This document shows positions 1 through 60,985 of a DNA stretch of 60,985 bases, in pieces. The notes under the pieces were generated by a model. The model was not told where the DNA came from, searched no databases, and saw nothing but the letters and a program-made list of their open reading frames with translations. Both the position numbers and the translations under genes were made by a program. Numbering within the stretch: position 1 is the first letter of the stretch; every line of letters starts with the position of its first letter. The stretch is from Bacteroidales bacterium (GTDB lineage: Bacteria > Bacteroidota > Bacteroidia > Bacteroidales > Muribaculaceae): the NCBI GenBank assembly GCA_030531495.1, contig JAUNNJ010000005.1:1-60985 (forward strand). The letters run 5' to 3'.

Positions 1-78
1 GTTGCTCAGGCACTTATAAATAATGTTAAACTATAGTGTTGCGGAATTAAGGCTATATAAAAAATCAAATTATTTAAA

Positions 79-3000
79 ATGAAAAGAATTTTCAACTATT
101 TCTTAACCCTCTTGATGCTGTTGGGCACATCCCTGCCAGCATCAGCAGCTTTGCCTAACGGCGTCTACCGCATTGCCAGCTACTGCGATACCAAATTTGG
201 TTTGGATGTTTCAGGTAGTGGAACAACAGCGGGTACCAAACTTCATTTGTGGGAATATGGTGGTGGCAATAACCAAAAGTTTAGATTTACTGCAAACCCC
301 GATGGTACGTATTATGTTACCCCTGTGCATGCTCCAAATCTTTATGTGACTTTTGAAGGCAAAGGTAATGCTAACGATTGTAAACTACAAACTACTGCTA
401 CTAAAGAATGGGCTAATACATGGACTTTAGTAGAAACTGGCACAGCTAACAGTGGTGTGTACTTTATCAAAACTACTGATTATGACCGTTACATAGATGT
501 AAATAACGGCAACATGGCCAATGGAGAACTGCTTCACGCTTGGGATAACAAGGCTGATTCTCAGAAGTGGATACTGATGCCTGTTGATGACACTAACCCT
601 GTTGCTGATGGCAACTATCGTATTTTGTCGGCACATGATGAGAGTTTGGGCATAGGTGGCGAGAATGATGGCGCTGATAATGGCACAAATGTAAACCTTC
701 AAACTTTCGGTGGCTACCCTAACCAGAAGTGGACGCTCACATATAAAGGCGGGGGCTTCTATACTATCAAAAACAAGCTTGCAAATAAGGAACTCAACGT
801 ATCGGGTAATGATTTCAAAACTGGTACAAACGTGCAACTTTGGGAAACAGAATCCGATGGTTCGCAGTGGGCGTTGAGAGACGCTGGTAATGGTAACTAT
901 TACATCATCAATAAGAATGGCCTCTTCCTTGATGTCAGTGGCGCTAATTTTTCTAATGGCACCAATATTCAGGGGTGGTATGGCAATAGTGGCGCCGCCC
1001 AGAAGTGGAAAATTGTTGTTGATGAGATAATCCTCAACGGCATTGAGTGGAATGCTAATCCTAAGTCATACGATGGTTACCAGATGGTGGAATTGACATG
1101 GAGGAATAAGGCTGAAGGTAATACAGACCCTATCAATTATGATGTGTATTGCGACGGTAAGCTCGTTGCACAAAACTTGCAAACCACAGCGTTCGTTCAT
1201 AACAATGTGACCGAAGGTACGCACACATATAAAATTGTGGGTAGGTGTCCAGGCTACAATAATACAGTGGAAACTGCTAATCGTGAAGTGAATGTGGCTC
1301 GCAAGTCTTCGCTCAAGAGCCAGTTCAAACTCCAAACTATCTATAACAATCGCATTGGCAGTGGCAAGGAACTGGTTCCTGGTCAGAAGGGGCTTCCCGG
1401 TGACTTTGCTAATTTAAGTTGGGGCACTGCTGCCGATTATCGTCAGGGCGCATTCTACAATGGTAAATGGAATATCATTCGCAAGGAAGATGCAAGTGTT
1501 CTGGTTGTCGAGGATGCCGCTATGCAGAATCTGTCAACAGGTACTTATGCAACTTCACACAAGCTCACAGAGAATGGCGCTGGCACTTCAGTAGGTATTG
1601 CGACTGATGAAGCTGGTAACATCATTGTCCGTTCAAATGGCAGGGGGAAATTAGGCGGCACTGCAAGTGGTGCAAACTTTGCTTACGACTTGAGCGAGAT
1701 GAGAGTATATCCCAAATCAATACAAGGTTCAGGTGATTGGTCTGGCTCATATACGGTACAAATGCCAGACTTAAGACAAAATATTCACGACACTGAAAAG
1801 TCAAACTCTGCCCACGTTACTAACGATAATAATTTATATGTTGATGGTCGTGCCGACTATTTCCGCATGAGTGGTAATGTTGCCGCTGGCACAGGTCGCC
1901 TTTATGTGGCTTACGGTAACTCACGTCTGCTCTCAGTGTATAAAGTTCCACAATCAGCTGGTAGCGCAACCACGGTAGCAAGCTGGTATGATAAGCCAGA
2001 TTTCATACCTCAGGTGGAGAATGAGAACTACTTGTTCCCTATCGCAGGCCGCGAGGCTACGGGCGATAACATGGGCGAACTCGTGCATCAGGTTCGTTCA
2101 AATGCATACGCTCAGGTAGACAAGAATAACGGTAATTACAGAAGTCGCAAGATCCGCAATGAAAGTTCTCGTGTCAACAACACTGGCGGAACAACTATCA
2201 AGTTTAACGATCAGCTTCTGCTGATTACTGGTATGGGTAACACTTCACGTGCACATGGTTCGTTTGAAATCGCTATGGCTAACCGCGTTGGCGATAACTT
2301 CAATGCAATCGATGTGGATCAGGCAGCCCTTGATAATCTTGTACCTGTGATGACAGTGAATCAGGCTGAAGCTTCTGAGCTTGGTCTAACCTTCTCTTCT
2401 GGTAACTGGCTGTTTGCCGAGAATGGCACAATCAACGTGGATGGTGAAAATAAGCCATGTGTATATATCTATCAATATGTTCCCTGCACACGCATTGCCA
2501 AGTATGCGCTCTATGTGGCAGATGAGTTCCCCGCTTCTCAGCCAGAACTGAACATTGAAACCAAGCTCACCGACGATGGTAAGGAAATCGAGAAGTTCGT
2601 TGGCACCTCAACCTTCCCTGCAGTGGAAGTGGGCAGCACCAGCGGTCTGAACGACTATGAGATTGAAAATTATCTCTACACCCTTCGCGACAAGGATGGT
2701 AACATCGTTTACCAGGAGAATGTGAAGCCTTATAAGGAGGGCGCAACCGACAACGACCCTAACTGGAAGAAGGATAAAGACGGCAACTTGTACTATACAG
2801 TTGACCACAGCAAAGCTGAGTGCTTGGTAGGTAGTGGCCTCAATGGTGGTTTCAACCGCAATGAGAACTATACTGCTGAAGTAACAGTTCAGTATGAGAA
2901 CACCCACACAGGTGTTGTTGTTAACAGCGACACTAAGCAGGATGTGGATATCCACGATTATGAACCAAAGGCACCAGATGTTACTGTATATGCAGAAAAG

Positions 3001-3633
3001 AACGACAAGTATGGTGTGCGTTTCGACATCGACTTTAACGAACCTGCAGATGTTGAAAATAATCCAGTTTCTTACTATGTGATTGAATACTGGGCACCCG
3101 GAATGGAAGAAGGCACATGGCACAGCCTCCCCGACGTTCAAGGTGACAAGGACGATATCGACATCGCTCATCAAAAATATGTTGCAGACTCTTTCTCTTG
3201 GCTCATGGGAACCAATGGCGGCGCAGACACAAACTTCAATGTGACCGATGGCGCTATTGTTCCTGGTGACTTTGACTTTGACCATAAGGGTAGATACGTT
3301 TTAAGGGATTATGTGGGCAACCCTTGCGTAGCAAGCTTCTACTTCCCTAATGTTGAAGGCGCACCTGCTGACCTTATGGATCCCATGAATTGGCAATTCC
3401 GTGTTACAGCAGTCTATGCTGATGGCACAAAGGTGGAATCAAAAGCAAGTGGCAACGGTAGTGCAGCAAGTCATATTGTTACTGGTGTTGAGGACGTTGT
3501 CGGACAGACTATCAGCTCAGTTAAGTATGTGAATGCTCTGGGTATGTCGGCTAACTATCCTTTCGCTGGCGTGAACATCGTGGTTACTACTTACACTGAT
3601 GGCACAACCAAAACAGTAAAAATCGTCTTCTAA
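79..3633 (+). CDS. Secreted ricin-type lectin protein with C-terminal sorting-like domain
   Basis: A 1184-residue exported protein of unknown activity, probably a carbohydrate-binding surface or secreted protein. Residues 1-23 form a signal peptide ending near PASA. Two beta-trefoil (ricin-type) modules follow at about 25-168 and 176-316, recognisable by repeated Q-x-W/F endings such as SQKWILM, NQKWTLT and AQKWKIV. A fibronectin-III-like stretch covers about 318-410. The middle shows no catalytic motif I recognise. The last 45 residues (VKYVNALG, then PFAGVNIVVTTYTDGTT) match the end of the leucine-rich-repeat protein at 24.0-26.9 kb, which suggests a shared outer-membrane sorting or attachment signal. 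The lectin modules are visible directly; the T9SS link is inferred. No TAnnTTTG promoter is seen in the 78 bases before the start. A strong hairpin terminator follows the gene. Confidence 0.85.
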   Translation: MKRIFNYFLTLLMLLGTSLPASAALPNGVYRIASYCDTKFGLDVSGSGTTAGTKLHLWEYGGGNNQKFRFTANPDGTYYVTPVHAPNLYVTFEGKGNANDCKLQTTATKEWANTWTLVETGTANSGVYFIKTTDYDRYIDVNNGNMANGELLHAWDNKADSQKWILMPVDDTNPVADGNYRILSAHDESLGIGGENDGADNGTNVNLQTFGGYPNQKWTLTYKGGGFYTIKNKLANKELNVSGNDFKTGTNVQLWETESDGSQWALRDAGNGNYYIINKNGLFLDVSGANFSNGTNIQGWYGNSGAAQKWKIVVDEIILNGIEWNANPKSYDGYQMVELTWRNKAEGNTDPINYDVYCDGKLVAQNLQTTAFVHNNVTEGTHTYKIVGRCPGYNNTVETANREVNVARKSSLKSQFKLQTIYNNRIGSGKELVPGQKGLPGDFANLSWGTAADYRQGAFYNGKWNIIRKEDASVLVVEDAAMQNLSTGTYATSHKLTENGAGTSVGIATDEAGNIIVRSNGRGKLGGTASGANFAYDLSEMRVYPKSIQGSGDWSGSYTVQMPDLRQNIHDTEKSNSAHVTNDNNLYVDGRADYFRMSGNVAAGTGRLYVAYGNSRLLSVYKVPQSAGSATTVASWYDKPDFIPQVENENYLFPIAGREATGDNMGELVHQVRSNAYAQVDKNNGNYRSRKIRNESSRVNNTGGTTIKFNDQLLLITGMGNTSRAHGSFEIAMANRVGDNFNAIDVDQAALDNLVPVMTVNQAEASELGLTFSSGNWLFAENGTINVDGENKPCVYIYQYVPCTRIAKYALYVADEFPASQPELNIETKLTDDGKEIEKFVGTSTFPAVEVGSTSGLNDYEIENYLYTLRDKDGNIVYQENVKPYKEGATDNDPNWKKDKDGNLYYTVDHSKAECLVGSGLNGGFNRNENYTAEVTVQYENTHTGVVVNSDTKQDVDIHDYEPKAPDVTVYAEKNDKYGVRFDIDFNEPADVENNPVSYYVIEYWAPGMEEGTWHSLPDVQGDKDDIDIAHQKYVADSFSWLMGTNGGADTNFNVTDGAIVPGDFDFDHKGRYVLRDYVGNPCVASFYFPNVEGAPADLMDPMNWQFRVTAVYADGTKVESKASGNGSAASHIVTGVEDVVGQTISSVKYVNALGMSANYPFAGVNIVVTTYTDGTTKTVKIVF

Positions 3634-3662
3634 CGAAGAAGTTCGTTCACTGAATACAATTT

Positions 3663-3715
3663 ACAGCAGCTACATGCTCTATATAACTATGAGCGATGTA
3701 GCTGCTGTGTTTTTG
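3663..3715 (+). terminator. Rho-independent terminator after the lectin gene
   Basis: Perfect 13-bp inverted repeat, 3663-3675 (ACAGCAGCTACAT) with 3696-3708, followed by GTTTTT. It lies 30 bases after the stop codon. Confidence 0.85.
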
Positions 3716-3920
3716 GATGTGCCCAGAATGGGGCGAAGGTCTGTTCTGTTTATAAAATTATTGTTGTCCGGTAAAATTTGAATAAATGGCGCTTTCGACT
3801 TGCTGGGATAACTATTTTGGATGTGAGCATAATTGTGGATTTTGCTATTTGCGGACGGTGGAATAATTATTAATGTTCTCTTTGCGATTATCCAGGCTTT
3901 CGGGGGTGAAAATAAATCTG

Positions 3921-3928
3921 TATCTTTG
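3921..3928 (+). promoter_or_regulatory. -7 box TATCTTTG for the C1B peptidase
   Basis: Matches the Bacteroidota -7 consensus TAnnTTTG. The -33 element is weak (TTTC at 3898-3901, 19 bases upstream). Transcription would begin near 3935, so translation must start at 3947 or 3953. Confidence 0.7.
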
Positions 3929-3952
3929 TGGAGAAATAAAATTCAGATGATT

Positions 3953-5347
3953 ATGAAAAAAACTATTCTTTCACTTGCAGTCCTTGCTATGGGATGTGGC
4001 GCTGCTATGGCGCAGAGTGCTATCACTCCCGATGTGTTGGCAAAGATGAAGCAAGCCGATACGCAATCGGCAGTCGACAAGGCCGTGCGTAATGCGATGG
4101 CTTCAACCCCGCTCAACAATTTGGCCACCACTGTGGAATCGATGAATCCCGTTGACCAGGATTTTACCTATCGTGTACCTACAAAGGGCATCACCAACCA
4201 GAAGCAAAGCGGTCGCTGCTGGCTGTTTACGGGCATGAATATGCTTCGCTCGAAGGCTATGGCAAAGCATGGGCTGCCAAGTCTGGAAATGTCGGAGGCG
4301 TATTTGTTTTTCTATGACCAGCTTGAGAAGAGTAACCTGTTTTTGCAAAGTGTGATCGACACCCGCAAAAAGGCAATTGACGACCGACTGGTGGACTGGC
4401 TGTTTACTCACCCGGTGAGCGACGGCGGCACTTTTACGGGTGTGGCCGACTTGGTGATGAAATATGGCGTGGTGCCTCGTGAGGCTATGCCCGAAACTCT
4501 AACTGCAAACTCCACTTCGCAATTCAATGCGCAGCTGAAGAATGTGCTTCGCGAAATGGGCTTGCGCCTTCGCGAAATGGGAGAAAAGGGGGCCTCGGTG
4601 AAGGCTCTTGAAGAAAAGAAGGTGGAAATGCTGGGCAAGGTGTATCACATTCTCACGCTTGCTTACGGTGTGCCTCCCACAGAATTCACGTGGAGCCAGC
4701 GCAATAGCAAGGGCGAAGTGGTGAGCACAGAAAAATATACCCCGATGTCGTTCTACCAGAAGCTATGGGGCTACGACCTCAATAACGACTACGTGTTGGT
4801 GATGAACGACCCATCGCGTGAGTATTATAAAGTGTATCAAATAGAATTTGACCGCCATACTTACGACGGCCACGACTGGGTGTATGTGAATTTGCCAAAC
4901 GATGAAGTGAAGCCTATGCTCATTGAATCGCTCAAAGACAGCACAGCGATGTATATTTCTTGCGATGTGAACAAGTTCCTTAATCGTCAAAAGGGCGTGA
5001 TGGACTTGAAGAACTTCGATTATGAGAGTCTGCTGGGTGTGTCGATGACAATGAACAAGAAGGAACGCATCATCACCCATGCAAGTGCTTCAAGCCACGC
5101 CATGACGCTGATTGCCGTAGACCTTGATAAAGTCACTTCGGCTCCAACCAAGTGGATGGTGGAGAATAGTTGGGGTGTGGAAAATGGCTTCAAGGGCAAT
5201 TACATCATGACTGATGAGTGGTTCAACGAATATATGTTCCGCTTTGTGGTGAATAAGCAATACGTGCCTGAGAGTGTTGCGAAATTGCTCAAGCAAAAAC
5301 CAATCATGCTCCCAGCTTGGGACCCAATGTTTGCTCCAGAAGAATAA
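3953..5347 (+). CDS. Secreted C1B (bleomycin hydrolase-type) cysteine aminopeptidase
   Basis: Papain-fold aminopeptidase of family C1B (PepC/bleomycin hydrolase), which trims N-terminal residues from peptides. The catalytic cysteine lies in QKQSGRCWLF, the histidine in SSHAMTLIAVDLD, and the asparagine in ENSWGVENGFKG. About 464 residues is the usual length. Unlike the cytosolic family members of Firmicutes and yeast, it starts with a signal peptide (KKTILSLAVLAMGCGAAMAQ), so it should act in the periplasm or outside the cell; exported C1B peptidases are common in Bacteroidales. The start at 3953 (or 3947) is chosen because the open frame to 3833 runs upstream of the promoter. It is monocistronic, with its own promoter and terminator. 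Confidence 0.93.
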   Translation: MKKTILSLAVLAMGCGAAMAQSAITPDVLAKMKQADTQSAVDKAVRNAMASTPLNNLATTVESMNPVDQDFTYRVPTKGITNQKQSGRCWLFTGMNMLRSKAMAKHGLPSLEMSEAYLFFYDQLEKSNLFLQSVIDTRKKAIDDRLVDWLFTHPVSDGGTFTGVADLVMKYGVVPREAMPETLTANSTSQFNAQLKNVLREMGLRLREMGEKGASVKALEEKKVEMLGKVYHILTLAYGVPPTEFTWSQRNSKGEVVSTEKYTPMSFYQKLWGYDLNNDYVLVMNDPSREYYKVYQIEFDRHTYDGHDWVYVNLPNDEVKPMLIESLKDSTAMYISCDVNKFLNRQKGVMDLKNFDYESLLGVSMTMNKKERIITHASASSHAMTLIAVDLDKVTSAPTKWMVENSWGVENGFKGNYIMTDEWFNEYMFRFVVNKQYVPESVAKLLKQKPIMLPAWDPMFAPEE

Positions 5348-5376
5348 AGCGCATTACAATATGTGAGATACAAGTT

Positions 5377-5413
5377 GCCGCTGCCCCGGTTTTGCGTGGG
5401 TGGCGGCTTTCTT
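5377..5413 (+). terminator. Terminator after the C1B peptidase
   Basis: Hairpin with GCCGC at 5377-5381 pairing with GCGGC at 5403-5407, plus inner C/G pairs, followed by TTTCTTT. 30 bases after the stop codon. Confidence 0.7.
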
Positions 5414-5507
5414 TATATTATAATGTGTGTGCCCAGCATTTGGTGTAACCGGAGCACTCTGAGGCACTCTGGAGTTCTCGGACTGATTGGTGGGGTATAT
5501 AAACAAC

Positions 5508-5533
5508 AAAGCCACTCGTAATGAGTGGCTTTT
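5508..5533 (-). terminator. Terminator of tRNA-Pro
   Basis: Perfect 10-bp stem AAAGCCACTC (5508-5517) with 5523-5532 and a 5-base loop. It sits directly 3' of the minus-strand tRNA, and on the minus strand a T-rich tract follows. Confidence 0.8.
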
Positions 5534-5534
5534 G

Positions 5535-5608
5535 TCGGGGTACCCGGACTCGAACTGGGGACCCCCTGCTCCCAAAGCAGGTGCGCTAACCAACTGCGCT
5601 ACACCCCG
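5535..5608 (-). tRNA. tRNA-Pro (anticodon UGG)
   Basis: The minus strand folds into a complete 74-base cloverleaf. The acceptor stem is CGGGGTG with TACCCCG (one G-U pair), the discriminator is A, the anticodon stem is CCTGC/GCAGG around loop TTTGGGA, and the T arm contains GTTCGAGTC. The anticodon UGG reads CCA and other Pro codons. CCA is not encoded. It has its own promoter and terminator. Confidence 0.97.
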
Positions 5609-5637
5609 AATTGCATATCCTTTTCGGAATTGCGATG

Positions 5638-5668
5638 CAAAGGTACAGCTTTTTTTTGAACTTGCAAA
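5638..5668 (-). promoter_or_regulatory. Promoter of tRNA-Pro
   Basis: Minus-strand -33 TTTG at 5665-5668 and -7 TACCTTTG at 5638-5645, with the canonical 19-base spacing. The tRNA 5' end is 30 bases downstream. Confidence 0.85.
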
Positions 5669-5779
5669 CATTTTTGCGAAAAAAATGCGTTTTTTTTGTT
5701 TTTTCCTGTCTTTGCACACTGATTGATGCAGTTTTTTTTGATTTTATCGGCTAATTGTGCGAGGAAAGTATTAATTTTG

Positions 5780-5787
5780 TATGTTTG
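5780..5787 (+). promoter_or_regulatory. -7 box TATGTTTG of aspS
   Basis: TAnnTTTG match about 40 bases before the aspS start, with a partial -33 (TTG at 5755-5757). Confidence 0.65.
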
Positions 5788-5827
5788 AATACAAGAATAA
5801 TAAAAAACAACTATATATTTCACGAAT

Positions 5828-7603
5828 ATGTACAGAACAAAGAAATGTGGTGAACTTCGTATCGAAAATGTGGGCGAAGTTGTGACCTTGGCAGGTTGGG
5901 TACAGCGCACCCGCAAGATGGGTGGTATGACATTCGTTGACCTGCGTGACCGTTATGGTATCACACAAATCGTGTTTAACAACGAAAACGACGCCGAACT
6001 CACAGAACGCGCCAACCACCTTGGTCGCGAATTTGTGATTCAAGTGAAGGGTGAAGTGGCAGAACGCTCAAGCAAGAACGCAAAGATGCCAACTGGCGAC
6101 ATTGAAATCATAGCCAGCGAACTCAATGTGCTGAGCGAGAGTTTGACTCCTCCTTTCACTATTGAAGACAATACCGATGGCGGCGACGATATCCGCATGA
6201 AATACCGTTATCTTGATTTGCGCCGCAATTCTGTTCGTGCAAATCTTGAATTGCGTCACCGTATGACCATCCTTATTCGCAACTTCCTCGATTCTCGCGA
6301 CTTCATTGAAGTGGAAACCCCAATTCTGATTGGGTCTACCCCTGAAGGTGCACGCGACTTCGTGGTTCCTTCTCGCATGAATCCTGGTCAGTTCTATGCA
6401 TTGCCACAGAGTCCTCAAACTTTGAAGCAATTGCTGATGGTGGCTGGTTTCGACCGCTATTTCCAAATTGCGAAATGCTTCCGCGACGAAGATCTTCGTG
6501 CCGACCGTCAACCAGAATTCACTCAAATTGACTGCGAAATGAGTTTTGCAAACCAGGAAGACGTGCTTGAAGTGTTTGAGTCAATGGCTCGTCACTTGTT
6601 TAAGGAAATCCGCGGTGTGGAAATTCCAAAGCTCGAACAAATGACTTGGCACGAGGCTATGCGCCGCTTCGGTAGCGATAAGCCAGACGTGCGTTTCGGC
6701 ATGGAATTCGTGGAATTGATGGACGTGCTTAAGAAAGGCAAATTCACCGTATTCGACAGTGCTGAATACATCGGCGGTATCTGCGTGCCTGGATGTGCTG
6801 ACTACACTCGTAAGCAACTCGACCAACTTACCGACTTCGTGAAGCGTCCACAAGTGGGTGCAAAGGGGCTCGTGTACATTAAGTATAATGCCGACGGCAC
6901 TGTGAAGAGCAGCGTGGACAAATTCTATACACCTGAAGACCTCGCTGAAGTGAAGGAAAAGATGGGTGCAAAGGACGGCGACCTCGTGCTCATTCTCAGC
7001 GGCGACAAGGCCAACAAGACCCGCACTCAGCTTTGCACACTCCGCCTCGAGATGGGCGACCGTCTCGGTCTTCGCGACAAAGACACCTTCAAGTGTCTCT
7101 GGATTGTGGACTTCCCACTCTTTGAATGGAGCGATGAAGAACAACGCCTTATGGCCACTCACCACCCATTCACTTTGCCAAATCCTGACGATATTCCATT
7201 GCTGGAAGAACATCCTGAGCAAGTGCGTGCCGTGGCTTACGACTTCGTATGTAATGGTGTGGAACTTGGTGGCGGTAGTCTTCGTATCCACGATGGCAAG
7301 CTGCAAGAAAAGATGTTTAAGATTTTGGGCTTCACTCCAGAACGTGCTGAAGCACAATTCGGCTTCCTTATCAATGCCTTCAAATATGGTGCGCCACCTC
7401 ACGCAGGTTTGGCATTCGGTCTCGACCGCTTCGTGTCGATTATGGCCGGCCTCGACAGCATCCGCGACTGTATCGCATTCCCAAAGAACAACAGTGGCCG
7501 CGATGTGATGCTCGATGCTCCAAGCAACCTTGAACCTGGTCAGCTCGATGAACTCTACCTCGAAATTGACCAAGCTCGTGTGGATGCAGTGACAAAGAAA
7601 TAA
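5828..7603 (+). CDS. aspS: Aspartyl-tRNA synthetase
   Basis: Charges tRNA-Asp with aspartate in the cytoplasm. The 591-residue protein has the bacterial class IIb layout: an N-terminal OB-fold anticodon-binding domain (residues 1-110, with [20 protein letters not shown]), a class II catalytic core containing [35 protein letters not shown] (motif 2) and [10 protein letters not shown] (motif 3), and the bacterial GAD insertion between them. The length is normal. The sequence does not settle whether it charges only tRNA-Asp or also tRNA-Asn. It is transcribed from its own promoter and followed by a terminator. Confidence 0.98.
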
Positions 7604-7621
7604 TTCAAAACAGTAATATGC

Positions 7622-7657
7622 TATGGGGGAACTATCGAATTAGCTCCCCCATATTTC
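7622..7657 (+). terminator. Terminator after aspS
   Basis: 9-bp stem TATGGGGGA (7622-7630) with TCCCCCATA (7645-7653), followed by a short T tract. Confidence 0.7.
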
Positions 7658-7672
7658 ATTCAAATCTCGATT

Positions 7673-8863
7673 ATGGCGATAGATAAGCGTAATGTTTCGG
7701 AGGCGATGTGGGGGTATGTGGAGCGGAATGCTGGAGCCGACACGCTGAAACTGATGTTGAAGAGCGAGCCCGACTTGCCCTTCGACAAGCGCTTTGCCGT
7801 GATGCAGATTGAATGCCGGAAGAAGGCGAAGAATAAAATCCCCCAACTGCTCCAACGCCGCGATTTCCTTTTTCCGAAGGCTATCAGCGCCGAACAGTGT
7901 ACGCACCAATGGGTGGCGGAATTTCACGCTTCGCTTTTTGGCGCTACTGACCGTGTGCTTGATATGACGATGGGCCTCGGCGTGGATTCCTATTATATTT
8001 CTCAGCGTGTTGCATCGCTTAAAGCGATTGAACTTGATGAAGACATTGCCGCTGCAGGAGCCCACAACTATGATTTCACGGTGCTGAATGCCGACTCGGT
8101 GGAATGGTTGAAAAGCACTGATGAGCATTTTGATGCCATTTTTATTGACCCCGCACGCCGTGGCGATGGTGGCGCACGTCTGTATGGTCTTGCTGACTGT
8201 GCCCCAGATGTGTTGTCGCTGTTGCCCGTTATCAAGCAGCATGCCCATCGGCTCTACATCAAGGCGTCGCCGATGGTGGATGTAACGCAATCGATGCGCG
8301 ACCTGGCTCCACATCTGACCGATGTGTGGGCTGTGAGCGTGAAGAACGAGTGCAAGGAGCTGCTGTTTTTGTCGGATTTTGGCAAAGAGCAAGCTGAGGT
8401 GACTCTTCATGCCATCAATTATGAATCGGGCAATACTTCGCAGCAATTTTCTGTGCAAGCAAGCGCATTGTCGGAAATTGGCAATTATGGATGTCCGGAA
8501 ACTGGTCAATATCTCTATGAGCCTAATGCAAGTGTGATGAAAATCGGAGCCTATTCTGCCTTGTGCAGTGGGTTTGCGCTGAAGCAGGTGGCGAAGAATT
8601 CGCATTTGTATTTCAGCGATGCCTTGGTGGCTGATTTTCCTGGGCGCAAATTCGTGATAGAGGGGATTGTGCCTTTTGCCGGCAAAGAGATAAAAGCCGT
8701 GGCAAAGCAATATAAGCAGATGAATGTGGCTACAAGAAATTTCCGCCTCTCTGCCGACGAACTGAAAAAACGCCTGAAAGTGCGCGACGGTGGCGACCGT
8801 TATCTTTTTGCAACCACATTCGCTGATGGTACACAGGTGCTGCTTATCACCCGCAAGGCGTGA
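7673..8863 (+). CDS. THUMP-like domain class I SAM-dependent methyltransferase (PG_1098 type)
   Basis: A 396-residue Rossmann-fold methyltransferase of the Bacteroidota family that combines a THUMP-like domain with a ferredoxin-like PG_1098-type domain. SAM-binding motif I is VLDMTMGLGVDSYYIS (about residue 93), followed by the acidic loop AIELDED and motif IV IFIDPARRGD. A substrate in RNA is likely from the family but has not been assigned. The C-terminal region from about residue 290 is the THUMP-like part. It begins 69 bases after aspS, beyond that gene's terminator. Confidence 0.85.
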   Translation: MAIDKRNVSEAMWGYVERNAGADTLKLMLKSEPDLPFDKRFAVMQIECRKKAKNKIPQLLQRRDFLFPKAISAEQCTHQWVAEFHASLFGATDRVLDMTMGLGVDSYYISQRVASLKAIELDEDIAAAGAHNYDFTVLNADSVEWLKSTDEHFDAIFIDPARRGDGGARLYGLADCAPDVLSLLPVIKQHAHRLYIKASPMVDVTQSMRDLAPHLTDVWAVSVKNECKELLFLSDFGKEQAEVTLHAINYESGNTSQQFSVQASALSEIGNYGCPETGQYLYEPNASVMKIGAYSALCSGFALKQVAKNSHLYFSDALVADFPGRKFVIEGIVPFAGKEIKAVAKQYKQMNVATRNFRLSADELKKRLKVRDGGDRYLFATTFADGTQVLLITRKA

Positions 8864-8968
8864 AGGAGAAGTTAGAGATTAGATGTTGGAAGTTAGAGGG
8901 TGGGGAAGATTTGGATTTTTTATTTTATACTTAATAGATATCTGTGCACGGTTTTGAAAATTATTTTG

Positions 8969-8976
8969 TAACTTTG
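8969..8976 (+). promoter_or_regulatory. -7 box TAACTTTG of the Nif3-like gene
   Basis: TAnnTTTG match ending only 11 bases before the ATG at 8988, so the message would have a leader of a few bases. No good -33 element is seen. Confidence 0.6.
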
Positions 8977-8987
8977 CAGTGCAATTC

Positions 8988-10079
8988 ATGAAAGTTAAGG
9001 AAATAGCTTCCGCTATCGAGACGGTCGCACCTCTTTATCTGCAAGAGAGCTATGATAATGCAGGAATGCAAGTAGGCGACCCCGACAGTGTGATAACAGG
9101 CGTGGTACTATGTACCGACGTCAGAGAGTCTATTGTAGATGAGGCCATATCCTGTGGCGCAAATCTCATCATTTCACATCACCCACTCATTTTTCACGGA
9201 ATCAAGAAACTCACGGGGCGCAACTATGTGGAGCGCATCGTGCTGAAAGCTGTTCGTCATGGTGTGAGCATCTACAGTGCGCACACAAATCTCGACAATG
9301 CTCAAGGCGGCGTGAGCTACAAGATGGCTGAAAAATTAGGTATGCAGAATGTGGAGGTGCTCGACCCTCAAGTTGGCACGCTTCGAAAAATCGTGGTGTT
9401 CGTTCCAAAGGCGCAAGCTGCCGAAGTGGAGCAGGCTATGTGGAGCGCGGGTGCCGGACGCTTGGGCGACTACGACCGTTGTAGTTACCGTGTGGAAGGT
9501 GAAGGCCGATTCCATGCTCTTGACGGTGCTAATCCATTTGCAGGCGAAGTGGGCGAGGACCATGTGGAGGAAGAAGTGAGAGTTGAGGTGCTGGTGAACA
9601 AGGCCAAAAGCTCAGCCGTGATTTCGGCGATGCTCTCGGCACATCCCTACGAGGAGCCTGCTTTTGATGTGATTCCGCTTGAAAACGCCGACCGCTATAG
9701 TGGCTCGGGCGTGATAGGCGATGTGGAACCGATGGCTGCTGAAGACTTCCTGCGGAGATTGAAGGAGGCATTCGGTGTGGTAACCGTTCGCTACAGTGGC
9801 AATCTCGACCGTGATGTGAAGCGTGTGGCACTGTGTGGCGGCAGTGGCTCGTTTTTGGCCGGTAAGGCAATGAGCCGTGGTGCCGACATCTATGTGACCG
9901 GCGATATGAAATATCACGAATTCCAGGGCAATGAGGAACGCATCATTCTGGCGGATATAGGCCATTACGAGAGTGAGCAGTTCACCAAAGAAATTTTCGC
10001 TGATATCATAGCCGCACTGCACCCCGACTTTGAAGTGAAATTTGCAAAAGAAGAAAATAATCAAATCAAATACATTTAA
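8988..10079 (+). CDS. Nif3-like dinuclear metal-centre hexameric protein
   Basis: NIF3/YbgI/YqfO family protein, a widely conserved cytosolic hexamer with a two-metal site whose physiological role is unsettled. About 363 residues. Metal ligands are visible in IISHHPLIFHG, AHTNLDNAQGG and, near the C-terminus, GDMKYHEFQ and ADIGHYESEQF. A YqfO-type CutA/PII-like domain (about residues 130-235, with HPYEEPAFDVIPL) is inserted between the two halves, as in longer family members. I place the start at ATG 8988; a GTG at 8979 is in frame but lies almost on the predicted transcription start. The next gene begins 5 bases after the stop, so the two are co-transcribed, as is usual in Bacteroidota. Confidence 0.93.
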   Translation: MKVKEIASAIETVAPLYLQESYDNAGMQVGDPDSVITGVVLCTDVRESIVDEAISCGANLIISHHPLIFHGIKKLTGRNYVERIVLKAVRHGVSIYSAHTNLDNAQGGVSYKMAEKLGMQNVEVLDPQVGTLRKIVVFVPKAQAAEVEQAMWSAGAGRLGDYDRCSYRVEGEGRFHALDGANPFAGEVGEDHVEEEVRVEVLVNKAKSSAVISAMLSAHPYEEPAFDVIPLENADRYSGSGVIGDVEPMAAEDFLRRLKEAFGVVTVRYSGNLDRDVKRVALCGGSGSFLAGKAMSRGADIYVTGDMKYHEFQGNEERIILADIGHYESEQFTKEIFADIIAALHPDFEVKFAKEENNQIKYI

Positions 10080-10084
10080 ATATT

Positions 10085-10840
10085 ATGGCAAAAGAAAAAG
10101 AACTCAATGTTGAAGAACGCTTGAAAGCGCTCTACGAATTGCAGACAATTCTCTCGGAAGTGGACCGCATCAAAACTCTTCGTGGCGAACTTCCTCTCGA
10201 AGTGCAGGACCTTGAAGACGAAATTGAAGGTCTCCAAACCCGTGTTGCAAAGTATGACGAAGAAATTTCAGCGCTCAACAACACCATCAAGGAACAAGGT
10301 GAAGCTGCCGACAAGGCTGTTGCAATGATTGACAAGTACACCAAGGACCAAGACAATGTGCGCAACAACCGTGAATACGACTTCCTCACCAAGGAAATTG
10401 AATATCAACACCTCAACATCGAACTCGCAGAAAAGAAAATCAACGATGCGAAGCGTGCAATTGAAGTGATTAACGCAAACCTTGAAGCAGCTAAGGCTCA
10501 ACTCGAAGACAGCACTCACGTGCTTACTGAAAAGAAGGGCGAACTCGATGAAATCATCTCAGAAACCAAGCAAGATGAAGAAAAGCTCCGTGAAAAGGCT
10601 AAGAAACTTGAAGCTAAGTTTGACGACGAGCGCCTTCTCACAGCTTTCAAGCGCACTCGCAAGAATGCTCGCAACGGTCTCGGTTTGGTATACGTTTCTC
10701 GTAACGCATGTGGTGGTTGCTTCAACCGCATTCCTGCTCAGCGCCAAAGCGAAATCAAGATGCACAAGAAAGTTATCGTTTGCGAATACTGTGGTCGTAT
10801 TCTCATCGATCCAGAAATCGTGGGCATAAAGGCTGATTAA
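10085..10840 (+). CDS. Zinc-ribbon coiled-coil protein (C4-type, CT398-like)
   Basis: A 251-residue protein with a long heptad-rich coiled-coil hairpin (about residues 5-185) followed by a C-terminal treble-clef zinc ribbon with cysteines in CGGCFNRIP and CEYCGRILID. The family is often encoded next to nif3, as here, with a 5-base gap. Its molecular role is not established; nucleic-acid binding through the ribbon and assembly through the coiled coil are family-level expectations. It is the second gene of the nif3 operon and is followed by a terminator. Confidence 0.9.
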   Translation: MAKEKELNVEERLKALYELQTILSEVDRIKTLRGELPLEVQDLEDEIEGLQTRVAKYDEEISALNNTIKEQGEAADKAVAMIDKYTKDQDNVRNNREYDFLTKEIEYQHLNIELAEKKINDAKRAIEVINANLEAAKAQLEDSTHVLTEKKGELDEIISETKQDEEKLREKAKKLEAKFDDERLLTAFKRTRKNARNGLGLVYVSRNACGGCFNRIPAQRQSEIKMHKKVIVCEYCGRILIDPEIVGIKAD

Positions 10841-10863
10841 TATCAATCGATAATATAAGAGAC

Positions 10864-10905
10864 AAAGGGCATGTTTTGAACTAATAAGTTTTGACATGCC
10901 CTTTT
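10864..10905 (+). terminator. Terminator of the nif3 operon
   Basis: 11-bp stem AAAGGGCATGT (10864-10874) with ACATGCCCTTT (10894-10904), followed by T residues. Confidence 0.85.
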
Positions 10906-11103
10906 ACCAAAAAAAACATTAGGGACAAATGGCAATATTTTGTTTCTCACAGGCATGATTTGTGCTATCTCTCGCCCACATAGGAACCCCTATACTCGCT
11001 CCGGTATAGCGCAAATCCTGACACTCTGATAATCTAAAATCTTATCCATGTCCTAATGAACTTTTTGGTTTTTTTGTTTTTCTGCAAAAAATAATAGAAT
11101 CAT

Positions 11104-11760
11104 ATGAAGAGATTTTTCTTTGTTGCTATTTCGCTTTTCGCCTTGTGTGCTAGCGCGCAACAATTCAAACAAACGGGGACTGATATCGACGATGTGAAAC
11201 CACAGGGTTGGATGCATTCTGCTGTGATGGGCGACATCAATGGTGATGGACGCATCGACATGGTGGCTGTGTGCACGCCGAACGACAGCACGAAAATCAC
11301 CAAGCGTGAAGATGGCTTTTGCGACAATTTCAATCAGCCAGTGTTGGTTGTGTATGTAGCAGGTGCTGATGGCAAGCAACATCTTTTCCGTAAGTACGAT
11401 ACCATTCTTCCCGCTCGTGTGGATGAGTCTATAGATGTCACCACCATACCATCCATCACAAAAAAAGGCAATATTGTGCTCGAAGTTTCCACTTTTGCTT
11501 CTATGGGTAGCTGGACCACCACATCCACAAAATATGTGTTCCGTTATCAAAATGACGACATCTACTGTATAGGCAAGGATTGTGCCAGTGTTGCGCGCAA
11601 TACTGGTGAGCGTGAGGTGGTGAGCGAAAACTATCTTACCGCAAAACAATTAACGACCACATCTAACGATGTAAAGAAGAAAAAGGCTAAAAAAGTGTGG
11701 AAGAACTTGCAAAAGAAGGCGCTTCAAAAGCTTGGTGAATTCAATCTTGAAAATAACTAA
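11104..11760 (+). CDS. Secreted protein of unknown function with an FG-GAP-like calcium loop
   Basis: 218 residues with a clear signal peptide (KRFFFVAISLFALCASAQ). Residues about 40-55 (MGDINGDGRIDMVAV) form a D-x-N-x-D-G-x-x-D calcium loop of the kind found in FG-GAP/VCBS propeller repeats. The C-terminus is lysine-rich (KKKKAKKVWKNLQKKALQK). I do not recognise the family. Only one such loop is present, so a full propeller is unlikely. The YhcH gene begins 6 bases after the stop and is probably co-transcribed. Confidence 0.7.
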   Translation: MKRFFFVAISLFALCASAQQFKQTGTDIDDVKPQGWMHSAVMGDINGDGRIDMVAVCTPNDSTKITKREDGFCDNFNQPVLVVYVAGADGKQHLFRKYDTILPARVDESIDVTTIPSITKKGNIVLEVSTFASMGSWTTTSTKYVFRYQNDDIYCIGKDCASVARNTGEREVVSENYLTAKQLTTTSNDVKKKKAKKVWKNLQKKALQKLGEFNLENN

Positions 11761-11766
11761 AAATAT

Positions 11767-12219
11767 ATGATAGTAGGAAAACTCAATGACACTGCAGCCA
11801 TCGAACGCTTGCATCCATTGTTTCGTGAAGCATTCGAGTGGCTCCGCGCCAATGCCGCATCAGCCCATGCTTCAGGTGTGAGCCCAGTAGTGCTTCGTGA
11901 AGGCGAGTTGTGGGCGAATGTGGAAGTGCCCACAATGAAGGCGAAAGATGTGCAAGTGCTTGAAGTGCACCGCAAGTTTATCGACATCCATGTGCCCGTT
12001 GACAAAGATGAGGTGATAGGCTATTTGCCCACTTATTATCTGAAAGAAGTTCGCGACGCTTACGACGAAACCCGCGACATCGCATTCTACACCGATGCAC
12101 CAATGGCTTATGTGACTCTTCATCCGGGAGAGTTTGCCATCATGACTCCAGAAGATGCCCACGCACCGATAATAGGTGAAGGCGCTCTCAACAAAATCTG
12201 CGTGAAAGTGAAAGTGTGA
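11767..12219 (+). CDS. YhcH/YjgK/YiaL family protein
   Basis: 150-residue cupin-like protein of the YhcH/YjgK/YiaL (DUF386) family, members of which are linked to sugar or sialic-acid handling. Family signatures present are EVHRKFIDIHVPV, and FAIMTPEDAHAPII with its conserved histidine near the C-terminus. The length fits the family. No sugar pathway genes are next to it, so the substrate cannot be inferred. Confidence 0.88.
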   Translation: MIVGKLNDTAAIERLHPLFREAFEWLRANAASAHASGVSPVVLREGELWANVEVPTMKAKDVQVLEVHRKFIDIHVPVDKDEVIGYLPTYYLKEVRDAYDETRDIAFYTDAPMAYVTLHPGEFAIMTPEDAHAPIIGEGALNKICVKVKV

Positions 12220-12337
12220 GGACTTTCTCCCGATGCCGCCAAATTTTCTCTTTAGTTTTTGCGGAATTTTAGCGAGAAATGTCAGTGGGTTGAGATTCAG
12301 GTTGTTGACAGGTTGTTAATAACTTTAATTGGCGTGT

Positions 12338-12371
12338 TTTGAAAAAGTAGGTATTTATTTTCTTATCTTTG
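12338..12371 (+). promoter_or_regulatory. Promoter of thymidine kinase
   Basis: -33 TTTG at 12338-12341 and -7 TATCTTTG at 12364-12371, spacing 22 bases. It decides the start of tdk: an open frame from 12329 precedes it and cannot be translated from this transcript. Confidence 0.75.
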
Positions 12372-12391
12372 CATTACCAATAATTCATCAC

Positions 12392-13021
12392 ATGAACGGA
12401 CAAGGAAAACTATATTTTCGCTATGGCACTATGGGCTCAGCAAAGACAGCTTTGCTGCTCACCCAAGCCTATAATTTTGAGGAGCGCAAGATGCAATATC
12501 TGTGCATGAAGCCAATTATTGACAATCGTGAAAGCGCTAATGTGATTCGCTCACGCATTGGCATCGAGCGCACATGCTCATGGATTTATCCAGAAATGGA
12601 CCTTTATGAATACCTCAAAGGCGAATTTGAGCGCACCCTTGAAGTGAAAGCGTGGGTGCTGGTGGATGAGGCGCAATTTCTTTCTACTGCGCAGGTCGAC
12701 CAGTTGGCCCGTGTGGTGGACGACTATGGCGTGAATGTGGTGTGCTACGGATTGCGTACCGACTTCCAGTCGCATGTGTTTGAAGGGTCGCTCCGCTTGT
12801 TTGAGCTTGCCGATAGCATTGATGAAATCAAGTCGACCTGCTCTTGTGGCAGAAAGACTATTATCAATGCCCGTATCGATAGCAATGGCGATGTGGTGAC
12901 AGATGGTAATCAGGTGGAAATTGGTGGCGACGACAAGTATGTGGCATTGTGCCGCCGCTGTTGGCGTAATCGACGTATTGAAAGCTCGGAGCGCAACGCT
13001 CTCAAATTTGAAGAAGAATAA
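12392..13021 (+). CDS. tdk: Thymidine kinase
   Basis: Salvage enzyme that phosphorylates thymidine to dTMP in the cytoplasm. 209 residues from the ATG at 12392, placed downstream of the promoter. Recognisable motifs are the P-loop RYGTMGSAKT near residue 10, the Walker B/lasso segment LVDEAQFLS, CYGLRTDFQ, and a structural zinc site with cysteines in STCSCGRK and LCRRCWRN. One oddity is that the P-loop has Ala where the family normally has Gly (GSAKT versus GSGKT or NSGKS). All other motifs are intact, so I still expect an active kinase. Confidence 0.93.
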   Translation: MNGQGKLYFRYGTMGSAKTALLLTQAYNFEERKMQYLCMKPIIDNRESANVIRSRIGIERTCSWIYPEMDLYEYLKGEFERTLEVKAWVLVDEAQFLSTAQVDQLARVVDDYGVNVVCYGLRTDFQSHVFEGSLRLFELADSIDEIKSTCSCGRKTIINARIDSNGDVVTDGNQVEIGGDDKYVALCRRCWRNRRIESSERNALKFEEE

Positions 13022-13053
13022 TAATAAATATGACACAGACTCCTGAAAAGGGA

Positions 13054-13092
13054 AATGGCGGGGATTGCTGATGCAATTCTCGCCATTATTTT
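13054..13092 (+). terminator. Terminator after tdk
   Basis: 11-bp stem AATGGCGGGGA (13054-13064) with TTCTCGCCATT (13077-13087), including two G-U pairs, followed by ATTTTTG. Confidence 0.7.
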
Positions 13093-13116
13093 TGCTGAAG
13101 TCGGTAGTCGTAGGGT

Positions 13117-13470
13117 TCAGTCGATGAGCGCGTGCAGTATCCAGTTCACCACTGAAAGCACAACACTGAAAATAATAGCCGTGCCAAGAGCGCTCAAAGT
13201 GGTGCCTTGAATGGTGAAAGCATCCACAAGGTGGGCGCAAAGCATCACCATCAGTCCGTTGATAACGAGTGAAAACAAGCCAAGTGTGATAAGGTTGATT
13301 GGCAACGAGAAAATCTTAACGATAGGCTTGATGGTGACATTGATAAGACCGAGTACGATGGCCACCAGGATGGCTGCGTACCATGGTTCACAGGTTACAT
13401 CGGTGAGGAGCATGGATGTCATCACCACAGCCAAAGCCGAAATTAGGATTTTAGTAATAAATTTGGTCAT
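13117..13470 (-). CDS. Phage-holin-family (YvlD-like) four-helix membrane protein
   Basis: 117-residue inner-membrane protein of the PF04020 phage holin / YvlD family, present in many bacteria outside phages and of unknown role. Four hydrophobic segments are visible (FITKILISALAVVMTSMLL, AAILVAIVLGLIN, LITLGLFSLVINGLMVML, TAIIFSVVLSVVNWIL), with the family motif GLINVTIKPIVKIFSLPIN. I take the ATG at 13470; the longer frame to 13542 adds a hydrophilic extension that does not fit the family. No phage genes surround it, so it is not evidence for a prophage. Confidence 0.85.
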   Translation of the reverse strand: MTKFITKILISALAVVMTSMLLTDVTCEPWYAAILVAIVLGLINVTIKPIVKIFSLPINLITLGLFSLVINGLMVMLCAHLVDAFTIQGTTLSALGTAIIFSVVLSVVNWILHALID

Positions 13471-13510
13471 AGTCTGTTTTTTTAGAATATTCAGATTTGT
13501 AGTTTGTCCA

Positions 13511-13518
13511 TATCTTTG
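13511..13518 (+). promoter_or_regulatory. -7 box TATCTTTG upstream of the yitT-family gene
   Basis: TAnnTTTG match 143 bases before the ATG at 13661. No good -33 element at 19-21 bases. If used, it gives a leader of about 130 bases. Confidence 0.45.
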
Positions 13519-13660
13519 CTGATATTGAATGCAAAGATGCAAAAAAAGAATGGTATGCCAACAAAAAATGCTGAAAAAAATCTATCTATGTCAAAACAAT
13601 TTCTTAAATTCGCATATCCTATTGAATGATTTTTTTCACTGTAATAATGACCACTGGTAT

Positions 13661-14593
13661 ATGAAACTCTCTGCACGTGATATCTTCAAACAATCGCAAG
13701 ATTATGTAATGATTGTGATTGGGCTCTTTTTGTGCGCTTTTGGCTTCGCAGCCTTCATAATACCGGAGAATGTGGTGACTGGTGGCGTTACGGGTATTGC
13801 CACAATCATTTATTTCCTTTCGGGAAAGACCATCAACGTGGCAGTGCCTAACTATATCATCAATGTGGTTTTGCTGATTATAGCTTATCGCGTAGTAGGG
13901 CGCAAGTTTGTGGTACGCACAATTTTTGGCGCTACATTGTTTAATGTGTTCCTGGGCGTGATGAACCCCATTTTCACCCATCCACTTGTGGAACAACAGC
14001 CGTTTATGAACATTATGATAGGCGCAGTGCTCTGTGGTGTGGGACTCGGTATCACATTCTCTCATGGCGGAAGCAGCGGTGGCACCGATGTGATTGCCGC
14101 AATGGTGAACAAATACAGTAATGTGTCGTTTGGACGCATGATGCTTTATTGCGATTTGCTCATCATCACCTCGTCGTACTTTTTCTTTCATAAGGTGGAC
14201 AGCACACTGTTTGGCTACGTGTTCCTTGTCATCAACTCTGTGGCAGCCGACATGGCCATCAACAATCGTGTGCAAGGAGTTCAGTTCCTCATTTTCAGTG
14301 AGCACTGGCTCGACATAGCCAACGCCATCAACAACGAGGCCAACCGTGGCTGCACGCTCATTCACGGCACCGGCTGGTATAGCAAGCGCGATGTGAAAAT
14401 GCTGTTGGTGGTGTGCCGCAGATACGAGAGTATCAATGTGCAGCGCATTATCAAGCGCATCGACCCGAATGCATTTATTTCGATGGCGTCGACCAACAGC
14501 GTGTTCGGTCAGGGCTTTGATGAGATGAAAGTGCGCCTAAATAAATACGAGCCAAAGATTAGTGACGAAAACACTGATGTGCAGAAGAAATAA
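13661..14593 (+). CDS. YitT family membrane protein with DUF2179 domain
   Basis: 310-residue YitT-family protein: five or six transmembrane segments over residues 15-185 (including VTGGVTGIATIIYFLSG and ITFSHGGSSGGTDVIA, the glycine-rich family signatures), then a cytosolic DUF2179 domain of about 80 residues (TGWYSKRDVKMLLVVCRR, with IDPNAFISM). The transported substrate is unknown. I start it at ATG 13661 because the upstream 44 codons are A/T-rich and unrelated to the family. Confidence 0.9.
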   Translation: MKLSARDIFKQSQDYVMIVIGLFLCAFGFAAFIIPENVVTGGVTGIATIIYFLSGKTINVAVPNYIINVVLLIIAYRVVGRKFVVRTIFGATLFNVFLGVMNPIFTHPLVEQQPFMNIMIGAVLCGVGLGITFSHGGSSGGTDVIAAMVNKYSNVSFGRMMLYCDLLIITSSYFFFHKVDSTLFGYVFLVINSVAADMAINNRVQGVQFLIFSEHWLDIANAINNEANRGCTLIHGTGWYSKRDVKMLLVVCRRYESINVQRIIKRIDPNAFISMASTNSVFGQGFDEMKVRLNKYEPKISDENTDVQKK

Positions 14594-14667
14594 TTAGCGC
14601 CACGCAATGTGGATGCAAACAGTGATACAAATAGTAATTATTAATTGACTACAAATACATTTTTGTT

Positions 14668-15141
14668 ATGAAAAAGATTGTCATCTTACTCGCAGCCATC
14701 TTATTGGCGACTGTAAGTTCTTATGCGAGCAACAACAATTCGAAGATGTCGGTTGGTGCTGAATACAACATCTCAACAAAAGGTGGATGCTCGGGTGTGG
14801 GTTTTCAACTTGAATATGAACTATTCGACCATATCCGTGTTGCTCCAGAGTTTATCTACTCATTTGCAAACGGCAGCAAGGGTCACTTTACCAACTTGAA
14901 TGTGAATGTTGAGTATGTGATTGACACCAATTCTGGTTTTGACTTCTACCCGATGGCAGGCCTTGCTTATGTGAATAGTGGCAAGGAAGAGGGAAACAAA
15001 AACAATTTCGGTTTTAATGCAGGTTGTGGTGTGGAATTTAATCTCTCCAACCGATTCACACTTTTCGGCGAAGAGACATTTCAAATGGTGAAAAACTCCA
15101 CCCGCTTTATCACCGCAATAGGTGTGAAATATGCATTTTAA
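14668..15141 (+). CDS. Small outer-membrane beta-barrel protein
   Basis: 157 residues with a signal peptide (KKIVILLAAILLATVSSYA) followed by alternating amphipathic strands and a terminal aromatic residue (AIGVKYAF), the usual signature of small eight-stranded porin-like barrels (PF13505 type). Its function is unknown. The next gene starts 13 bases downstream and is probably in the same transcript. Confidence 0.75.
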   Translation: MKKIVILLAAILLATVSSYASNNNSKMSVGAEYNISTKGGCSGVGFQLEYELFDHIRVAPEFIYSFANGSKGHFTNLNVNVEYVIDTNSGFDFYPMAGLAYVNSGKEEGNKNNFGFNAGCGVEFNLSNRFTLFGEETFQMVKNSTRFITAIGVKYAF

Positions 15142-15153
15142 TCTACTGCAGTA

Positions 15154-15909
15154 ATGAAGAAAAGTTATCTGAAATTTTTGATGCTGGCATCGGTCTTGTT
15201 GCCGCTTGCGTCGTGTAGCGACACCGACCCGTTCGACATACCCGATGATATGGTCGCGCTCAATATGATGAATGAAGATCATGGTAAGACCTTGATGGGG
15301 AAAACCGATATCTTTATCAATCGTGACATGAATTTTGTGTCGGAAGCGTATCAGTTTATCGAAGTGCATAAAGCACGCGATTTGGGGCATGTGGAAGAGG
15401 AGGAGCCAGAACTCAACACACTCACCGACAAGGCAGCCGTAGAGCAGTACGCCGGCATTTTGGCAGTCCGCACTGAGGATGTGGTACGCTTCCCCTCCGG
15501 TAGGTTGGCTATCAGAATCGACCGCCCTTATTACCGCGTTTGGGTTGACGACTTCATCTATGAAGATGAAGACGAAAAGCATAAGGTGGGTGCGATTGTG
15601 AATTTTGCGCAATATATGCCAGTGCCTGGTGGATTGCCCAAGGCTTATAGTGAGTGGGGGGCTGTATCGGAGAGCGCTCCTTTGCTTGTGGCTCTTTCTG
15701 CCAAGGAATGCGAGGGCTTGATACCAGAGCCTTATGACAAATATTTTGAATGTAAAGTCACCAAACAAGGGCATACTTACACCGACCTTCAGGTGAGCCT
15801 TCGCCCGGGTGCCCTGGCAGCGATGCCTGCAGAAATGAAGTCGCAGACATTCCCGCTGTTTGTGCGCACCAGTCGCAGTTGCACTGTGCTCAACTTCCAG
15901 GTGAAATAG
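15154..15909 (+). CDS. Lipoprotein of unknown function
   Basis: 251 residues with a lipoprotein signal (LLPLASC at residues 17-23). No recognised domain. The sequence following the lipobox is acidic (SDTDPFDIPDD), compatible with the negatively charged export signal of surface-exposed Bacteroidota lipoproteins, though that signal is usually closer to the cysteine. It is co-oriented with the beta-barrel gene 13 bases upstream and is followed by a terminator. Confidence 0.7.
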   Translation: MKKSYLKFLMLASVLLPLASCSDTDPFDIPDDMVALNMMNEDHGKTLMGKTDIFINRDMNFVSEAYQFIEVHKARDLGHVEEEEPELNTLTDKAAVEQYAGILAVRTEDVVRFPSGRLAIRIDRPYYRVWVDDFIYEDEDEKHKVGAIVNFAQYMPVPGGLPKAYSEWGAVSESAPLLVALSAKECEGLIPEPYDKYFECKVTKQGHTYTDLQVSLRPGALAAMPAEMKSQTFPLFVRTSRSCTVLNFQVK

Positions 15910-15939
15910 CAATACGAACAACCTCTGTATGAAAATAAT

Positions 15940-15977
15940 AAGTCGCGCTTCCATCAGGAAGCACGACTTTTGTTTTC
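15940..15977 (+). terminator. Terminator after the lipoprotein gene
   Basis: Stem AAGTCG-C-GCTTCC / GGAAGC-A-CGACTT around loop ATCA, then TTGTTTT. Confidence 0.85.
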
Positions 15978-16006
15978 TGTAGTCAAAAAAAAGGTCTCAG
16001 ATGAGA

Positions 16007-16174
16007 TTAGCCTTCTTGGATTGAGCCGTTAGGACAAGCTTCAACGCAAGAACCGCAGCTAATGCAAGTGTCTGGATCAATTTCGTACTTGTCGCCTTCG
16101 CTGATTGCGCCAGTAGGGCAAACAGATGCGCAAGTTCCACATGCTACACAAGTGTCATCAATTACGTATGCCAT
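16007..16174 (-). CDS. 2[4Fe-4S] ferredoxin
   Basis: 55-residue clostridial-type ferredoxin, an electron carrier between cytosolic oxidoreductases. It carries two CxxCxxCxxxCP clusters: CVACGTCASVCP (residues 9-20) and CISCGSCVEACP (37-48). The N-terminus is MAYVIDD and the C-terminus NGSIQEG, as is normal for the family. It is monocistronic and is shorter than most gene-finding cut-offs. A -7 box TACTTTTG lies 46 bases upstream. Confidence 0.97.
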   Translation of the reverse strand: MAYVIDDTCVACGTCASVCPTGAISEGDKYEIDPDTCISCGSCVEACPNGSIQEG

Positions 16175-16219
16175 TGTAGTAAAAAATTAGTTAGTGAATA
16201 ATTAATAGTAAACTTTCAG

Positions 16220-16227
16220 CAAAAGTA
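16220..16227 (-). promoter_or_regulatory. -7 box TACTTTTG of the ferredoxin gene
   Basis: Minus-strand TAnnTTTG match upstream of the ferredoxin start. The nearest TTTG (16252-16255) is 24 bases away, rather far for -33. Confidence 0.6.
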
Positions 16228-16396
16228 ATGTTTTTATTTGAAATAGCTCTACAAAAAAAGCATAATTTTTTCCAAATTTTCATTTTGAGCCCGTGATATG
16301 GGCATTTGTAGCATTTTTTATGGGCAGAATACGGGCGTCAATTAAACCAAAGGCATGCTTTTGTGTCGTAATATCAGAACAAAAATTTATAGAATT

Positions 16397-16798
16397 ATGA
16401 GAAAATATCACTACTTCGCAGCAATGGCTGCTGCATTGATGTGCGTGTCGTGCAAGAGCACCACCGCCGGACTTGCCAATCAGTCGTATGCACTGACAGA
16501 ACTCAATGGCACCCCACTCCAGACAATCAACGAGGCTCCAAGCATCACATTCGCCAAAGGGCGAGTGAATGCCACTGTGGGATGCAACCAAATTATGGCC
16601 GACTACACTGTGGGAAAAGATGGCAAACTCACATTTGCAATGGGAGCAATGACAAAGATGTATTGCCCAGATGAAATGAGGGAGGATGAATTTGTGGCGG
16701 CTTTCAACAAGGTGGCTCGCTACTCCGTTTCGGCCGATGGCAAGGAGGTGAGTTTCCTCGATGAGCAGGGGAATGTGCTCTTCAAGGCTAAAAAATAG
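16397..16798 (+). CDS. META-domain (HslJ-like) lipoprotein
   Basis: 133 residues: a lipoprotein-type signal ending in LMCVSC (Cys at about residue 19), then a META domain typical of HslJ-like envelope proteins. Family features present are YALTELNGTPL, VGCNQIMADY and the TKMYCPDEM loop. Its role is unknown; in Enterobacteria HslJ is linked to novobiocin tolerance. I use the ATG at 16397 because the 14 upstream codons do not form part of a signal peptide. Confidence 0.85.
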   Translation: MRKYHYFAAMAAALMCVSCKSTTAGLANQSYALTELNGTPLQTINEAPSITFAKGRVNATVGCNQIMADYTVGKDGKLTFAMGAMTKMYCPDEMREDEFVAAFNKVARYSVSADGKEVSFLDEQGNVLFKAKK

Positions 16799-16889
16799 GG
16801 GCGGAATATCTGCCGAACAGTGCGTCCACACTTTGGTTGTACTGCAAGAGGATGGTCACAGCCTTTAAAAAACTTAATGTTTGAATTGG

Positions 16890-16943
16890 ATAGTGCTTAA
16901 AAAATTTGGTGTCATTTTTGGTAATGCCCAATTTAAGCACTAT
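16890..16943. repeat. 12-bp inverted repeat overlapping the yciH-like promoter
   Basis: Perfect arms ATAGTGCTTAAA (16890-16901) and TTTAAGCACTAT (16932-16943) separated by 30 bases. The -33 TTTG lies between the arms and the -7 box begins inside the right arm. It could be an operator or the terminator of the META gene (a T run follows). Confidence 0.75.
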
Positions 16944-16948
16944 TTTTG
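16917..16948 (+). promoter_or_regulatory. Promoter of the SUI1/YciH-like gene
   Basis: -33 TTTG (16917-16920) and -7 TATTTTTG (16941-16948), spacing 20 bases; a canonical Bacteroidota promoter 37 bases before the start codon. Confidence 0.85.
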
Positions 16949-16984
16949 TGGAAATAAAAAACACTCATTTCATACTTCAAGATT

Positions 16985-17341
16985 ATGCAAGACTGGAGAG
17001 AAAAACTTGGGGCTGCTTTCAATATGGAAGTGCCTTCGGATGAAGATATAAAGCAAGCACAAAATCCTGTTGAAGAACCTGCTGGTGATGCTCTTGCCCA
17101 GCAGGGGAAGCAGATGGTGAATGTGCTTCTCGACAAGAAGGGCCGCAATGGTAAAAAGGTGACACTCGTGACCGACCTCTTGTGCGACGATGAAGCTCTG
17201 AAAGAACTCGCTGCCGATCTCAAACGCCAGTGTGGTGTGGGTGGGTCGGCTCGTGGAGGCGAGATTCTGATTCAAGGCGATTTCCGCGAAAAAATCGTGG
17301 AATTGCTCAAGAAGAAGGGTTTCAAGGCTCGCGTGATTTAA
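16985..17341 (+). CDS. SUI1/eIF1-like translation factor (YciH family)
   Basis: 118 residues. The C-terminal 75 form an SUI1 domain (KKVTLVTDL, CGVGGSARGGEILIQGD, FKARVI) homologous to eukaryotic eIF1 and E. coli YciH, which can affect initiation fidelity in vitro; the role in Bacteroidota is unknown. The N-terminal 45 residues are variable and acidic. The gene directly precedes the AddA-like helicase by 34 bases and may be co-transcribed with it. Confidence 0.9.
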   Translation: MQDWREKLGAAFNMEVPSDEDIKQAQNPVEEPAGDALAQQGKQMVNVLLDKKGRNGKKVTLVTDLLCDDEALKELAADLKRQCGVGGSARGGEILIQGDFREKIVELLKKKGFKARVI

Positions 17342-17375
17342 TAATTGAAAACTAATCATAATACCAAAACTGGAT

Positions 17376-20300
17376 ATGCACACTGACAAAAATTTACATG
17401 TAATTAAAGCTTCGGCGGGTGCGGGTAAAACTTTCACTCTCGCCAAAATTTATATTGAGCAACTGCTGTGGGACAAAAAAGGCAATTTGCGTCCGAAGCA
17501 TTGCAATTATCATCAGCACATATTAGCCATCACTTTCACCAACAAGGCTACGGCAGAAATGAAGGAGCGAATTGTGGTTCGCCTTCATGAACTGTCGCTT
17601 GGCACATGTGTGCACTATGAGAAAGATTTTCTCAAGGCTCACCCTTCCACCACGCCCGAGCAACTGAAAGAGGCTGCCAAGTGTGCCCTTGAAGATATTT
17701 TGTTTGACTACACAGCCTTCAATGTGAGCACCATCGACTCGTTTTTCCAAACGGTGCTTCGTACATTCGTGTATGAACTTGACAGGGAATACGACTACGA
17801 GCTCCAACTCGATGAAAAGTATGCGATGTATCAGGCGGTGCAGAGCTTGATGCAGACTATCGGTGAAGGTCGAAATTCTGGACACATAGGGAAATGGGTG
17901 GAAGAATATGTAGAGAGCCAGGTGAACAGCAAAAGCGACTGGAACTTCTTCGGCAACAGTATGGTGAATAATCTGGCGGAATTTGCACAGGCACTCGGCA
18001 AAGAAACCATCATGAAACACCACGACCAAATTCGTGAATATCTGAAAGATATGGGCGACGGTAGTGGAATATCCCGATTGTCGAAGTTCGCGAAGGCGCT
18101 GGCAGAAATAAGGAAAGAATGCGAAGATGGTATCAACAACTTCCATACCCGTGTGGCTGATTTGCTGAATGAGATGAATGTGGACCTTTCCGACTTGAAT
18201 AAAAAATATCCTTTAGTGAAATTGGCCCAATTCAGTGATTTGAAGTCGCTTGGAAACAGTGTGAACACAATTCTGTCATATGCCGAATCGGAATCTACCG
18301 AAAAGTTGCAAAAGTGCTTCAATAAAAATGTGCTCTGCGAAGACCAAATTCAAAATTATATTCCCAAGCTCCACCAGTTGTTGAAGGAATATGCGGCTTT
18401 TATAGAGAAAGTGAAAGCGGTGAAAGATGTTTTATCCAATCTTTGGCAACTTGGACTGCTCGGAAAAATTGATGAGTATCTGGAACAATATCGCAAGGAC
18501 AACAATTTGATTCTTATCTCTGACACTGCCGACCTGATAGAAAAGGTTCTCGACAGTGGCGTGCCGTTTCTGTATGAGCGAATGGGGGTGTGGCTCAATC
18601 ACTTCATGATTGATGAATTTCAGGATACGAGTCGCAAGCAGTACACCAATTTCAAGCCTTTGCTTGAAAATAGTCTTGCCGATGGTCACTCCAACCTCAT
18701 CATCGGTGACGAAAAGCAGAGTATCTACCGTTTCCGCAACAGCGACCCCGACTTGTTTCAAACCGCATTGCCCACCGAATTCAGCGCTAACTATAACGAC
18801 AGTGTGTCGCTTGAAACAAACCGCCGAAGCACAAAGAAGGTGATAGATTTCAACAACGAATTCTTCAAAAAAGTGTTGGAATACTATAAGGCGAATCATG
18901 TGTCGTACACAAAATTACAGAAAACCTACAGCAAACTGCATCAAGATTATCCAGAAATGGAAAATAAAGAAGACGAGGCAAAGCGCGTGAAGGGGTTTGT
19001 GAAATTGAATGTGGTGTATGGCAAGCCTACGAAAAATACTGGCCCGCTCCCCTATATCTATAAATCGGCGGCCGGAGAGGAATTTTACGGAAAAGAAGGT
19101 GTGCTCAAATGCCTTCCTGAATATATTCTCGACCAACACGAGCGCCTGGGTTACCCATTCGGGAAAATCTTGGTATTGGTGAATAAAAACGGTGAAGGCG
19201 ATGAAGTGGTGAAGGCGATTCTTGAGCACAACCAGCAGAATCCCAACCGCCTCATCAACATCGTGTCGGCCGAATCACTGAAGCTGCAGAACTCGGCGGC
19301 GGTGCGAATGGTGGTGAGTGTGCTGCATTTTATCAATTCCACTCAATTTACACAAGATGAAGAAGCTGCTGAAGATGCCAAAGATGAGGCAAGCGGCAAT
19401 AAGCAATCGGCAGAGCTGGCCCTGATGAAGAAGCGCCTTAGAGAACAACTCTTCTACAAAACTCTTCACGATTTCGGACAGGCAATGGGACAAGCCGGCG
19501 CCGGTGCCGATTCAGGTAAATTGTTCGCAAATGTGTTCCGTGCCAACGATGAGCTTCGCAAGAAGCCCGTGGATGAACAGGTGGCTATATTTGCAGAACA
19601 ACTCCAGAAAATTTTGCCAAATCCAAAGAACGAGCAGTCGAATCTTGTGGGTGTGGTGGATAAAATCATCATGGAATATCTGGAGCCTATCGGATTGAAC
19701 AAAGGTGGCGAAACTACTTTCCTTCTTGCGTTTCAAGGGGTGGTGCTTGATTTCTGCTCTCAGCGTAGCAATGGCGGCACCATATATGAATTTCTGAAAT
19801 ATTGGAACACCAAAAAAGATAAATTGGCCATCGCTTCGGGGCAGAATGCTAATGCTGTGGAGGTGATGACCATTCACAAGGCAAAGGGGTTGGAGCGCCC
19901 ATGTGTGATTGTGCCATTTGCTGAATGGGAAATGGGCAAAATGGACAGAATGGTTTGGGTTCCTCGTAAATATTGGTTACACCCCGATGAAGAGGAACGG
20001 CCTTTCCTGGGCGTGCCTGCTGACGGCGACGAATCTATCGTTCCGCCACTGATTCCGATGTCGGGCAATTTGCTGAACAAACTTCCTGAATTTTCTTCGT
20101 TTGCCTCGCCACAGAAGGAAGAGTGTGTAATCGACAGCCTCAACAAATCGTATGTGGCATTCACCCGTCCACGCCAGGCTTTGCATATATTCTCGCAAGC
20201 GCTGCCGCAGAATTTTGAGGCAGATTCAATCACGAAAATCAATGAACACTTGCTCACCTATTTCCCTAACTTGGAGGGATGTGTGGCTGTGAATAGCTCT

Positions 20301-20948
20301 ATTACGGGTATGGAGGGACGTTTGGCTTATTATTCGCTCGGCATAGAAGACGACTATGAAGCACCGAGTGCGGATAGTGAGGACGATTCTGAAAATGATG
20401 ATGAAATGATGCCCGACTACACCGTGAAGCCTGCATTGGCAAAATTGAAGGTGAAACTTCCAGAACTGGTCACCGAAAGTCAAGATAGCGGTAATCGTTT
20501 GCACCGAATTATGAGCCGCATCCGCACACAGAACGATGTAAATCGAGCATTTGAGTATGCTGTGCGCCGCCGAATTATTGATAATGAAGGCGAACATTAT
20601 TGGAACATTGAACGCACGAAGCAGTTCATCGACCGCTTGATTACCGACCCGCAAACAACACAGTGGTTTGCCGTGGGCAATAAGGTGTATAATGAGCGCT
20701 CCATCTTCATCCCTGCTTCGGGCGCTGAAGAAGCTAAACATTTGCGTCCCGACCGCATTGTTCGCACAAAGGATGGACGAACTTTGGTAATCGACTACAA
20801 GTTTGGCGATGAACCGAGTGCAAAGCAACAGGCTGGATATGAGCGACAGGTGAAGAGGTATTGCTCAATACTATCAAAGTTGTGGAACACCACAGTGGAA
20901 GGTTATCTCTTGCACGCCAAATCGTTTACCATTCAAAAGGTGGTGTAA
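17376..20948 (+). CDS. AddA/RecB-like UvrD-family helicase-nuclease
   Basis: 1190-residue superfamily 1A helicase with a C-terminal PD-(D/E)xK nuclease, expected to process double-strand DNA ends for recombination. Helicase motifs: I KASAGAGKTFTLA (residue 10), II MIDEFQDTSRKQY, III GDEKQSIYRFR, V MTIHKAKGLERP, VI YVAFTRPRQAL. Nuclease: LRPDRIVR, then VIDYKFG and the QxxxY helix GYERQVKRYCSIL. In most Bacteroidota the AddB partner is adjacent; here the downstream gene is argS. AddB may be elsewhere on the chromosome. It could also be called an exodeoxyribonuclease V beta-like protein. Confidence 0.9.
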   Translation: MHTDKNLHVIKASAGAGKTFTLAKIYIEQLLWDKKGNLRPKHCNYHQHILAITFTNKATAEMKERIVVRLHELSLGTCVHYEKDFLKAHPSTTPEQLKEAAKCALEDILFDYTAFNVSTIDSFFQTVLRTFVYELDREYDYELQLDEKYAMYQAVQSLMQTIGEGRNSGHIGKWVEEYVESQVNSKSDWNFFGNSMVNNLAEFAQALGKETIMKHHDQIREYLKDMGDGSGISRLSKFAKALAEIRKECEDGINNFHTRVADLLNEMNVDLSDLNKKYPLVKLAQFSDLKSLGNSVNTILSYAESESTEKLQKCFNKNVLCEDQIQNYIPKLHQLLKEYAAFIEKVKAVKDVLSNLWQLGLLGKIDEYLEQYRKDNNLILISDTADLIEKVLDSGVPFLYERMGVWLNHFMIDEFQDTSRKQYTNFKPLLENSLADGHSNLIIGDEKQSIYRFRNSDPDLFQTALPTEFSANYNDSVSLETNRRSTKKVIDFNNEFFKKVLEYYKANHVSYTKLQKTYSKLHQDYPEMENKEDEAKRVKGFVKLNVVYGKPTKNTGPLPYIYKSAAGEEFYGKEGVLKCLPEYILDQHERLGYPFGKILVLVNKNGEGDEVVKAILEHNQQNPNRLINIVSAESLKLQNSAAVRMVVSVLHFINSTQFTQDEEAAEDAKDEASGNKQSAELALMKKRLREQLFYKTLHDFGQAMGQAGAGADSGKLFANVFRANDELRKKPVDEQVAIFAEQLQKILPNPKNEQSNLVGVVDKIIMEYLEPIGLNKGGETTFLLAFQGVVLDFCSQRSNGGTIYEFLKYWNTKKDKLAIASGQNANAVEVMTIHKAKGLERPCVIVPFAEWEMGKMDRMVWVPRKYWLHPDEEERPFLGVPADGDESIVPPLIPMSGNLLNKLPEFSSFASPQKEECVIDSLNKSYVAFTRPRQALHIFSQALPQNFEADSITKINEHLLTYFPNLEGCVAVNSSITGMEGRLAYYSLGIEDDYEAPSADSEDDSENDDEMMPDYTVKPALAKLKVKLPELVTESQDSGNRLHRIMSRIRTQNDVNRAFEYAVRRRIIDNEGEHYWNIERTKQFIDRLITDPQTTQWFAVGNKVYNERSIFIPASGAEEAKHLRPDRIVRTKDGRTLVIDYKFGDEPSAKQQAGYERQVKRYCSILSKLWNTTVEGYLLHAKSFTIQKVV

Positions 20949-20978
20949 CGAGGAAGGTGAAATATCAAAGTAAAAAAA

Positions 20979-21016
20979 GGTGGAAGTCGTTGCAGTGATG
21001 GCTTCCATCTATTTTA
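20979..21016 (+). terminator. Probable terminator after the helicase-nuclease
   Basis: 10-bp stem with G-U pairs, GGTGGAAGTC (20979-20988) with GGCTTCCATC (21000-21009), followed by TATTTTAT. Confidence 0.55.
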
Positions 21017-21103
21017 TGCGTTGCAGTGGCGGCTTTTGGAGGAATTTTTTGTTTTGGTGCAAGAGGTTTGGAGAGGAAGAGTGTGAGAACCAGTTTTTTT
21101 TCG

Positions 21104-21111
21104 TAACTTTG
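21104..21111 (+). promoter_or_regulatory. -7 box TAACTTTG of argS
   Basis: TAnnTTTG match 39 bases before the argS ATG; the -33 region has no clear TTTG. Confidence 0.65.
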
Positions 21112-21150
21112 TAAGTTGAAATAATATGTAATTTAGAAAAATCTATATAT

Positions 21151-22929
21151 ATGTCGATTGATAATATTTTAGCTCAAGCCACCGCTGAAGCGGTGAAAGC
21201 GCTCTATGGCGCCGAAGTGGCAGCCGAGAGCATTGTGCCTTCTACCACAAAGAAGGAGTTTGAAGGCAATCTTACCATCGTGGTATTCCCATTCTTGAAG
21301 GCATCTCACAAGCGTCCTGAAGACACCGCTCAAGAAATTGGCGAATATTTGGTGGCAAACTGTGATGCTGTTGAGAAATTCAATGTCATCAAGGGCTTCC
21401 TCAACATCACAATTAAGCCTTCGTTCTGGACTTCAGTTCTTCAGAGCGTTGCTGCTGATGAAAACTTTGGTTTCAAGCCTGTGACCGAAGACAGCCGATT
21501 GGTGATGATTGAATACTCTTCTCCTAACACCAACAAGCCACTCCACCTTGGCCACGTGCGTAATAACCTTCTCGGTTTCAGCCTTGCCAAGATTATGGAG
21601 GCTAATGGTAATAAGGTGGTGAAGACCAACATCGTGAACGACCGCGGTATTCACATCTGCAAGTCGATGCTTGCTTGGCTGAAGTGGGGCAATGGCGTAA
21701 CTCCTGAGCAGGCAGGCAAGAAGGGCGACCACCTGATTGGAGATTTCTATGTGGAATTCGACAAGCACTATAAGGCTGAGCTGAAGGAACTTATGGAAGG
21801 CGGCATGACCCAGGAAGAAGCCGAACGCGAATCTGCTTTGATGAAAGAAGCTCGTGTGATGCTGAAGAAGTGGGAAGATGGCGACGAGGAAGTTCGCTCG
21901 CTCTGGCGCACCATGAACGAATGGGTGTATGCCGGCTTTGATGAAACTTATGCTCGCATGGGTGTGGGCTTCGACAAGATTTACTACGAAAGCAACACTT
22001 ATCTCGAAGGTAAGGAGAAGGTGCTTGAAGGACTTGACAAGGGCATCTTCTACCGCAAGGACGACAATTCTGTTTGGGCCGACCTCACAGCTGATGGTCT
22101 CGACCACAAACTATTGCTCCGCACCGATGGCACTTCTGTGTATATGACTCAAGATATTGGCACTGCAAAACTTCGTTTCCAGGATTTCCCAATCGACCAG
22201 ATGATTTATGTGGTGGGCAACGAACAAAACTATCACTTCCAGGTGCTCTCACTCTTGCTCGACAAGCTCGGCTTCAGTTGGGGTAAGGACTTGATTCACT
22301 TCTCTTATGGTATGGTGGAATTGCCAAACGGTAAGATGAAGAGCCGCGAAGGCACTGTGGTTGATGCCGACGAATTGATGGACGAAATGATTGAAACTGC
22401 TCGCAAGATGAGTGAAGGCCGCCTCAAAGGTGTGCCTGAAGAAGAAATGGACAATGTGTTCCGCATTATCGGTCTTGGCGCACTCAAGTATTTCATCCTC
22501 AAGGTTGACCCACGCAAGAATATGCTCTTCAACCCACAAGAGTCGATTGACTTCAACGGCAACACTGGCCCATTCGTGCAATACACCTATGCCCGCATTC
22601 GTTCAGTGCTTCGCAAGAGCGAAGAAGCAGATGCTGCAACCGATATCACTGCTTACGAGCCAAACGACAAGGAAATCGAAATTATCCAACGCATTGCCGA
22701 TTTCCCATCAGTGGTTTCGGAAGCTGGTCGCTCATATAGTCCTGCTGTGATTGCTAATTATGTGTTTGAACTTGCAAAGGGCTACAACCAATTCTATCAC
22801 GACTACAGCATCTTGAAGGAAGAAGACGGTGTGGCTCGTGCATTCCGCCTGTCGCTTTCTCGCACCGTGGCCGACATTATCCGTCGTGGCTTCAGCTTGC
22901 TTGGCGTGGAAGTGCCTGAACGCATGTAA
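21151..22929 (+). CDS. argS: Arginyl-tRNA synthetase
   Basis: Class Ia synthetase that charges tRNA-Arg. 592 residues, the usual length. It has the N-terminal Add-1 domain (residues 1-110), the HIGH-type motif SPNTNKPLHLGHVRNN (about 127), the KMSKS-type loop GKMKSREGTVV, and the C-terminal DALR anticodon-binding domain ending GVEVPERM. It is monocistronic or shares a transcript with the Bax-inhibitor gene 72 bases downstream. Confidence 0.98.
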   Translation: MSIDNILAQATAEAVKALYGAEVAAESIVPSTTKKEFEGNLTIVVFPFLKASHKRPEDTAQEIGEYLVANCDAVEKFNVIKGFLNITIKPSFWTSVLQSVAADENFGFKPVTEDSRLVMIEYSSPNTNKPLHLGHVRNNLLGFSLAKIMEANGNKVVKTNIVNDRGIHICKSMLAWLKWGNGVTPEQAGKKGDHLIGDFYVEFDKHYKAELKELMEGGMTQEEAERESALMKEARVMLKKWEDGDEEVRSLWRTMNEWVYAGFDETYARMGVGFDKIYYESNTYLEGKEKVLEGLDKGIFYRKDDNSVWADLTADGLDHKLLLRTDGTSVYMTQDIGTAKLRFQDFPIDQMIYVVGNEQNYHFQVLSLLLDKLGFSWGKDLIHFSYGMVELPNGKMKSREGTVVDADELMDEMIETARKMSEGRLKGVPEEEMDNVFRIIGLGALKYFILKVDPRKNMLFNPQESIDFNGNTGPFVQYTYARIRSVLRKSEEADAATDITAYEPNDKEIEIIQRIADFPSVVSEAGRSYSPAVIANYVFELAKGYNQFYHDYSILKEEDGVARAFRLSLSRTVADIIRRGFSLLGVEVPERM

Positions 22930-23001
22930 TGAATTTGGCACACTTTTTGCAATGTGATATTTTAAAAAAGAAATTTTTAATTATCCTAATAGAAAAATAA
23001 C

Positions 23002-23733
23002 ATGAACGAATTGAATTATCTCAACGGCCAACAAGGCTATGGTTCAGCTTCTGCTATGCAGGCTGAATTGAGTATGTCGTCTTACATTGCTAAGACAATG
23101 CAACGCGTGTTTGGAAAAATGTTCTTGGGCATTCTTGTCACAGCATTTGTTTCGCTCGGCATTGCAAGTTCTCCAGCTTTGCTTGAAATGATTTTCTCAA
23201 GCCGTGCAATTTTCTGGGTATTGATTATCGCTCAATTTGGTGTGGTAATCTGGCTCTCGGCAGGCATTAATAAGATGAGTGCCACCACTGCATCGCTTTT
23301 ATTCTATGTCTACTCTGCGCTGACAGGTGTCACTCTCACTCCTATATTCTTCGCTTATACAGGCGATTCAATTGTGAAGACCTTCTTCATCACCTCTGCC
23401 ACTTTCGGCGTGATGGCAGCTTATGGCTATATCACAAAGAAAGATCTTTCAAAGATGGGCTCAATCTTGTTTATGGCGCTGATTGGCCTTATCGTGGTAT
23501 CGCTTGTAAACTTCTTCTTGGCAAGCCCTGCTCTCACTTGGGCAATTAGCCTGGCAGGTGTAGCCATTTTCATTGGCCTTACTGCATGGGACACCCAAAA
23601 GATTAAGCAAATGGCTCTCGAAACCGACGAGCGAAATGTGGGCAAGCTCGCTGCTATTGGCGCTCTCACACTGTATCTCGACTTCATCAACTTGTTCCTC
23701 TATTTGCTCCGCATTTTCGGTGACCGCCGCTAA
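23002..23733 (+). CDS. Bax inhibitor-1/YccA family membrane protein
   Basis: 243-residue inner-membrane protein with seven hydrophobic segments and the BI-1 hallmarks FVSLGIA, TGVTLTPIFF, and the C-terminal AWDTQKIK and LTLYLDFINLFLYLLRIFG. Homologues act as calcium-leak channels or interact with FtsH (YccA), so membrane protein quality control is a family-level expectation. It has a strong terminator downstream. Confidence 0.95.
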   Translation: MNELNYLNGQQGYGSASAMQAELSMSSYIAKTMQRVFGKMFLGILVTAFVSLGIASSPALLEMIFSSRAIFWVLIIAQFGVVIWLSAGINKMSATTASLLFYVYSALTGVTLTPIFFAYTGDSIVKTFFITSATFGVMAAYGYITKKDLSKMGSILFMALIGLIVVSLVNFFLASPALTWAISLAGVAIFIGLTAWDTQKIKQMALETDERNVGKLAAIGALTLYLDFINLFLYLLRIFGDRR

Positions 23734-23766
23734 TCGAGCAGGTTGAATAGGTACAAAATCATTCAT

Positions 23767-23828
23767 AAATCGCGGAATCCTTCAAGTCCGGTTTGGCTGG
23801 GCAACGAAGGGTTCCGCGATTTTTTTGT
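23767..23828 (+). terminator. Terminator after the Bax-inhibitor gene
   Basis: 11-bp stem AAATCGCGGAA (23767-23777) with TTCCGCGATTT (23812-23822), then a T7 tract. Confidence 0.9.
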
Positions 23829-23978
23829 TTTAGATAGGCGTTAGCAAGATTCACTTGAGGTAATCTGCTTTTTTTGTGACAGTGTGTATTTGTTAATTAT
23901 AATTGAGGTTTTCGATATGATTTTGTTTTATTTGTTGTTAAATTGTGTGGAAATGTTGTTGATGAGGAGGAAAAGCTG

Positions 23979-23986
23979 TATATTTG
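23979..23986 (+). promoter_or_regulatory. -7 box TATATTTG of the leucine-rich-repeat gene
   Basis: TAnnTTTG match 48 bases before the ATG at 24034, with a partial -33 (GTTG at 23955-23958, 20 bases upstream). Confidence 0.65.
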
Positions 23987-24033
23987 CATAATTATTACTT
24001 AAAGGACTATATATTTTTTACTCGGATTTAAAT

Positions 24034-24822
24034 ATGAAAATGCTTAAGAAAGGGTTAATTGCTATTGTGGCCTTGATATTGCCACTCTCGTTACACGGAG
24101 AAGTTTTAGAAATCAATGAATCGAATTTTCCGGACGCTAATTTTAGAAATTATTTGTCGCAAGCTTTTGGTGAAGGTGGAAATACACTTGAAACCAGCGA
24201 AGTGGCAAAAATTGAAGTTATAAATAAGGGTATTTCATCCCTTGTTGGTATTGAACATTTCCCAATACTTCAAATTTTGCGTTGCGGGAGCAACAACTTG
24301 CAGACACTTGATGTGAGCAATAATCCGTTGCTCAAGGAACTCAAGTGTGAAAAAAATCAATTGACTTCAATTAATCTGACGGGTTGTGGAGAACTTAAGA
24401 TTCTGAATTGTGAAGTCAACAATTTAACCACTTTGAACGTGAGCCCATGCACTAAATTGGAGTTCTTCGTGTGTGATGACAACCAGATTACCACGCTCGA
24501 TGTTCACGGATTGGATGCCCTCTATTATTTCATGTGCGCCAACAACCGACTGACTTCGATAAATGTGACCGGATGCACCGCTCTCAGGGAGTTTAACTGC
24601 GGTTTTAATTCCTCAGGCGATATTCTTCCCGCTGAAGACCAAAGGAATATTCTGACCACAATAGATGTGAGCACTTGTAAAGCTCTTGAACTTTTTTACT
24701 GCAATGGTAATAAGTTTCAATCTATTGATGTGAGCAACCTCACCAATCTAAAAAATTTGCTTGTGCTCAAAGTTCAACTCTCACCTCAATCAATTTTTCG
24801 GGCTGCACAAGCCTTGAGATGA
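24034..24822 (+). CDS. N-terminal part of a frame-disrupted leucine-rich-repeat surface protein
   Basis: 262 residues as read. It has a signal peptide (LKKGLIAIVALILPLSLHG) followed by 21-residue leucine-rich repeats of the form L-T-S-I-N-x-x-x-C-x-x-L-x-x-L-x-C-x-x-N, seen at LTSINLTGCGELKILNC and LTTLNVSPCTKLEFFVC. The repeat pattern is lost after codon 241 (24756), and the final 21 residues (LVLKVQLSPQ onward) do not fit. A -1 shift at 24750-24756 restores the repeat into the next frame, with the conserved cysteine in the right place. Together with 24819-26921 it encodes one protein of about 962 residues. Alone, this part would be secreted but would lack the C-terminal domain. Confidence 0.85.
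   Translation: MKMLKKGLIAIVALILPLSLHGEVLEINESNFPDANFRNYLSQAFGEGGNTLETSEVAKIEVINKGISSLVGIEHFPILQILRCGSNNLQTLDVSNNPLLKELKCEKNQLTSINLTGCGELKILNCEVNNLTTLNVSPCTKLEFFVCDDNQITTLDVHGLDALYYFMCANNRLTSINVTGCTALREFNCGFNSSGDILPAEDQRNILTTIDVSTCKALELFYCNGNKFQSIDVSNLTNLKNLLVLKVQLSPQSIFRAAQALR
24750..24756 (+). other. Slippery heptamer A_AAA_AAT at the frame break
   Basis: In the reading frame of the upstream gene part the codons are CTA-AAA-AAT, which gives an X_XXY_YYZ heptamer. Slipping back one base continues as F-A-C-A-Q-S-S-T-L-T-S-I-N, with no stop until 26921. Loss of one A from a seven-A run gives the same result. Confidence 0.75.
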
Positions 24823-26921
24823 TTCAATGCCGAAAGTGCTCGTTGCCGACGCTAAACGTCGACGACTGTGTGTCGCTTAAAGAATTGTATTGTTATGAAA
24901 ATGTTCTTCAATCCCTTGATGTGAGCCATAACTCAAAATTGGAAATATTGAATGCGATGAACAATGATTTGCCATCTCTTGATTTGAGCCACAACCCTGA
25001 GCTGTATGAGCTGGAATGTTACACGAATAGACGGTTGAATTCTTTAAACCTCTCTGGCTGTAGCAAGCTTGAAATTTTGTGGGCGATGACTTGTAATTTG
25101 CATGATGTGGACTTGAGTCCGTGTCCTAATCTTAAAACGCTTTCACTTCACACCAACGACCTTTACGAACTTGATTTGAGCCACAATCCTAAGATTACCG
25201 CGTTTTATTGTCAAAACAACCATTTGATTCAGCTCTATCTAGATGAGGCGGCAGATAAATTGCCTAAAATGTCGACTGCTACAGTGTCGAGGCAATCGCG
25301 AAATATGACTGGCGAGTATTTCTTCGACCGTGTTGGAAAGAAATATCGCTTCCGGGTGAAGATGCCGTCCGACCCTACGGGTGTGACTGAAAACTTCGTT
25401 GATGACGAGAGTGTGAATCACTATATTTCCAGCATTGCTACTTCGGGAGTGGAAAGGCAAGTCTTGGTAGATGAAGGTGGAGCAACGACCACTTATTTCG
25501 TGAGCGATGCTCCTAATAGTAGAATTACTTATAATTATTTCACCAACAATGCCAAAGGTGTGAATATGATGGTGGATTTGACGGTGAAATACGACCAGAT
25601 GACGGTAGCTAATCTTTCGAAGTTTGACGAGCAGAAGAATCTTAATATCTATAAGAACTCACTCAATCATACCAAAAGGTTGGAGGGCGAGCAGTTGAAG
25701 CTTTACCGCATAGTGCATGGCGCCTCTCCAAGTGAGGATGTGGAAACTTATCTTGGCGAATTTGCTGTGGATGCCACAAACTATACTTTTACAAAATCGG
25801 ATAATTTCGATATTGACCCGACCAACCGTTATGACAAGACGGCAGTGGCATTTACAGGCCGTGTTTCATCAGGTATGAAAATCCCAGAATATTTCAATGA
25901 ACCTGTTCTTGAGCACATGGTTGAAAGTTATGAATACGAAGTGCGAAACACCGAAGGCACCATTTTGAGCGGTGTGGTAGTACCTATTTATTCGGGAAGC
26001 ATTTCTGCTGATTTGGTTAGCGCAAATGGTGCAGTGAGTTATACACAGGCACAAATTTTGGCCGATACTGACCACGCATTAGATAGCCAGAACACATTGC
26101 GCGTGAATGTGACTCACGGCGATATTCAGGGATTGAGTGGTGTGAATGTGTATAACAACCACACCCTGGCTGGAACGATGGGCGCTACCGACCAGACTTT
26201 CGACATCACCGACCTGGAGGTTGACAACGACCTTTGCGCAGCCTTGAAGGTGGGCAACAATACTTATGGCTTGCCTCGCACCAATATGAATGCTGCTATA
26301 TTAAATGCTGATGTTCAAGAATTAGAGCGCTCAAAATATTCCTACACAGTGAATGAAGGAAGAGGCTATTATTACACTGCCACTTTGAGTGGCTCTCTTG
26401 CTCTTGCTGATTCGCAAATGGATGAATATGAATTGGTGGGTATGCGTGCATGGCGCACAGTGGATGGTGATGGTGAATACTACCCAGAAATTCAGTATCG
26501 CACCGACGACTACATGTTCTTTAACAATGTGTCCCTTTCACCTATTGCAAATAATTCGATAGAAGGTATTGGCAGCGCTTTTGAAAAGTTTATTCTTAAT
26601 AATGGTGACGAAATCACCTGGCCAAGCGGCGTGTTCGGTTCGACTTCAGTGGAACCAGAAGCCAACTTTATCGTTCGTGCTTACTATAGAAAAAAAGGTA
26701 CAGAACAGTATTATATAGCCGACGATGAACTTGTAGTGAAATTTGGTAGCGATATCCCTATCGGCATTGATGACGTGAATATGAACCTTCGCGAGGTGAA
26801 GAGTGTGCGCTTTGTGAACCTTGCCGGTGTTGAAAGCGCAGAGCCATTTGCAGGAGCGAATATTGTTGTGACCACCTACATAGATGGCACAATGAGCACA
26901 TCAAAACAGATGTTGAGATAA
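24819..26921 (+). CDS. C-terminal part of the frame-disrupted leucine-rich-repeat protein
   Basis: 700 residues as an ATG-initiated frame, but the start at 24819 is inside a repeat (TSLEMIQCRKC) and is probably not used independently. It continues the leucine-rich repeats to about residue 150 (LPSLDLSHNPELYELEC), then has a long beta-rich region, and ends with a sorting-like C-terminus, VKSVRFVNLAGVE and PFAGANIVVTTYIDGT, shared with the lectin protein at 79-3633. It has no signal peptide, so it can reach the surface only if joined to the upstream part. The four-base overlap (ATGA) looks like translational coupling but is more simply a by-product of the frame break. Confidence 0.85.
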   Translation: MIQCRKCSLPTLNVDDCVSLKELYCYENVLQSLDVSHNSKLEILNAMNNDLPSLDLSHNPELYELECYTNRRLNSLNLSGCSKLEILWAMTCNLHDVDLSPCPNLKTLSLHTNDLYELDLSHNPKITAFYCQNNHLIQLYLDEAADKLPKMSTATVSRQSRNMTGEYFFDRVGKKYRFRVKMPSDPTGVTENFVDDESVNHYISSIATSGVERQVLVDEGGATTTYFVSDAPNSRITYNYFTNNAKGVNMMVDLTVKYDQMTVANLSKFDEQKNLNIYKNSLNHTKRLEGEQLKLYRIVHGASPSEDVETYLGEFAVDATNYTFTKSDNFDIDPTNRYDKTAVAFTGRVSSGMKIPEYFNEPVLEHMVESYEYEVRNTEGTILSGVVVPIYSGSISADLVSANGAVSYTQAQILADTDHALDSQNTLRVNVTHGDIQGLSGVNVYNNHTLAGTMGATDQTFDITDLEVDNDLCAALKVGNNTYGLPRTNMNAAILNADVQELERSKYSYTVNEGRGYYYTATLSGSLALADSQMDEYELVGMRAWRTVDGDGEYYPEIQYRTDDYMFFNNVSLSPIANNSIEGIGSAFEKFILNNGDEITWPSGVFGSTSVEPEANFIVRAYYRKKGTEQYYIADDELVVKFGSDIPIGIDDVNMNLREVKSVRFVNLAGVESAEPFAGANIVVTTYIDGTMSTSKQMLR

Positions 26922-26970
26922 GAAATGTGATTCAGGTCAGTATTGTCCTGAAACCATATAATCAGATAGG

Positions 26971-27012
26971 CTACGGAAACTTTTTCTTTGGAGAGGTTTC
27001 CGTAGATTTTTT
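26971..27012 (+). terminator. Terminator after the leucine-rich-repeat gene
   Basis: 10-bp stem CTACGGAAAC (26971-26980) with GTTTCCGTAG (26996-27005), followed by ATTTTTTT. Confidence 0.9.
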
Positions 27013-27055
27013 TACTTATATTGAACGCAAGATTCGGGAATTTGGGATGTTTTTT

Positions 27056-27069
27056 TTGTGATAGCACAA
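27056..27069. promoter_or_regulatory. Palindrome TTGTG-ATAG-CACAA upstream of porV
   Basis: Perfect 5-bp half-sites around 4 bases, 54 bases before the porV start. It may be a regulator site, but the spacing does not fit a standard Rex operator (TTGTGAA, 4 bases, TTCACAA). No clear TAnnTTTG promoter is seen near it. Confidence 0.35.
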
Positions 27070-27122
27070 TAATAAAAGGATTTTGGAGTTATTATTGTTA
27101 GTAACCAACTATATTTAGATTG

Positions 27123-28301
27123 ATGAAACTGAATAAATTATTTATATTCGCAGCAATGGTTGCAACTTGTGCATTGGCAGCCCAAGCGGAAGACGGCGAC
27201 ATTAAAGAACAGGATTTCAACCCTATCACCACAGGTGTAACCTCACTCGGTATCACTCCAGATGCACGTGGTGCTTCTATGGGTGACCTCGGTGTTGCAA
27301 CCGACCCTGATGTGAACTCACAATTCTGGAACGCATCGAAATACGCTTTTGCAGAGAGCAGCGCTGGTGTGGCTTTGAGTTACACACCTTGGTTGCGTAA
27401 GATTGTGAACGACATCTTCCTGGCAAACCTATCCGGCTATTGGAAACTTGGCGGTGGCGACAACCAGGCAGTGAGTGCGTCGATGCGCTATTTCTCGCTT
27501 GGTGAAATTCAAGGTCGTGAAGAGGGCGGTGCTTCAATCGGAAGTATCAATCCGTTTGAAATGTCGGTGGATGTGGGTTATTCTCGCAAGTTGAGCGAAA
27601 AGTTCTCTATGGGTGTGGTTTTGCGCTACATTTACAGCGACCTTGGCTATTCAGAATATTCTTCAACGGAAGGAACAAAGGGTGCTTCAGCATTTGCTGC
27701 CGACATCTCGGGTTACTTCACCACCTATCCAGTGATTGGTCGCAACGAGTGTCAATGGTCTTGGGGTTGGAACCTCTCGAATGTGGGCTCAAAGGTGTCG
27801 TATGACCACGGCGATAACCCTGCATTCTTGCCAACCAACTTGCGTATTGGTACAGCCTTTACATTCCCATTGGCTGACTACCACAACCTTACACTTTCGC
27901 TCGATGCCAACAAACTTCTCGTTCCAGCAAAGCCTCGCTTGTCGGAATATCCCGATTTGGAAGCCTATGAAGAAGCACTTCAGGCATGGAAGGATAAGTC
28001 GTCAATCTCTGGTATTTTCGATTCTTTCGACAAGAATACCTTTAAGCGCATCACTTATTCATTAGGTGCTGAATATGCCTACAACCAGCAGTTCTTCCTC
28101 CGTGGTGGTTATTTCCACGAAAGCAAGTTTGCCGGCAACCGACAATATTTCGGCCTCGGTGCTGGTTTCGCGCTTAATGTGCTTCGTATTGACGCCTCAT
28201 ATATGATTGCTACTGCGCAGAACAGTCCACTCGACCAAACTCTCCGCTTCACGCTTTCATTTGACATGGACGGCATTAAGAATCTTTTCGGACGCAAATA
28301 A
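27123..28301 (+). CDS. porV: Type IX secretion outer-membrane protein PorV (LptO)
   Basis: 392-residue outer-membrane beta-barrel of the PorV family (FadL-like fold). PorV shuttles cargo with C-terminal sorting domains from the T9SS translocon (SprA/Sov) to the PorU sortase at the cell surface. Evidence: signal peptide ending AAQA, the PorV N-terminal signature ITTGVTSLGITPDARGASMGD followed by NSQFWNASKYAF (quoted in parts), and the length. The ATG at 27123 is used; the in-frame TTG at 27120 is not needed. It is followed by its own terminator and then ispF; porV-ispF is also the order in Porphyromonas gingivalis, where porU lies just upstream. Here porU is about 24 kb away. Confidence 0.93.
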   Translation: MKLNKLFIFAAMVATCALAAQAEDGDIKEQDFNPITTGVTSLGITPDARGASMGDLGVATDPDVNSQFWNASKYAFAESSAGVALSYTPWLRKIVNDIFLANLSGYWKLGGGDNQAVSASMRYFSLGEIQGREEGGASIGSINPFEMSVDVGYSRKLSEKFSMGVVLRYIYSDLGYSEYSSTEGTKGASAFAADISGYFTTYPVIGRNECQWSWGWNLSNVGSKVSYDHGDNPAFLPTNLRIGTAFTFPLADYHNLTLSLDANKLLVPAKPRLSEYPDLEAYEEALQAWKDKSSISGIFDSFDKNTFKRITYSLGAEYAYNQQFFLRGGYFHESKFAGNRQYFGLGAGFALNVLRIDASYMIATAQNSPLDQTLRFTLSFDMDGIKNLFGRK

Positions 28302-28320
28302 TTAATAATCGTGATATGGG

Positions 28321-28359
28321 AAAGTTAGGTATTAGAAATGATATCTAACTTTTTCTTTT
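28321..28359 (+). terminator. Terminator after porV
   Basis: 12-bp stem with one G-U pair, AAAGTTAGGTAT (28321-28332) with ATATCTAACTTT (28341-28352), then TTTCTTTTT. Confidence 0.85.
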
Positions 28360-28405
28360 TATTGACAGCTCATCGAATAATAAATCTATAATAGATACGA
28401 CAAAC

Positions 28406-28879
28406 ATGAGAATTGGAATGGGTTTTGATGTGCATCGCCTCGTGGAAGACCGCGAATTGTGGCTTGGCGGTGTGAAGATAGAGCATTCGCTTGGCTTGCT
28501 CGGCCATAGTGATGCAGATGTGGCAATTCACGCATTGTGCGACGCGCTGCTGGGCGCTGCTTGCCTGCGAGATATCGGTTATCACTTTCCTGATACGGAT
28601 CCGCGCTACAAGGGAATCGACAGTAGAAAACTGTTGCGTGAAGTGGCTCGTCTGATTGACGAACAAGGTTATGTGCTGGGAAATTGCGACCTTACCATTT
28701 GCGCTGAGCGCCCAAAAATCAATCCTCATATTCCAGCCATGCAAGAGCAGTTGGCAGCATGTTTAGGATGCGAACTCAACCAAGTGAGTATCAAAGCCAC
28801 CACCACCGAACGTCTCGGCTTCACAGGTCGCGAAGAAGGCATCTCTGCCTACGCAGTGGCCCTCCTCCAAGAAAAATAA
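28406..28879 (+). CDS. ispF: 2-C-methyl-D-erythritol 2,4-cyclodiphosphate synthase
   Basis: Fifth enzyme of the MEP isoprenoid pathway, making the cyclodiphosphate MEcPP with release of CMP. 157 residues. Zinc ligands lie in GFDVHRL and in [30 protein letters not shown] and the C-terminal [17 protein letters not shown] motif complete the family signature. The gene follows porV and faces xseB across a shared bidirectional terminator. Confidence 0.97.
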
Positions 28880-28942
28880 GGCGCATAGTTGAAAATAATG
28901 TAATGACACATTGGGTTGCACAAATAGTGCACAGCATAATAA

Positions 28943-28980
28943 AAGAATCGGGTCGTTTCGCTTGAAACGGCCCGATTCTT
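28943..28980. terminator. Bidirectional terminator between ispF and xseB
   Basis: Near-perfect 17-bp stem from AAGAATCGGG (28943-28952) to CCCGATTCTT (28971-28980) around GCTT, with one mismatch (T/G), between two converging genes. Confidence 0.92.
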
Positions 28981-28998
28981 ATTGCTTGTATCTGTTTG

Positions 28999-29211
28999 TT
29001 ATTTGGTGGATTCGTCGAGTTGTTGGATGATTTTCTGCACTTCTTCGTTGGTGGCGGTGAGTTTTTCTTTGCAGATTTTCAGCAGTTCGGCTGAGCGTTT
29101 GGTGTATTTGCCGAGGTTGTCGACAGAGCAGTCGGGACTTTGCATGAGTTGCACGATTTCTTCCAGTTCTTTAACTGCTGCGGAATAAGTGAGTTCGTTT
29201 TGTTGTTCCAT
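28999..29211 (-). CDS. xseB: Exodeoxyribonuclease VII small subunit
   Basis: 70 residues, helical, with the XseB pattern ELTYSAAVKELEEIVQLMQS, SVDNLGKYTKRSAELL and a C-terminal KLTATNEEVQKI. It binds XseA to form exonuclease VII, which degrades single-stranded DNA. The start at 29211 (MEQQNE) gives the normal length; the frame to 29322 overlaps the end of xseA and is unrelated to the family. It is the last gene of the capA-DUF3256-xseA-xseB operon. Confidence 0.95.
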   Translation of the reverse strand: MEQQNELTYSAAVKELEEIVQLMQSPDCSVDNLGKYTKRSAELLKICKEKLTATNEEVQKIIQQLDESTK

Positions 29212-29230
29212 ATTGTTGTCGTTTTTTTTG

Positions 29231-30571
29231 TTAGTTCTTGATGATTTTATTGGCGGTGGACACCACTTTGCCGTCGCGGAAGTGGGTGGTAATGGTGTGG
29301 CCAGGCTCAATTTGTGATGCATCGGTCACAATTTTTCCATCGCACATAGTGAGGGTGTAGCCACGCTCCATCACTTTTCGAGGTGAAAGGAGTTCTATTT
29401 TGTCGGCAAGCGCTTCGAGGCGCATCGACTCTTTCATCGAGAGTTGTGACACAGCGCTCTTGATGGCGTCGTTGTGGCGAGTGAGCATTGCGTTCTCATT
29501 TTCTATGCGGCGCTGCACATGGAGCGGGATATTCTGGATGTAGTTTTGCAGACGAATAGCGTTGGTCTCAATGATGCGCTGTGCGAGAATTGGCACATTG
29601 CCGGCATAGAAGGAAAGCTGTTCCTTTGCCCGAGAAATGTAGTCGCGCGCGATATTCACCACCTGGTTGCTTAATTCGCCAATGTGTGCCAAGGCGTTGG
29701 CCGCTTGCAGGATGATGCGCTCGGCGGCTGCAGTAGGCGTTTTCACGCGTATGCCTGCCACATAATCGAGCACTGTCACATCCCTCTCGTGGCCGATGCC
29801 CACAATCACTGGCAGCGGGAAAGTGGCCACACGTCGTGCCAGGTCGTAGTTGTCGAAAGAGTTGAGTTCTGCAGTTCCGCCTCCGCCACGAATGATGACC
29901 ACGCAGTCGAAAAGGTCTTGATGCCTTTCCACTTTGGCGAGTGCTTCCATCACAGAGGGCACTGTGTTCACCCCTTGCATGGTGGCTTTGAAGAGGCAAG
30001 GGTAGAATTTCAGACCGTATTGGTTGCCGAAAAGTTGCTTTATAAAGTCGCCATAGCCAGCCGCACCTTCCGCCGAAATGACGGCAATGCGTTGTAGCAC
30101 AGGAGGCACAGGCACCGATTTGTTCTGGTTGATGACGCCTTCCTTTGTCAGACGGTTGAGGATTTCCTGGCGCTGGCGCTCCATGTCGCCCAAAGTGAAT
30201 TCGGGGTTGATGTCGTCGATTACCACGCTCATGCCAAACTGCGGGTGGAAGTTGGCAGTCACTTTCACCATCACCTTCATATTTTTGCCGAAATCTTGTC
30301 CTGTGACGCTTTTGAATCGGGCATTCACCATTTGGAATCTAAAGGACCAGATTACAGCTTTGATTTTAGCCACAGTTTGTCCTTGCTCATTTTTCTGCAA
30401 AAGTTCAAGGTAACAGTGATTTTTCAAGTTTACATCTGTGGTTTCGGCCACCACCCAACAATTGGTTACGCTCGGGTTGGTCACCAATCGCTTGATGCGT
30501 TCGTTGAATTCAAGCAGCGAAATTGCGTTGACCGCTTGTTCCTTGTTGATAATGTCGGTGTTGTCTGCCAT
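29231..30571 (-). CDS. xseA: Exodeoxyribonuclease VII large subunit
   Basis: Catalytic subunit of exonuclease VII. 446 residues: an N-terminal OB-fold (residues 15-120), the catalytic domain (130-330) with AVISAEGAAGYGDF, CVVIIRGGGGTAELNSFD and VIVGIGHERDVTVLDYVA, and a C-terminal coiled-coil region where XseB docks. It lies 19 bases upstream of xseB and 8 bases downstream of the DUF3256 gene. Confidence 0.97.
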   Translation of the reverse strand: MADNTDIINKEQAVNAISLLEFNERIKRLVTNPSVTNCWVVAETTDVNLKNHCYLELLQKNEQGQTVAKIKAVIWSFRFQMVNARFKSVTGQDFGKNMKVMVKVTANFHPQFGMSVVIDDINPEFTLGDMERQRQEILNRLTKEGVINQNKSVPVPPVLQRIAVISAEGAAGYGDFIKQLFGNQYGLKFYPCLFKATMQGVNTVPSVMEALAKVERHQDLFDCVVIIRGGGGTAELNSFDNYDLARRVATFPLPVIVGIGHERDVTVLDYVAGIRVKTPTAAAERIILQAANALAHIGELSNQVVNIARDYISRAKEQLSFYAGNVPILAQRIIETNAIRLQNYIQNIPLHVQRRIENENAMLTRHNDAIKSAVSQLSMKESMRLEALADKIELLSPRKVMERGYTLTMCDGKIVTDASQIEPGHTITTHFRDGKVVSTANKIIKN

Positions 30572-30579
30572 ATGAGGCT

Positions 30580-31224
30580 TTATTTTGTGCGTTTGAGTTT
30601 CACCTTGTCGATGTCGAAAGTGATGGTGTCGATAAGGTATGGTTTGATTTTATTGTAATCCTCACGGCTGAGGAATGATTTCAGTTGTTGTGATGCCACA
30701 AGTTGACCGTCATTCTTGCCAAAAGTCATCATGATGAGAGGGAAGCGGATGATACGCATAAATTCGTCCATCTTTTCTTTTGGAGTGCCGGGACGGAAGA
30801 AATCGGTCATCTTCAGTTCGCTACCTTTCATGTATTTGTTCAGTAGCAGGGGATGCCAATTAGAGTCGTAGAACGAGATGCGGCTGTCGAGAGCGGGGAG
30901 TTGCATGGTTTCTACCACGGCAATTACTGTGTCGCTGGTGCCTTTGGTAAGCAATTTCAGTTCCACTTGCTTCACATCGGAGCATTTCACCGACATGAAT
31001 GTGGAGCTCAGTGAATCGATTTTTGCCGTGCCGTGATGCAAGTTCTCGCTTTCGATTTTCTGACCTTGTTCAGCCATGGTAATCATGGCTGCTCTTACTC
31101 CTTGTGTGAGGAGCTCGAACACATTTCCGGGCTCGCTGATGAAGAAGTCGCGCACCGATTCTGCTCGGCCCACGGAGGATGTGAGCATGAGTGCGATTGC
31201 TAATATGATGTGTTTCGTAGTCAT
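30580..31224 (-). CDS. DUF3256 family secreted protein
   Basis: 214 residues with a signal peptide (KHIILAIALMLTSSVGRA). The body matches the Bacteroidales-specific DUF3256 family (SVRDFFISEP, then FYDSNWHPLL). Function is unknown. It is tightly packed between capA (3-base gap) and xseA (8-base gap), so it is operonic; the mix of envelope and DNA-repair genes gives no clear role. Confidence 0.8.
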   Translation of the reverse strand: MTTKHIILAIALMLTSSVGRAESVRDFFISEPGNVFELLTQGVRAAMITMAEQGQKIESENLHHGTAKIDSLSSTFMSVKCSDVKQVELKLLTKGTSDTVIAVVETMQLPALDSRISFYDSNWHPLLLNKYMKGSELKMTDFFRPGTPKEKMDEFMRIIRFPLIMMTFGKNDGQLVASQQLKSFLSREDYNKIKPYLIDTITFDIDKVKLKRTK

Positions 31225-31227
31225 ATT

Positions 31228-32355
31228 CTATTTTTTGATGTTGATGGTGCCGTCGTCGGCAATGACGAGTGCGGAATTGCTGATGTCGGCTTTTGTGAGT
31301 TCTCTGATTTCTTTAATCACAGCACCGCTCTTGTCGGCTTTAGGCCCAGCCATGGGTTGCTGGCGGAATGCGTGAATTTTGCCAGCCTTAAACTTGCCGT
31401 CGCCGGGATTGATGTCGATGGTTACACATGGCGCCAAGCCTGTGAGCCCTGCAATGCCCATGCCGCAAGTGCAGAAATTGCCAAGACTGTAGGCAATGAA
31501 GTGGCCTTTATAGAGCTCCATGGCACGTACCACATGTGGGCCAGAGCCGAACACCACATCGGCACCGCTGTCGATGCACAGGTGTGTGAATTCGCGAAGA
31601 TTGCCACGATTGCATCCGTGGAAAAATTCGGTTGCTTTTGGAAGATGGCGTGCTACGCTGCCTTCAGAACCGCCGTGGAAGTAGATAATCACCACATCAG
31701 CCTTGCTGCGCAATTCTTTGATGATACTCTTTACAAAGGCCGCGTCGAGAAGGCTGGCATTATAATGCTCGGTGCCAAACGAAGCGAAGCCATAAATCAC
31801 GCCTCCCGATTCCTTGTAGGCAGTGAATGTGTGCGATTTGTCTTTTTTGGCGGGGTCTTTTGCGCCAGCGAATCCGATACCGGCTTCAGTGAGTGCCTTT
31901 TCGGTGTAGGTGATGGGGGCACTGAAGAAATCGTAGATGTGATTGTTGGAGAGACCGAGGAAGTCGAAGCCAGCATTCTTCAGATAATCGACATAGCGTG
32001 GAGGCATCTTGAACATGAAAGCCAACTTGCTGGCGGGGTTTTTACGAGGCGCTCCCACTTCTGGTGGGGCAATCACGCCTTCAAGGTTGCCGCAAGCTAC
32101 ATCCGCCTTTTGCAGAATGGGAGCCACATCGTCGAAAATGTTTTTGCCGTCGTTCACAGGCAGACGGTTGTAGGGCCAAGTGTTGCCCATCATGATATCG
32201 CCAGCCATGGCGATGGTCACCTGTTGCGGAAGCGCTTTTTTTGCTTCCTCGGTGGTGTCGGCCTGAGGGGTGTTGACAGCAGCGTCGGTCTTGCTTTTTG
32301 AGCAGCTTGCCAAAAGAGCAAGGATGCAGATTGTTATGTAATGACTGAATTTCAT
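31228..32355 (-). CDS. CapA family lipoprotein (PGA_cap metallophosphatase fold)
   Basis: 375 residues. Lipoprotein signal ITICILALLASC (Cys at about residue 16), then a PGA_cap/CapA domain with TIAMAGDIMMGN, GNLEGVIAPP, LGLSNNHIYDF, VVFGSGPHVVRAMELY and YSLGNF. The fold is that of calcineurin-like metallophosphoesterases; CapA proteins act in poly-gamma-glutamate or cell-surface polymer synthesis in some bacteria, but the substrate here is unknown and capB/capC partners are absent. The start at 32355 is downstream of the promoter box at 32379-32386, which excludes the longer frame. Confidence 0.9.
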   Translation of the reverse strand: MKFSHYITICILALLASCSKSKTDAAVNTPQADTTEEAKKALPQQVTIAMAGDIMMGNTWPYNRLPVNDGKNIFDDVAPILQKADVACGNLEGVIAPPEVGAPRKNPASKLAFMFKMPPRYVDYLKNAGFDFLGLSNNHIYDFFSAPITYTEKALTEAGIGFAGAKDPAKKDKSHTFTAYKESGGVIYGFASFGTEHYNASLLDAAFVKSIIKELRSKADVVIIYFHGGSEGSVARHLPKATEFFHGCNRGNLREFTHLCIDSGADVVFGSGPHVVRAMELYKGHFIAYSLGNFCTCGMGIAGLTGLAPCVTIDINPGDGKFKAGKIHAFRQQPMAGPKADKSGAVIKEIRELTKADISNSALVIADDGTINIKK

Positions 32356-32378
32356 TTTTAGTGTTTCGATAATATTAG

Positions 32379-32386
32379 CAAAGTTA
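32379..32386 (-). promoter_or_regulatory. -7 box TAACTTTG of the capA-DUF3256-xseA-xseB operon
   Basis: Minus-strand TAnnTTTG match 24 bases before the capA start; it lies just beyond the helicase-gene terminator hairpin. Confidence 0.7.
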
Positions 32387-32390
32387 CAAT

Positions 32391-32436
32391 AAAAACACTG
32401 ATGCACCAACAGTTATTGTCGGTGCATCGCTATTTT
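32391..32436 (-). terminator. Terminator of the DEAD-box helicase gene
   Basis: Stem GATGCACC (32400-32407) with GGTGCATC (32421-32428); on the minus strand it is followed by AGTGTTTTTATT. Confidence 0.75.
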
Positions 32437-32463
32437 AAGTCAAGAAAAATCAGGTGATGGGTG

Positions 32464-34359
32464 TTATTTTTTCTTTTTGAATTTGTCGAAATTGCCGTGG
32501 CGTTCTTTCTTGCCACGCTTTTCGCCACCTTTTTTGAAACCTCGTTCGTTGTCGCGACGCGTGCGTCGTTCGTCTCTTTCATCGCGGAATTCCTTGCGGC
32601 TGCTTCGGCGGCCACTATGGCGCTCTTTTGCTCCGAATTGCATGCGGCGACGGTCTTTTCTGTTGAGTTTCAATTCGGTGCCTTCAGTTTCGTCGGCATA
32701 GTTCTTGTCGAGCGAAGCCACTTCGGCATAGATGCGCTTGCCGAAGAAATCTGCGTTTTTCAGCGCCTTCACCACTCGCTTGGCATCGCCTTCCTTTACA
32801 TCAAAAAGCGAGTAGTTGGTGAGCAGGTCGATGCGGCCAAGGTCCACGCGTTCGCCGTGGGTGTTCTTGTTCAAAAGCTCGATGAGCGTAGGAGCAAAGA
32901 AACCATCGGCTTTACCAGCGTTGATAAACACGCGTTCATATCCCGGTTCTGCAGTTCGGCAGTCTTTGTCGTGGTCGTTACGGCTCTTGTCGTATTTCAC
33001 CTTCTCACGCTTTTTCGCCTTTTCCTTTTCAGGCACGTAGTCGAGTTCAGGAGCATCTTGATAGTATTCGAGCAGGCGGTTGAATTCGAGTGAAAGCATG
33101 CGCTTCAACAGGTCCTCGCTGTCGAGCCACGAGAGTTTTTTCAGCACCTGTGGCATGTATTCGGCAATGTCGTCCTCCTTTACCTCCACATTTTCCAGAC
33201 GGTCGGCGAGGTTGAAAAGTTGCTTTTCGATGATAGCGTTGGGCTTCGGCACCTCGCAACGTTCAAATTCCTTGCCGATATGCTTCTCGATGTCGCGAAG
33301 CTTATTGCGTTCGCGGCTGTGGATAATGGCAATCGAAACACCCGTCTTTCCGGCACGGCCAGTACGACCACTGCGGTGATTGTAGACGGCGTTGTCGTCG
33401 GGCAGACTGTAGCTGATGATGTGGGTAAGGTCGTCTACATCAAGACCGCGGGCAGCCACATCGGTGGCCACGAGCAATTGCAGATTACGCTCACGGAACT
33501 TCTTCATCACTGCATCGCGCTGTGCTTGCGAGAGGTCGCCGTGCAGAGCGTCGGCATCGTAGCCGTCCTCCATCAGGTTGGTAGCGATTTCTTGCGCCGA
33601 TGCACGAGTGCGGCAGAAGATGATGCCGTAGACGCGAGGCAGATAGTCGCAAATGCGTTTCAGAGCCAAGTATTTATCGTTGGCACGCACCATATAGTAG
33701 ATGTGGCGCACATTGGCAGAGCCTTCGTTGCGTGTACCAATCACATATTCTTGTGGATTGTGCATATAGTTTTTGGCGATACCTGCAATTTCGGGTGGCA
33801 TTGTAGCCGAGAACATGAGCATTTTGCGATTTTCGGGCACATGCTCGAGAATGTTGTTGATATCGTCCACAAAGCCCATGTTGAGCATTTCGTCGGCTTC
33901 GTCGAGAATGACGGTGTTCACATTCTCCAGGTTTACTTCGCCTCGCTTGATGAGGTCGAGTAAGCGTCCGGGAGTTGCTACAATGATTTGTACGCCCTTT
34001 CTGAGCGCGCGAATTTGCACCTCAATGCTGCTACCGCCATACACTGGCAGGATGCGCAGGCCGTCGATATATTTAGCGTAGTCGTTGAGGTCGTTGCAAG
34101 TTTGCATGCACAACTCGCGTGTTGGGTCGAGTATGATGGCTTGAGTGGCTTTCGAAGTGGTGTCGACGCGTTGGAGCGTAGGCAAACCAAACGCAGCAGT
34201 CTTGCCCGTACCTGTTTGTGCAAGTCCCACTACATCTGAATCTTCGTTAAGCAAATGTGGAATAACCTTTTCTTGAATGGGCATTGGTGATTCGTAGCCC
34301 AGTTCGGCGATTGCTCGCAATAGATCCTCTCGGACCCCTAATTCTTGGAATGTTGTCAT
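32464..34359 (-). CDS. DEAD-box RNA helicase with DbpA-type RNA-binding domain
   Basis: 631-residue ATP-dependent RNA helicase, probably acting in ribosome assembly or RNA turnover. Motifs: Q motif near PMPIQEKVIPHLL, I AQTGTGKT, Ia PTRELCMQ, II VILDEADEML, III FSATMP, V ATDVAARGLDVDDL, VI HRSGRTGRAGKTG. After the two RecA lobes (1-370) comes a linker, a DbpA-type RRM-like domain (about 470-550, FINAGKADGFFAPTLIELL), and a basic tail rich in Arg and Lys ending KFKKKK. This layout is the CsdA/DeaD type common in Bacteroidota. It is monocistronic. Confidence 0.95.
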   Translation of the reverse strand: MTTFQELGVREDLLRAIAELGYESPMPIQEKVIPHLLNEDSDVVGLAQTGTGKTAAFGLPTLQRVDTTSKATQAIILDPTRELCMQTCNDLNDYAKYIDGLRILPVYGGSSIEVQIRALRKGVQIIVATPGRLLDLIKRGEVNLENVNTVILDEADEMLNMGFVDDINNILEHVPENRKMLMFSATMPPEIAGIAKNYMHNPQEYVIGTRNEGSANVRHIYYMVRANDKYLALKRICDYLPRVYGIIFCRTRASAQEIATNLMEDGYDADALHGDLSQAQRDAVMKKFRERNLQLLVATDVAARGLDVDDLTHIISYSLPDDNAVYNHRSGRTGRAGKTGVSIAIIHSRERNKLRDIEKHIGKEFERCEVPKPNAIIEKQLFNLADRLENVEVKEDDIAEYMPQVLKKLSWLDSEDLLKRMLSLEFNRLLEYYQDAPELDYVPEKEKAKKREKVKYDKSRNDHDKDCRTAEPGYERVFINAGKADGFFAPTLIELLNKNTHGERVDLGRIDLLTNYSLFDVKEGDAKRVVKALKNADFFGKRIYAEVASLDKNYADETEGTELKLNRKDRRRMQFGAKERHSGRRSSRKEFRDERDERRTRRDNERGFKKGGEKRGKKERHGNFDKFKKKK

Positions 34360-34378
34360 ATAATATTGTTTGAGCGTG

Positions 34379-34386
34379 CAAAGGTA
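34379..34386 (-). promoter_or_regulatory. -7 box TACCTTTG of the DEAD-box helicase gene
   Basis: Minus-strand TAnnTTTG match, 20 bases before the start codon. Confidence 0.65.
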
Positions 34387-34497
34387 CGAAAAAAAACTCT
34401 AACTTCCTATTTTATTGCCGTTTGAAAGTGGAAGATTCCAAGGGATGACGAGCTTACAATGGGGAAATCTGAATTTGGCGGTGCACGGTTTGCACTG

Positions 34498-34630
34498 CTC
34501 ACCTTGCCGAGCTCATTCTCACTGGGCGAGAATGAGGGAGTGTTGGCAAGGTTCGCTGTTCGCGGCGCCAGCTTCGCTGACACACCGCTACTCATCTTGC
34601 CGAGTTCATTCTCACTGGGCGAGAATGAGG
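34498..34630. repeat. Pair of 40-bp direct repeats, each with a palindromic core
   Basis: 34498-34537 and 34591-34630 are 38/40 identical. Each contains CTCATTCTC or TTCATTCTC, ACTGGGC, then GAGAATGAG, a 9-bp hairpin. The second copy overlaps the last codons (L-I-L-A-Q-stop) of the dockerin gene that ends at 34612, so the first copy looks like a displaced duplicate of that gene's end. The hairpin may also act as a transcription terminator. Confidence 0.8.
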
Positions 34631-37044
34631 TTGATGAGGGCGGTGACGTCGCTCACGTTGATGGTGCCGTCGGCGTTGATGTCGCTGCGTTCAAATGGGA
34701 AGTCGGCTGTACCGAGAATCTTGTTGATGAGGGCTGTGGCGTCGCTCACGTTCACTATTCCATCGGCATTAACATCGCCTATAAGCGCTTGCTTGCTGTA
34801 GTGGGCATAGAATGTTTTTATGTCAATAGTTTGAGCACCTGTGGTGGCAGTGGTTTTGTTGGGCACGAAGCGTATTTCCTGTATGTAGACAGGGTAGGTG
34901 TTGAGGCTTTTAATGCCGCCAATCTGGTCCATGTCTACCTTGATAGTGTATTCCTTGCCAGCCTCGAAACTATTGTTGCCTTCAAATTTTTGATAGTTGG
35001 CAGAGGTGATGTAGAGGTTGCGTACATCGATTTGGATGTAGTCGAGAGGTTCAGAACTGACGAAGGTGAGACCGATTTCATCAGGCAGGCTGTAGAAGGT
35101 GACGTCTTTCAAGAGTTTAATATAAGGGGCACGGGTGGAGCTGTAGGTGTAGTTCACCAATCCGTTTTCGCTGACAGAAAGATTGCTTGCGCCAGAGCCC
35201 TTGAGGGTCCATCCGTCCCACGACTGATATAGATAGGTTTCGGGTGAAATTTCAACCGAAACAGAGTCGGTGTCAAGAAATTCGCCGATTTTACAAGTGA
35301 TGAGTGTCTTGCCATTTTTCAAACCACGGATTTTGCCGTTTTCCACCACTGCAATGGTTGGGTCTTCAACGGTCCACTCCAGATTTTCCGCTTCATAATA
35401 GTAGGTTTGTGCATTTACGGTGGCAGTCACTTCGAGAGGCCAAGCCTGGTCGTCGACTGTGATGACCGGCTTGAGCGAAATGGCAGGTTGAGCATACATG
35501 GTGGTGATGTTGAGCGATGCAGTGATGCCATTATAGTTGGCTGTGAGTGTGCCGGTGAGCACATTTCCTGCCACTGTGAGGTCTTGACCTTCGGCGGTAC
35601 CGAGCGAAGCGTCGCATGAAAGTGTGAAGCCTTGTAGGTCTTCATTAATCACATCGCCATACTTATTGTAGGCAATGATTTGAGGGTGGTAGGAAGAATA
35701 GATGGGCAGACGAAGGGCTGCGTCGGCGAATTGGATAGATGCCACTTCATTGTCGGCGGGTGCGATGGATTCAAGCAACCAACCAGTGGCCACTGCGCGT
35801 GGAGTGCCTTCGGTGGTCTTGTTGATGATAGCGCCATTCACAAGCATTTCTGCCGAGCCACCTGCGTCGTAGTTCACTACTTCAGAGATGTCGGGGAATA
35901 GACTCTTGAGGATTTGGCACATCACCTCGGTGCTACATCCAGAAGAAAGGCCATATTTAGGGCTTTGCGACTTGTCAATTACAATCATATAGAGCTTTTT
36001 GCCATCGAAACTGCAACCGTAGGCAGTGCGAGAATACACTTGCGAATTGTAGGTTTCGTCGTAGTTGCGACCGGTGAGTTCGCCATTGTGCATCACAGGT
36101 GCGTTGCCCTCCACGAGATTTTCAATCCATGGCGAAATTTTCTGCTTGTCGGGTTCGTTGGTGGTCCAGCCTTGGTTCACGACGATTACATCGCCTTCCT
36201 GGTGCACACGCATGGCTGTTTTCATAGAGGCGGTGGCAGTGATGCAGGCATCGAAGCTGCCCAGCGTCTGGCGGTCGGCATCGGTAACGATTTTTTTGAT
36301 AACGAAAGTCATAGGCTTATTCACAGCCCAACTGCTACCTTCTGCAAGCTCAAGGTAATAGTTGTCGGCATTGTTTGTGCCGGTGGTGTTGTTTGCAGTC
36401 CAGTTGGTTTCAAATTCGCGCGTTCTGCCAAAATACTCATTCCAGAGGCAGAGCTCGTTGGCCAAGTTGCGTTTGTTGATCTTATTGATAGCCAGCGGAG
36501 CATTAAGGCGGTCGCTGCCCACTGTTGCTGCCCAAGTGAAATGGCCGAAAATGAGATTCTTATCGTGGTCGATGGCAGCGATGGCAGTGCGAGAGGGACC
36601 GCCATCCCATGTGTCGTTCACATTGTTAGTATTCACAATCACGGTGTCGTTGCGCACCACACCTCCGAGTGGCGAGCCGAGCATATAGTTGCTCTGTGCG
36701 CCCTGGTTGGCCACGCACCAGAAGTTGGCATTACATCCTGCTAGCACACGTTTCGATGCCGTAGTTTGGCGTTTTGCGGCAGTGACAAGTGCTTCCGTCT
36801 TTCCGAGTAGGTTTTGTCCTTGAGTGGTCTCCACGCGGTTGTAAGGGTTGTTCATATCTGCCTCAAGTAGATACACATTGAGTGGATAATCCGGAATTCG
36901 GATGATGGTATTGACGATGCCAGGGCCAATTTGGCGACGGAAAAGTGTGTCGGCTGCATATTGCTTAGAGCCGATGGTAATTACTGCCATTGACGAGGTG
37001 GTGCAAATGACAGCCAAAGTCAAAACGAGTAATAATTTTCTCAT
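34612..37044 (-). CDS. Secreted phosphodiester-glycosidase-family protein with C-terminal dockerin pair
   Basis: 810 residues. Signal peptide (KLLLVLTLAVICTTSSMA), then a phosphodiester glycosidase (NAGPA/DUF2233) domain over about 40-430 with GCNANFWCV, ITATASMKTAMRV and the hallmark VVNYDAGGSAEMLVNG. Homologues release N-acetylglucosamine from phosphodiesters; the substrate here is unknown. Beta-rich Big2-like regions follow. Residues 758-810 are a dockerin-type pair: GDVNADGIVNVSDATALINK and [21 protein letters not shown], both with complete calcium loops. There is no T9SS sorting domain after it, so it could be released or held through the dockerin. Confidence 0.88.
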   Translation of the reverse strand: MRKLLLVLTLAVICTTSSMAVITIGSKQYAADTLFRRQIGPGIVNTIIRIPDYPLNVYLLEADMNNPYNRVETTQGQNLLGKTEALVTAAKRQTTASKRVLAGCNANFWCVANQGAQSNYMLGSPLGGVVRNDTVIVNTNNVNDTWDGGPSRTAIAAIDHDKNLIFGHFTWAATVGSDRLNAPLAINKINKRNLANELCLWNEYFGRTREFETNWTANNTTGTNNADNYYLELAEGSSWAVNKPMTFVIKKIVTDADRQTLGSFDACITATASMKTAMRVHQEGDVIVVNQGWTTNEPDKQKISPWIENLVEGNAPVMHNGELTGRNYDETYNSQVYSRTAYGCSFDGKKLYMIVIDKSQSPKYGLSSGCSTEVMCQILKSLFPDISEVVNYDAGGSAEMLVNGAIINKTTEGTPRAVATGWLLESIAPADNEVASIQFADAALRLPIYSSYHPQIIAYNKYGDVINEDLQGFTLSCDASLGTAEGQDLTVAGNVLTGTLTANYNGITASLNITTMYAQPAISLKPVITVDDQAWPLEVTATVNAQTYYYEAENLEWTVEDPTIAVVENGKIRGLKNGKTLITCKIGEFLDTDSVSVEISPETYLYQSWDGWTLKGSGASNLSVSENGLVNYTYSSTRAPYIKLLKDVTFYSLPDEIGLTFVSSEPLDYIQIDVRNLYITSANYQKFEGNNSFEAGKEYTIKVDMDQIGGIKSLNTYPVYIQEIRFVPNKTTATTGAQTIDIKTFYAHYSKQALIGDVNADGIVNVSDATALINKILGTADFPFERSDINADGTINVSDVTALINLILAQ

Positions 37045-37084
37045 TAGTGATGTCGGTTAAATGATGGATAATTAATTAGCACCT

Positions 37085-37092
37085 CAAAAATA
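37085..37092 (-). promoter_or_regulatory. -7 box TATTTTTG of the phosphodiester-glycosidase gene
   Basis: Minus-strand TAnnTTTG match 40 bases before the start, in the divergent intergenic region. Confidence 0.6.
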
Positions 37093-37115
37093 ACTAATTA
37101 TTAGCAAAAAAACAC

Positions 37116-37123
37116 TATTTTTG
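37116..37123 (+). promoter_or_regulatory. -7 box TATTTTTG of the beta-propeller lipoprotein gene
   Basis: Plus-strand TAnnTTTG match 27 bases before the ATG at 37151; 23 bases from the opposing box. Confidence 0.6.
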
Positions 37124-37150
37124 TGCCGAAAAAATAAATAGAGGAATTAA

Positions 37151-38725
37151 ATGAAGAAATTATTACTGCTCAGTGCATTGGTTTCAATCACTGGTATGTA
37201 TTCTTGTAAGTCGGGTACAGGTGAAGCATCTGTAAAAGATTCGGATACTGTAGTGATTGATACAGTGGCATTGCCTGATACTTCCTACACGTCGGTGGAG
37301 CAACTCACATGGAATGTGATAGTGACAGACAGCACCGTGGACGTCAGCTTGAAGGTGTTTAATGACCCCTATCTGGAAACACCCTCGCAACTTGCATTCA
37401 GGGGCAACCAACTCCGTAATGCAGATTTCGGCGGAAAAGTGAAAGGACGTCCAACAAAAATTGTGCAAGACTGGGCATTTGAAACCGATGTGGATATGAG
37501 TCCCACAAAATTAGGTGTGTGGGGTGGCGGCACAGGCTGGACCAGTCAGCCTCTATATGTGGAATGGCCAAGCGATGTGGTAAAGAAATTTAAGAGCACA
37601 CCATCTGCCAAACTCACTTCGGATTTTTCATCAAAAGAAATAGTGGTGGCTTCGCTTTGCGGTAAGTTGCACTTTATCAATTTCGAAAATGGTAAGGCCT
37701 CTCGCGAAGCACTGGATATGGGCAATCCTGTGAAGGGCACTCCAACCATCGACCCTCGCTTTAATGGCCTTGTGTATGCTGGTCATGCAGTGCAAGCCCA
37801 TGGCGATGTTTGCCAGAATGTAATCGACCTTTTCAAGCATGATGTGGTGATGAGAGTTCCTGGTCTTGACCCTCAGCTCACCCGCTCATGGCCAGGCTGC
37901 GACTCTTCGCCGCTCTATGTTGATGGCTTTGTGATTTGGCCAAGTGAAAACGGCCTTGTGTATAAATATGACGTGCGTGGCGACTCGGTGAAGGTGCACA
38001 GCAAACTGAGATACACCCGCGCTGGCGCTATGGGAGGTGCTGGTGTGGAATCGAGTATATGCGTATATAAGAACTACGGCTACTTTGGTGACAACCACGG
38101 CAATATCCTTTGCGTGAATTTGAACAATATGAAGCCTGTGTGGTATTACGATAACCACGACGATATCGATGCCACCACTGTTTGTGAGGTGGTGAATGGC
38201 AAGCCTTATGTGTATGTGGCTTCGGAAGTAGACCACCAAGGCAATTCGGGCTTCTGCTACATGGCAAAACTCGATGGCTTGACCGGGCAGGAAGTGTGGG
38301 CAATTCAGGTGCCTTGCACCAAGTTGAATATGGGTACCAAACACTTCGATGGCGGCATGTATAGCACTCCGCTGTTGGGTGGCGGCAACTGTAGCGACTT
38401 GATGTTTTCTACACTTGCCAACGATGGAGTGAACGGTATGGGCAATTTCTATGCGTTTGAAAAGCGTACGGGCAAGATTGTGTACAAAACTCCGCTGAAG
38501 CATTACTCTTGGTCATCGCCAGTGGGTTTCTACAACGAAAAGAACGAATTGTTCATCCTCGTTGGCGACACCTATGGCACTATTTACTTGATTGAAGGCA
38601 AAACTGGCCGTATCATTTGCGATGAAAAGATTGGCGACAACTTTGAATCATCGCCAGTGGCTGTGGGCAATTCAATTGTGGTAGGCTCTCGCGGCAAATA
38701 TATCTATAAAGTGCATATAGAATAA
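37151..38725 (+). CDS. PQQ-like beta-propeller lipoprotein
   Basis: 524 residues. Lipoprotein signal ITGMYSC (Cys at about residue 19), then repeated beta-propeller blades with alternating G-x-L-x-x-x-D and W/Y motifs, such as GCDSSPLYVDGFVIWPSENG, GYFGDNHGNILCVN and TYGTIYLIEGKTGR. This resembles the PQQ/BamB-like WD fold without BamB-specific features. Function is unknown; it may be a protein-protein or sugar-binding platform in the outer membrane. It is followed 15 bases later by an alpha/beta hydrolase gene, so the two are likely co-transcribed. Confidence 0.8.
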   Translation: MKKLLLLSALVSITGMYSCKSGTGEASVKDSDTVVIDTVALPDTSYTSVEQLTWNVIVTDSTVDVSLKVFNDPYLETPSQLAFRGNQLRNADFGGKVKGRPTKIVQDWAFETDVDMSPTKLGVWGGGTGWTSQPLYVEWPSDVVKKFKSTPSAKLTSDFSSKEIVVASLCGKLHFINFENGKASREALDMGNPVKGTPTIDPRFNGLVYAGHAVQAHGDVCQNVIDLFKHDVVMRVPGLDPQLTRSWPGCDSSPLYVDGFVIWPSENGLVYKYDVRGDSVKVHSKLRYTRAGAMGGAGVESSICVYKNYGYFGDNHGNILCVNLNNMKPVWYYDNHDDIDATTVCEVVNGKPYVYVASEVDHQGNSGFCYMAKLDGLTGQEVWAIQVPCTKLNMGTKHFDGGMYSTPLLGGGNCSDLMFSTLANDGVNGMGNFYAFEKRTGKIVYKTPLKHYSWSSPVGFYNEKNELFILVGDTYGTIYLIEGKTGRIICDEKIGDNFESSPVAVGNSIVVGSRGKYIYKVHIE

Positions 38726-38740
38726 TTCTCAATAAAAGAA

Positions 38741-39700
38741 ATGATGCGAACAAAAGTAAAAAAGAGAATATCTATCACCGTTGGTGTGGTGTTGCTGCTG
38801 GTGGTTGTGTCGCTGGTGGGAGGTGGCCTATATTTGCTTGATTTTGCCTTGAGCCCTAAGCATCGCACTGTAGACGAATCGCTGGAGCGCCTCTATAAGC
38901 ACAACGCTTATTTGCGCCCGTGGGTCGACAGCCTGAAACATGCAGGGGCGATGCACGACACCATTGTGGAGATTAATGGCAATAAATTAAATGCCATGTA
39001 TGTGTGTGCTCCACAGCCGTCAAATCGCGTGGCGGTGCTTGTGCATGGCTATAAAGACTGCAACGCTATGATGATGCACGTGGGCTATATCTACTATCAC
39101 TTGGGCTATAATCTGCTGTTGCCCGACCTGTATGCGCACGGAAAGAGCGAGGGCGACCACATCAGAATGGGGTGGCTCGACCGACTGGATGTGATGGCAT
39201 GGATGGACATTGCCAATGAGAAATTCCGTGGCGATTCAGCATCGACACAGATGGTGGTGCATGGTATCTCAATGGGCGCGGCTACAGCAATGTGCGTATC
39301 GGGCGAGCACCAAAAACCTTATGTGAAATGCTTTGTGGAAGATTGTGGCTACACCAGTGTGCACGATGAATTTGTTTATGAATTGGACGACATGTTCGGT
39401 TTGCCACCTTTCCCGCTGCTCAATGTGGCAAGCTGGATGTGCAAAATGAAATATGGTTGGGATTTTGAGGAAGCGTCACCACTTGAGCAGGTGAAGAAAT
39501 CGCATCTGCCGATGCTGGTGATTCATGGCGACAACGACGACTTTGTACCCACATGGATGGCGAAGCCTATCTACGATGCCAAGCCACAGCCCAAGCAACT
39601 ATATATGGCAAAGGGTAGCGAACATGCCCGCTCGCTTAGTGACCATCGTGAAGAATACACCAATGTGGTGAAGCAATTCACCGAACAATACATTCGGTGA
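38741..39700 (+). CDS. Membrane-anchored alpha/beta hydrolase
   Basis: 319 residues with one N-terminal membrane segment (ISITVGVVLLLVVVSLVGGG) and an alpha/beta hydrolase fold. The catalytic triad is visible as the nucleophile Ser in VHGISMGAATA, Asp in VIHGDNDDFVP and His in GSEHARS. The oxyanion-hole segment VLVHGYKDCN is also present. The substrate (ester, peptide or acyl chain) cannot be told. Probably co-transcribed with the upstream lipoprotein; a bidirectional terminator follows. Confidence 0.88.
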   Translation: MMRTKVKKRISITVGVVLLLVVVSLVGGGLYLLDFALSPKHRTVDESLERLYKHNAYLRPWVDSLKHAGAMHDTIVEINGNKLNAMYVCAPQPSNRVAVLVHGYKDCNAMMMHVGYIYYHLGYNLLLPDLYAHGKSEGDHIRMGWLDRLDVMAWMDIANEKFRGDSASTQMVVHGISMGAATAMCVSGEHQKPYVKCFVEDCGYTSVHDEFVYELDDMFGLPPFPLLNVASWMCKMKYGWDFEEASPLEQVKKSHLPMLVIHGDNDDFVPTWMAKPIYDAKPQPKQLYMAKGSEHARSLSDHREEYTNVVKQFTEQYIR

Positions 39701-39760
39701 TTGAGCCGTCGAATCGATGGGGTAAGTGAACCCAATCCGGAAAAATGTGATAAAATAAAG

Positions 39761-39795
39761 GAGGCGAGAATCCACAGGTTCTCGCCTCTATATTT
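39761..39795. terminator. Bidirectional terminator between hydrolase and M48 peptidase genes
   Basis: 10-bp stem GAGGCGAGAA (39761-39770) with TTCTCGCCTC (39779-39788), between converging genes. Confidence 0.85.
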
Positions 39796-39814
39796 GTATT
39801 AACCCTAAGAAGAG

Positions 39815-40693
39815 TTATTTCTTCTTTGATGTTGACTTTTTAGTGGTTGTCTTTTTTGTTGTTGTGGTAGTGGTGGTTGTCTTCTTGCCAGCGTTGATGT
39901 AAGAAGCGTATTCCTTTTCGATGGCAGGGAGTTCCTTTTCAATGTCGGCAATGCGTTTTGCATCGCTTGGGTGATCGCTCATGAATTCTGGTGTTTTTGC
40001 TGTGCTTGATGAAGCCATCTTTTGCCAGAAATTGAGCGCTGTGCGAGGATTGTAGCCAGCGAGCGACATCAGCACGAGTCCCATCTTGTCGGCTTCGCTC
40101 TCATGCTTGCGAGAGAATGGAAGCATCACGCCATAGTTGGCACCAAGACCGTAGACCTGGTTAACGATTTGCTGAGTGGCTGCACTCTTGCCTTGGGTGA
40201 AGATGCCTACGGCCTGTGCTCCATATTGAGCGAGCACTTGTTGACTCATGCGCTCATTGCTGTGCTTAGCCACTGCGTGAGCCACTTCATGGCCGAGAAC
40301 TACAGCGAGTTCGTCGTCGCTTGCCACGAGTTTCATCAGTCCTTCATATACCACGATTTTACCACCAGGCATGCAGAAAGCATTGATTTCGTTGTTTTTC
40401 ACAAGGTTGAATTCCCATTGAAAATTTTGAACTTCAGCTTCCAACCCGTTTGCTTTGAGGTATGCTTCGGTAGCGGCAGCGAGTTTTTTACCTACGCGGG
40501 TCACTTGTTCGCTTTGTGCCTTTTCGCCAGAAATGGTGGCTGAACTCATATAACTTTTATACTGAGTGAGGCTTGATTGAAGCACTTCGCTGTCAGATAC
40601 GAGGTTGAGTTGCTTTCGGCCGGTGATGGGCACTGAACCACAACTGTTGAGCAGCATTGCTGCTCCAGCGATGAGAAGTAATGATTTTTTCAT
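39815..40693 (-). CDS. M48 family zinc metallopeptidase lipoprotein
   Basis: 292 residues. Lipoprotein signal LIAGAAMLLNSC, then an M48 (BepA/HtpX-like) peptidase domain with the zinc motif VVLGHEVAHAVAKH and the distal ligand region RKHESEADKMG. It probably acts on outer-membrane proteins or assembly intermediates in the periplasm. The last 25 residues are a Thr/Lys tract (runs of T, then KKTTTKKSTSKKK), encoded by repetitive ACA/ACC codons; this tail is not part of the family. It is the last gene of the 44.7-39.8 kb minus-strand group. Confidence 0.93.
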   Translation of the reverse strand: MKKSLLLIAGAAMLLNSCGSVPITGRKQLNLVSDSEVLQSSLTQYKSYMSSATISGEKAQSEQVTRVGKKLAAATEAYLKANGLEAEVQNFQWEFNLVKNNEINAFCMPGGKIVVYEGLMKLVASDDELAVVLGHEVAHAVAKHSNERMSQQVLAQYGAQAVGIFTQGKSAATQQIVNQVYGLGANYGVMLPFSRKHESEADKMGLVLMSLAGYNPRTALNFWQKMASSSTAKTPEFMSDHPSDAKRIADIEKELPAIEKEYASYINAGKKTTTTTTTTKKTTTKKSTSKKK

Positions 40694-40717
40694 TTCGTGA
40701 TACTTATTTTTATGTGT

Positions 40718-41824
40718 TTAATGTGTTTCAACGCGTTTTGTTGCAGGCTTGGTGGCATTACGCTTGTCTACAGCCTTCACCACGCTTTCAGCTAAAGTGA
40801 TGAACGAACGCCCAGATACACTGTTCTGGAGTGTGACAGGCACACCGTCGTCGCCACCGCGGCAAATACTTGCCACCAATGGCACCTGGCCGAGAAGTTC
40901 CACGCCGAGTTTTTCTGCAAGATTTTTGCCGCCGTCTTTACCGAAAATAAAGTATTTTTCATCGGGGTGTGAAGCGGGTGTAAACCACGACATGTTTTCA
41001 ACGATACCAAGCACTGGCACATTCACCTGTTCGCCCAAGAACATACTCACGCCCTTGCGTGCATCGGCCAACGCCACTTCCTGTGGAGTGGTGACTACGA
41101 TAGCGCCAGTGATGGCAAGTGTTTGCACCAAGGTGAGGTGAATATCGCTTGTGCCGGGTGGCATGTCAATGATGAAGTAGTCGAGGTCGCCCCAAGCGGC
41201 ATCGGTGATGAGTTGCTTCAGTGCATTGCTTGCCATGGCACCACGCCAAAGCACAGCCTTTTCCTTATCAACGACAAAACCGATAGAGAGCAATTTCACA
41301 CCGTGTTTTTCCAGAGGAAGAATGCGGTTTTTGCCATCGATTTCTTGAATATAGAGTTGCTCGTCTTCTACACCAAACATCTTAGGCACAGATGGGCCGA
41401 AAATATCGGCATCGAGCAGACCTACTTTGTAGCCTAGTTGAGCAAGCGACACGGCAAGATTGCTTGCCACCGTAGATTTGCCTACACCGCCTTTGCCCGA
41501 TGAAACGCCAATGATGTTTTTCACACCTGGCAGGGGTTCGTCTTCCTTCTTCTTTTCTGGTGTAGGTTGCACAGTGGTCACGCTGATGTTGCCTTTGATG
41601 TCCACTTCTTCGCTAATGTGGGTGTTGATTGCCACTTCAGCAGCGCGCACAATCGACTTGATGAAAGGGTCGGTTGAGCGTTGGAAAATCAGCGAGAATG
41701 TCACTTTGTTGCCGTCAATACGTATGTCGTCGGCCACCATGCCCATTTCCACGATGTTCTTTCCTGTGCCAGGATAGCGCACTGTGCTGAGGGCATCAAG
41801 TATGAGTTTTGGATATAATGTCAT
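40718..41824 (-). CDS. Mrp/NBP35 family Fe-S cluster carrier ATPase
   Basis: 368 residues. An N-terminal MIP18-like domain (residues 1-90, KLILDALSTVRYPGTGKNIV) is fused to a deviant-Walker P-loop ATPase with GVSSGKGGVGKSTVASNLA, LLDADIFGPSVP and YFIIDMPPGTSDIHLTL. The CxxC cluster motif of typical Mrp proteins is not obvious, but family length and domain order fit ApbC/Mrp, which carries Fe-S clusters to target enzymes. The gene lies between trmB (13-base gap) and the M48 peptidase (24-base gap) and is likely co-transcribed with both. Confidence 0.93.
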   Translation of the reverse strand: MTLYPKLILDALSTVRYPGTGKNIVEMGMVADDIRIDGNKVTFSLIFQRSTDPFIKSIVRAAEVAINTHISEEVDIKGNISVTTVQPTPEKKKEDEPLPGVKNIIGVSSGKGGVGKSTVASNLAVSLAQLGYKVGLLDADIFGPSVPKMFGVEDEQLYIQEIDGKNRILPLEKHGVKLLSIGFVVDKEKAVLWRGAMASNALKQLITDAAWGDLDYFIIDMPPGTSDIHLTLVQTLAITGAIVVTTPQEVALADARKGVSMFLGEQVNVPVLGIVENMSWFTPASHPDEKYFIFGKDGGKNLAEKLGVELLGQVPLVASICRGGDDGVPVTLQNSVSGRSFITLAESVVKAVDKRNATKPATKRVETH

Positions 41825-41837
41825 TTTATTGAGTGAT

Positions 41838-42608
41838 TTAATCTTCGTCTTTATTCAAGAGTTGAGGCATCTGTATGTAGCCACGGTTGTAGCTGCGGTA
41901 GGTGTCCATCTCAATGTCGATTTCTGGCTCTTTGAGCTCACCCTCGTGTGGAAGGTGGAACTTCAGATATTTGATGGTGAGGCCACGTTCAAGCCATTGC
42001 ATCTCGTAGTGAGTTTTTATTTCAAGAATTTCATCGGCTTTTCCGCTGTGGTAGAGGTCGTCGGTATTGACTTCCACAGGGAGCTTGTTGAGCTTAATCA
42101 ATTCGCTGGTGTAAGTGTAGAGGAACGGGCTGTCGCTCTTCAGATGCACCAATCCGCCGTCTTTCAAAATCTTGCGATAGTTGTTCAGGAAGCGGGTAGA
42201 GGTGAGTCGTTTGTTCACCTTCTTCATCTGAGGGTCGGGGAATGTAATCCAGATTTCAGAGATTTCGCCCGGAGCAAACATACGGTCGATGAGTTCGATG
42301 CAGGTGCGGAGGAATGCCACATTTTTCAATCCTTCCTGTTCCACCATTTTAGCTCCGGTCCACATTCGTGCCCCTTTGATATCTACACCGATGTAGTTCT
42401 TTTCAGGGAATCGTTTACCGAGCCCTACTGCATATTCGCCCTTGCCGCATCCGAGTTCGAGCACGATGGGGGCGTCGTTGTGAAAATATTCGCTATTCCA
42501 TTTGCCTCTCATGGGGCAACACTCGTCGCTCAGTACCGAGAAAGGGAACTGAAAGACGCATGAAAATGCCTCCATGTCGGCAAATTTCTTCAGTTTGTTT
42601 TTACCCAT
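41838..42608 (-). CDS. trmB: tRNA (guanine-N7-)-methyltransferase
   Basis: 256 residues; forms m7G at position 46 of tRNA using SAM. Signatures: motif [30 protein letters not shown], and the TrmB-specific [16 protein letters not shown]. An N-terminal extension of about 35 residues and a C-terminal tail are usual for Bacteroidota members. The ATG shares one base with the stop codon of the upstream BspA-like gene (TAATG), which implies co-transcription and possibly translational coupling. Confidence 0.95.
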
Positions 42609-44659
42609 TATTTCAAAATCAGTTTATGGCTCTTTCCACCAATGCGCACGATGTATACGCCTTGGCCAGAAGTTTCATATTCGTTATGTCCAGCCTCTAC
42701 TGCGAGGTTGATGCTTGTGCCATTGATGCCAACCAATTGTGCCACAGTGGCTTCTTCGCTTTCGATTACTACTGTGCCACCTCTGCTATACACTTTCGCA
42801 TTGTTTTTACTCATGTCGTTCACGCCAGTGGTGTTGCCAACGAGTGCTGTGGTGTTGGCTGCGAAGTATGTTTCGTTGTTGGCAGTAGCGAGAATGGTGT
42901 GTGTCACTTCGATAGCAGCATTGGTGTCGAGCGAGCGGGTAGCCTTCACCACAAGAGTGATGATTGCGCCTTCATTGCCACTTAATTCGGTATTTTGCAT
43001 ATTGTAGCCGAGGAAGCGAACAGTGCCATCGGCAAGCGTTGCGCTTTCAAAGTTGTGGCTAGCAGCACGGCTGCCCTTGCTGATGCTTACAAGCTCAAGG
43101 CCTTCAGGTAGTTGAATGTCGAATTGCAGAGCTGTGTATGCCTGACTGTTGTTGAGATTAACATCTACTGTGCGAGTTTCGCCAGGAGCAAGACTGAAAC
43201 TGTCGATATTCACGTTGTCGTCGGTGTTCACTACCCATTCGGTATACATCTCAGTGATGTTTCCGCTAAGAATCATATTGATAAGAGCTGTTACGTCCGA
43301 AACATTGATGATGCCATCGGTAGCGCAGTCGGCAGCCTCGAAATTAAATGGAACGGGGTCATTTCCAAGAATGTAGTTGATGATGGTGGTAACATCCGAC
43401 ACATTCACCAGTCCGTCCATATTCGCATCGCCGAGCAATACGCGTTTCATAACCTTGAATTCTTTCCACTGACTGGCAGCTGTATAATCTTGAACAGGAG
43501 CAATGAGTTCCACATCCTTCTGAGCGACACCTGCCCAAACCTCGTAGCCAAGCGTCGGCACATTGGTTGGAACAGCAGTGATTCGTGTGAGTCCTGTCAT
43601 GCCAGCCATTGCTTTTGTACCGATGAAGGTGACGTTGGCGGGCACGGTGAGTTGATTAATTTCGGAGAGGTTGTAGAGCGCATATTCACCGATTCTTGTG
43701 ATATTGTCGCCCCAAATGTTGCTGTTGGAAACATTTGTGCCCGCAGCCAAATATGCTCCCACCTTTGTGACTTTGGTAGGGAGAACAAGGTTGGTAACAT
43801 TTTTTGCGTAGTAGAATGCACCTTCGCCAACTTCCTGTACTGAAGCAGGGAGTGATATTTCTGCAACAGGTGTGCCTGCGTAGGCCCAAGCGCCCACAGT
43901 GTTGAGGCTCTTGAAGTTTGCGAGGTTGCCATCGCTCATTTGGGTAGCAATAAATGCTTCATTGCCGATGCATGCCAATTGTGTGGCGCTGCTCCATTGG
44001 AGTGTAGACAGGTTCTTGCATCCGGCAAATGCCGCATTGCCGATAGCTGTCACGCCTGAGCCAAATTTCACGTTGGTGAGTTTTGCATCGGCGAAGAATG
44101 CCTTAGCACCGATATTTCCAGCTTCAATAGTTACTGAAGTGAGATTTTCGCAACGAGAATATGCGCCTTCACCGATTTTCTTGACAGTGGCAGGAAGTGA
44201 GAGTGTGGCGAAACCTGTAGCGCTGAATGCATAGCCGCTGATACTGTCGAGAGATGCTGGAAGCGCCATTTCAGTGATGCCTTCGCATCCTGCAAATGCT
44301 GCGTGGCCGATGATTTTCAAATTCGATGGCAGCACCACCTTTGTGAGAGGCTTGCCAAAGAATGAAGTTTGCGGAATTTCATCGGCTTGGTATGCGGTCT
44401 GTTGTCCAAACACAGGCTCGTCGTCTTTTTCGTATGCGAGGATTTGGGCTCCACTGAGGTCGATATTTGTTAGGTTATCTAATTTGTCGGCAATGTATTT
44501 AAAGTCGCGAACATCAAGAGTACCTGTTATTGTTAGTTCTGTCACTTTTGTGTCGGAAAGACGAGTTGAAAGTTGGCCTGCAACATTATCTATTACCACT
44601 GCTTGCATTTGTAATGCAGCCAAAGCGATTGCTGCCAGAAGTAATGTGAATTTACGCAT
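42608..44659 (-). CDS. BspA-like leucine-rich-repeat protein with dockerin pair, cohesin-like domain and T9SS sorting domain
   Basis: 683 residues. Signal peptide to about 20; BspA-type (LRR_5) leucine-rich repeats from about 60 to 400 ([21 protein letters not shown], in parts); a dockerin pair at about 408-466 ([20 protein letters not shown] and [18 protein letters not shown]; the second loop has Ala in place of Asn at its third position); a cohesin-like beta-sandwich at about 485-608 ([43 protein letters not shown]); and a T9SS type A sorting domain at the end ([19 protein letters not shown]). The protein is therefore expected on the cell surface. Tandem paralogue of the next gene. The cohesin call is by pattern only. 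Confidence 0.88.
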
Positions 44660-44686
44660 GTTAGGTTCGTTATGTCGATATTATTA

Positions 44687-44694
44687 CAAATTTA
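44687..44694 (-). promoter_or_regulatory. -7 box TAAATTTG of the BspA-like gene
   Basis: Minus-strand TAnnTTTG match 28 bases before the start at 44659; it may drive the BspA-trmB-mrp-M48 transcript. No clear -33. Confidence 0.6.
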
Positions 44695-44772
44695 CTGATA
44701 ATTTCTTTATCTTCTTATTTATAACGCAAAAAAATCAAAAATAGTATGAAATGTACATTAATTATTACAAAC

Positions 44773-44812
44773 AAATAAAGCGTTTGAAGCATTAGCCTCA
44801 AACGCTTTATTT
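44773..44812 (-). terminator. Terminator of the upstream BspA-like paralogue
   Basis: 15-bp perfect stem AAATAAAGCGTTTGA (44773-44787) with TCAAACGCTTTATTT (44798-44812), 19 bases after the stop of the 44831-46921 gene. Confidence 0.88.
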
Positions 44813-44830
44813 AATAGCAAGTATTGTATT

Positions 44831-46921
44831 TTAATTTTTGATTTGCACTTTGAATGATTTACCAGCAATGCGAACCACGTAGATGCCTGGTTCAACAGAA
44901 GAATAGGTGTTGCGGCCAGCTTCCACTACAAGGTCGGTAGCAATACCGTTCATTGCTACCAATTGAGCGATACCTGCACTTTCGGAATCAATGAAGAGCG
45001 AATTGCCTTCAGTGAATACACGAACTTGGCAGATGTTAGCATCGTCGATACCAGTGGCGTTGCCCACCATTGCGGTAGTGCCCTGGGCAACAACTCGCTT
45101 GAGCTCGGTGTTTACGAAAATCACATTCTTGATGAGCATTTGGGCATCAGCGGCAAGTTGCTCGTCGGCTTTCACTTTGAGGCGAAGCACTGCGCCATCG
45201 TTGCCATTGAAAGTGTTGTTGCTCATAGAGTAACCCACTACGCGGCTCTTACCGTCTTCGCGGTTGAGAGTGGCAAATGCGTGTGATGATGAACGCTCAG
45301 TGTTGGATGTTTCCTCAATCAAGGTCAACCCCATTGGGAGCACCACGTCGAATTGCATGGCCACATAAGAGTCGGTGTTGTTGAGTGCCACTTCCACTTC
45401 TTTTGTTTCGCCTGGGCGAACACTGAAAGCCGAAATTGAAAGGTGGTCGGTGGTGGTGATGTCGGAAGATGTGCGTGGAGCACGGCGAATTATGATTTCT
45501 TCACCATTGAGCACCATGTTGATGAGCATTGTTACATCGGTCACATCGATTGTGCCATTGCCGTCGATGTCGGCCACTTCAATGTTGAATGGATTTGGGT
45601 CGTCGCCGAGAACATAACTAATAAGGGTAGTGACATCGGAAACGTCAACGCATCCGTCGTTGTTCACATCGCCCATGAGGTAGTTCTTAAGAATATGGAA
45701 TTCCTTCCATTGTGCTGCTTGTTCGAAATCTGGAACTAAGCCCATATTGTCGAGGTCGAGAGCCACGTTTGGTTGGTCAACACCAGCCCAAACATCTTCG
45801 CCCAATTCGGGGACTGCATTTTGAGTGTAGGCTTTGATGGTTTTGAGGCCAGTCATTCCAGCCATTGCCTTTGTGCCGATATAAGAAACGCCTTCAGGTA
45901 TCACGAAGCGCTGCATGCCACAGGCATTGTAGAACGAATAATCGCCCATGCTTTCTGCGCCTGCTGGAATGATGCTGTCGGTTGTCAATGTCTCTGCACC
46001 TGCAAAAGCGAACGCAGGAACCGTGGTGAGATTTTCTGGAAGGTTGGCTGTTTCGAGTTGTGACGCGTAGAAGAATGCGCCCTCGCCAAGTGCGGTTACG
46101 CTTGATGGCAACTTTACGTTGCTAACCTGTGTTTTTGCTAACACCCATCCGTCAACAGTCGCAAGCGATGCTTGAGAAGAAAGGTCGAGGGCCGAAAGAC
46201 TTGTGTAAGCAAATGCTTCGGCACCGATAGTTGCCACGTTGGTGCCTTCAAAATTGACAGCTGTCAATGCCGAGCAAGATTTGAAAGCGCCTTCGCCAAT
46301 GGCTTTAACATCGCCACTGAGAGTGAGGGCAGAGAGAGCCGCATCGGCATAGAATGCATCTTTACCAATTGTAGCGCTTGCCACTGTGGCTGAAGTGAGA
46401 TTCCCACAGCGAGAGAATGCGCCTTCGCCCACTACTTTCACTGTGGCAGGCAAACTGATGGTGGTGATGCCCGTGCTGCTGAAAGCATAGGAACTGATGC
46501 TGTCGAGAGATGCAGGAAGGGTTATTTCGGTGAGACCTTCACAGCCAGCGAATGCGGCAAAACCAATTGACTTGAGCGATGCGGGAAGCGCTACGCTTGT
46601 GAGAGGCTTGCCAAAGAAACTGGTGCAAGGAATAGAGGCTGCAGCAAAATTGTTTTCGCCACCTAAAAGTGCAGTTTCCTCATCGCTATAGGCTTCTATG
46701 GTTGCTTCAGATAAATCTATTTCACTCAGAGCATTGAGGTTGTCGGCAATAAACATGAAGTCGCGCGCATCCATTGCGCCTGTCACTTTCAGTGAGGTGA
46801 TGGAGTGGTCGGTTACAAGCGATGCCAATTGTCCAGGTTGTGACTCAACAGTTACAGCCCACATCGATAGGGTTGTAAGTGCTGAAATTGCTAATGTTAT
46901 CGTTTTTCGCATTATATTCAT
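44831..46921 (-). CDS. BspA-like leucine-rich-repeat protein with dockerin pair, cohesin-like domain and T9SS sorting domain (paralogue)
   Basis: 696 residues with the same order as its neighbour: signal peptide (TITLAISALTTLSMWA), BspA-type repeats to about 405, dockerin pair at about 416-474 (GDVNNDGCVDVSDVTTLISY and DGNGTIDVTDVTMLINMVL, both loops complete), a cohesin-like sandwich at about 490-625 (FSVRPGETKEVEVAL, AMQFDVVLPMGLTLI, DGAVLRLKVKA), and a type A sorting domain ending GIYVVRIAGKSFKVQIKN. The -7 box is only 9 bases upstream of the first ATG (46921), so the third in-frame codon group, ATG at 46912, is a better start. It arose by tandem duplication with the 42608-44659 gene. Confidence 0.88.
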   Translation of the reverse strand: MNIMRKTITLAISALTTLSMWAVTVESQPGQLASLVTDHSITSLKVTGAMDARDFMFIADNLNALSEIDLSEATIEAYSDEETALLGGENNFAAASIPCTSFFGKPLTSVALPASLKSIGFAAFAGCEGLTEITLPASLDSISSYAFSSTGITTISLPATVKVVGEGAFSRCGNLTSATVASATIGKDAFYADAALSALTLSGDVKAIGEGAFKSCSALTAVNFEGTNVATIGAEAFAYTSLSALDLSSQASLATVDGWVLAKTQVSNVKLPSSVTALGEGAFFYASQLETANLPENLTTVPAFAFAGAETLTTDSIIPAGAESMGDYSFYNACGMQRFVIPEGVSYIGTKAMAGMTGLKTIKAYTQNAVPELGEDVWAGVDQPNVALDLDNMGLVPDFEQAAQWKEFHILKNYLMGDVNNDGCVDVSDVTTLISYVLGDDPNPFNIEVADIDGNGTIDVTDVTMLINMVLNGEEIIIRRAPRTSSDITTTDHLSISAFSVRPGETKEVEVALNNTDSYVAMQFDVVLPMGLTLIEETSNTERSSSHAFATLNREDGKSRVVGYSMSNNTFNGNDGAVLRLKVKADEQLAADAQMLIKNVIFVNTELKRVVAQGTTAMVGNATGIDDANICQVRVFTEGNSLFIDSESAGIAQLVAMNGIATDLVVEAGRNTYSSVEPGIYVVRIAGKSFKVQIKN

Positions 46922-46930
46922 GATTTATTG

Positions 46931-46938
46931 CAAAAATA
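46931..46938 (-). promoter_or_regulatory. -7 box TATTTTTG close to the BspA-like paralogue start
   Basis: Minus-strand TAnnTTTG match whose predicted start of transcription falls at about 46924, giving an almost leaderless message or favouring the ATG at 46912. Confidence 0.55.
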
Positions 46939-47022
46939 GCATTTTTTTTTGATATATAAGCATAAGGTTATACTAATTTCGCTTCTTGCTTTTTCTTTTG
47001 TTTGAGTCTGCGATAAAAGGGC

Positions 47023-47064
47023 ATAAAAAAAGCAATTTCCCTCAAATTGTGGGGGAAACTGCTT
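47023..47064 (-). terminator. Terminator of rplU-rpmA
   Basis: Imperfect stem AGCAATTTCCC / GGGGGAAACTGCT around an A/T-rich loop; on the minus strand it ends in a T7 tract. Confidence 0.8.
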
Positions 47065-47114
47065 GTGCGATTTCGAAAGTAGCGCTAAGAATTTTGGCGC
47101 TTCTTTTTGTTGCT

Positions 47115-47381
47115 TTAGTTCTTTTCGCCTTCAGCTGCGATTACGTTGATGAAGGTGTGGCCTGCACGTTGCTTGAATTCAACGATGCCATCAACCAATG
47201 CGTAAAGAGTGTGATCCTTACCCATACCAACGTTTACGCCTGGACGGTTAACAGTACCGCGTTGACGGCGGATGATGTTACCGGCTTTAGCGAATTGACC
47301 ACCAAAAATTTTCACACCGAGTCGTTTGCTATGTGACTCGCGACCGTTCTTAGAACTACCTACACCTTTTTTATGTGCCAT
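47115..47381 (-). CDS. rpmA: 50S ribosomal protein L27
   Basis: 88 residues. The start [20 protein letters not shown] is canonical (no cleavable N-terminal extension of the Firmicutes kind), followed by LGVKIFGGQ and [10 protein letters not shown]. It sits near the peptidyl-transferase centre of the ribosome. Co-transcribed with rplU, 21 bases upstream. Confidence 0.98.
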
Positions 47382-47402
47382 AATCTGTTAAATTTTTAGG
47401 GG

Positions 47403-47720
47403 TTAAGCGATAACTTCTTTAATCACTACCTTGGTGAATTGTTGGCGATGACCGTTGAGACGGCGATAGCCTTTGCGACGTTTTTTCTTGAAAACAATCA
47501 CGTGTTCACCCTTTACGAGTTCTTCTGCAACCTCGCAAACTACTTTTGCACCTTCTACGGTTGGTGCACCTACCTTAACAGCGCCTTCAGCGTCTACAAG
47601 AAGAACCTTGTCGAACTCAACTGTTTCGCCTTTTTTCACATCAGCGATGTGGTGAACGAACAAGTACTTGCCTGCTTCGGCCTTGAACTGTTGTCCCTGA
47701 ATTTCTACAATTGCGTACAT
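47403..47720 (-). CDS. rplU: 50S ribosomal protein L21
   Basis: 105 residues: [20 protein letters not shown] at the start and the conserved [19 protein letters not shown] near the end. First gene of the rplU-rpmA operon, with a strong promoter about 87 bases upstream, leaving a leader of around 80 bases. Confidence 0.98.
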
Positions 47721-47806
47721 TTAATTAATTGTAAATCAAGTTAAACCATACGGCGGCCTGCGCACAATAAAGCGAGGCACTTAACAGAGCCTTTTGGAAA
47801 TCGACT

Positions 47807-47838
47807 GCAAAGTTACTATTTTTCAGCAATATAACAAA
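47807..47838 (-). promoter_or_regulatory. Promoter of rplU-rpmA
   Basis: Minus-strand -33 TTTG (47835-47838) and -7 TAACTTTG (47807-47814), spacing 20 bases. Confidence 0.85.
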
Positions 47839-47908
47839 TCTTTTTTAAGAAAACTTTTGCTTTTTCATTTCTTGCTACAAAGCATAACATATACGTGTAG
47901 GGTATAAT

Positions 47909-47945
47909 AAATCACCCACGGCTACTGAATGGCCGTGGGTGATTT
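47909..47945. terminator. Strong palindrome, probable bidirectional terminator
   Basis: Perfect 14-bp stem AAATCACCCACGGC (47909-47922) with GCCGTGGGTGATTT (47932-47945). It lies 149 bases downstream of the 48094-51411 gene and may end its transcript. Confidence 0.75.
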
Positions 47946-48093
47946 TGCTATAGATAGATCAGATTTTAGAAGTAAGGCATTAGAAGCCTGATTGGTCTGA
48001 TAGGACTGATAGGTCAGATGACCAAGACATCCCTCTTAACTTCCGTCAAAAAGACACTCGTCTTAACTTCCTAACTTCTTAACTTCTGATAAA

Positions 48094-51000
48094 TTACATT
48101 GCGAGGAGGATGTTGATGAGTGCGGTCACGTCGGAAACGTTCACTGTGCCGTTGCCGTCGATGTCGCAAATGCTGTCGCTGTAAGAAACCAAGCCCAGGA
48201 GCTTGTTGATGAGTGCTGATACGTCGGATACGTTCACCACACCGTTGCCGTCCACGTCGCCAGTAGCAGCGAAGATGTCGACGGTGATCTTGCTTGTTGA
48301 GCCAGCCAATGTGCTTGAGAGCTTCAAGTAAGAGCGGCCCTTACCGGTTGTATAGGTTGAAGTTGGCCTGTGGAATGCCTTAGATGTAGGGCTGAAGTAG
48401 AAACCTACGCTTTCGTTGTAGATGTTAGGACTTGTTCCGTCGCCCGTACCGATAAGGAGGTTTTGTGGAGTTGAAGGAGTTCCGCTTGGGCGTTTCAACT
48501 TGTGGATAGTGTTCTTCTTGAAGCCTTCAATGAGCAGACCGGTGTTGGCAGGGGTCTGGTTCACCATTTGTGCATAAGCCTTCTGTTCGCTCTTCTGGTA
48601 GCTGTAGATGGTGTAGGCTGTGAGGCCGGTAGCGTTCCAGTCAACAGGGTGGTTGACAGCGAAGTTGTAAACAGTTTCGTCGCCAGAGGTTACGAAGTAA
48701 CCATTCAGTCGGTCGATTGGCGCCTTGCTATCGGTAGAGAATTGAGTCCAGTTGGTAATGCTCTTTTGGTAGTCAGGTACTGAATACCAAGACACATAGC
48801 AGGTGAAGTCGGCTGCATCTGCACCGTAGAACTGACCGCCCCATGATAAACTGTTTTCAGGAATATTGATGACGAGCTCGTGGAGGTTCGGACATGATAC
48901 GAATGCGTATCTGCCAATATAAGAGCAAGTAGATGGCACGGTGAATGTGCCGCTGAGTCCAGATTTCATGAAAGCATATGCGCCGATGCGTTCAAGATAC
49001 TTCATGCTTGAAATACTGATGCTTGTTCTGTTGGTAGCGTCTACGAGAAGGCTGTCGCCGATTTGGGTCATCAAATATTTTTTGCTGCCGCCGTTGGTCA
49101 TGTCGGTTTCATAATTAGATGCAGCAAATTGGCCTGATTGTGTTTTGATGTAAGGGTGGTAAACATATTTCGCCTTACCAGCATATGTGGTTCCGTCTTT
49201 GGTGACAGAAGAATTGCTAACCACGGTCATGCGGTAAGCAGTGCCGCCGTGATTGTTGTTGTAAGCGAAGTCGTATGCACCAGCGCTTACGGTGAGCGCT
49301 TTCCACTTAGAGTTGTTCTTGTAGTGGCCTACGTAGTTTGTAGGCACATAGAGTTTGCAAGATGAAGGAATGTTGGTCAAATCCCAGTTTGTGTAATCTG
49401 ATAGCCAACCTGTGTTGACAATCAACTCTTCGAGGTGGTTGTTCTTTGCAATCGCTGCAAGGCCCATGCTGCCAAAAGAAGAAGGGAGGAGGATACGCTT
49501 CATAGAGTTGTCGTAGAACGCATAATTTCCGAGATACTTGAACCCGTAAGGGAAGATGAGGTCGTTGGCGATGCGACATCCGTTGAATGCATCTTTTGAC
49601 ACAACTCTCAAACATGAGTTGAGGTTGAGTGTCTTGATGTTGGTGTGATTCTTGAATGCAGCTTCACCAATAGTGTCGACATTCGCACCGAGATAGATGG
49701 TGAATTCGCCACCGAAATTCGCACCGTCGGATGCATAAGGGCCTACGCTGGTAACGGCGTAGTTCTTGTTGTTGAAGGTGATATGTGCGGGAATATAGAG
49801 TGTGGCAGCATCTGGTACGCTGGGCACATTCACGAGGCTTGCGCGACCGGCATAGCTCGTGCCGTTGATTGTTTCGGCGGCTGCGCTGGTGATGCTGTAG
49901 AAGCAGAGCACATTGTAGGAAGTTGATAGGATACTCGATACCTCTAGATCGTGTCCACCTCTTTTAATGTTGCTCCATGTTTTCCATCCTTCAGCAGCCT
50001 TGTAAGCATCCACTGCACTTTGTGGCACGTAGAGATTCGTACGCTTGCATTCTGAGAATGAAGAAGCGACCATTGCGAGTGGTGTGTTGTTGTTGACGTA
50101 CAAGTTTGCCAACTTGGTACATCCCGAGAAAGCTTGTTTATCCATATAGGCTACAGAACTTGGAATTCTTGCATCGGTCACTTCTGAGCATCCAGAAAAT
50201 GCTTGCATGTTAATTGTAGTCACGCCATAAGGAATATAAATATTCAATAATTTCTTGCAATTTTCAAAAGCGTAATTACCGATGGTTTTTGTGTCGGGGT
50301 GGATAGATGTATAAGTTGCACCTTCTGGGCAGCGTAAGAGATAGGTTTTAGCTTTGTTGTAAAATGAACCGTTGTATGAACTGTAGTTTTTATTGTTTGT
50401 GTCAACGCTGATGTTTGTCAATGCCGAACAATGGTCTACGAAATAAGCACTACATAAAGTGACTGATGCCGGAATGTTGATGACGGTGAGACCAGTACAG
50501 CCATAGAATGAAGAACTTGAAATGGTGGTCAAGCCTTCGTTGAGTGAGACAGATGTCAATGAAGTGCAGTTTTTGAAAGCGCATACACCAATGCTGGTGA
50601 GTTTAGTACAACCTGTAATGTTTACACTCTTGAGCGTTGTGTTGTCGAGCATAGCGCTGTCGGCAATGGCCACAAAGTTGTAGGTGTAAGGACCGAAAGA
50701 GTAGGTAGCACCGTTCTTCTTGTATGCACCGTCGGTTACAGCTGAAGCAGTAGAACTGAAACCGGTCATGGTCATTTCGCCATTTGAGCTATATGTTGGC
50801 GCCTTTGTCACCACGAGGTAAGCACCATCCGAGCATAAAACGTCGCGAGCAGAAGAGTGCTTCTTGATAGTGGCGAAGTTCTTAAATGCTGCTTTTTTCT
50901 TGAATTGTGCCACAGCGTCGGGGTTGGTCATGGTCACGTAGAGTGTCATGCCAGAGTTGGTTGGGAACGCGTCGCTGTTGATGATGTTGGCACCATCGTT

Positions 51001-51411
51001 AGGGTCGGTTGTGAGGGCATAGCGCACAGTTGTGAGCTTTGTACAGCCAACAAACACTTTAGAATAGATGTATCGGCAAGAACTTGGAATATTCGCAAAG
51101 GTGATATTCGCACAGTTGTAGAATGCCGAAGCGTTCAAGTCGGTAATACCATAGTTGATGGTGACACCGGTAAGGTTCGACTGGCTTGCGAAAGCTGAGT
51201 TGGCAACCGACTTTACCAGGTGGGTTTTGCTGTTGTAGCTTACACTGGTAGGGATAGTGAGGCTCAGACTACTCTTGGTCTTGCCATTAGCGCTCAACCC
51301 CGTCACGGTAACTTCACCGTGGGCCGATGATGTGGGGTCTTGGGTAACCTTGTAGGCAAGGTCGCCAATTTCAAAGGTCACACCCACCGTGGCATTAGCA
51401 GCAATAGCCAC
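48094..51411 (-). CDS. Large BspA-like leucine-rich-repeat protein with C-terminal dockerin pair; signal peptide interrupted by a stop codon
   Basis: 1105 residues from a GTG at 51411. BspA-type (LRR_5) repeats fill most of the protein (for example LTSIGVCAFKNCTSLTSVSL, in two blocks separated by LEVSSILSTSYNVLC). Residues about 1050-1105 are a dockerin pair: GDVDGNGVVNVSDVSALINK and [21 protein letters not shown], with complete calcium loops. No sorting domain follows. The frame extends upstream through SLLLISALVAIAANA, the core of a signal peptide, but an in-frame TAA at 51436-51438 separates it from the ATG-AAA-AAA at 51447. As read, the protein lacks a usable export signal; the promoter is intact. 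Confidence 0.85.
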   Translation of the reverse strand: MAIAANATVGVTFEIGDLAYKVTQDPTSSAHGEVTVTGLSANGKTKSSLSLTIPTSVSYNSKTHLVKSVANSAFASQSNLTGVTINYGITDLNASAFYNCANITFANIPSSCRYIYSKVFVGCTKLTTVRYALTTDPNDGANIINSDAFPTNSGMTLYVTMTNPDAVAQFKKKAAFKNFATIKKHSSARDVLCSDGAYLVVTKAPTYSSNGEMTMTGFSSTASAVTDGAYKKNGATYSFGPYTYNFVAIADSAMLDNTTLKSVNITGCTKLTSIGVCAFKNCTSLTSVSLNEGLTTISSSSFYGCTGLTVINIPASVTLCSAYFVDHCSALTNISVDTNNKNYSSYNGSFYNKAKTYLLRCPEGATYTSIHPDTKTIGNYAFENCKKLLNIYIPYGVTTINMQAFSGCSEVTDARIPSSVAYMDKQAFSGCTKLANLYVNNNTPLAMVASSFSECKRTNLYVPQSAVDAYKAAEGWKTWSNIKRGGHDLEVSSILSTSYNVLCFYSITSAAAETINGTSYAGRASLVNVPSVPDAATLYIPAHITFNNKNYAVTSVGPYASDGANFGGEFTIYLGANVDTIGEAAFKNHTNIKTLNLNSCLRVVSKDAFNGCRIANDLIFPYGFKYLGNYAFYDNSMKRILLPSSFGSMGLAAIAKNNHLEELIVNTGWLSDYTNWDLTNIPSSCKLYVPTNYVGHYKNNSKWKALTVSAGAYDFAYNNNHGGTAYRMTVVSNSSVTKDGTTYAGKAKYVYHPYIKTQSGQFAASNYETDMTNGGSKKYLMTQIGDSLLVDATNRTSISISSMKYLERIGAYAFMKSGLSGTFTVPSTCSYIGRYAFVSCPNLHELVINIPENSLSWGGQFYGADAADFTCYVSWYSVPDYQKSITNWTQFSTDSKAPIDRLNGYFVTSGDETVYNFAVNHPVDWNATGLTAYTIYSYQKSEQKAYAQMVNQTPANTGLLIEGFKKNTIHKLKRPSGTPSTPQNLLIGTGDGTSPNIYNESVGFYFSPTSKAFHRPTSTYTTGKGRSYLKLSSTLAGSTSKITVDIFAATGDVDGNGVVNVSDVSALINKLLGLVSYSDSICDIDGNGTVNVSDVTALINILLAM

Positions 51412-51447
51412 TAAAGCCGAAATGAGAAGTAATGATTATTTTTTCAT
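51409..51447 (-). pseudogene. Signal peptide start M-K-K-stop-S-L-L-L-I-S-A-L-V
   Basis: ATG AAA AAA TAA TCA TTA CTT CTC ATT on the minus strand. Changing one base (TAA to TTA) would give a normal signal peptide in frame with the large leucine-rich-repeat gene. Confidence 0.85.
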
Positions 51448-51538
51448 AAATACATGTATTTTAATTAGTTGTTATTCTCGGACAAGAAAAAAAGGATATA
51501 TAACAATCTCTTTTCTCCAAATCCTATTCATTCAAGTG

Positions 51539-51570
51539 CAAATTTATAGCAAATTATTTGTTTTCGCAAA
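51539..51570 (-). promoter_or_regulatory. Promoter of the large leucine-rich-repeat gene
   Basis: Minus-strand -33 TTTG (51567-51570) and -7 TAAATTTG (51539-51546), spacing 20 bases; about 92 bases before the ATG at 51447. Confidence 0.8.
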
Positions 51571-51704
51571 TTTTAAGTGACTTTTCATGGCTCTGTGGAA
51601 ATTTAGCGGGGAATAGTTGCCCCCTGTTGATTACATTTCTCACAAACACAGTGACAAAAAGTGCCTTCGGCTACAAAAACTGGGGGTCGAAATACGAAGA
51701 TGTT

Positions 51705-51795
51705 TTGTAGGGACGCTTGGCTCAAGCGTCCGCTTTACATATGGTTGGCTGTCAATTTGTTAGATACCGGACGCTCGGACCGAGCGTCCCTACAA
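51705..51795. repeat. Double-hairpin palindromic element (REP/MITE-like)
   Basis: Outer arms TTGTAGGGACGCT (51705-51717) and AGCGTCCCTACAA (51783-51795) are perfect inverted repeats, extending to 28 bp with 4 mismatches. Each arm is itself a hairpin: GGACGCTTG-GCT-CAAGCGTCC and GGACGCTCGG-A-CCGAGCGTCC. No transposase is encoded. Confidence 0.85.
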
Positions 51796-51898
51796 TATTG
51801 TGTATGGCAGTCAACCGAAATCAGGGAAATACACTATCCCCACCTTTTCTCCTCTGAGCCCTTTTCATACCAAGTATAGATATCTGCCCTCAAAAATT

Positions 51899-51931
51899 GG
51901 GGCAGGCTCCATTCGATTAGAAGCCTGCCCC
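51899..51931 (-). terminator. Terminator of the porU1 gene
   Basis: 10-bp stem GGGGCAGGCT (51899-51908) with AGCCTGCCCC (51922-51931); on the minus strand AATTTTTGA follows. Confidence 0.8.
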
Positions 51932-51960
51932 TCCCCTTGTTTTATGTGTTGCGTGCTAAG

Positions 51961-54900
51961 CTATTTACTTGCGTGTTTGTATTCGTCAATCACGATAAGT
52001 TTGTTGATTTCAGTGCCACCATATTCCGATGCAGTTTCGTAAGTACCGAAGTAGCGATAGAGACCAGGAGCGAGTTTAGTTCCGTTCTTGTCTTTCAAAT
52101 CCCAAACGCAAGGGAATTCGCTTGTCTTCTTAGTCCACACGAGGTTGCCGGCAGCGTCTGTAACCTTCAATGTCATCATTGGCGATTCGTTGAGCTCGCT
52201 CTCGATGTTGAATGTAGCCTTGTCGACTGCAGGAATTTCTTCGGTGTAGAGGCTCACTTTGCTTGCTGGGCCTACGAGGAATGTGATGGTGCGACTTGCT
52301 TCATTGCCAGCTGCGTCATGCACGGTGTAGGTGAGACGGTGTTGGCCATAGGTGAGACCTGTCATAGGAAGTGCAATATCCATTTGCTTTCCGTTTTCAC
52401 TGAGGGTAGCGTGACTCAAAACTTCGCGGTAGGTTTCCTTGCCATTGTCGAGTTTGAGCGTCATTGCGTTGCCAATACCAACCGACATATTGCTGAGTGC
52501 TTCATTGTCGGTCGCTGTAATGTAGAGTGTTGAGTTCGCTGGGATGTAGGCACCTTCAGCAAAGTTGCTCTCATCGTTGAAGAACATCTTTTCAACTACT
52601 GGAGCCACATCGTCGTTCACATTCTTTGGGTCGGTTTCGCTGTATGGAACGAGCTCTACTTGTCCGTTTTGGCCATTGACCATATGCTCAGAGTTGTCCT
52701 TGTGAGCATAGACGCTAACGAGGCCGTCGGCCCAGAGTGCTTCTACATAGCGAGGAACCAATACGGTGCCTTCAAACATGCCATTAACTACGCGTCCTTT
52801 TACTTGAGCGATTTGGTTGCGTGGATAGTAAACCGAACGAGTTGTGCTACGTCCGTTAAATGTGCTCTTGATGTCTTTGTAGAAGCGTTCCTGATCGTAA
52901 AGAGTGAGTACAGCATCGCCATTGAATTCGGTGTCGATGCCGCCTTCAAGTGTATTTACTTGTGCCTTTACTTTAAGCTCTTGTAATGGACGAACTTTCA
53001 CCTTTGCATCTTCTGTTAAAGCGACACCATTGATTTCTGTAATCTTTACGAGTGGCTTTGGGTAATTGACTTGCATTGCAGGGTCGCCGAGCAAGAGGTA
53101 TTTTACCTTGTCGGGGATACTGCTGCTTCCGAAAGTTTGTTTTGCTTTTACATAAATGTCGCCGAGGCGAGGCATTTCTTTGGTGTTCATGAAGCTGAAC
53201 ATCGCGTTCGCCCAAGCACGGTTGGCTTTGTCGTTGTTGTCAGAGAACACTGAGCGAGGAGTGGTGAACAGTGCGATAGCGCCACCATTCTTCTTGTGGA
53301 ATTGAACTTCTGCAATACCGCGTTCGTCGCTGTCGTAACGTGCCACGTCGCAGCAGGCTGTTGTGAAGATTGGGAGGTGGTCGTATTCAGTGTTTTGAGC
53401 TTCAATCATGGTCCACATGTGGCGCGACTTGGTGTAAGAAATAGTGCCGGCATGACCAATGTAAGTGTAGAAGTATTGACCTTGCTTCAGCGCTTCGATG
53501 ATGTGGCGACGAGCTTCAACTGCAGTGAGGTTGGAAGCTGCAACGCCGGGTTCGCTTGTGGTTGTTGCATTAGGGAACAAGTCGATATAAGCCTTGTCGA
53601 CAAACAAGCCAGTCTTGAGGTCGGTATTGAGAATTTCTTCCATACCTACAGCCTGGAACAAGTGTTTGTTGCTGTCGCCTTCGTCGCTGGTGATGAGCGC
53701 GTTGTTACGCCAAACACCGTAGTCAGGGTCGTTGACATAGTTGAGCAACTTGTCGACATCTGATCTTGCCTCTGCTTCGTTGGCAGATGGGATACGTCCC
53801 ACACCTATTGTCAATGCTTCGCTGGTGATGTTGTAGCCAGAGTTGTCGGTGAGAACACCGAAGAAGTCGTCGGAAACGTATGAGTTGTTTTCGTCGTTAC
53901 TGTTGTCGCTTTGGTAAGTGATGAGGCGGTTCTTCTTGTTGGTGGTGATGCCACGGTTGTCGAATGAGCCACAACCAAACATGAGCAAGTATTTGAAACG
54001 GCGTTGGTCACGGTCGTAGAACATTTTGTTCATCAAACGGATAGCCATAGCGTCGGGTGTTCCGCTTGAGAATTCGTTAAACACTTCTTCTTGGTCGACT
54101 ACGTGGACGGTGAATCCGTCTTTGTTGCGGTGCATTTTTGCCACGCGTTCGGCTTGTGATTTGAGCTCCTTGCTGGTTACGATTACCATGTCGGGGGTGC
54201 TCATGCCATGAATATCTTGGTTTTCAACGGCTTCAAAACCTGTAATCTTATAAAGTGTAGCGCTTGGGTCGAAAGCAACAAATTGTCCCCATTCACTTTC
54301 GTAGCCAGGGGTGAATGCTTTCACTGTGGTTGCATCGGGTGCGCTGTAGTCGGCATATTGAAATTCAACAGGGTTTCCTGTATCGTCGATGTTCCATACC
54401 ACTATGCCATCGGTCGCATTTGGCAATTCAATGCGGTCGTCGGCTGAGAGTTTGTCAAACCCCATGCGTACTTGTCCATTAGAGGCGTTGAGCAGATTGT
54501 TTTGATGCTCGAATGTGACAGTGAACCAGTCGAGGCGCGCCCATTTCATAGAAAGGTCGGATGGAACGCTGAAATCGAAGATGATTTTACCCTTTTCGCT
54601 GTGAGTGGTAGGTACAATAGCGCCCGAAGGATTTGCTGAGTTGTAGAAAATCAGTGAGTTTTCGCTATATCTAATAGCTGAAGAACTGCTTGTGTAGCCG
54701 ATGGTGTCGGTTGTTCCACCCATTTCTACATAGGTTTTCAAGTTTGCACTGTTGCTGTAACCTGAACCTTCTCGTGCGATGCGAGCAGCCACGCAAGGGT
54801 TGAATGTAACAGATGATCCTGGCACTGCACCTGGGATTTCAAAGTCGAAGGAATTGTTGCTTTCAGAAATTCTTTCACCAAGAAGCGATTTTCCTGTATA

Positions 54901-55443
54901 GCCAACGCTCACTTCTTCTTTTTCGTGGTAGAAGTAATCAAGACTGGTAGGACGGGCATTTGCTCCTGGTTCCTTGACAGCAACTTTCTTGACTGTATCA
55001 TCGCTACTGCCTTCACAAAGGAAATAACAACCTTCAGTTGCATATGGGTTGATTGTGCGGCTATAGTGTGGCTTTGTGGTGCGAGGATCTTCGAGTTGGA
55101 AGTTCACAGGACCTTTTGCATAAAAGCAAATTTTGTTGGCAGAGCGCCATACAGGCACGCTCACGAGGTCGTCGGGGGCATCACCATTGAGCACTTCGCC
55201 AATCAGTTGGCCACCAGAGCCATATATTCTAACATTGTCAGGATTAGAGAACCCCATTTCGCTGAGTTCTTCGGCTGTGATTTCATGAACGCCGGTGTTT
55301 GCGACTTTAATTTTAATCCATTTGCCGTTAGCCAGTTTTGAGTTGCGGGCATAATGTGCAGGCGATAATGCCATAGCGCTTTGTGAAAGAGCCAGGCATG
55401 TGACCGCAACGGCAAGAAACGATGTTAAATGTAGTTTACGCAT
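51961..55443 (-). CDS. PorU-like C25 cysteine peptidase (T9SS sortase paralogue 1)
   Basis: 1160 residues with a signal peptide (LTSFLAVAVTCLALSQSAMA). A PorU N-terminal region (residues 25-390, KWIKIKVANTGVHEITAEEL) precedes a gingipain-type C25 domain with the catalytic His in FYTYIGHAGTISY and Cys in FTTACCDVARYDSDERG, then Ig-like beta domains and a FlgD-like C-terminus (VWDLKDKNGTKLAPGLYRYF). PorU cleaves sorting domains from T9SS cargo and attaches the cargo to surface lipopolysaccharide. The sequence around the cysteine (ACCDVARYD) differs from the other copy (ATCEFTRFD), so this is the more divergent paralogue and may have another specificity. It is the last gene of the cluster, with a terminator. 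Confidence 0.88.
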   Translation of the reverse strand: MRKLHLTSFLAVAVTCLALSQSAMALSPAHYARNSKLANGKWIKIKVANTGVHEITAEELSEMGFSNPDNVRIYGSGGQLIGEVLNGDAPDDLVSVPVWRSANKICFYAKGPVNFQLEDPRTTKPHYSRTINPYATEGCYFLCEGSSDDTVKKVAVKEPGANARPTSLDYFYHEKEEVSVGYTGKSLLGERISESNNSFDFEIPGAVPGSSVTFNPCVAARIAREGSGYSNSANLKTYVEMGGTTDTIGYTSSSSAIRYSENSLIFYNSANPSGAIVPTTHSEKGKIIFDFSVPSDLSMKWARLDWFTVTFEHQNNLLNASNGQVRMGFDKLSADDRIELPNATDGIVVWNIDDTGNPVEFQYADYSAPDATTVKAFTPGYESEWGQFVAFDPSATLYKITGFEAVENQDIHGMSTPDMVIVTSKELKSQAERVAKMHRNKDGFTVHVVDQEEVFNEFSSGTPDAMAIRLMNKMFYDRDQRRFKYLLMFGCGSFDNRGITTNKKNRLITYQSDNSNDENNSYVSDDFFGVLTDNSGYNITSEALTIGVGRIPSANEAEARSDVDKLLNYVNDPDYGVWRNNALITSDEGDSNKHLFQAVGMEEILNTDLKTGLFVDKAYIDLFPNATTTSEPGVAASNLTAVEARRHIIEALKQGQYFYTYIGHAGTISYTKSRHMWTMIEAQNTEYDHLPIFTTACCDVARYDSDERGIAEVQFHKKNGGAIALFTTPRSVFSDNNDKANRAWANAMFSFMNTKEMPRLGDIYVKAKQTFGSSSIPDKVKYLLLGDPAMQVNYPKPLVKITEINGVALTEDAKVKVRPLQELKVKAQVNTLEGGIDTEFNGDAVLTLYDQERFYKDIKSTFNGRSTTRSVYYPRNQIAQVKGRVVNGMFEGTVLVPRYVEALWADGLVSVYAHKDNSEHMVNGQNGQVELVPYSETDPKNVNDDVAPVVEKMFFNDESNFAEGAYIPANSTLYITATDNEALSNMSVGIGNAMTLKLDNGKETYREVLSHATLSENGKQMDIALPMTGLTYGQHRLTYTVHDAAGNEASRTITFLVGPASKVSLYTEEIPAVDKATFNIESELNESPMMTLKVTDAAGNLVWTKKTSEFPCVWDLKDKNGTKLAPGLYRYFGTYETASEYGGTEINKLIVIDEYKHASK

Positions 55444-55476
55444 AATTTATATTGCTATGTTATTATTCAAATAATG

Positions 55477-56034
55477 TCATTTTATTCTCATCTTTAGCGA
55501 ATCCGCCTTGTTGACGGTGGCGCTCAGATGTTCTCCAATGTTCAGTTTATGTCCAGTGGTATCGCTCCCCACCACAATCATGTCGCCCATCTTCAGTGTG
55601 AAGTATTTGCTGGCTTCTGCCACAAGGGCGTCGATGTGTTGGGCGGTGAGCAGGGCGGTGCTATCTGCTTCGTTTTCGTTGGCAAAGGCTTCAACTTTAA
55701 AGCCTTTTGTGGAGTCGACGTCAGCCAAAGCAATAGCGTTGCCAAGCATGAAAGCACCATCGAATGCAGAGTAGCGTGCATCAAGCGCATCGCATTCAAT
55801 GCCTTTAGCCTCTACTACAGCACATGCCGCCACGCTCTGATAGTAGCGGTGGGCAAATCGGGGTGCAATGTTTTTTCCTAAACGGTCGACGCGAACTGCC
55901 AATGCGGCGTGCATCACGAACTCGGGGGCGAAATCGGGCACGAAGAAAGGCTTGTTGTTGACAAGCATAGAAGAGTCGGCCATCAGATGATAGCTTCGTT
56001 GAGTGCCGTTGCCTTTGATTACGATGATTTTCAC
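55477..56034 (-). CDS. Degenerate fumarylacetoacetate-hydrolase-fold protein
   Basis: 185 residues. The C-terminal pattern MGDMIVVGSDTTGHKLNIGEHL and the N-terminal segments NNKPFFVPDFAPEF and VRVDRLGKNI resemble the FAH family (which hydrolyses or decarboxylates acylpyruvates). However, where the family has a metal-binding His-x-Glu-x-Glu motif, this protein has MHAALAVRV, and the later acidic ligand is not obvious, so it is probably not a classical metal enzyme. It lies between rex (24-base gap) and porU1 (33-base gap) and is likely co-transcribed with them. The assignment is by motif only. Confidence 0.6.
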   Translation of the reverse strand: MKIIVIKGNGTQRSYHLMADSSMLVNNKPFFVPDFAPEFVMHAALAVRVDRLGKNIAPRFAHRYYQSVAACAVVEAKGIECDALDARYSAFDGAFMLGNAIALADVDSTKGFKVEAFANENEADSTALLTAQHIDALVAEASKYFTLKMGDMIVVGSDTTGHKLNIGEHLSATVNKADSLKMRIK

Positions 56035-56058
56035 GCGTTTTCCGTTTGTTTCAAAATG

Positions 56059-56712
56059 TTATTTATTATTCATGTCATCCATTCGATTGTACATTAATGC
56101 CAAGTGCGAATAGATGGAAGTGTTTTGAATCACAATGTTTGTGGGCGCCTTGATACGGTAAGGCGTAAAGTTCCAGATGGCTTTCAGCCCGCCTGCGATG
56201 GCTTGGTTGGCAGCGTCTTGAGCATGCTCTACAGGCACTGCAAGAACGGCGATTGACACACCATATTCTTCCTGACGGGATTTTAGTTCGTTCATGTGGT
56301 AGATGGGCACACCGCAAATGCTTTTGCCAGCAATATCTTCGTTGATGTCGAAGCCTGCCACAATGTTCAATCCGTATTGCGCCAAACCCACATCTTGCAT
56401 CAATGCCGCGCCAAGACTACCAACGCCAATCATAAACGCTCTGTGCTTGCGCTTGAATCCAAGGAAGTCGACCAATTCGCGAACCAAAGAGTGTACTTCG
56501 TAGCCAATACGGGTTTTCCCTTTGATGTTGAGGAAAGAGAGGTCTTTGGCAATTTGGGAGGCGTCCACGTTGATTTCCTTGGCAATTTGGGTGGATGATA
56601 CATACTCGATATTCTGATTGTCGAGCATTTTAACATATGCCAAATACCAGGGCAGCCTTCTCAAAGTAGGCTCTGGAAGTATGATTTTTTGTATATTTTT
56701 TGTTTCGTTCAT
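56059..56712 (-). CDS. rex: Redox-sensing transcriptional repressor Rex
   Basis: 217 residues. An N-terminal winged helix (LPEPTLRRLPWYLAYVKML and STQIAKEINVDASQIAKDL) binds DNA, and a Rossmann domain (IGVGSLGAALM at about residue 90, glycine-rich) binds NADH/NAD+. NADH releases Rex from operators of fermentation and respiration genes. The C-terminal helix of the family is present (TNIVIQNTSIYSHLALMYN). It has its own -7 box and starts the rex-FAH-porU1 transcript; the linkage to a secretion gene is unusual. Confidence 0.95.
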   Translation of the reverse strand: MNETKNIQKIILPEPTLRRLPWYLAYVKMLDNQNIEYVSSTQIAKEINVDASQIAKDLSFLNIKGKTRIGYEVHSLVRELVDFLGFKRKHRAFMIGVGSLGAALMQDVGLAQYGLNIVAGFDINEDIAGKSICGVPIYHMNELKSRQEEYGVSIAVLAVPVEHAQDAANQAIAGGLKAIWNFTPYRIKAPTNIVIQNTSIYSHLALMYNRMDDMNNK

Positions 56713-56748
56713 TGAATTGTAGGGTTGGCTTTATGAATTTCCAAACCA

Positions 56749-56756
56749 CAAAATTA
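56749..56756 (-). promoter_or_regulatory. -7 box TAATTTTG of rex
   Basis: Minus-strand TAnnTTTG match 36 bases before the rex start; the -33 element is poor. No Rex operator (TTGTGAA, 4 bases, TTCACAA) is visible around it. Confidence 0.55.
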
Positions 56757-56791
56757 ATAAAAATTCTGTATATGCTAAAAAACACACAATA

Positions 56792-59700
56792 TTATTGCGC
56801 TGTCACTGCAATCTTCTTAGCCTTTGTGGCTTCTTGTATGCCGTCGGTCGAAATTCGAGCGCGGTAGATGTAGATGCCACGTTGCACACGCGAGCCGTTC
56901 ATGTCGGTGAGATCCCAGGTCACAGGGAATGATGTGCCAGAATCGCTGCGTCCGGTTTGAGTGGCGGTCCACACGAGTCGTCCCATCAAATCGTAGATGT
57001 CGATGCCCACGGTCACTGTTGCGTCTGGGCGGTTGTGCTTCAGGTAGAAGTTTGCCGATGTTGATGCTGGATTTGCGTCGCAATAGATGTCGTATAAATC
57101 AGGCTTCATGCCGCGAATCACGGTGAAGTTGATGGTCTTGCTTGAAGAGTTGTTGAACACGTCCCACACTTTCAATTTCAAAGTGTGTCCACCGGGCTCG
57201 AGGTCGGCTAATTGATAGTTGATATTGCCGGCAGAGCCATTTTCGCTGTCGGTGTTGATAGGCGTGAAGTATGCCGAGAGGTCGTTTACTGCGCTTTTGT
57301 CGTCGAGCGTGAGTGTCATGGAGTGTCCAATACCGCTTGATGAGAGATTGATACCGCTCTCATCACTCACGCGAGCCATCAGCAGAGGCGATTCGTTCAC
57401 GAGGTCGCCATCTTTGAATTCGGTGCCGTTGAGCACCATCATCTCAATGTTTGGTCCAATGGTGTCGGCTTTCACTGTGTCGTCGTAGCCATAGATGTAG
57501 AATTGGCTATTTGAGCCCATGGCTTCAAGTGACCCGCCGTTGAATTTGGTGTTGTTCACCTTTGAATTGTCGTAGGCGTAAAGATTGATGAGCGATGGAC
57601 TGTAGTTGTCGAATGTTGCCAATATTTCGGAAGGAACGGTCACTTTGAAAGAGAATTGTCCATTCTTCACGGTGTCGACTTTCACAGCAAGTTTGTTAGG
57701 GCGGTCGAGGTATGCAAATTCCTCTCCTCCATCTCCCCATCCATGTGTGAGAACAGATTGCTCGCAATCGTAGAGGCTTGCAATTACAGGTCCGTTGAAA
57801 TCCACTTTTTCGCCTTTGCTGTTAGTCACTTTACCAGTAAAAGTCAACGTCTGACGTGCTTTGAATTCGGGCTTGTTTTCTTCGCTCACCTTCTGGCCAT
57901 TGATAGTTTCGATTTCAATTTTCAGTGGTGCATATGCTGGGCGCATAGCAGGGTCGCCGAAAAGGAAGTAACGCATGTTGTTTTCTTCCTGTCCGCTTGA
58001 AGTGGACTTGCGGTATTCGTTTTTACCCAAGCGCAGGATGTCGCCCAATCGGTTAGGCATACCTTCCTCATCGCGCTTGAACGCGTATTTAGCCACGCGA
58101 CGGTGTAGCTCGCCATTCTGGCCAATGTAAACCAATCGTGGAGGGCAAATCAGAGCGATGGCACCACCTTGGCCATTGATAAACATGCTCTCGCCACCCG
58201 AGCGATTGAGTGCGTCGAAACGAGTGAATTCGCAAGTGGCTGCATAGAGGATAGGCAAGCGCTTGTAGAAGAGGCGTTCGTCGATGTCGGGGTGGGTGAG
58301 TTGCCCCTCTCCGGTCCAGCCGTTAGGGCTTGCGTGACCAGTGTAGTTCCACCAAACCACACCTTCGCTCAGCATGTGGAACATTTTTGCGCGCGCATCG
58401 GGATAAGTGCGCCCGGCACCTTGGCTGACAGCGTTGAAAGCATCGAGGTATACTTTGTTGAAGATGTAATCGTTGCCACCATTTTTCTTAGCCATGTCAA
58501 TGGCTTCTTCGGCTTGCTTCATGTGGATGGCCTGGTTTTCGTCGTCGGCCACATCAAGCACATTGTTTTTCCACGAACTGTTGTTGGGCGTAGTCACATA
58601 TTTGATGAGCTTGTCGGCGGTGGTACGCGCTTCGCTCACGCTCTTGATTGGGAAGCGTCCCACGCTGATGTTGAGGTCGTGTCGTGCGAAATTAGGTCCA
58701 GAGTTGTCGTCAAGCACAGCAAATGGGTCGTCGCTGGTGAAGGATGTGTTTTCGTCGTTACTGGTTTCGCTTTGCCATGTGAGCAGCATTGGGTAGCTTG
58801 CAGCTTTCACTGTGTTGCTCAACTGGCGGTTGTCGTAAGTGCCAGCGCCGAAAAGCAGTACGTAGCCTAATTTGTGGCCATCCTTGTCGGTGCCGCGGTC
58901 GTAGAACATTTTGCTCATCATGCGGTAGGCCATAGCGTCGGGGGTGCCACTTGAGAATTCGTTGAACACTTGTTTCTGGTCAACCACAAGCACGCGCATT
59001 GAATCCACCGACACGTGCATAGCGGCAATACGCTTTGCTTGGTCGAGATATTCAGTAGGGGAGATGATAATCATATCGGGGGTGGCTTCAGAGTGTATGC
59101 TCTGGTTTGCCACAGTACATTCCATCGAGGGTGATGGCAGATTTGCCGATGGGTTGAATGCCACATATTCGCGATTGCCCGAGCCGATTGGGCTGAAAGC
59201 ACCAATACCGCCGTTCTTTACCACGTTCATGACAGTTGGCTGGTGAGCGGTGGTCACATCCCACACTTGAGTTTCGTCGCTCACGCCTCCCACTTGGTAT
59301 TGCATATCAGCGCCGTCTTGATGCTGTCCCCAAGCAATGATGCCGTTTTGGAGCGCGAGGGTGCGCTGGTAGTTCACGGCGATGTAGTTGAGGCGTGCAA
59401 GATACACAGTGCCAGAAGGGTTGTAGTTCACAGTGTATGTGAGATTTTCTGCATTTGTTGGAGTGAAACTCTTCACGATGTTGCCCCATGCATAGTGGTT
59501 GTGAGCTACGTCGAGAATGGCGCTGATTTGGTCACCGCTCTCGCTTGGGATGTTGGTGCCATTTTGTTGGAAGGTGAGAGATGCTTTGCCCCCCATCGTT
59601 TTGGAAGCAAAACTTGTGAGCACATTCAACTTTGTGCCATTCACGTAGCCTGGCAGAGAAAATTTGAATGATTGCGATTTTGTGTATCGGAAATCTTCGC

Positions 59701-60271
59701 CAAGAAGTACGCGGCCTGTCTCGCCGGGGTTGACTAATTCTTCTTCGTGGAAAAGACGCTCGGTGAACGTGTTCACAGCATTGCCAGATGGAGCATTGCT
59801 TGCTTTTTCCATTGCTTTGTCAGAGTAATTCGCTTGGTCGGTCACAAAGTAGTAGCCGGCAGTGGCATAGGGGTGCTGAACCGGCACATAGTTCACTTCT
59901 CCTGTTTTTATTCCCCATGTGGTTGGCCCTTGTGCATAGAAAATGATTTTGTTGCCACTTCTGTACACGGGTATTTGTGGCAGGTCATCGGGAATGTCGG
60001 GTGTGAGATGCTCAGAAATAGGAGCGCCGCCAAAGCCGAAAATTCGGATTTTACTGATGTCGGAAAATCCCCACTTCTTTGCGTCTTCGCTTGTGATAGC
60101 GTAAAGTCCGCTGTTGGTCACCTTGATTTTTACCCATTTGCCCGACACGAGTTTAGAAGTGTCGGCATAGTGTGACGAGGTGAAAGCGGAGGCTTTATTG
60201 CCGTTGAACAGTGCTACAAGAGCAATGCTGAATATAGTGGCTAATTGAATATGTAGTCGTTTGAATTTCAT
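56792..60271 (-). CDS. porU: Type IX secretion system sortase PorU (paralogue 2, canonical type)
   Basis: 1159 residues. Signal peptide (LATIFSIALVALFNGNKASA), a PorU N-terminal region starting KWVKIKVTNSGLYAITSEDA, the C25 domain with His in VVWWNYTGHASPNGWTGE and Cys in LYAATCEFTRFDALNRSGGE, then beta domains and a FlgD-like C-terminus (VTWDLTDMNGSRVQRGIYIY). The TCEFTRFD context fits canonical PorU, the sortase that removes C-terminal sorting domains and links cargo to A-LPS. It shares its whole architecture with the 51961-55443 gene, including FNEFSSGTPDAMA. Probably transcribed separately from rex, 79 bases downstream. Confidence 0.9.
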   Translation of the reverse strand: MKFKRLHIQLATIFSIALVALFNGNKASAFTSSHYADTSKLVSGKWVKIKVTNSGLYAITSEDAKKWGFSDISKIRIFGFGGAPISEHLTPDIPDDLPQIPVYRSGNKIIFYAQGPTTWGIKTGEVNYVPVQHPYATAGYYFVTDQANYSDKAMEKASNAPSGNAVNTFTERLFHEEELVNPGETGRVLLGEDFRYTKSQSFKFSLPGYVNGTKLNVLTSFASKTMGGKASLTFQQNGTNIPSESGDQISAILDVAHNHYAWGNIVKSFTPTNAENLTYTVNYNPSGTVYLARLNYIAVNYQRTLALQNGIIAWGQHQDGADMQYQVGGVSDETQVWDVTTAHQPTVMNVVKNGGIGAFSPIGSGNREYVAFNPSANLPSPSMECTVANQSIHSEATPDMIIISPTEYLDQAKRIAAMHVSVDSMRVLVVDQKQVFNEFSSGTPDAMAYRMMSKMFYDRGTDKDGHKLGYVLLFGAGTYDNRQLSNTVKAASYPMLLTWQSETSNDENTSFTSDDPFAVLDDNSGPNFARHDLNISVGRFPIKSVSEARTTADKLIKYVTTPNNSSWKNNVLDVADDENQAIHMKQAEEAIDMAKKNGGNDYIFNKVYLDAFNAVSQGAGRTYPDARAKMFHMLSEGVVWWNYTGHASPNGWTGEGQLTHPDIDERLFYKRLPILYAATCEFTRFDALNRSGGESMFINGQGGAIALICPPRLVYIGQNGELHRRVAKYAFKRDEEGMPNRLGDILRLGKNEYRKSTSSGQEENNMRYFLFGDPAMRPAYAPLKIEIETINGQKVSEENKPEFKARQTLTFTGKVTNSKGEKVDFNGPVIASLYDCEQSVLTHGWGDGGEEFAYLDRPNKLAVKVDTVKNGQFSFKVTVPSEILATFDNYSPSLINLYAYDNSKVNNTKFNGGSLEAMGSNSQFYIYGYDDTVKADTIGPNIEMMVLNGTEFKDGDLVNESPLLMARVSDESGINLSSSGIGHSMTLTLDDKSAVNDLSAYFTPINTDSENGSAGNINYQLADLEPGGHTLKLKVWDVFNNSSSKTINFTVIRGMKPDLYDIYCDANPASTSANFYLKHNRPDATVTVGIDIYDLMGRLVWTATQTGRSDSGTSFPVTWDLTDMNGSRVQRGIYIYRARISTDGIQEATKAKKIAVTAQ

Positions 60272-60618
60272 TTTTCAATTTTGCTTTTTATCGTTTCTTT
60301 GAGCATGAATGCAGGTGTCAGTGGGTTGTTTTACGCCTGCAATATCTTTTTTGACTTAATTTATAACGACTTATTTGCTTAATTATTGTGTAAAACTCAA
60401 CTTTTCGTTCATTCCCGGTTGTAAATTTTTTGTGGCTTTTGCTGTGAGCGTGATGTGAGACATAGCGTAGGCAATGGCGGATTAATAGAAATGAAAGTAA
60501 TATTTATGCAAAAAATCAGCAACTGTCTCAAGGGGGAGGACAGTCGCTGATTTGGTGTGTGTTTTTATATGTATTGTGTGTGTTTTTTTTATTTTTGTTC
60601 CCGTAAATCAGATGGATA
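60272..60618. other. Intergenic region before porU2
   Basis: A/T-rich, no ORF supported. Contains the hairpin at 60513-60553. No TAnnTTTG box for porU2 was found on the minus strand here. Confidence 0.5.
60504..60553 (-). terminator. Terminator of the small membrane-protein gene
   Basis: Stem AAATCAGC-AA-CTGTC (60513-60527) with GACAG-TC-GCTGATTT (60539-60553); on the minus strand a T tract follows. Confidence 0.8.
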
Positions 60619-60801
60619 TCACATGATAATGTTGGCTAAAATCACCAGGAAGGAGGCAATGTAGAATAACTTGCGAACTGCAAAATCCACTTTTCTCTTG
60701 TTTTCCTCTTCCCTTTCAATGATTTGCTCCACGGTCAGATAATTGTTTTCTGGGTGCTCGAAATCAAGAGTTATTTGTTGAGTGTTATTGTATCGTTTCA
60801 T
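60619..60801 (-). CDS. Small single-span membrane protein of unknown function
   Basis: 60 residues: a polar, charged N-terminal part (YLTVEQIIEREEENKRK) and a C-terminal membrane helix (LFYIASFLVILANIIM). No family recognised. The ATG at 60801 is used because the longer frame to 60885 starts upstream of the predicted promoter (-7 box 60850-60857). It has its own promoter and terminator, which supports a real gene. Confidence 0.7.
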   Translation of the reverse strand: MKRYNNTQQITLDFEHPENNYLTVEQIIEREEENKRKVDFAVRKLFYIASFLVILANIIM

Positions 60802-60849
60802 AATATTTATGTTTTTTATATTGATTATTCTTGTTTCATTTTCACGATG

Positions 60850-60857
60850 CAAAGTTA
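60850..60857 (-). promoter_or_regulatory. -7 box TAACTTTG of the small membrane-protein gene
   Basis: Minus-strand TAnnTTTG match 48 bases before the ATG at 60801. Confidence 0.6.
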
Positions 60858-60985
60858 ATCTGTGATATGTGCAATATTTTGGCATATGTTATGAAAAAAG
60901 TGTTAAATCAGTTAGCTGGTGGATTGATTTACACGGCTCTTTCATTTAAGATTTCGTTGCTCACTTAAAAATGTTGTTATTTTAT

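Follow-up and report, generated by a model that had tools for sequence, protein, structure and literature searches.

The analyzed window, a 60,985-nucleotide stretch from the genome of a gut Bacteroidota bacterium that probably belongs to Sodaliphilus (a genus name that we infer), contains four open reading frames (ORFs) within 17 kb that carry a type I dockerin with two calcium-loop repeats (PF00404, Dockerin_1). All four matched the curated model above the Pfam cut-off, so the shared dockerin type described in the initial annotation stands. Two of the ORFs, here called anchor A (P0001, 683 aa, 42608..44659, minus strand) and anchor B (P0002, 696 aa, 44831..46921, minus strand), consist of a Sec signal, an LRR_5 domain, a dockerin, a putative cohesin and a C-terminal sorting tail, and are 46% identical over their whole length. 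The LRR_5 domain at the start of both had been absent from the earlier description. Their dockerins lie at 43268..43435 (minus strand, 43.2 bits) and 45509..45673 (minus strand, 48.6 bits); that of anchor A matches solved dockerins, and all 12 of its matches in the PDB were dockerins by name or cellulosomal enzymes. The other two ORFs, termed clients, end in the dockerin. The first (P0003, 810 aa, 34612..37044, minus strand) combines a Sec signal, a phosphodiester glycosidase (NAGPA) domain, which agrees with the enzyme family first assigned to it, and a C-terminal dockerin (34621..34779, minus strand), with no sorting tail. The second (P0004, 48094..51411, minus strand) comprises LRR_5 repeats and a C-terminal dockerin (48103..48261, minus strand); both client dockerins were located by the genome-wide dockerin scan. 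The 1105-residue length and the dockerin of this LRR protein held, but its proposed end at 51447 did not: the ORF runs from a GTG start, and an in-frame TAA, located within the signal peptide region, lies between this ORF and the ATG at 51447.

The anchor pair is flanked by a conserved group (39815..42608, minus strand) of genes for an M48 peptidase, an Mrp-type P-loop NTPase and a TrmB-type methyltransferase, where Mrp and TrmB are names that we take to fit the Pfam families of these genes. Of the 23 related loci searched (among them cases of one contig seen twice), 18 contained a homologue of the methyltransferase, and the LRR-dockerin-cohesin-tail anchor pair recurs in relatives beside the TrmB-type gene. 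As annotated earlier, type IX secretion system (T9SS) components are also encoded in the window: the outer membrane protein PorV (27120..28301, plus strand, NF033710, 467.5 bits), the sortase PorU (56792..60271, minus strand, NF033707, 940.8 bits) and a second PorU-type copy (51961..55443, minus strand, NF033707, 707.3 bits). PorU was present in 197/198 genomes of the family.

A beta-sandwich following the dockerin had been proposed as cohesin-like in both anchors. In anchor A (42824..43222, minus strand) it matched Pfam Cohesin (PF00963) with 44.8 bits (E 1.8e-11, cut-off 24.1), a match absent from the hmmscan listing of the whole protein and found by a later Pfam search. In anchor B (45050..45448, minus strand) the relationship held through 42% identity to cohesin A over the domain, and through recovery at E 6.2e-49 by a single-protein query comprising the cohesin and tail of anchor A, but PF00963 itself did not match. 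Among relatives in A3, PF00963 matched 8/31 at E 0.001. The possibility of another Ig-like family, raised beforehand, was not supported: DUF11 matched 1/31, and both ASH and Arrestin_C stayed below cut-off; Pfam, the PDB-sequence profile and the fold instead all returned cohesin. At a limit of E 0.1 the cohesin profile matched two PDB sequences, each a cohesin entry and each only weakly matched (0.045 and 0.085), and phmmer with the cohesin A region alone found no PDB match up to E 1. In the structural ranking, cohesins filled rows 1–48 of 50, which points to a cohesin beta-sandwich for the predicted model; because VIA-align ranks Foldseek's own top 1000 and mainly model residues 72–209 were compared, fold families outside that list could also fit. 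The best fold match was a non-cellulosomal archaeal cohesin.

The sorting tails of anchor A (42611..42826, minus strand) and anchor B (44834..45049, minus strand) are 42% identical. Curated sorting-domain models matched neither (PF18962 in a genome scan and with the tails alone; NCBIfam with whole proteins), so the T9SS type A domain assigned to both anchors is retained only as a resemblance: tail A is homologous to endonuclease tails of the lineage. A profile built from family endonuclease tails only matched it at the C-terminus (i-E 0.0049), and also reached anchor tails of relatives, down to 3.6e-7 in the genus (G122). Tail B was not among the endonuclease-tail-profile matches listed and had no Pfam match when searched alone; it was matched by a profile that includes tail B. 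Among the endonuclease tails themselves, one had a weak PF18962 match (E 3e-4, below cut-off) and another had none. The sorting tail of the anchors is a lineage-specific one, and T9SS export and a surface location of both anchors are predicted from these sequence features.

The window's four dockerins are a small fraction of those in the genome. Following the genome-wide count suggested in the initial annotation, a profile scan returned 80 dockerins, and 3 cohesins were found. A single dockerin motif is spread over 78 unrelated or distantly related proteins, and across some 80 exported proteins of many kinds it nearly always forms the last residues. Most clients have a Sec-like signal, miss a lipobox at the normal position, and end after the dockerin. 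Lipoprotein anchoring of clients was rejected: a loose lipobox pattern picked out a Cys in 6/69 signals, and by eye these Cys lie within the hydrophobic stretch, ahead of the normal cleavage site. The commonest Pfam domains in the 74/76 clients scanned outside the window were LRR (19) and peptidases; carbohydrate-related domains comprised GHL10 (6), amylase (3), CBM26 (4), GH30_2 (1), GH53 (1) and RGI_lyase (1), and the same tallies contained no GH5, GH9 or GH48. Rather than a collection of cellulases, the cargo of this genome is thus a general range of exported proteins, and because of it we reject the cellulosome label here. That the system is a true cellulosome degrading plant cell walls is accordingly highly improbable, even though cohesin, dockerin, adaptor and scaffoldin architectures are organized as in clostridia and passages of PMC10872696 call Sodaliphilus a candidate for cellulose degradation for its >60 dockerins. 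It is best read as something other than a cellulase machine.

The anchor-plus-client pattern first noticed in the window extends genome-wide and across the genus, with at least 29 dockerins and 2–18 cohesins in each of 16/16 genomes. Some of these genomes encode tandem-cohesin scaffoldins, and cohesin-dockerin adaptor and scaffoldin architectures were found in relatives; none of the 3 cohesins in the window's assembly (78% complete, 144 contigs) belongs to a tandem or multi-cohesin scaffoldin. In the family, the number of cohesin-bearing genomes depends on the query (57/198 with A2, 60/198 with A3). Outside the genus, dockerins were detected in 53, cohesins in 44 and both in 31 of 182 genomes (Fisher p 3e-11, kinship ignored), a co-occurrence that is partly trivial because the two often share one protein. 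In some genomes the dockerin sits within the cohesin protein itself, and 13 of the 44 cohesin genomes had no dockerin at E 1e-4, so that a cohesin role without clients is possible there.

These outlying genomes bear on a reading in which the clients are periplasmic or released otherwise (vesicles, lysis), the dockerins have a use unrelated to these cohesins, for example homotypic or LRR binding, and the cohesin of an anchor serves as a structural unit that pairs with the dockerin of the same protein. It would accommodate G001, a genome of a second genus in which the searches found no cohesin but 30 or more dockerins, and the gene pairs outside the genus that retain cohesins, sometimes with a dockerin, in genomes with only 1–3 dockerins. 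We consider it improbable: it leaves unaccounted for one motif on 78 such diverse proteins, the tandem-cohesin scaffoldins and the 16/16 co-occurrence in the genus, and a dockerin divergence that tracks the cohesin and not the LRR. Coevolution is modest: the signal is 0.25 (p 0.008) when dockerins of cohesin-free ORFs alone are used, rows that may hold cut copies of anchor dockerins (one such in G000). Dockerin positions other than the recognition columns gave an equally strong value (0.29), and the sorting tail gave a signal too (0.22, p 0.018). Position-specific coevolution was discarded, as recognition columns performed no better than the remaining dockerin columns, and the test therefore locates no binding face. 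Genomes that have Tyr-type dockerins differ from all others at three cohesin columns.

Overall, we favor, at a probability of roughly 0.74, a T9SS-anchored cohesin-dockerin docking system on the surface of this Bacteroidota genus, and the interpretation given in the initial annotation is supported. The anchor pair would leave through the type IX system and be held on the surface by its C-terminal tail. Its cohesins would capture dockerins with a single, species-specific specificity, so that mixed enzymes and LRR proteins would be displayed on the cell, and the anchors' own dockerins could link anchors to one another or to the tandem-cohesin scaffoldins of relatives. Given some 80 dockerin proteins and likely cohesins on a few T9SS-type anchors, a Gram-negative phylum appears to possess a cellulosome-like assembly. 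Several observations count against this explanation: three cohesins for 80 dockerins, albeit in an assembly that is only 78% complete, the dockerins without cohesin in G001, the possible client-free role of cohesins outside the genus, the archaeal best fold match, the modest coevolution, the failure of curated tail models, and clients with no visible path across the outer membrane.

Two enzyme families show an exchange of C-terminal modules between dockerin and sorting tail. In other genera, most endonuclease I and GHL10 proteins have a type IX-like tail at the C-terminus, whereas in the genus 5/12 and 6/6, respectively, are dockerin-ended. For GHL10, the best match ended in a dockerin in all six genus genomes (5 by profile, G017 by eye). 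Among 21 closed ORFs outside the genus, drawn from loci of 30/90 matching genomes after exclusion of 9 ORFs cut by locus ends, a tail was recognized in 10 by profile and 1 by motif, 6 were tail-like by eye, 3 had neither tail nor dockerin, and 1 had a dockerin. The 12 endonuclease I proteins from 6 genus genomes divided into 7 with tails and 5 with dockerins, against tails in 10/10 closed shorter-class ORFs examined outside (tails by eye); none in these sets carried both. All three of the three endonucleases in the window's genome bear dockerins.

The exchange raises the tentative possibility that dockerins work as export tags at second hand: a client would bind the anchor cohesin in the periplasm and exit with the anchor via the type IX channel, the dockerin thus serving as both sorting signal and plug. 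The T9SS transports folded proteins, and such a route would suit clients with a Sec-like signal, no normal lipobox and nothing after the dockerin, as well as the swap in both enzyme families. Yet the swap indicates equivalent use of the C-terminus and says nothing of the route, three cohesins would have to serve some 80 clients, and the portions of the literature surveyed contained no case of T9SS co-export. The tail route is moreover still used, given the 7/12 genus endonucleases that keep the tail and the 9–18 recognized tails per genome in three genus genomes scanned. Rather doubtful is the broader scenario in which the dockerin has largely replaced the T9SS tail as general address label in the genus, and a few cohesin-bearing T9SS cargo proteins carry dockerin proteins through the channel and then keep them at the cell surface, as a piggyback T9SS branch with an exchangeable plug that extends to branched scaffoldins in some species. 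The exchange makes it testable whether the T9SS exports a partner protein.

Clostridial and ruminococcal cellulosomes are anchored by SLH domains or sortase, versus the T9SS-type tail here, and Ruminococcus albus is Gram-positive, has no T9SS and carries plant-wall enzymes. With the cellulosomes of C. thermocellum and R. flavefaciens the favored docking system shares the cohesin fold, as predicted, the type I dockerin, and scaffoldins plus adaptors in relatives; set against them are the scanned clients free of GH5, GH9 and GH48 and an own genome in which no tandem scaffoldin was found. R. albus is similar in having many dockerins and very few cohesins, and its cohesin likely anchors isolated enzymes on the cell (PMC6118326, in part).

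The nearest precedent, judging from the sections of PMC8542988 drawn on here, is the cellulosome-like complex of Candidatus Stygibacter (Cloacimonadota), also deduced from MAGs. In both systems, signal-bearing enzymes, some of them peptidases, have the dockerin at the C-terminus, and the cargo is non-cellulosic; the Stygibacter tandem-cohesin scaffoldin has a C-terminal surface-attachment domain, for which a T9SS review is cited. It belongs to another phylum and relies on a single giant 3,755-aa scaffoldin with CBMs, whereas here we find a recurring small LRR-dockerin-cohesin anchor pair, about 80 dockerin proteins, complexity graded across the genus, and dockerin/sorting-tail exchange. A 2026 paper found that 78 Bacteroidetes MAGs contain both cohesins and dockerins, a result that it regards as surprising and as calling for further study, and states that cellulosome systems are undescribed outside Firmicutes (PMC12997984, in part), contrary to the 2021 Ca. 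Stygibacter proposal (PMC8542988). A 2018 camel-rumen study had listed Bacteroidetes bin #136 both among bins with 2–4 tandem cohesins and among dockerin-rich Bacteroidetes bins, and its sections considered here lack an analysis of anchors, sorting tails or cargo (PMC6071333). Many dockerins are reported for Sodaliphilus and Muribaculaceae C941 in parts of PMC10872696 and PMC9863278, one of which describes C941 as lacking cohesins. To these reports our analysis adds candidate sockets, anchors and scaffoldins, a proposed attachment route and named domain pairs. Compared with T9SS type A cargo of Bacteroidota, the dockerin proteins described here go without a tail; the enzyme families are the same, and the anchor tails are homologous to those of other cargo in the family.

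Anchor A (42608–44659, reverse strand) and anchor B (44831–46921, reverse strand) are 46% identical over their full length, and both begin with a Sec signal followed by LRR_5. The order proposed by the initial annotation, with the dockerin first, the sandwich domain next and the tail at the C-terminus, was read downstream in both proteins. Dockerin_1 (PF00404) exceeded the Pfam cut-off in all four ORFs to which a dockerin had been ascribed. These include the NAGPA phosphodiester glycosidase (34612–37044, reverse strand) and the LRR protein (48094–51411, reverse strand), two soluble-type proteins (here, clients) whose dockerin forms the C-terminal end, as had been stated. PorV and two PorU-type sortases are also inside the window. 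The LRR client carries an in-frame TAA a few codons past an ATG, within the signal peptide region (51411–51450, reverse strand), reflecting gene decay or else a mistake in the assembly.

The suggested genome-wide count, run by profile scan on the source assembly (G000; 2.67 Mb, 144 contigs, 78% complete), gave 80 dockerins and three cohesins: those of the two anchors and of a small protein on contig C139. This free-standing protein (L012, 410–1039, reverse strand), with a signal peptide, one cohesin and a short tail, was matched by protein query and profile and missed by Pfam. Dockerins were C-terminal, 0–4 residues from the stop, in 72/80 cases: 70 of the 76 ORFs retrieved outside the window and the two window clients. 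The remaining eight comprised the two anchors, three proteins with N-terminal-side dockerins (L052 981–2297, L053 665–2215 and L041 5941–6810), one ORF truncated at the edge of its contig, one in which 10 residues follow the dockerin, and one degraded match with internal stops. Two of the three N-terminal-side cases are probably GH53 and CotH proteins, judging from group tallies and sequence rather than protein by protein. A simple rule identified a Sec-like signal in 69/76 ORFs, the others including truncated ones. Pfam domains (E ≤1e-5) were tallied in 74 of the 76 ORFs, excluding pieces of 98 and 105 aa. The commonest were Dockerin_1 (73), LRR_5 (19), Peptidase_M6 (6), GHL10 (6), CBM26 (4), Endonuclease_1 (3), alpha-amylase (3), NAGPA (3) and Peptidase_S8 (2), with Peptidase_C10, CotH, GH30_2, GH53, GDPD, Amidase_3, Metallophos, RGI_lyase and others found once. 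By the domain content of these 74 ORFs, the cargo is a general exported set rather than a cellulase set.

A search of genome contigs recovered 17 loci, including Candidatus Sodaliphilus aphodohippi and fimicaballi, the best match being a horse-faeces Muribaculaceae MAG (98% identity). Because the tandem anchors and the flank that follows them recur in the aphodohippi locus, we take the genus to be Sodaliphilus, which NCBI taxonomy places within Muribaculaceae. Among 198 family genomes (E ≤1e-4, ~30 candidates scored per genome), dockerins were present in 69: all 16 genus genomes (at least 29–31 each), G001 from a second genus (at least 30), and 52 others (1–7 each). Rescanning six genus genomes at E ≤1e-6 yielded 38, 44, 57, 63, 80 and 102 dockerins, four of these values being lower bounds, since no more than 150 candidates were scored per genome. 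Cohesins, detected with a profile built here (A3), occurred in 60/198 genomes, comprising 16/16 of the genus (2–18 each) and 44/182 elsewhere. G001 is an exception to dockerin–cohesin pairing, with no cohesin by this profile despite its dockerins; the single dockerin read from this second expansion (L171, 5722–8709) carries a different motif (GNDVSALLEMVL).

Architectures in relatives were drawn with our own profiles. The dockerin–cohesin–tail anchor was found in 16/16 genus genomes, often as a tandem pair, and a TrmB homologue in 18 of 23 related loci searched, some of which are one contig counted twice. In G060 and G135, a protein of 919 aa carries six cohesins in tandem and ends in a dockerin, the sole domain that Pfam detects in the G060 copy at E 0.001; in a G193 protein with four cohesins and a dockerin, Pfam detects all four cohesins (E 4.6e-32). 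Cohesin–dockerin proteins of 219–249 aa look like adaptors. G122, G109 and G173 (rated 96–99% complete) also hold just 2–4 cohesins each, so the simple arrangement seen in the window may be genuine and more than an assembly gap. Loci L069, L080, L081 and L084 from other Muribaculaceae genera share a recurrent pair, a cohesin–tail protein (with a dockerin too in 3/4) adjoining a protein with two cohesins; their genomes have no more than one to three dockerins. In a Prevotella sp. from roe deer rumen (L128), a dockerin protein with a tail-like C-terminus directly precedes a 2691-aa N-terminal-cohesin protein; the theme therefore extends to Prevotella.

The surface cohesin–dockerin concept is not new, since PMC8542988 proposed it in Cloacimonadota, where a cohesin-bearing scaffoldin, whose C-terminal domain would attach it to the surface, accompanies enzymes that end in dockerins. 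Other papers list a Bacteroidetes bin (#136) both with the tandem-cohesin bins and with the dockerin-rich bins and describe cellulosome use as known for species of both phyla (PMC6071333), count 63–107 dockerins in Sodaliphilus (PMC10872696), describe Muribaculaceae C941 with dockerins and without cohesins and some Prevotella with both (PMC9863278), report a two-cohesin protein in one Prevotellaceae MAG (PMC5830445), call it surprising that Bacteroidetes have the two together and say that this needs investigation (PMC12997984), and find none in the Bacteroidetes genome studied (PMC5831590). Searches of the open-licence literature yielded no paper combining Sodaliphilus and cohesins and, in the text accessible there, no description of these anchors, the genus scaffoldins or the module exchange described below.

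C-terminal module exchange suggests that a dockerin is able to replace the sorting tail. Among 12 Endonuclease I proteins from six genus genomes (tails identified by eye), seven ended in a T9SS-like tail and five had a terminal dockerin, namely the three G000 proteins and a single protein from each of G017 and G079. In genomes outside the genus, the shorter class carried a tail in 10/10 closed ORFs retrieved. Most longer-class loci end ahead of the protein C-terminus; three closed shorter homologues (G020, G061, G080) bore a tail, and G001 encoded two proteins with a tail, one with a dockerin and one of 1242 aa with neither. None of the Endonuclease I proteins examined combined both modules. 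The best match to the GHL10 client of G000 was dockerin-ended in 6/6 genus genomes (five by profile, G017 by eye). Among 21 closed GHL10 ORFs from loci of the best-matching outside genomes (nine cut ORFs excluded), a tail was identified in 10 by profile (one being the second ORF of the same locus) and one by motif, six were tail-like by eye, three shorter ones had neither module, and one ended in a dockerin, from G042, a genome with 14 cohesins. A T9SS sortase was present in 197/198 family genomes. Tail-profile matches numbered nine in G000 versus 80 dockerins; this is low, though not unique, among the 59 genomes scanned (1–88; 18 and 13 in two other genus members).

Most likely, clients would enter the periplasm via Sec, anchors would pass out through the T9SS and be held at the surface by their tails, client dockerins would seat in anchor cohesins (predicted binding), and the anchors' own dockerins would permit chaining. 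If clients were co-exported on an anchor across the outer membrane, a dockerin standing in for the tail is what would be expected; however, the exchange fits equally well with clients leaving by another route and being captured outside.

The dockerins of G000 are predicted to share one specificity. Its alignment comprised 79 rows, of which 78 were dockerins outside the anchors and one was a truncated copy of the anchor A dockerin. At the two residues per repeat that we take to be the usual recognition pair, V and S/T occurred in 75/79 and 77/79 rows in repeat 1 and in 77/79 and 78/79 in repeat 2, and the repeats were 84% identical across nine positions. Other genus genomes each had their own consensus, largely common to both repeats (4–15 dockerins per genome), such as VTSADVTALYN in G156 and VDGIDLN in G095. 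Across the 16 genomes, dockerin-set and anchor-cohesin distances correlated (r 0.62; partial Mantel r 0.32 controlling for PorU, permutation p 0.0016). The association held for dockerins from cohesin-free ORFs alone (0.25, p 0.008) and for dockerin columns outside the recognition sites (0.29, p 0.0016); the anchor sorting tail gave a weaker value (0.22, p 0.018) and the anchor LRR no signal (0.004, p 0.48). We count this coevolution signal as mild support for cohesin–dockerin pairing, because partial Mantel tests are liberal for related species and genomes contributed 4–79 cohesin-free-ORF dockerins. The two PorU-type sortases of the window (51961–55443 and 56792–60271, both reverse strand) are diverged from each other and separated by 1.3 kb containing Rex and an ORF weakly resembling fumarylacetoacetate hydrolases; at least three PorU matches were present in 13/16 genus genomes.
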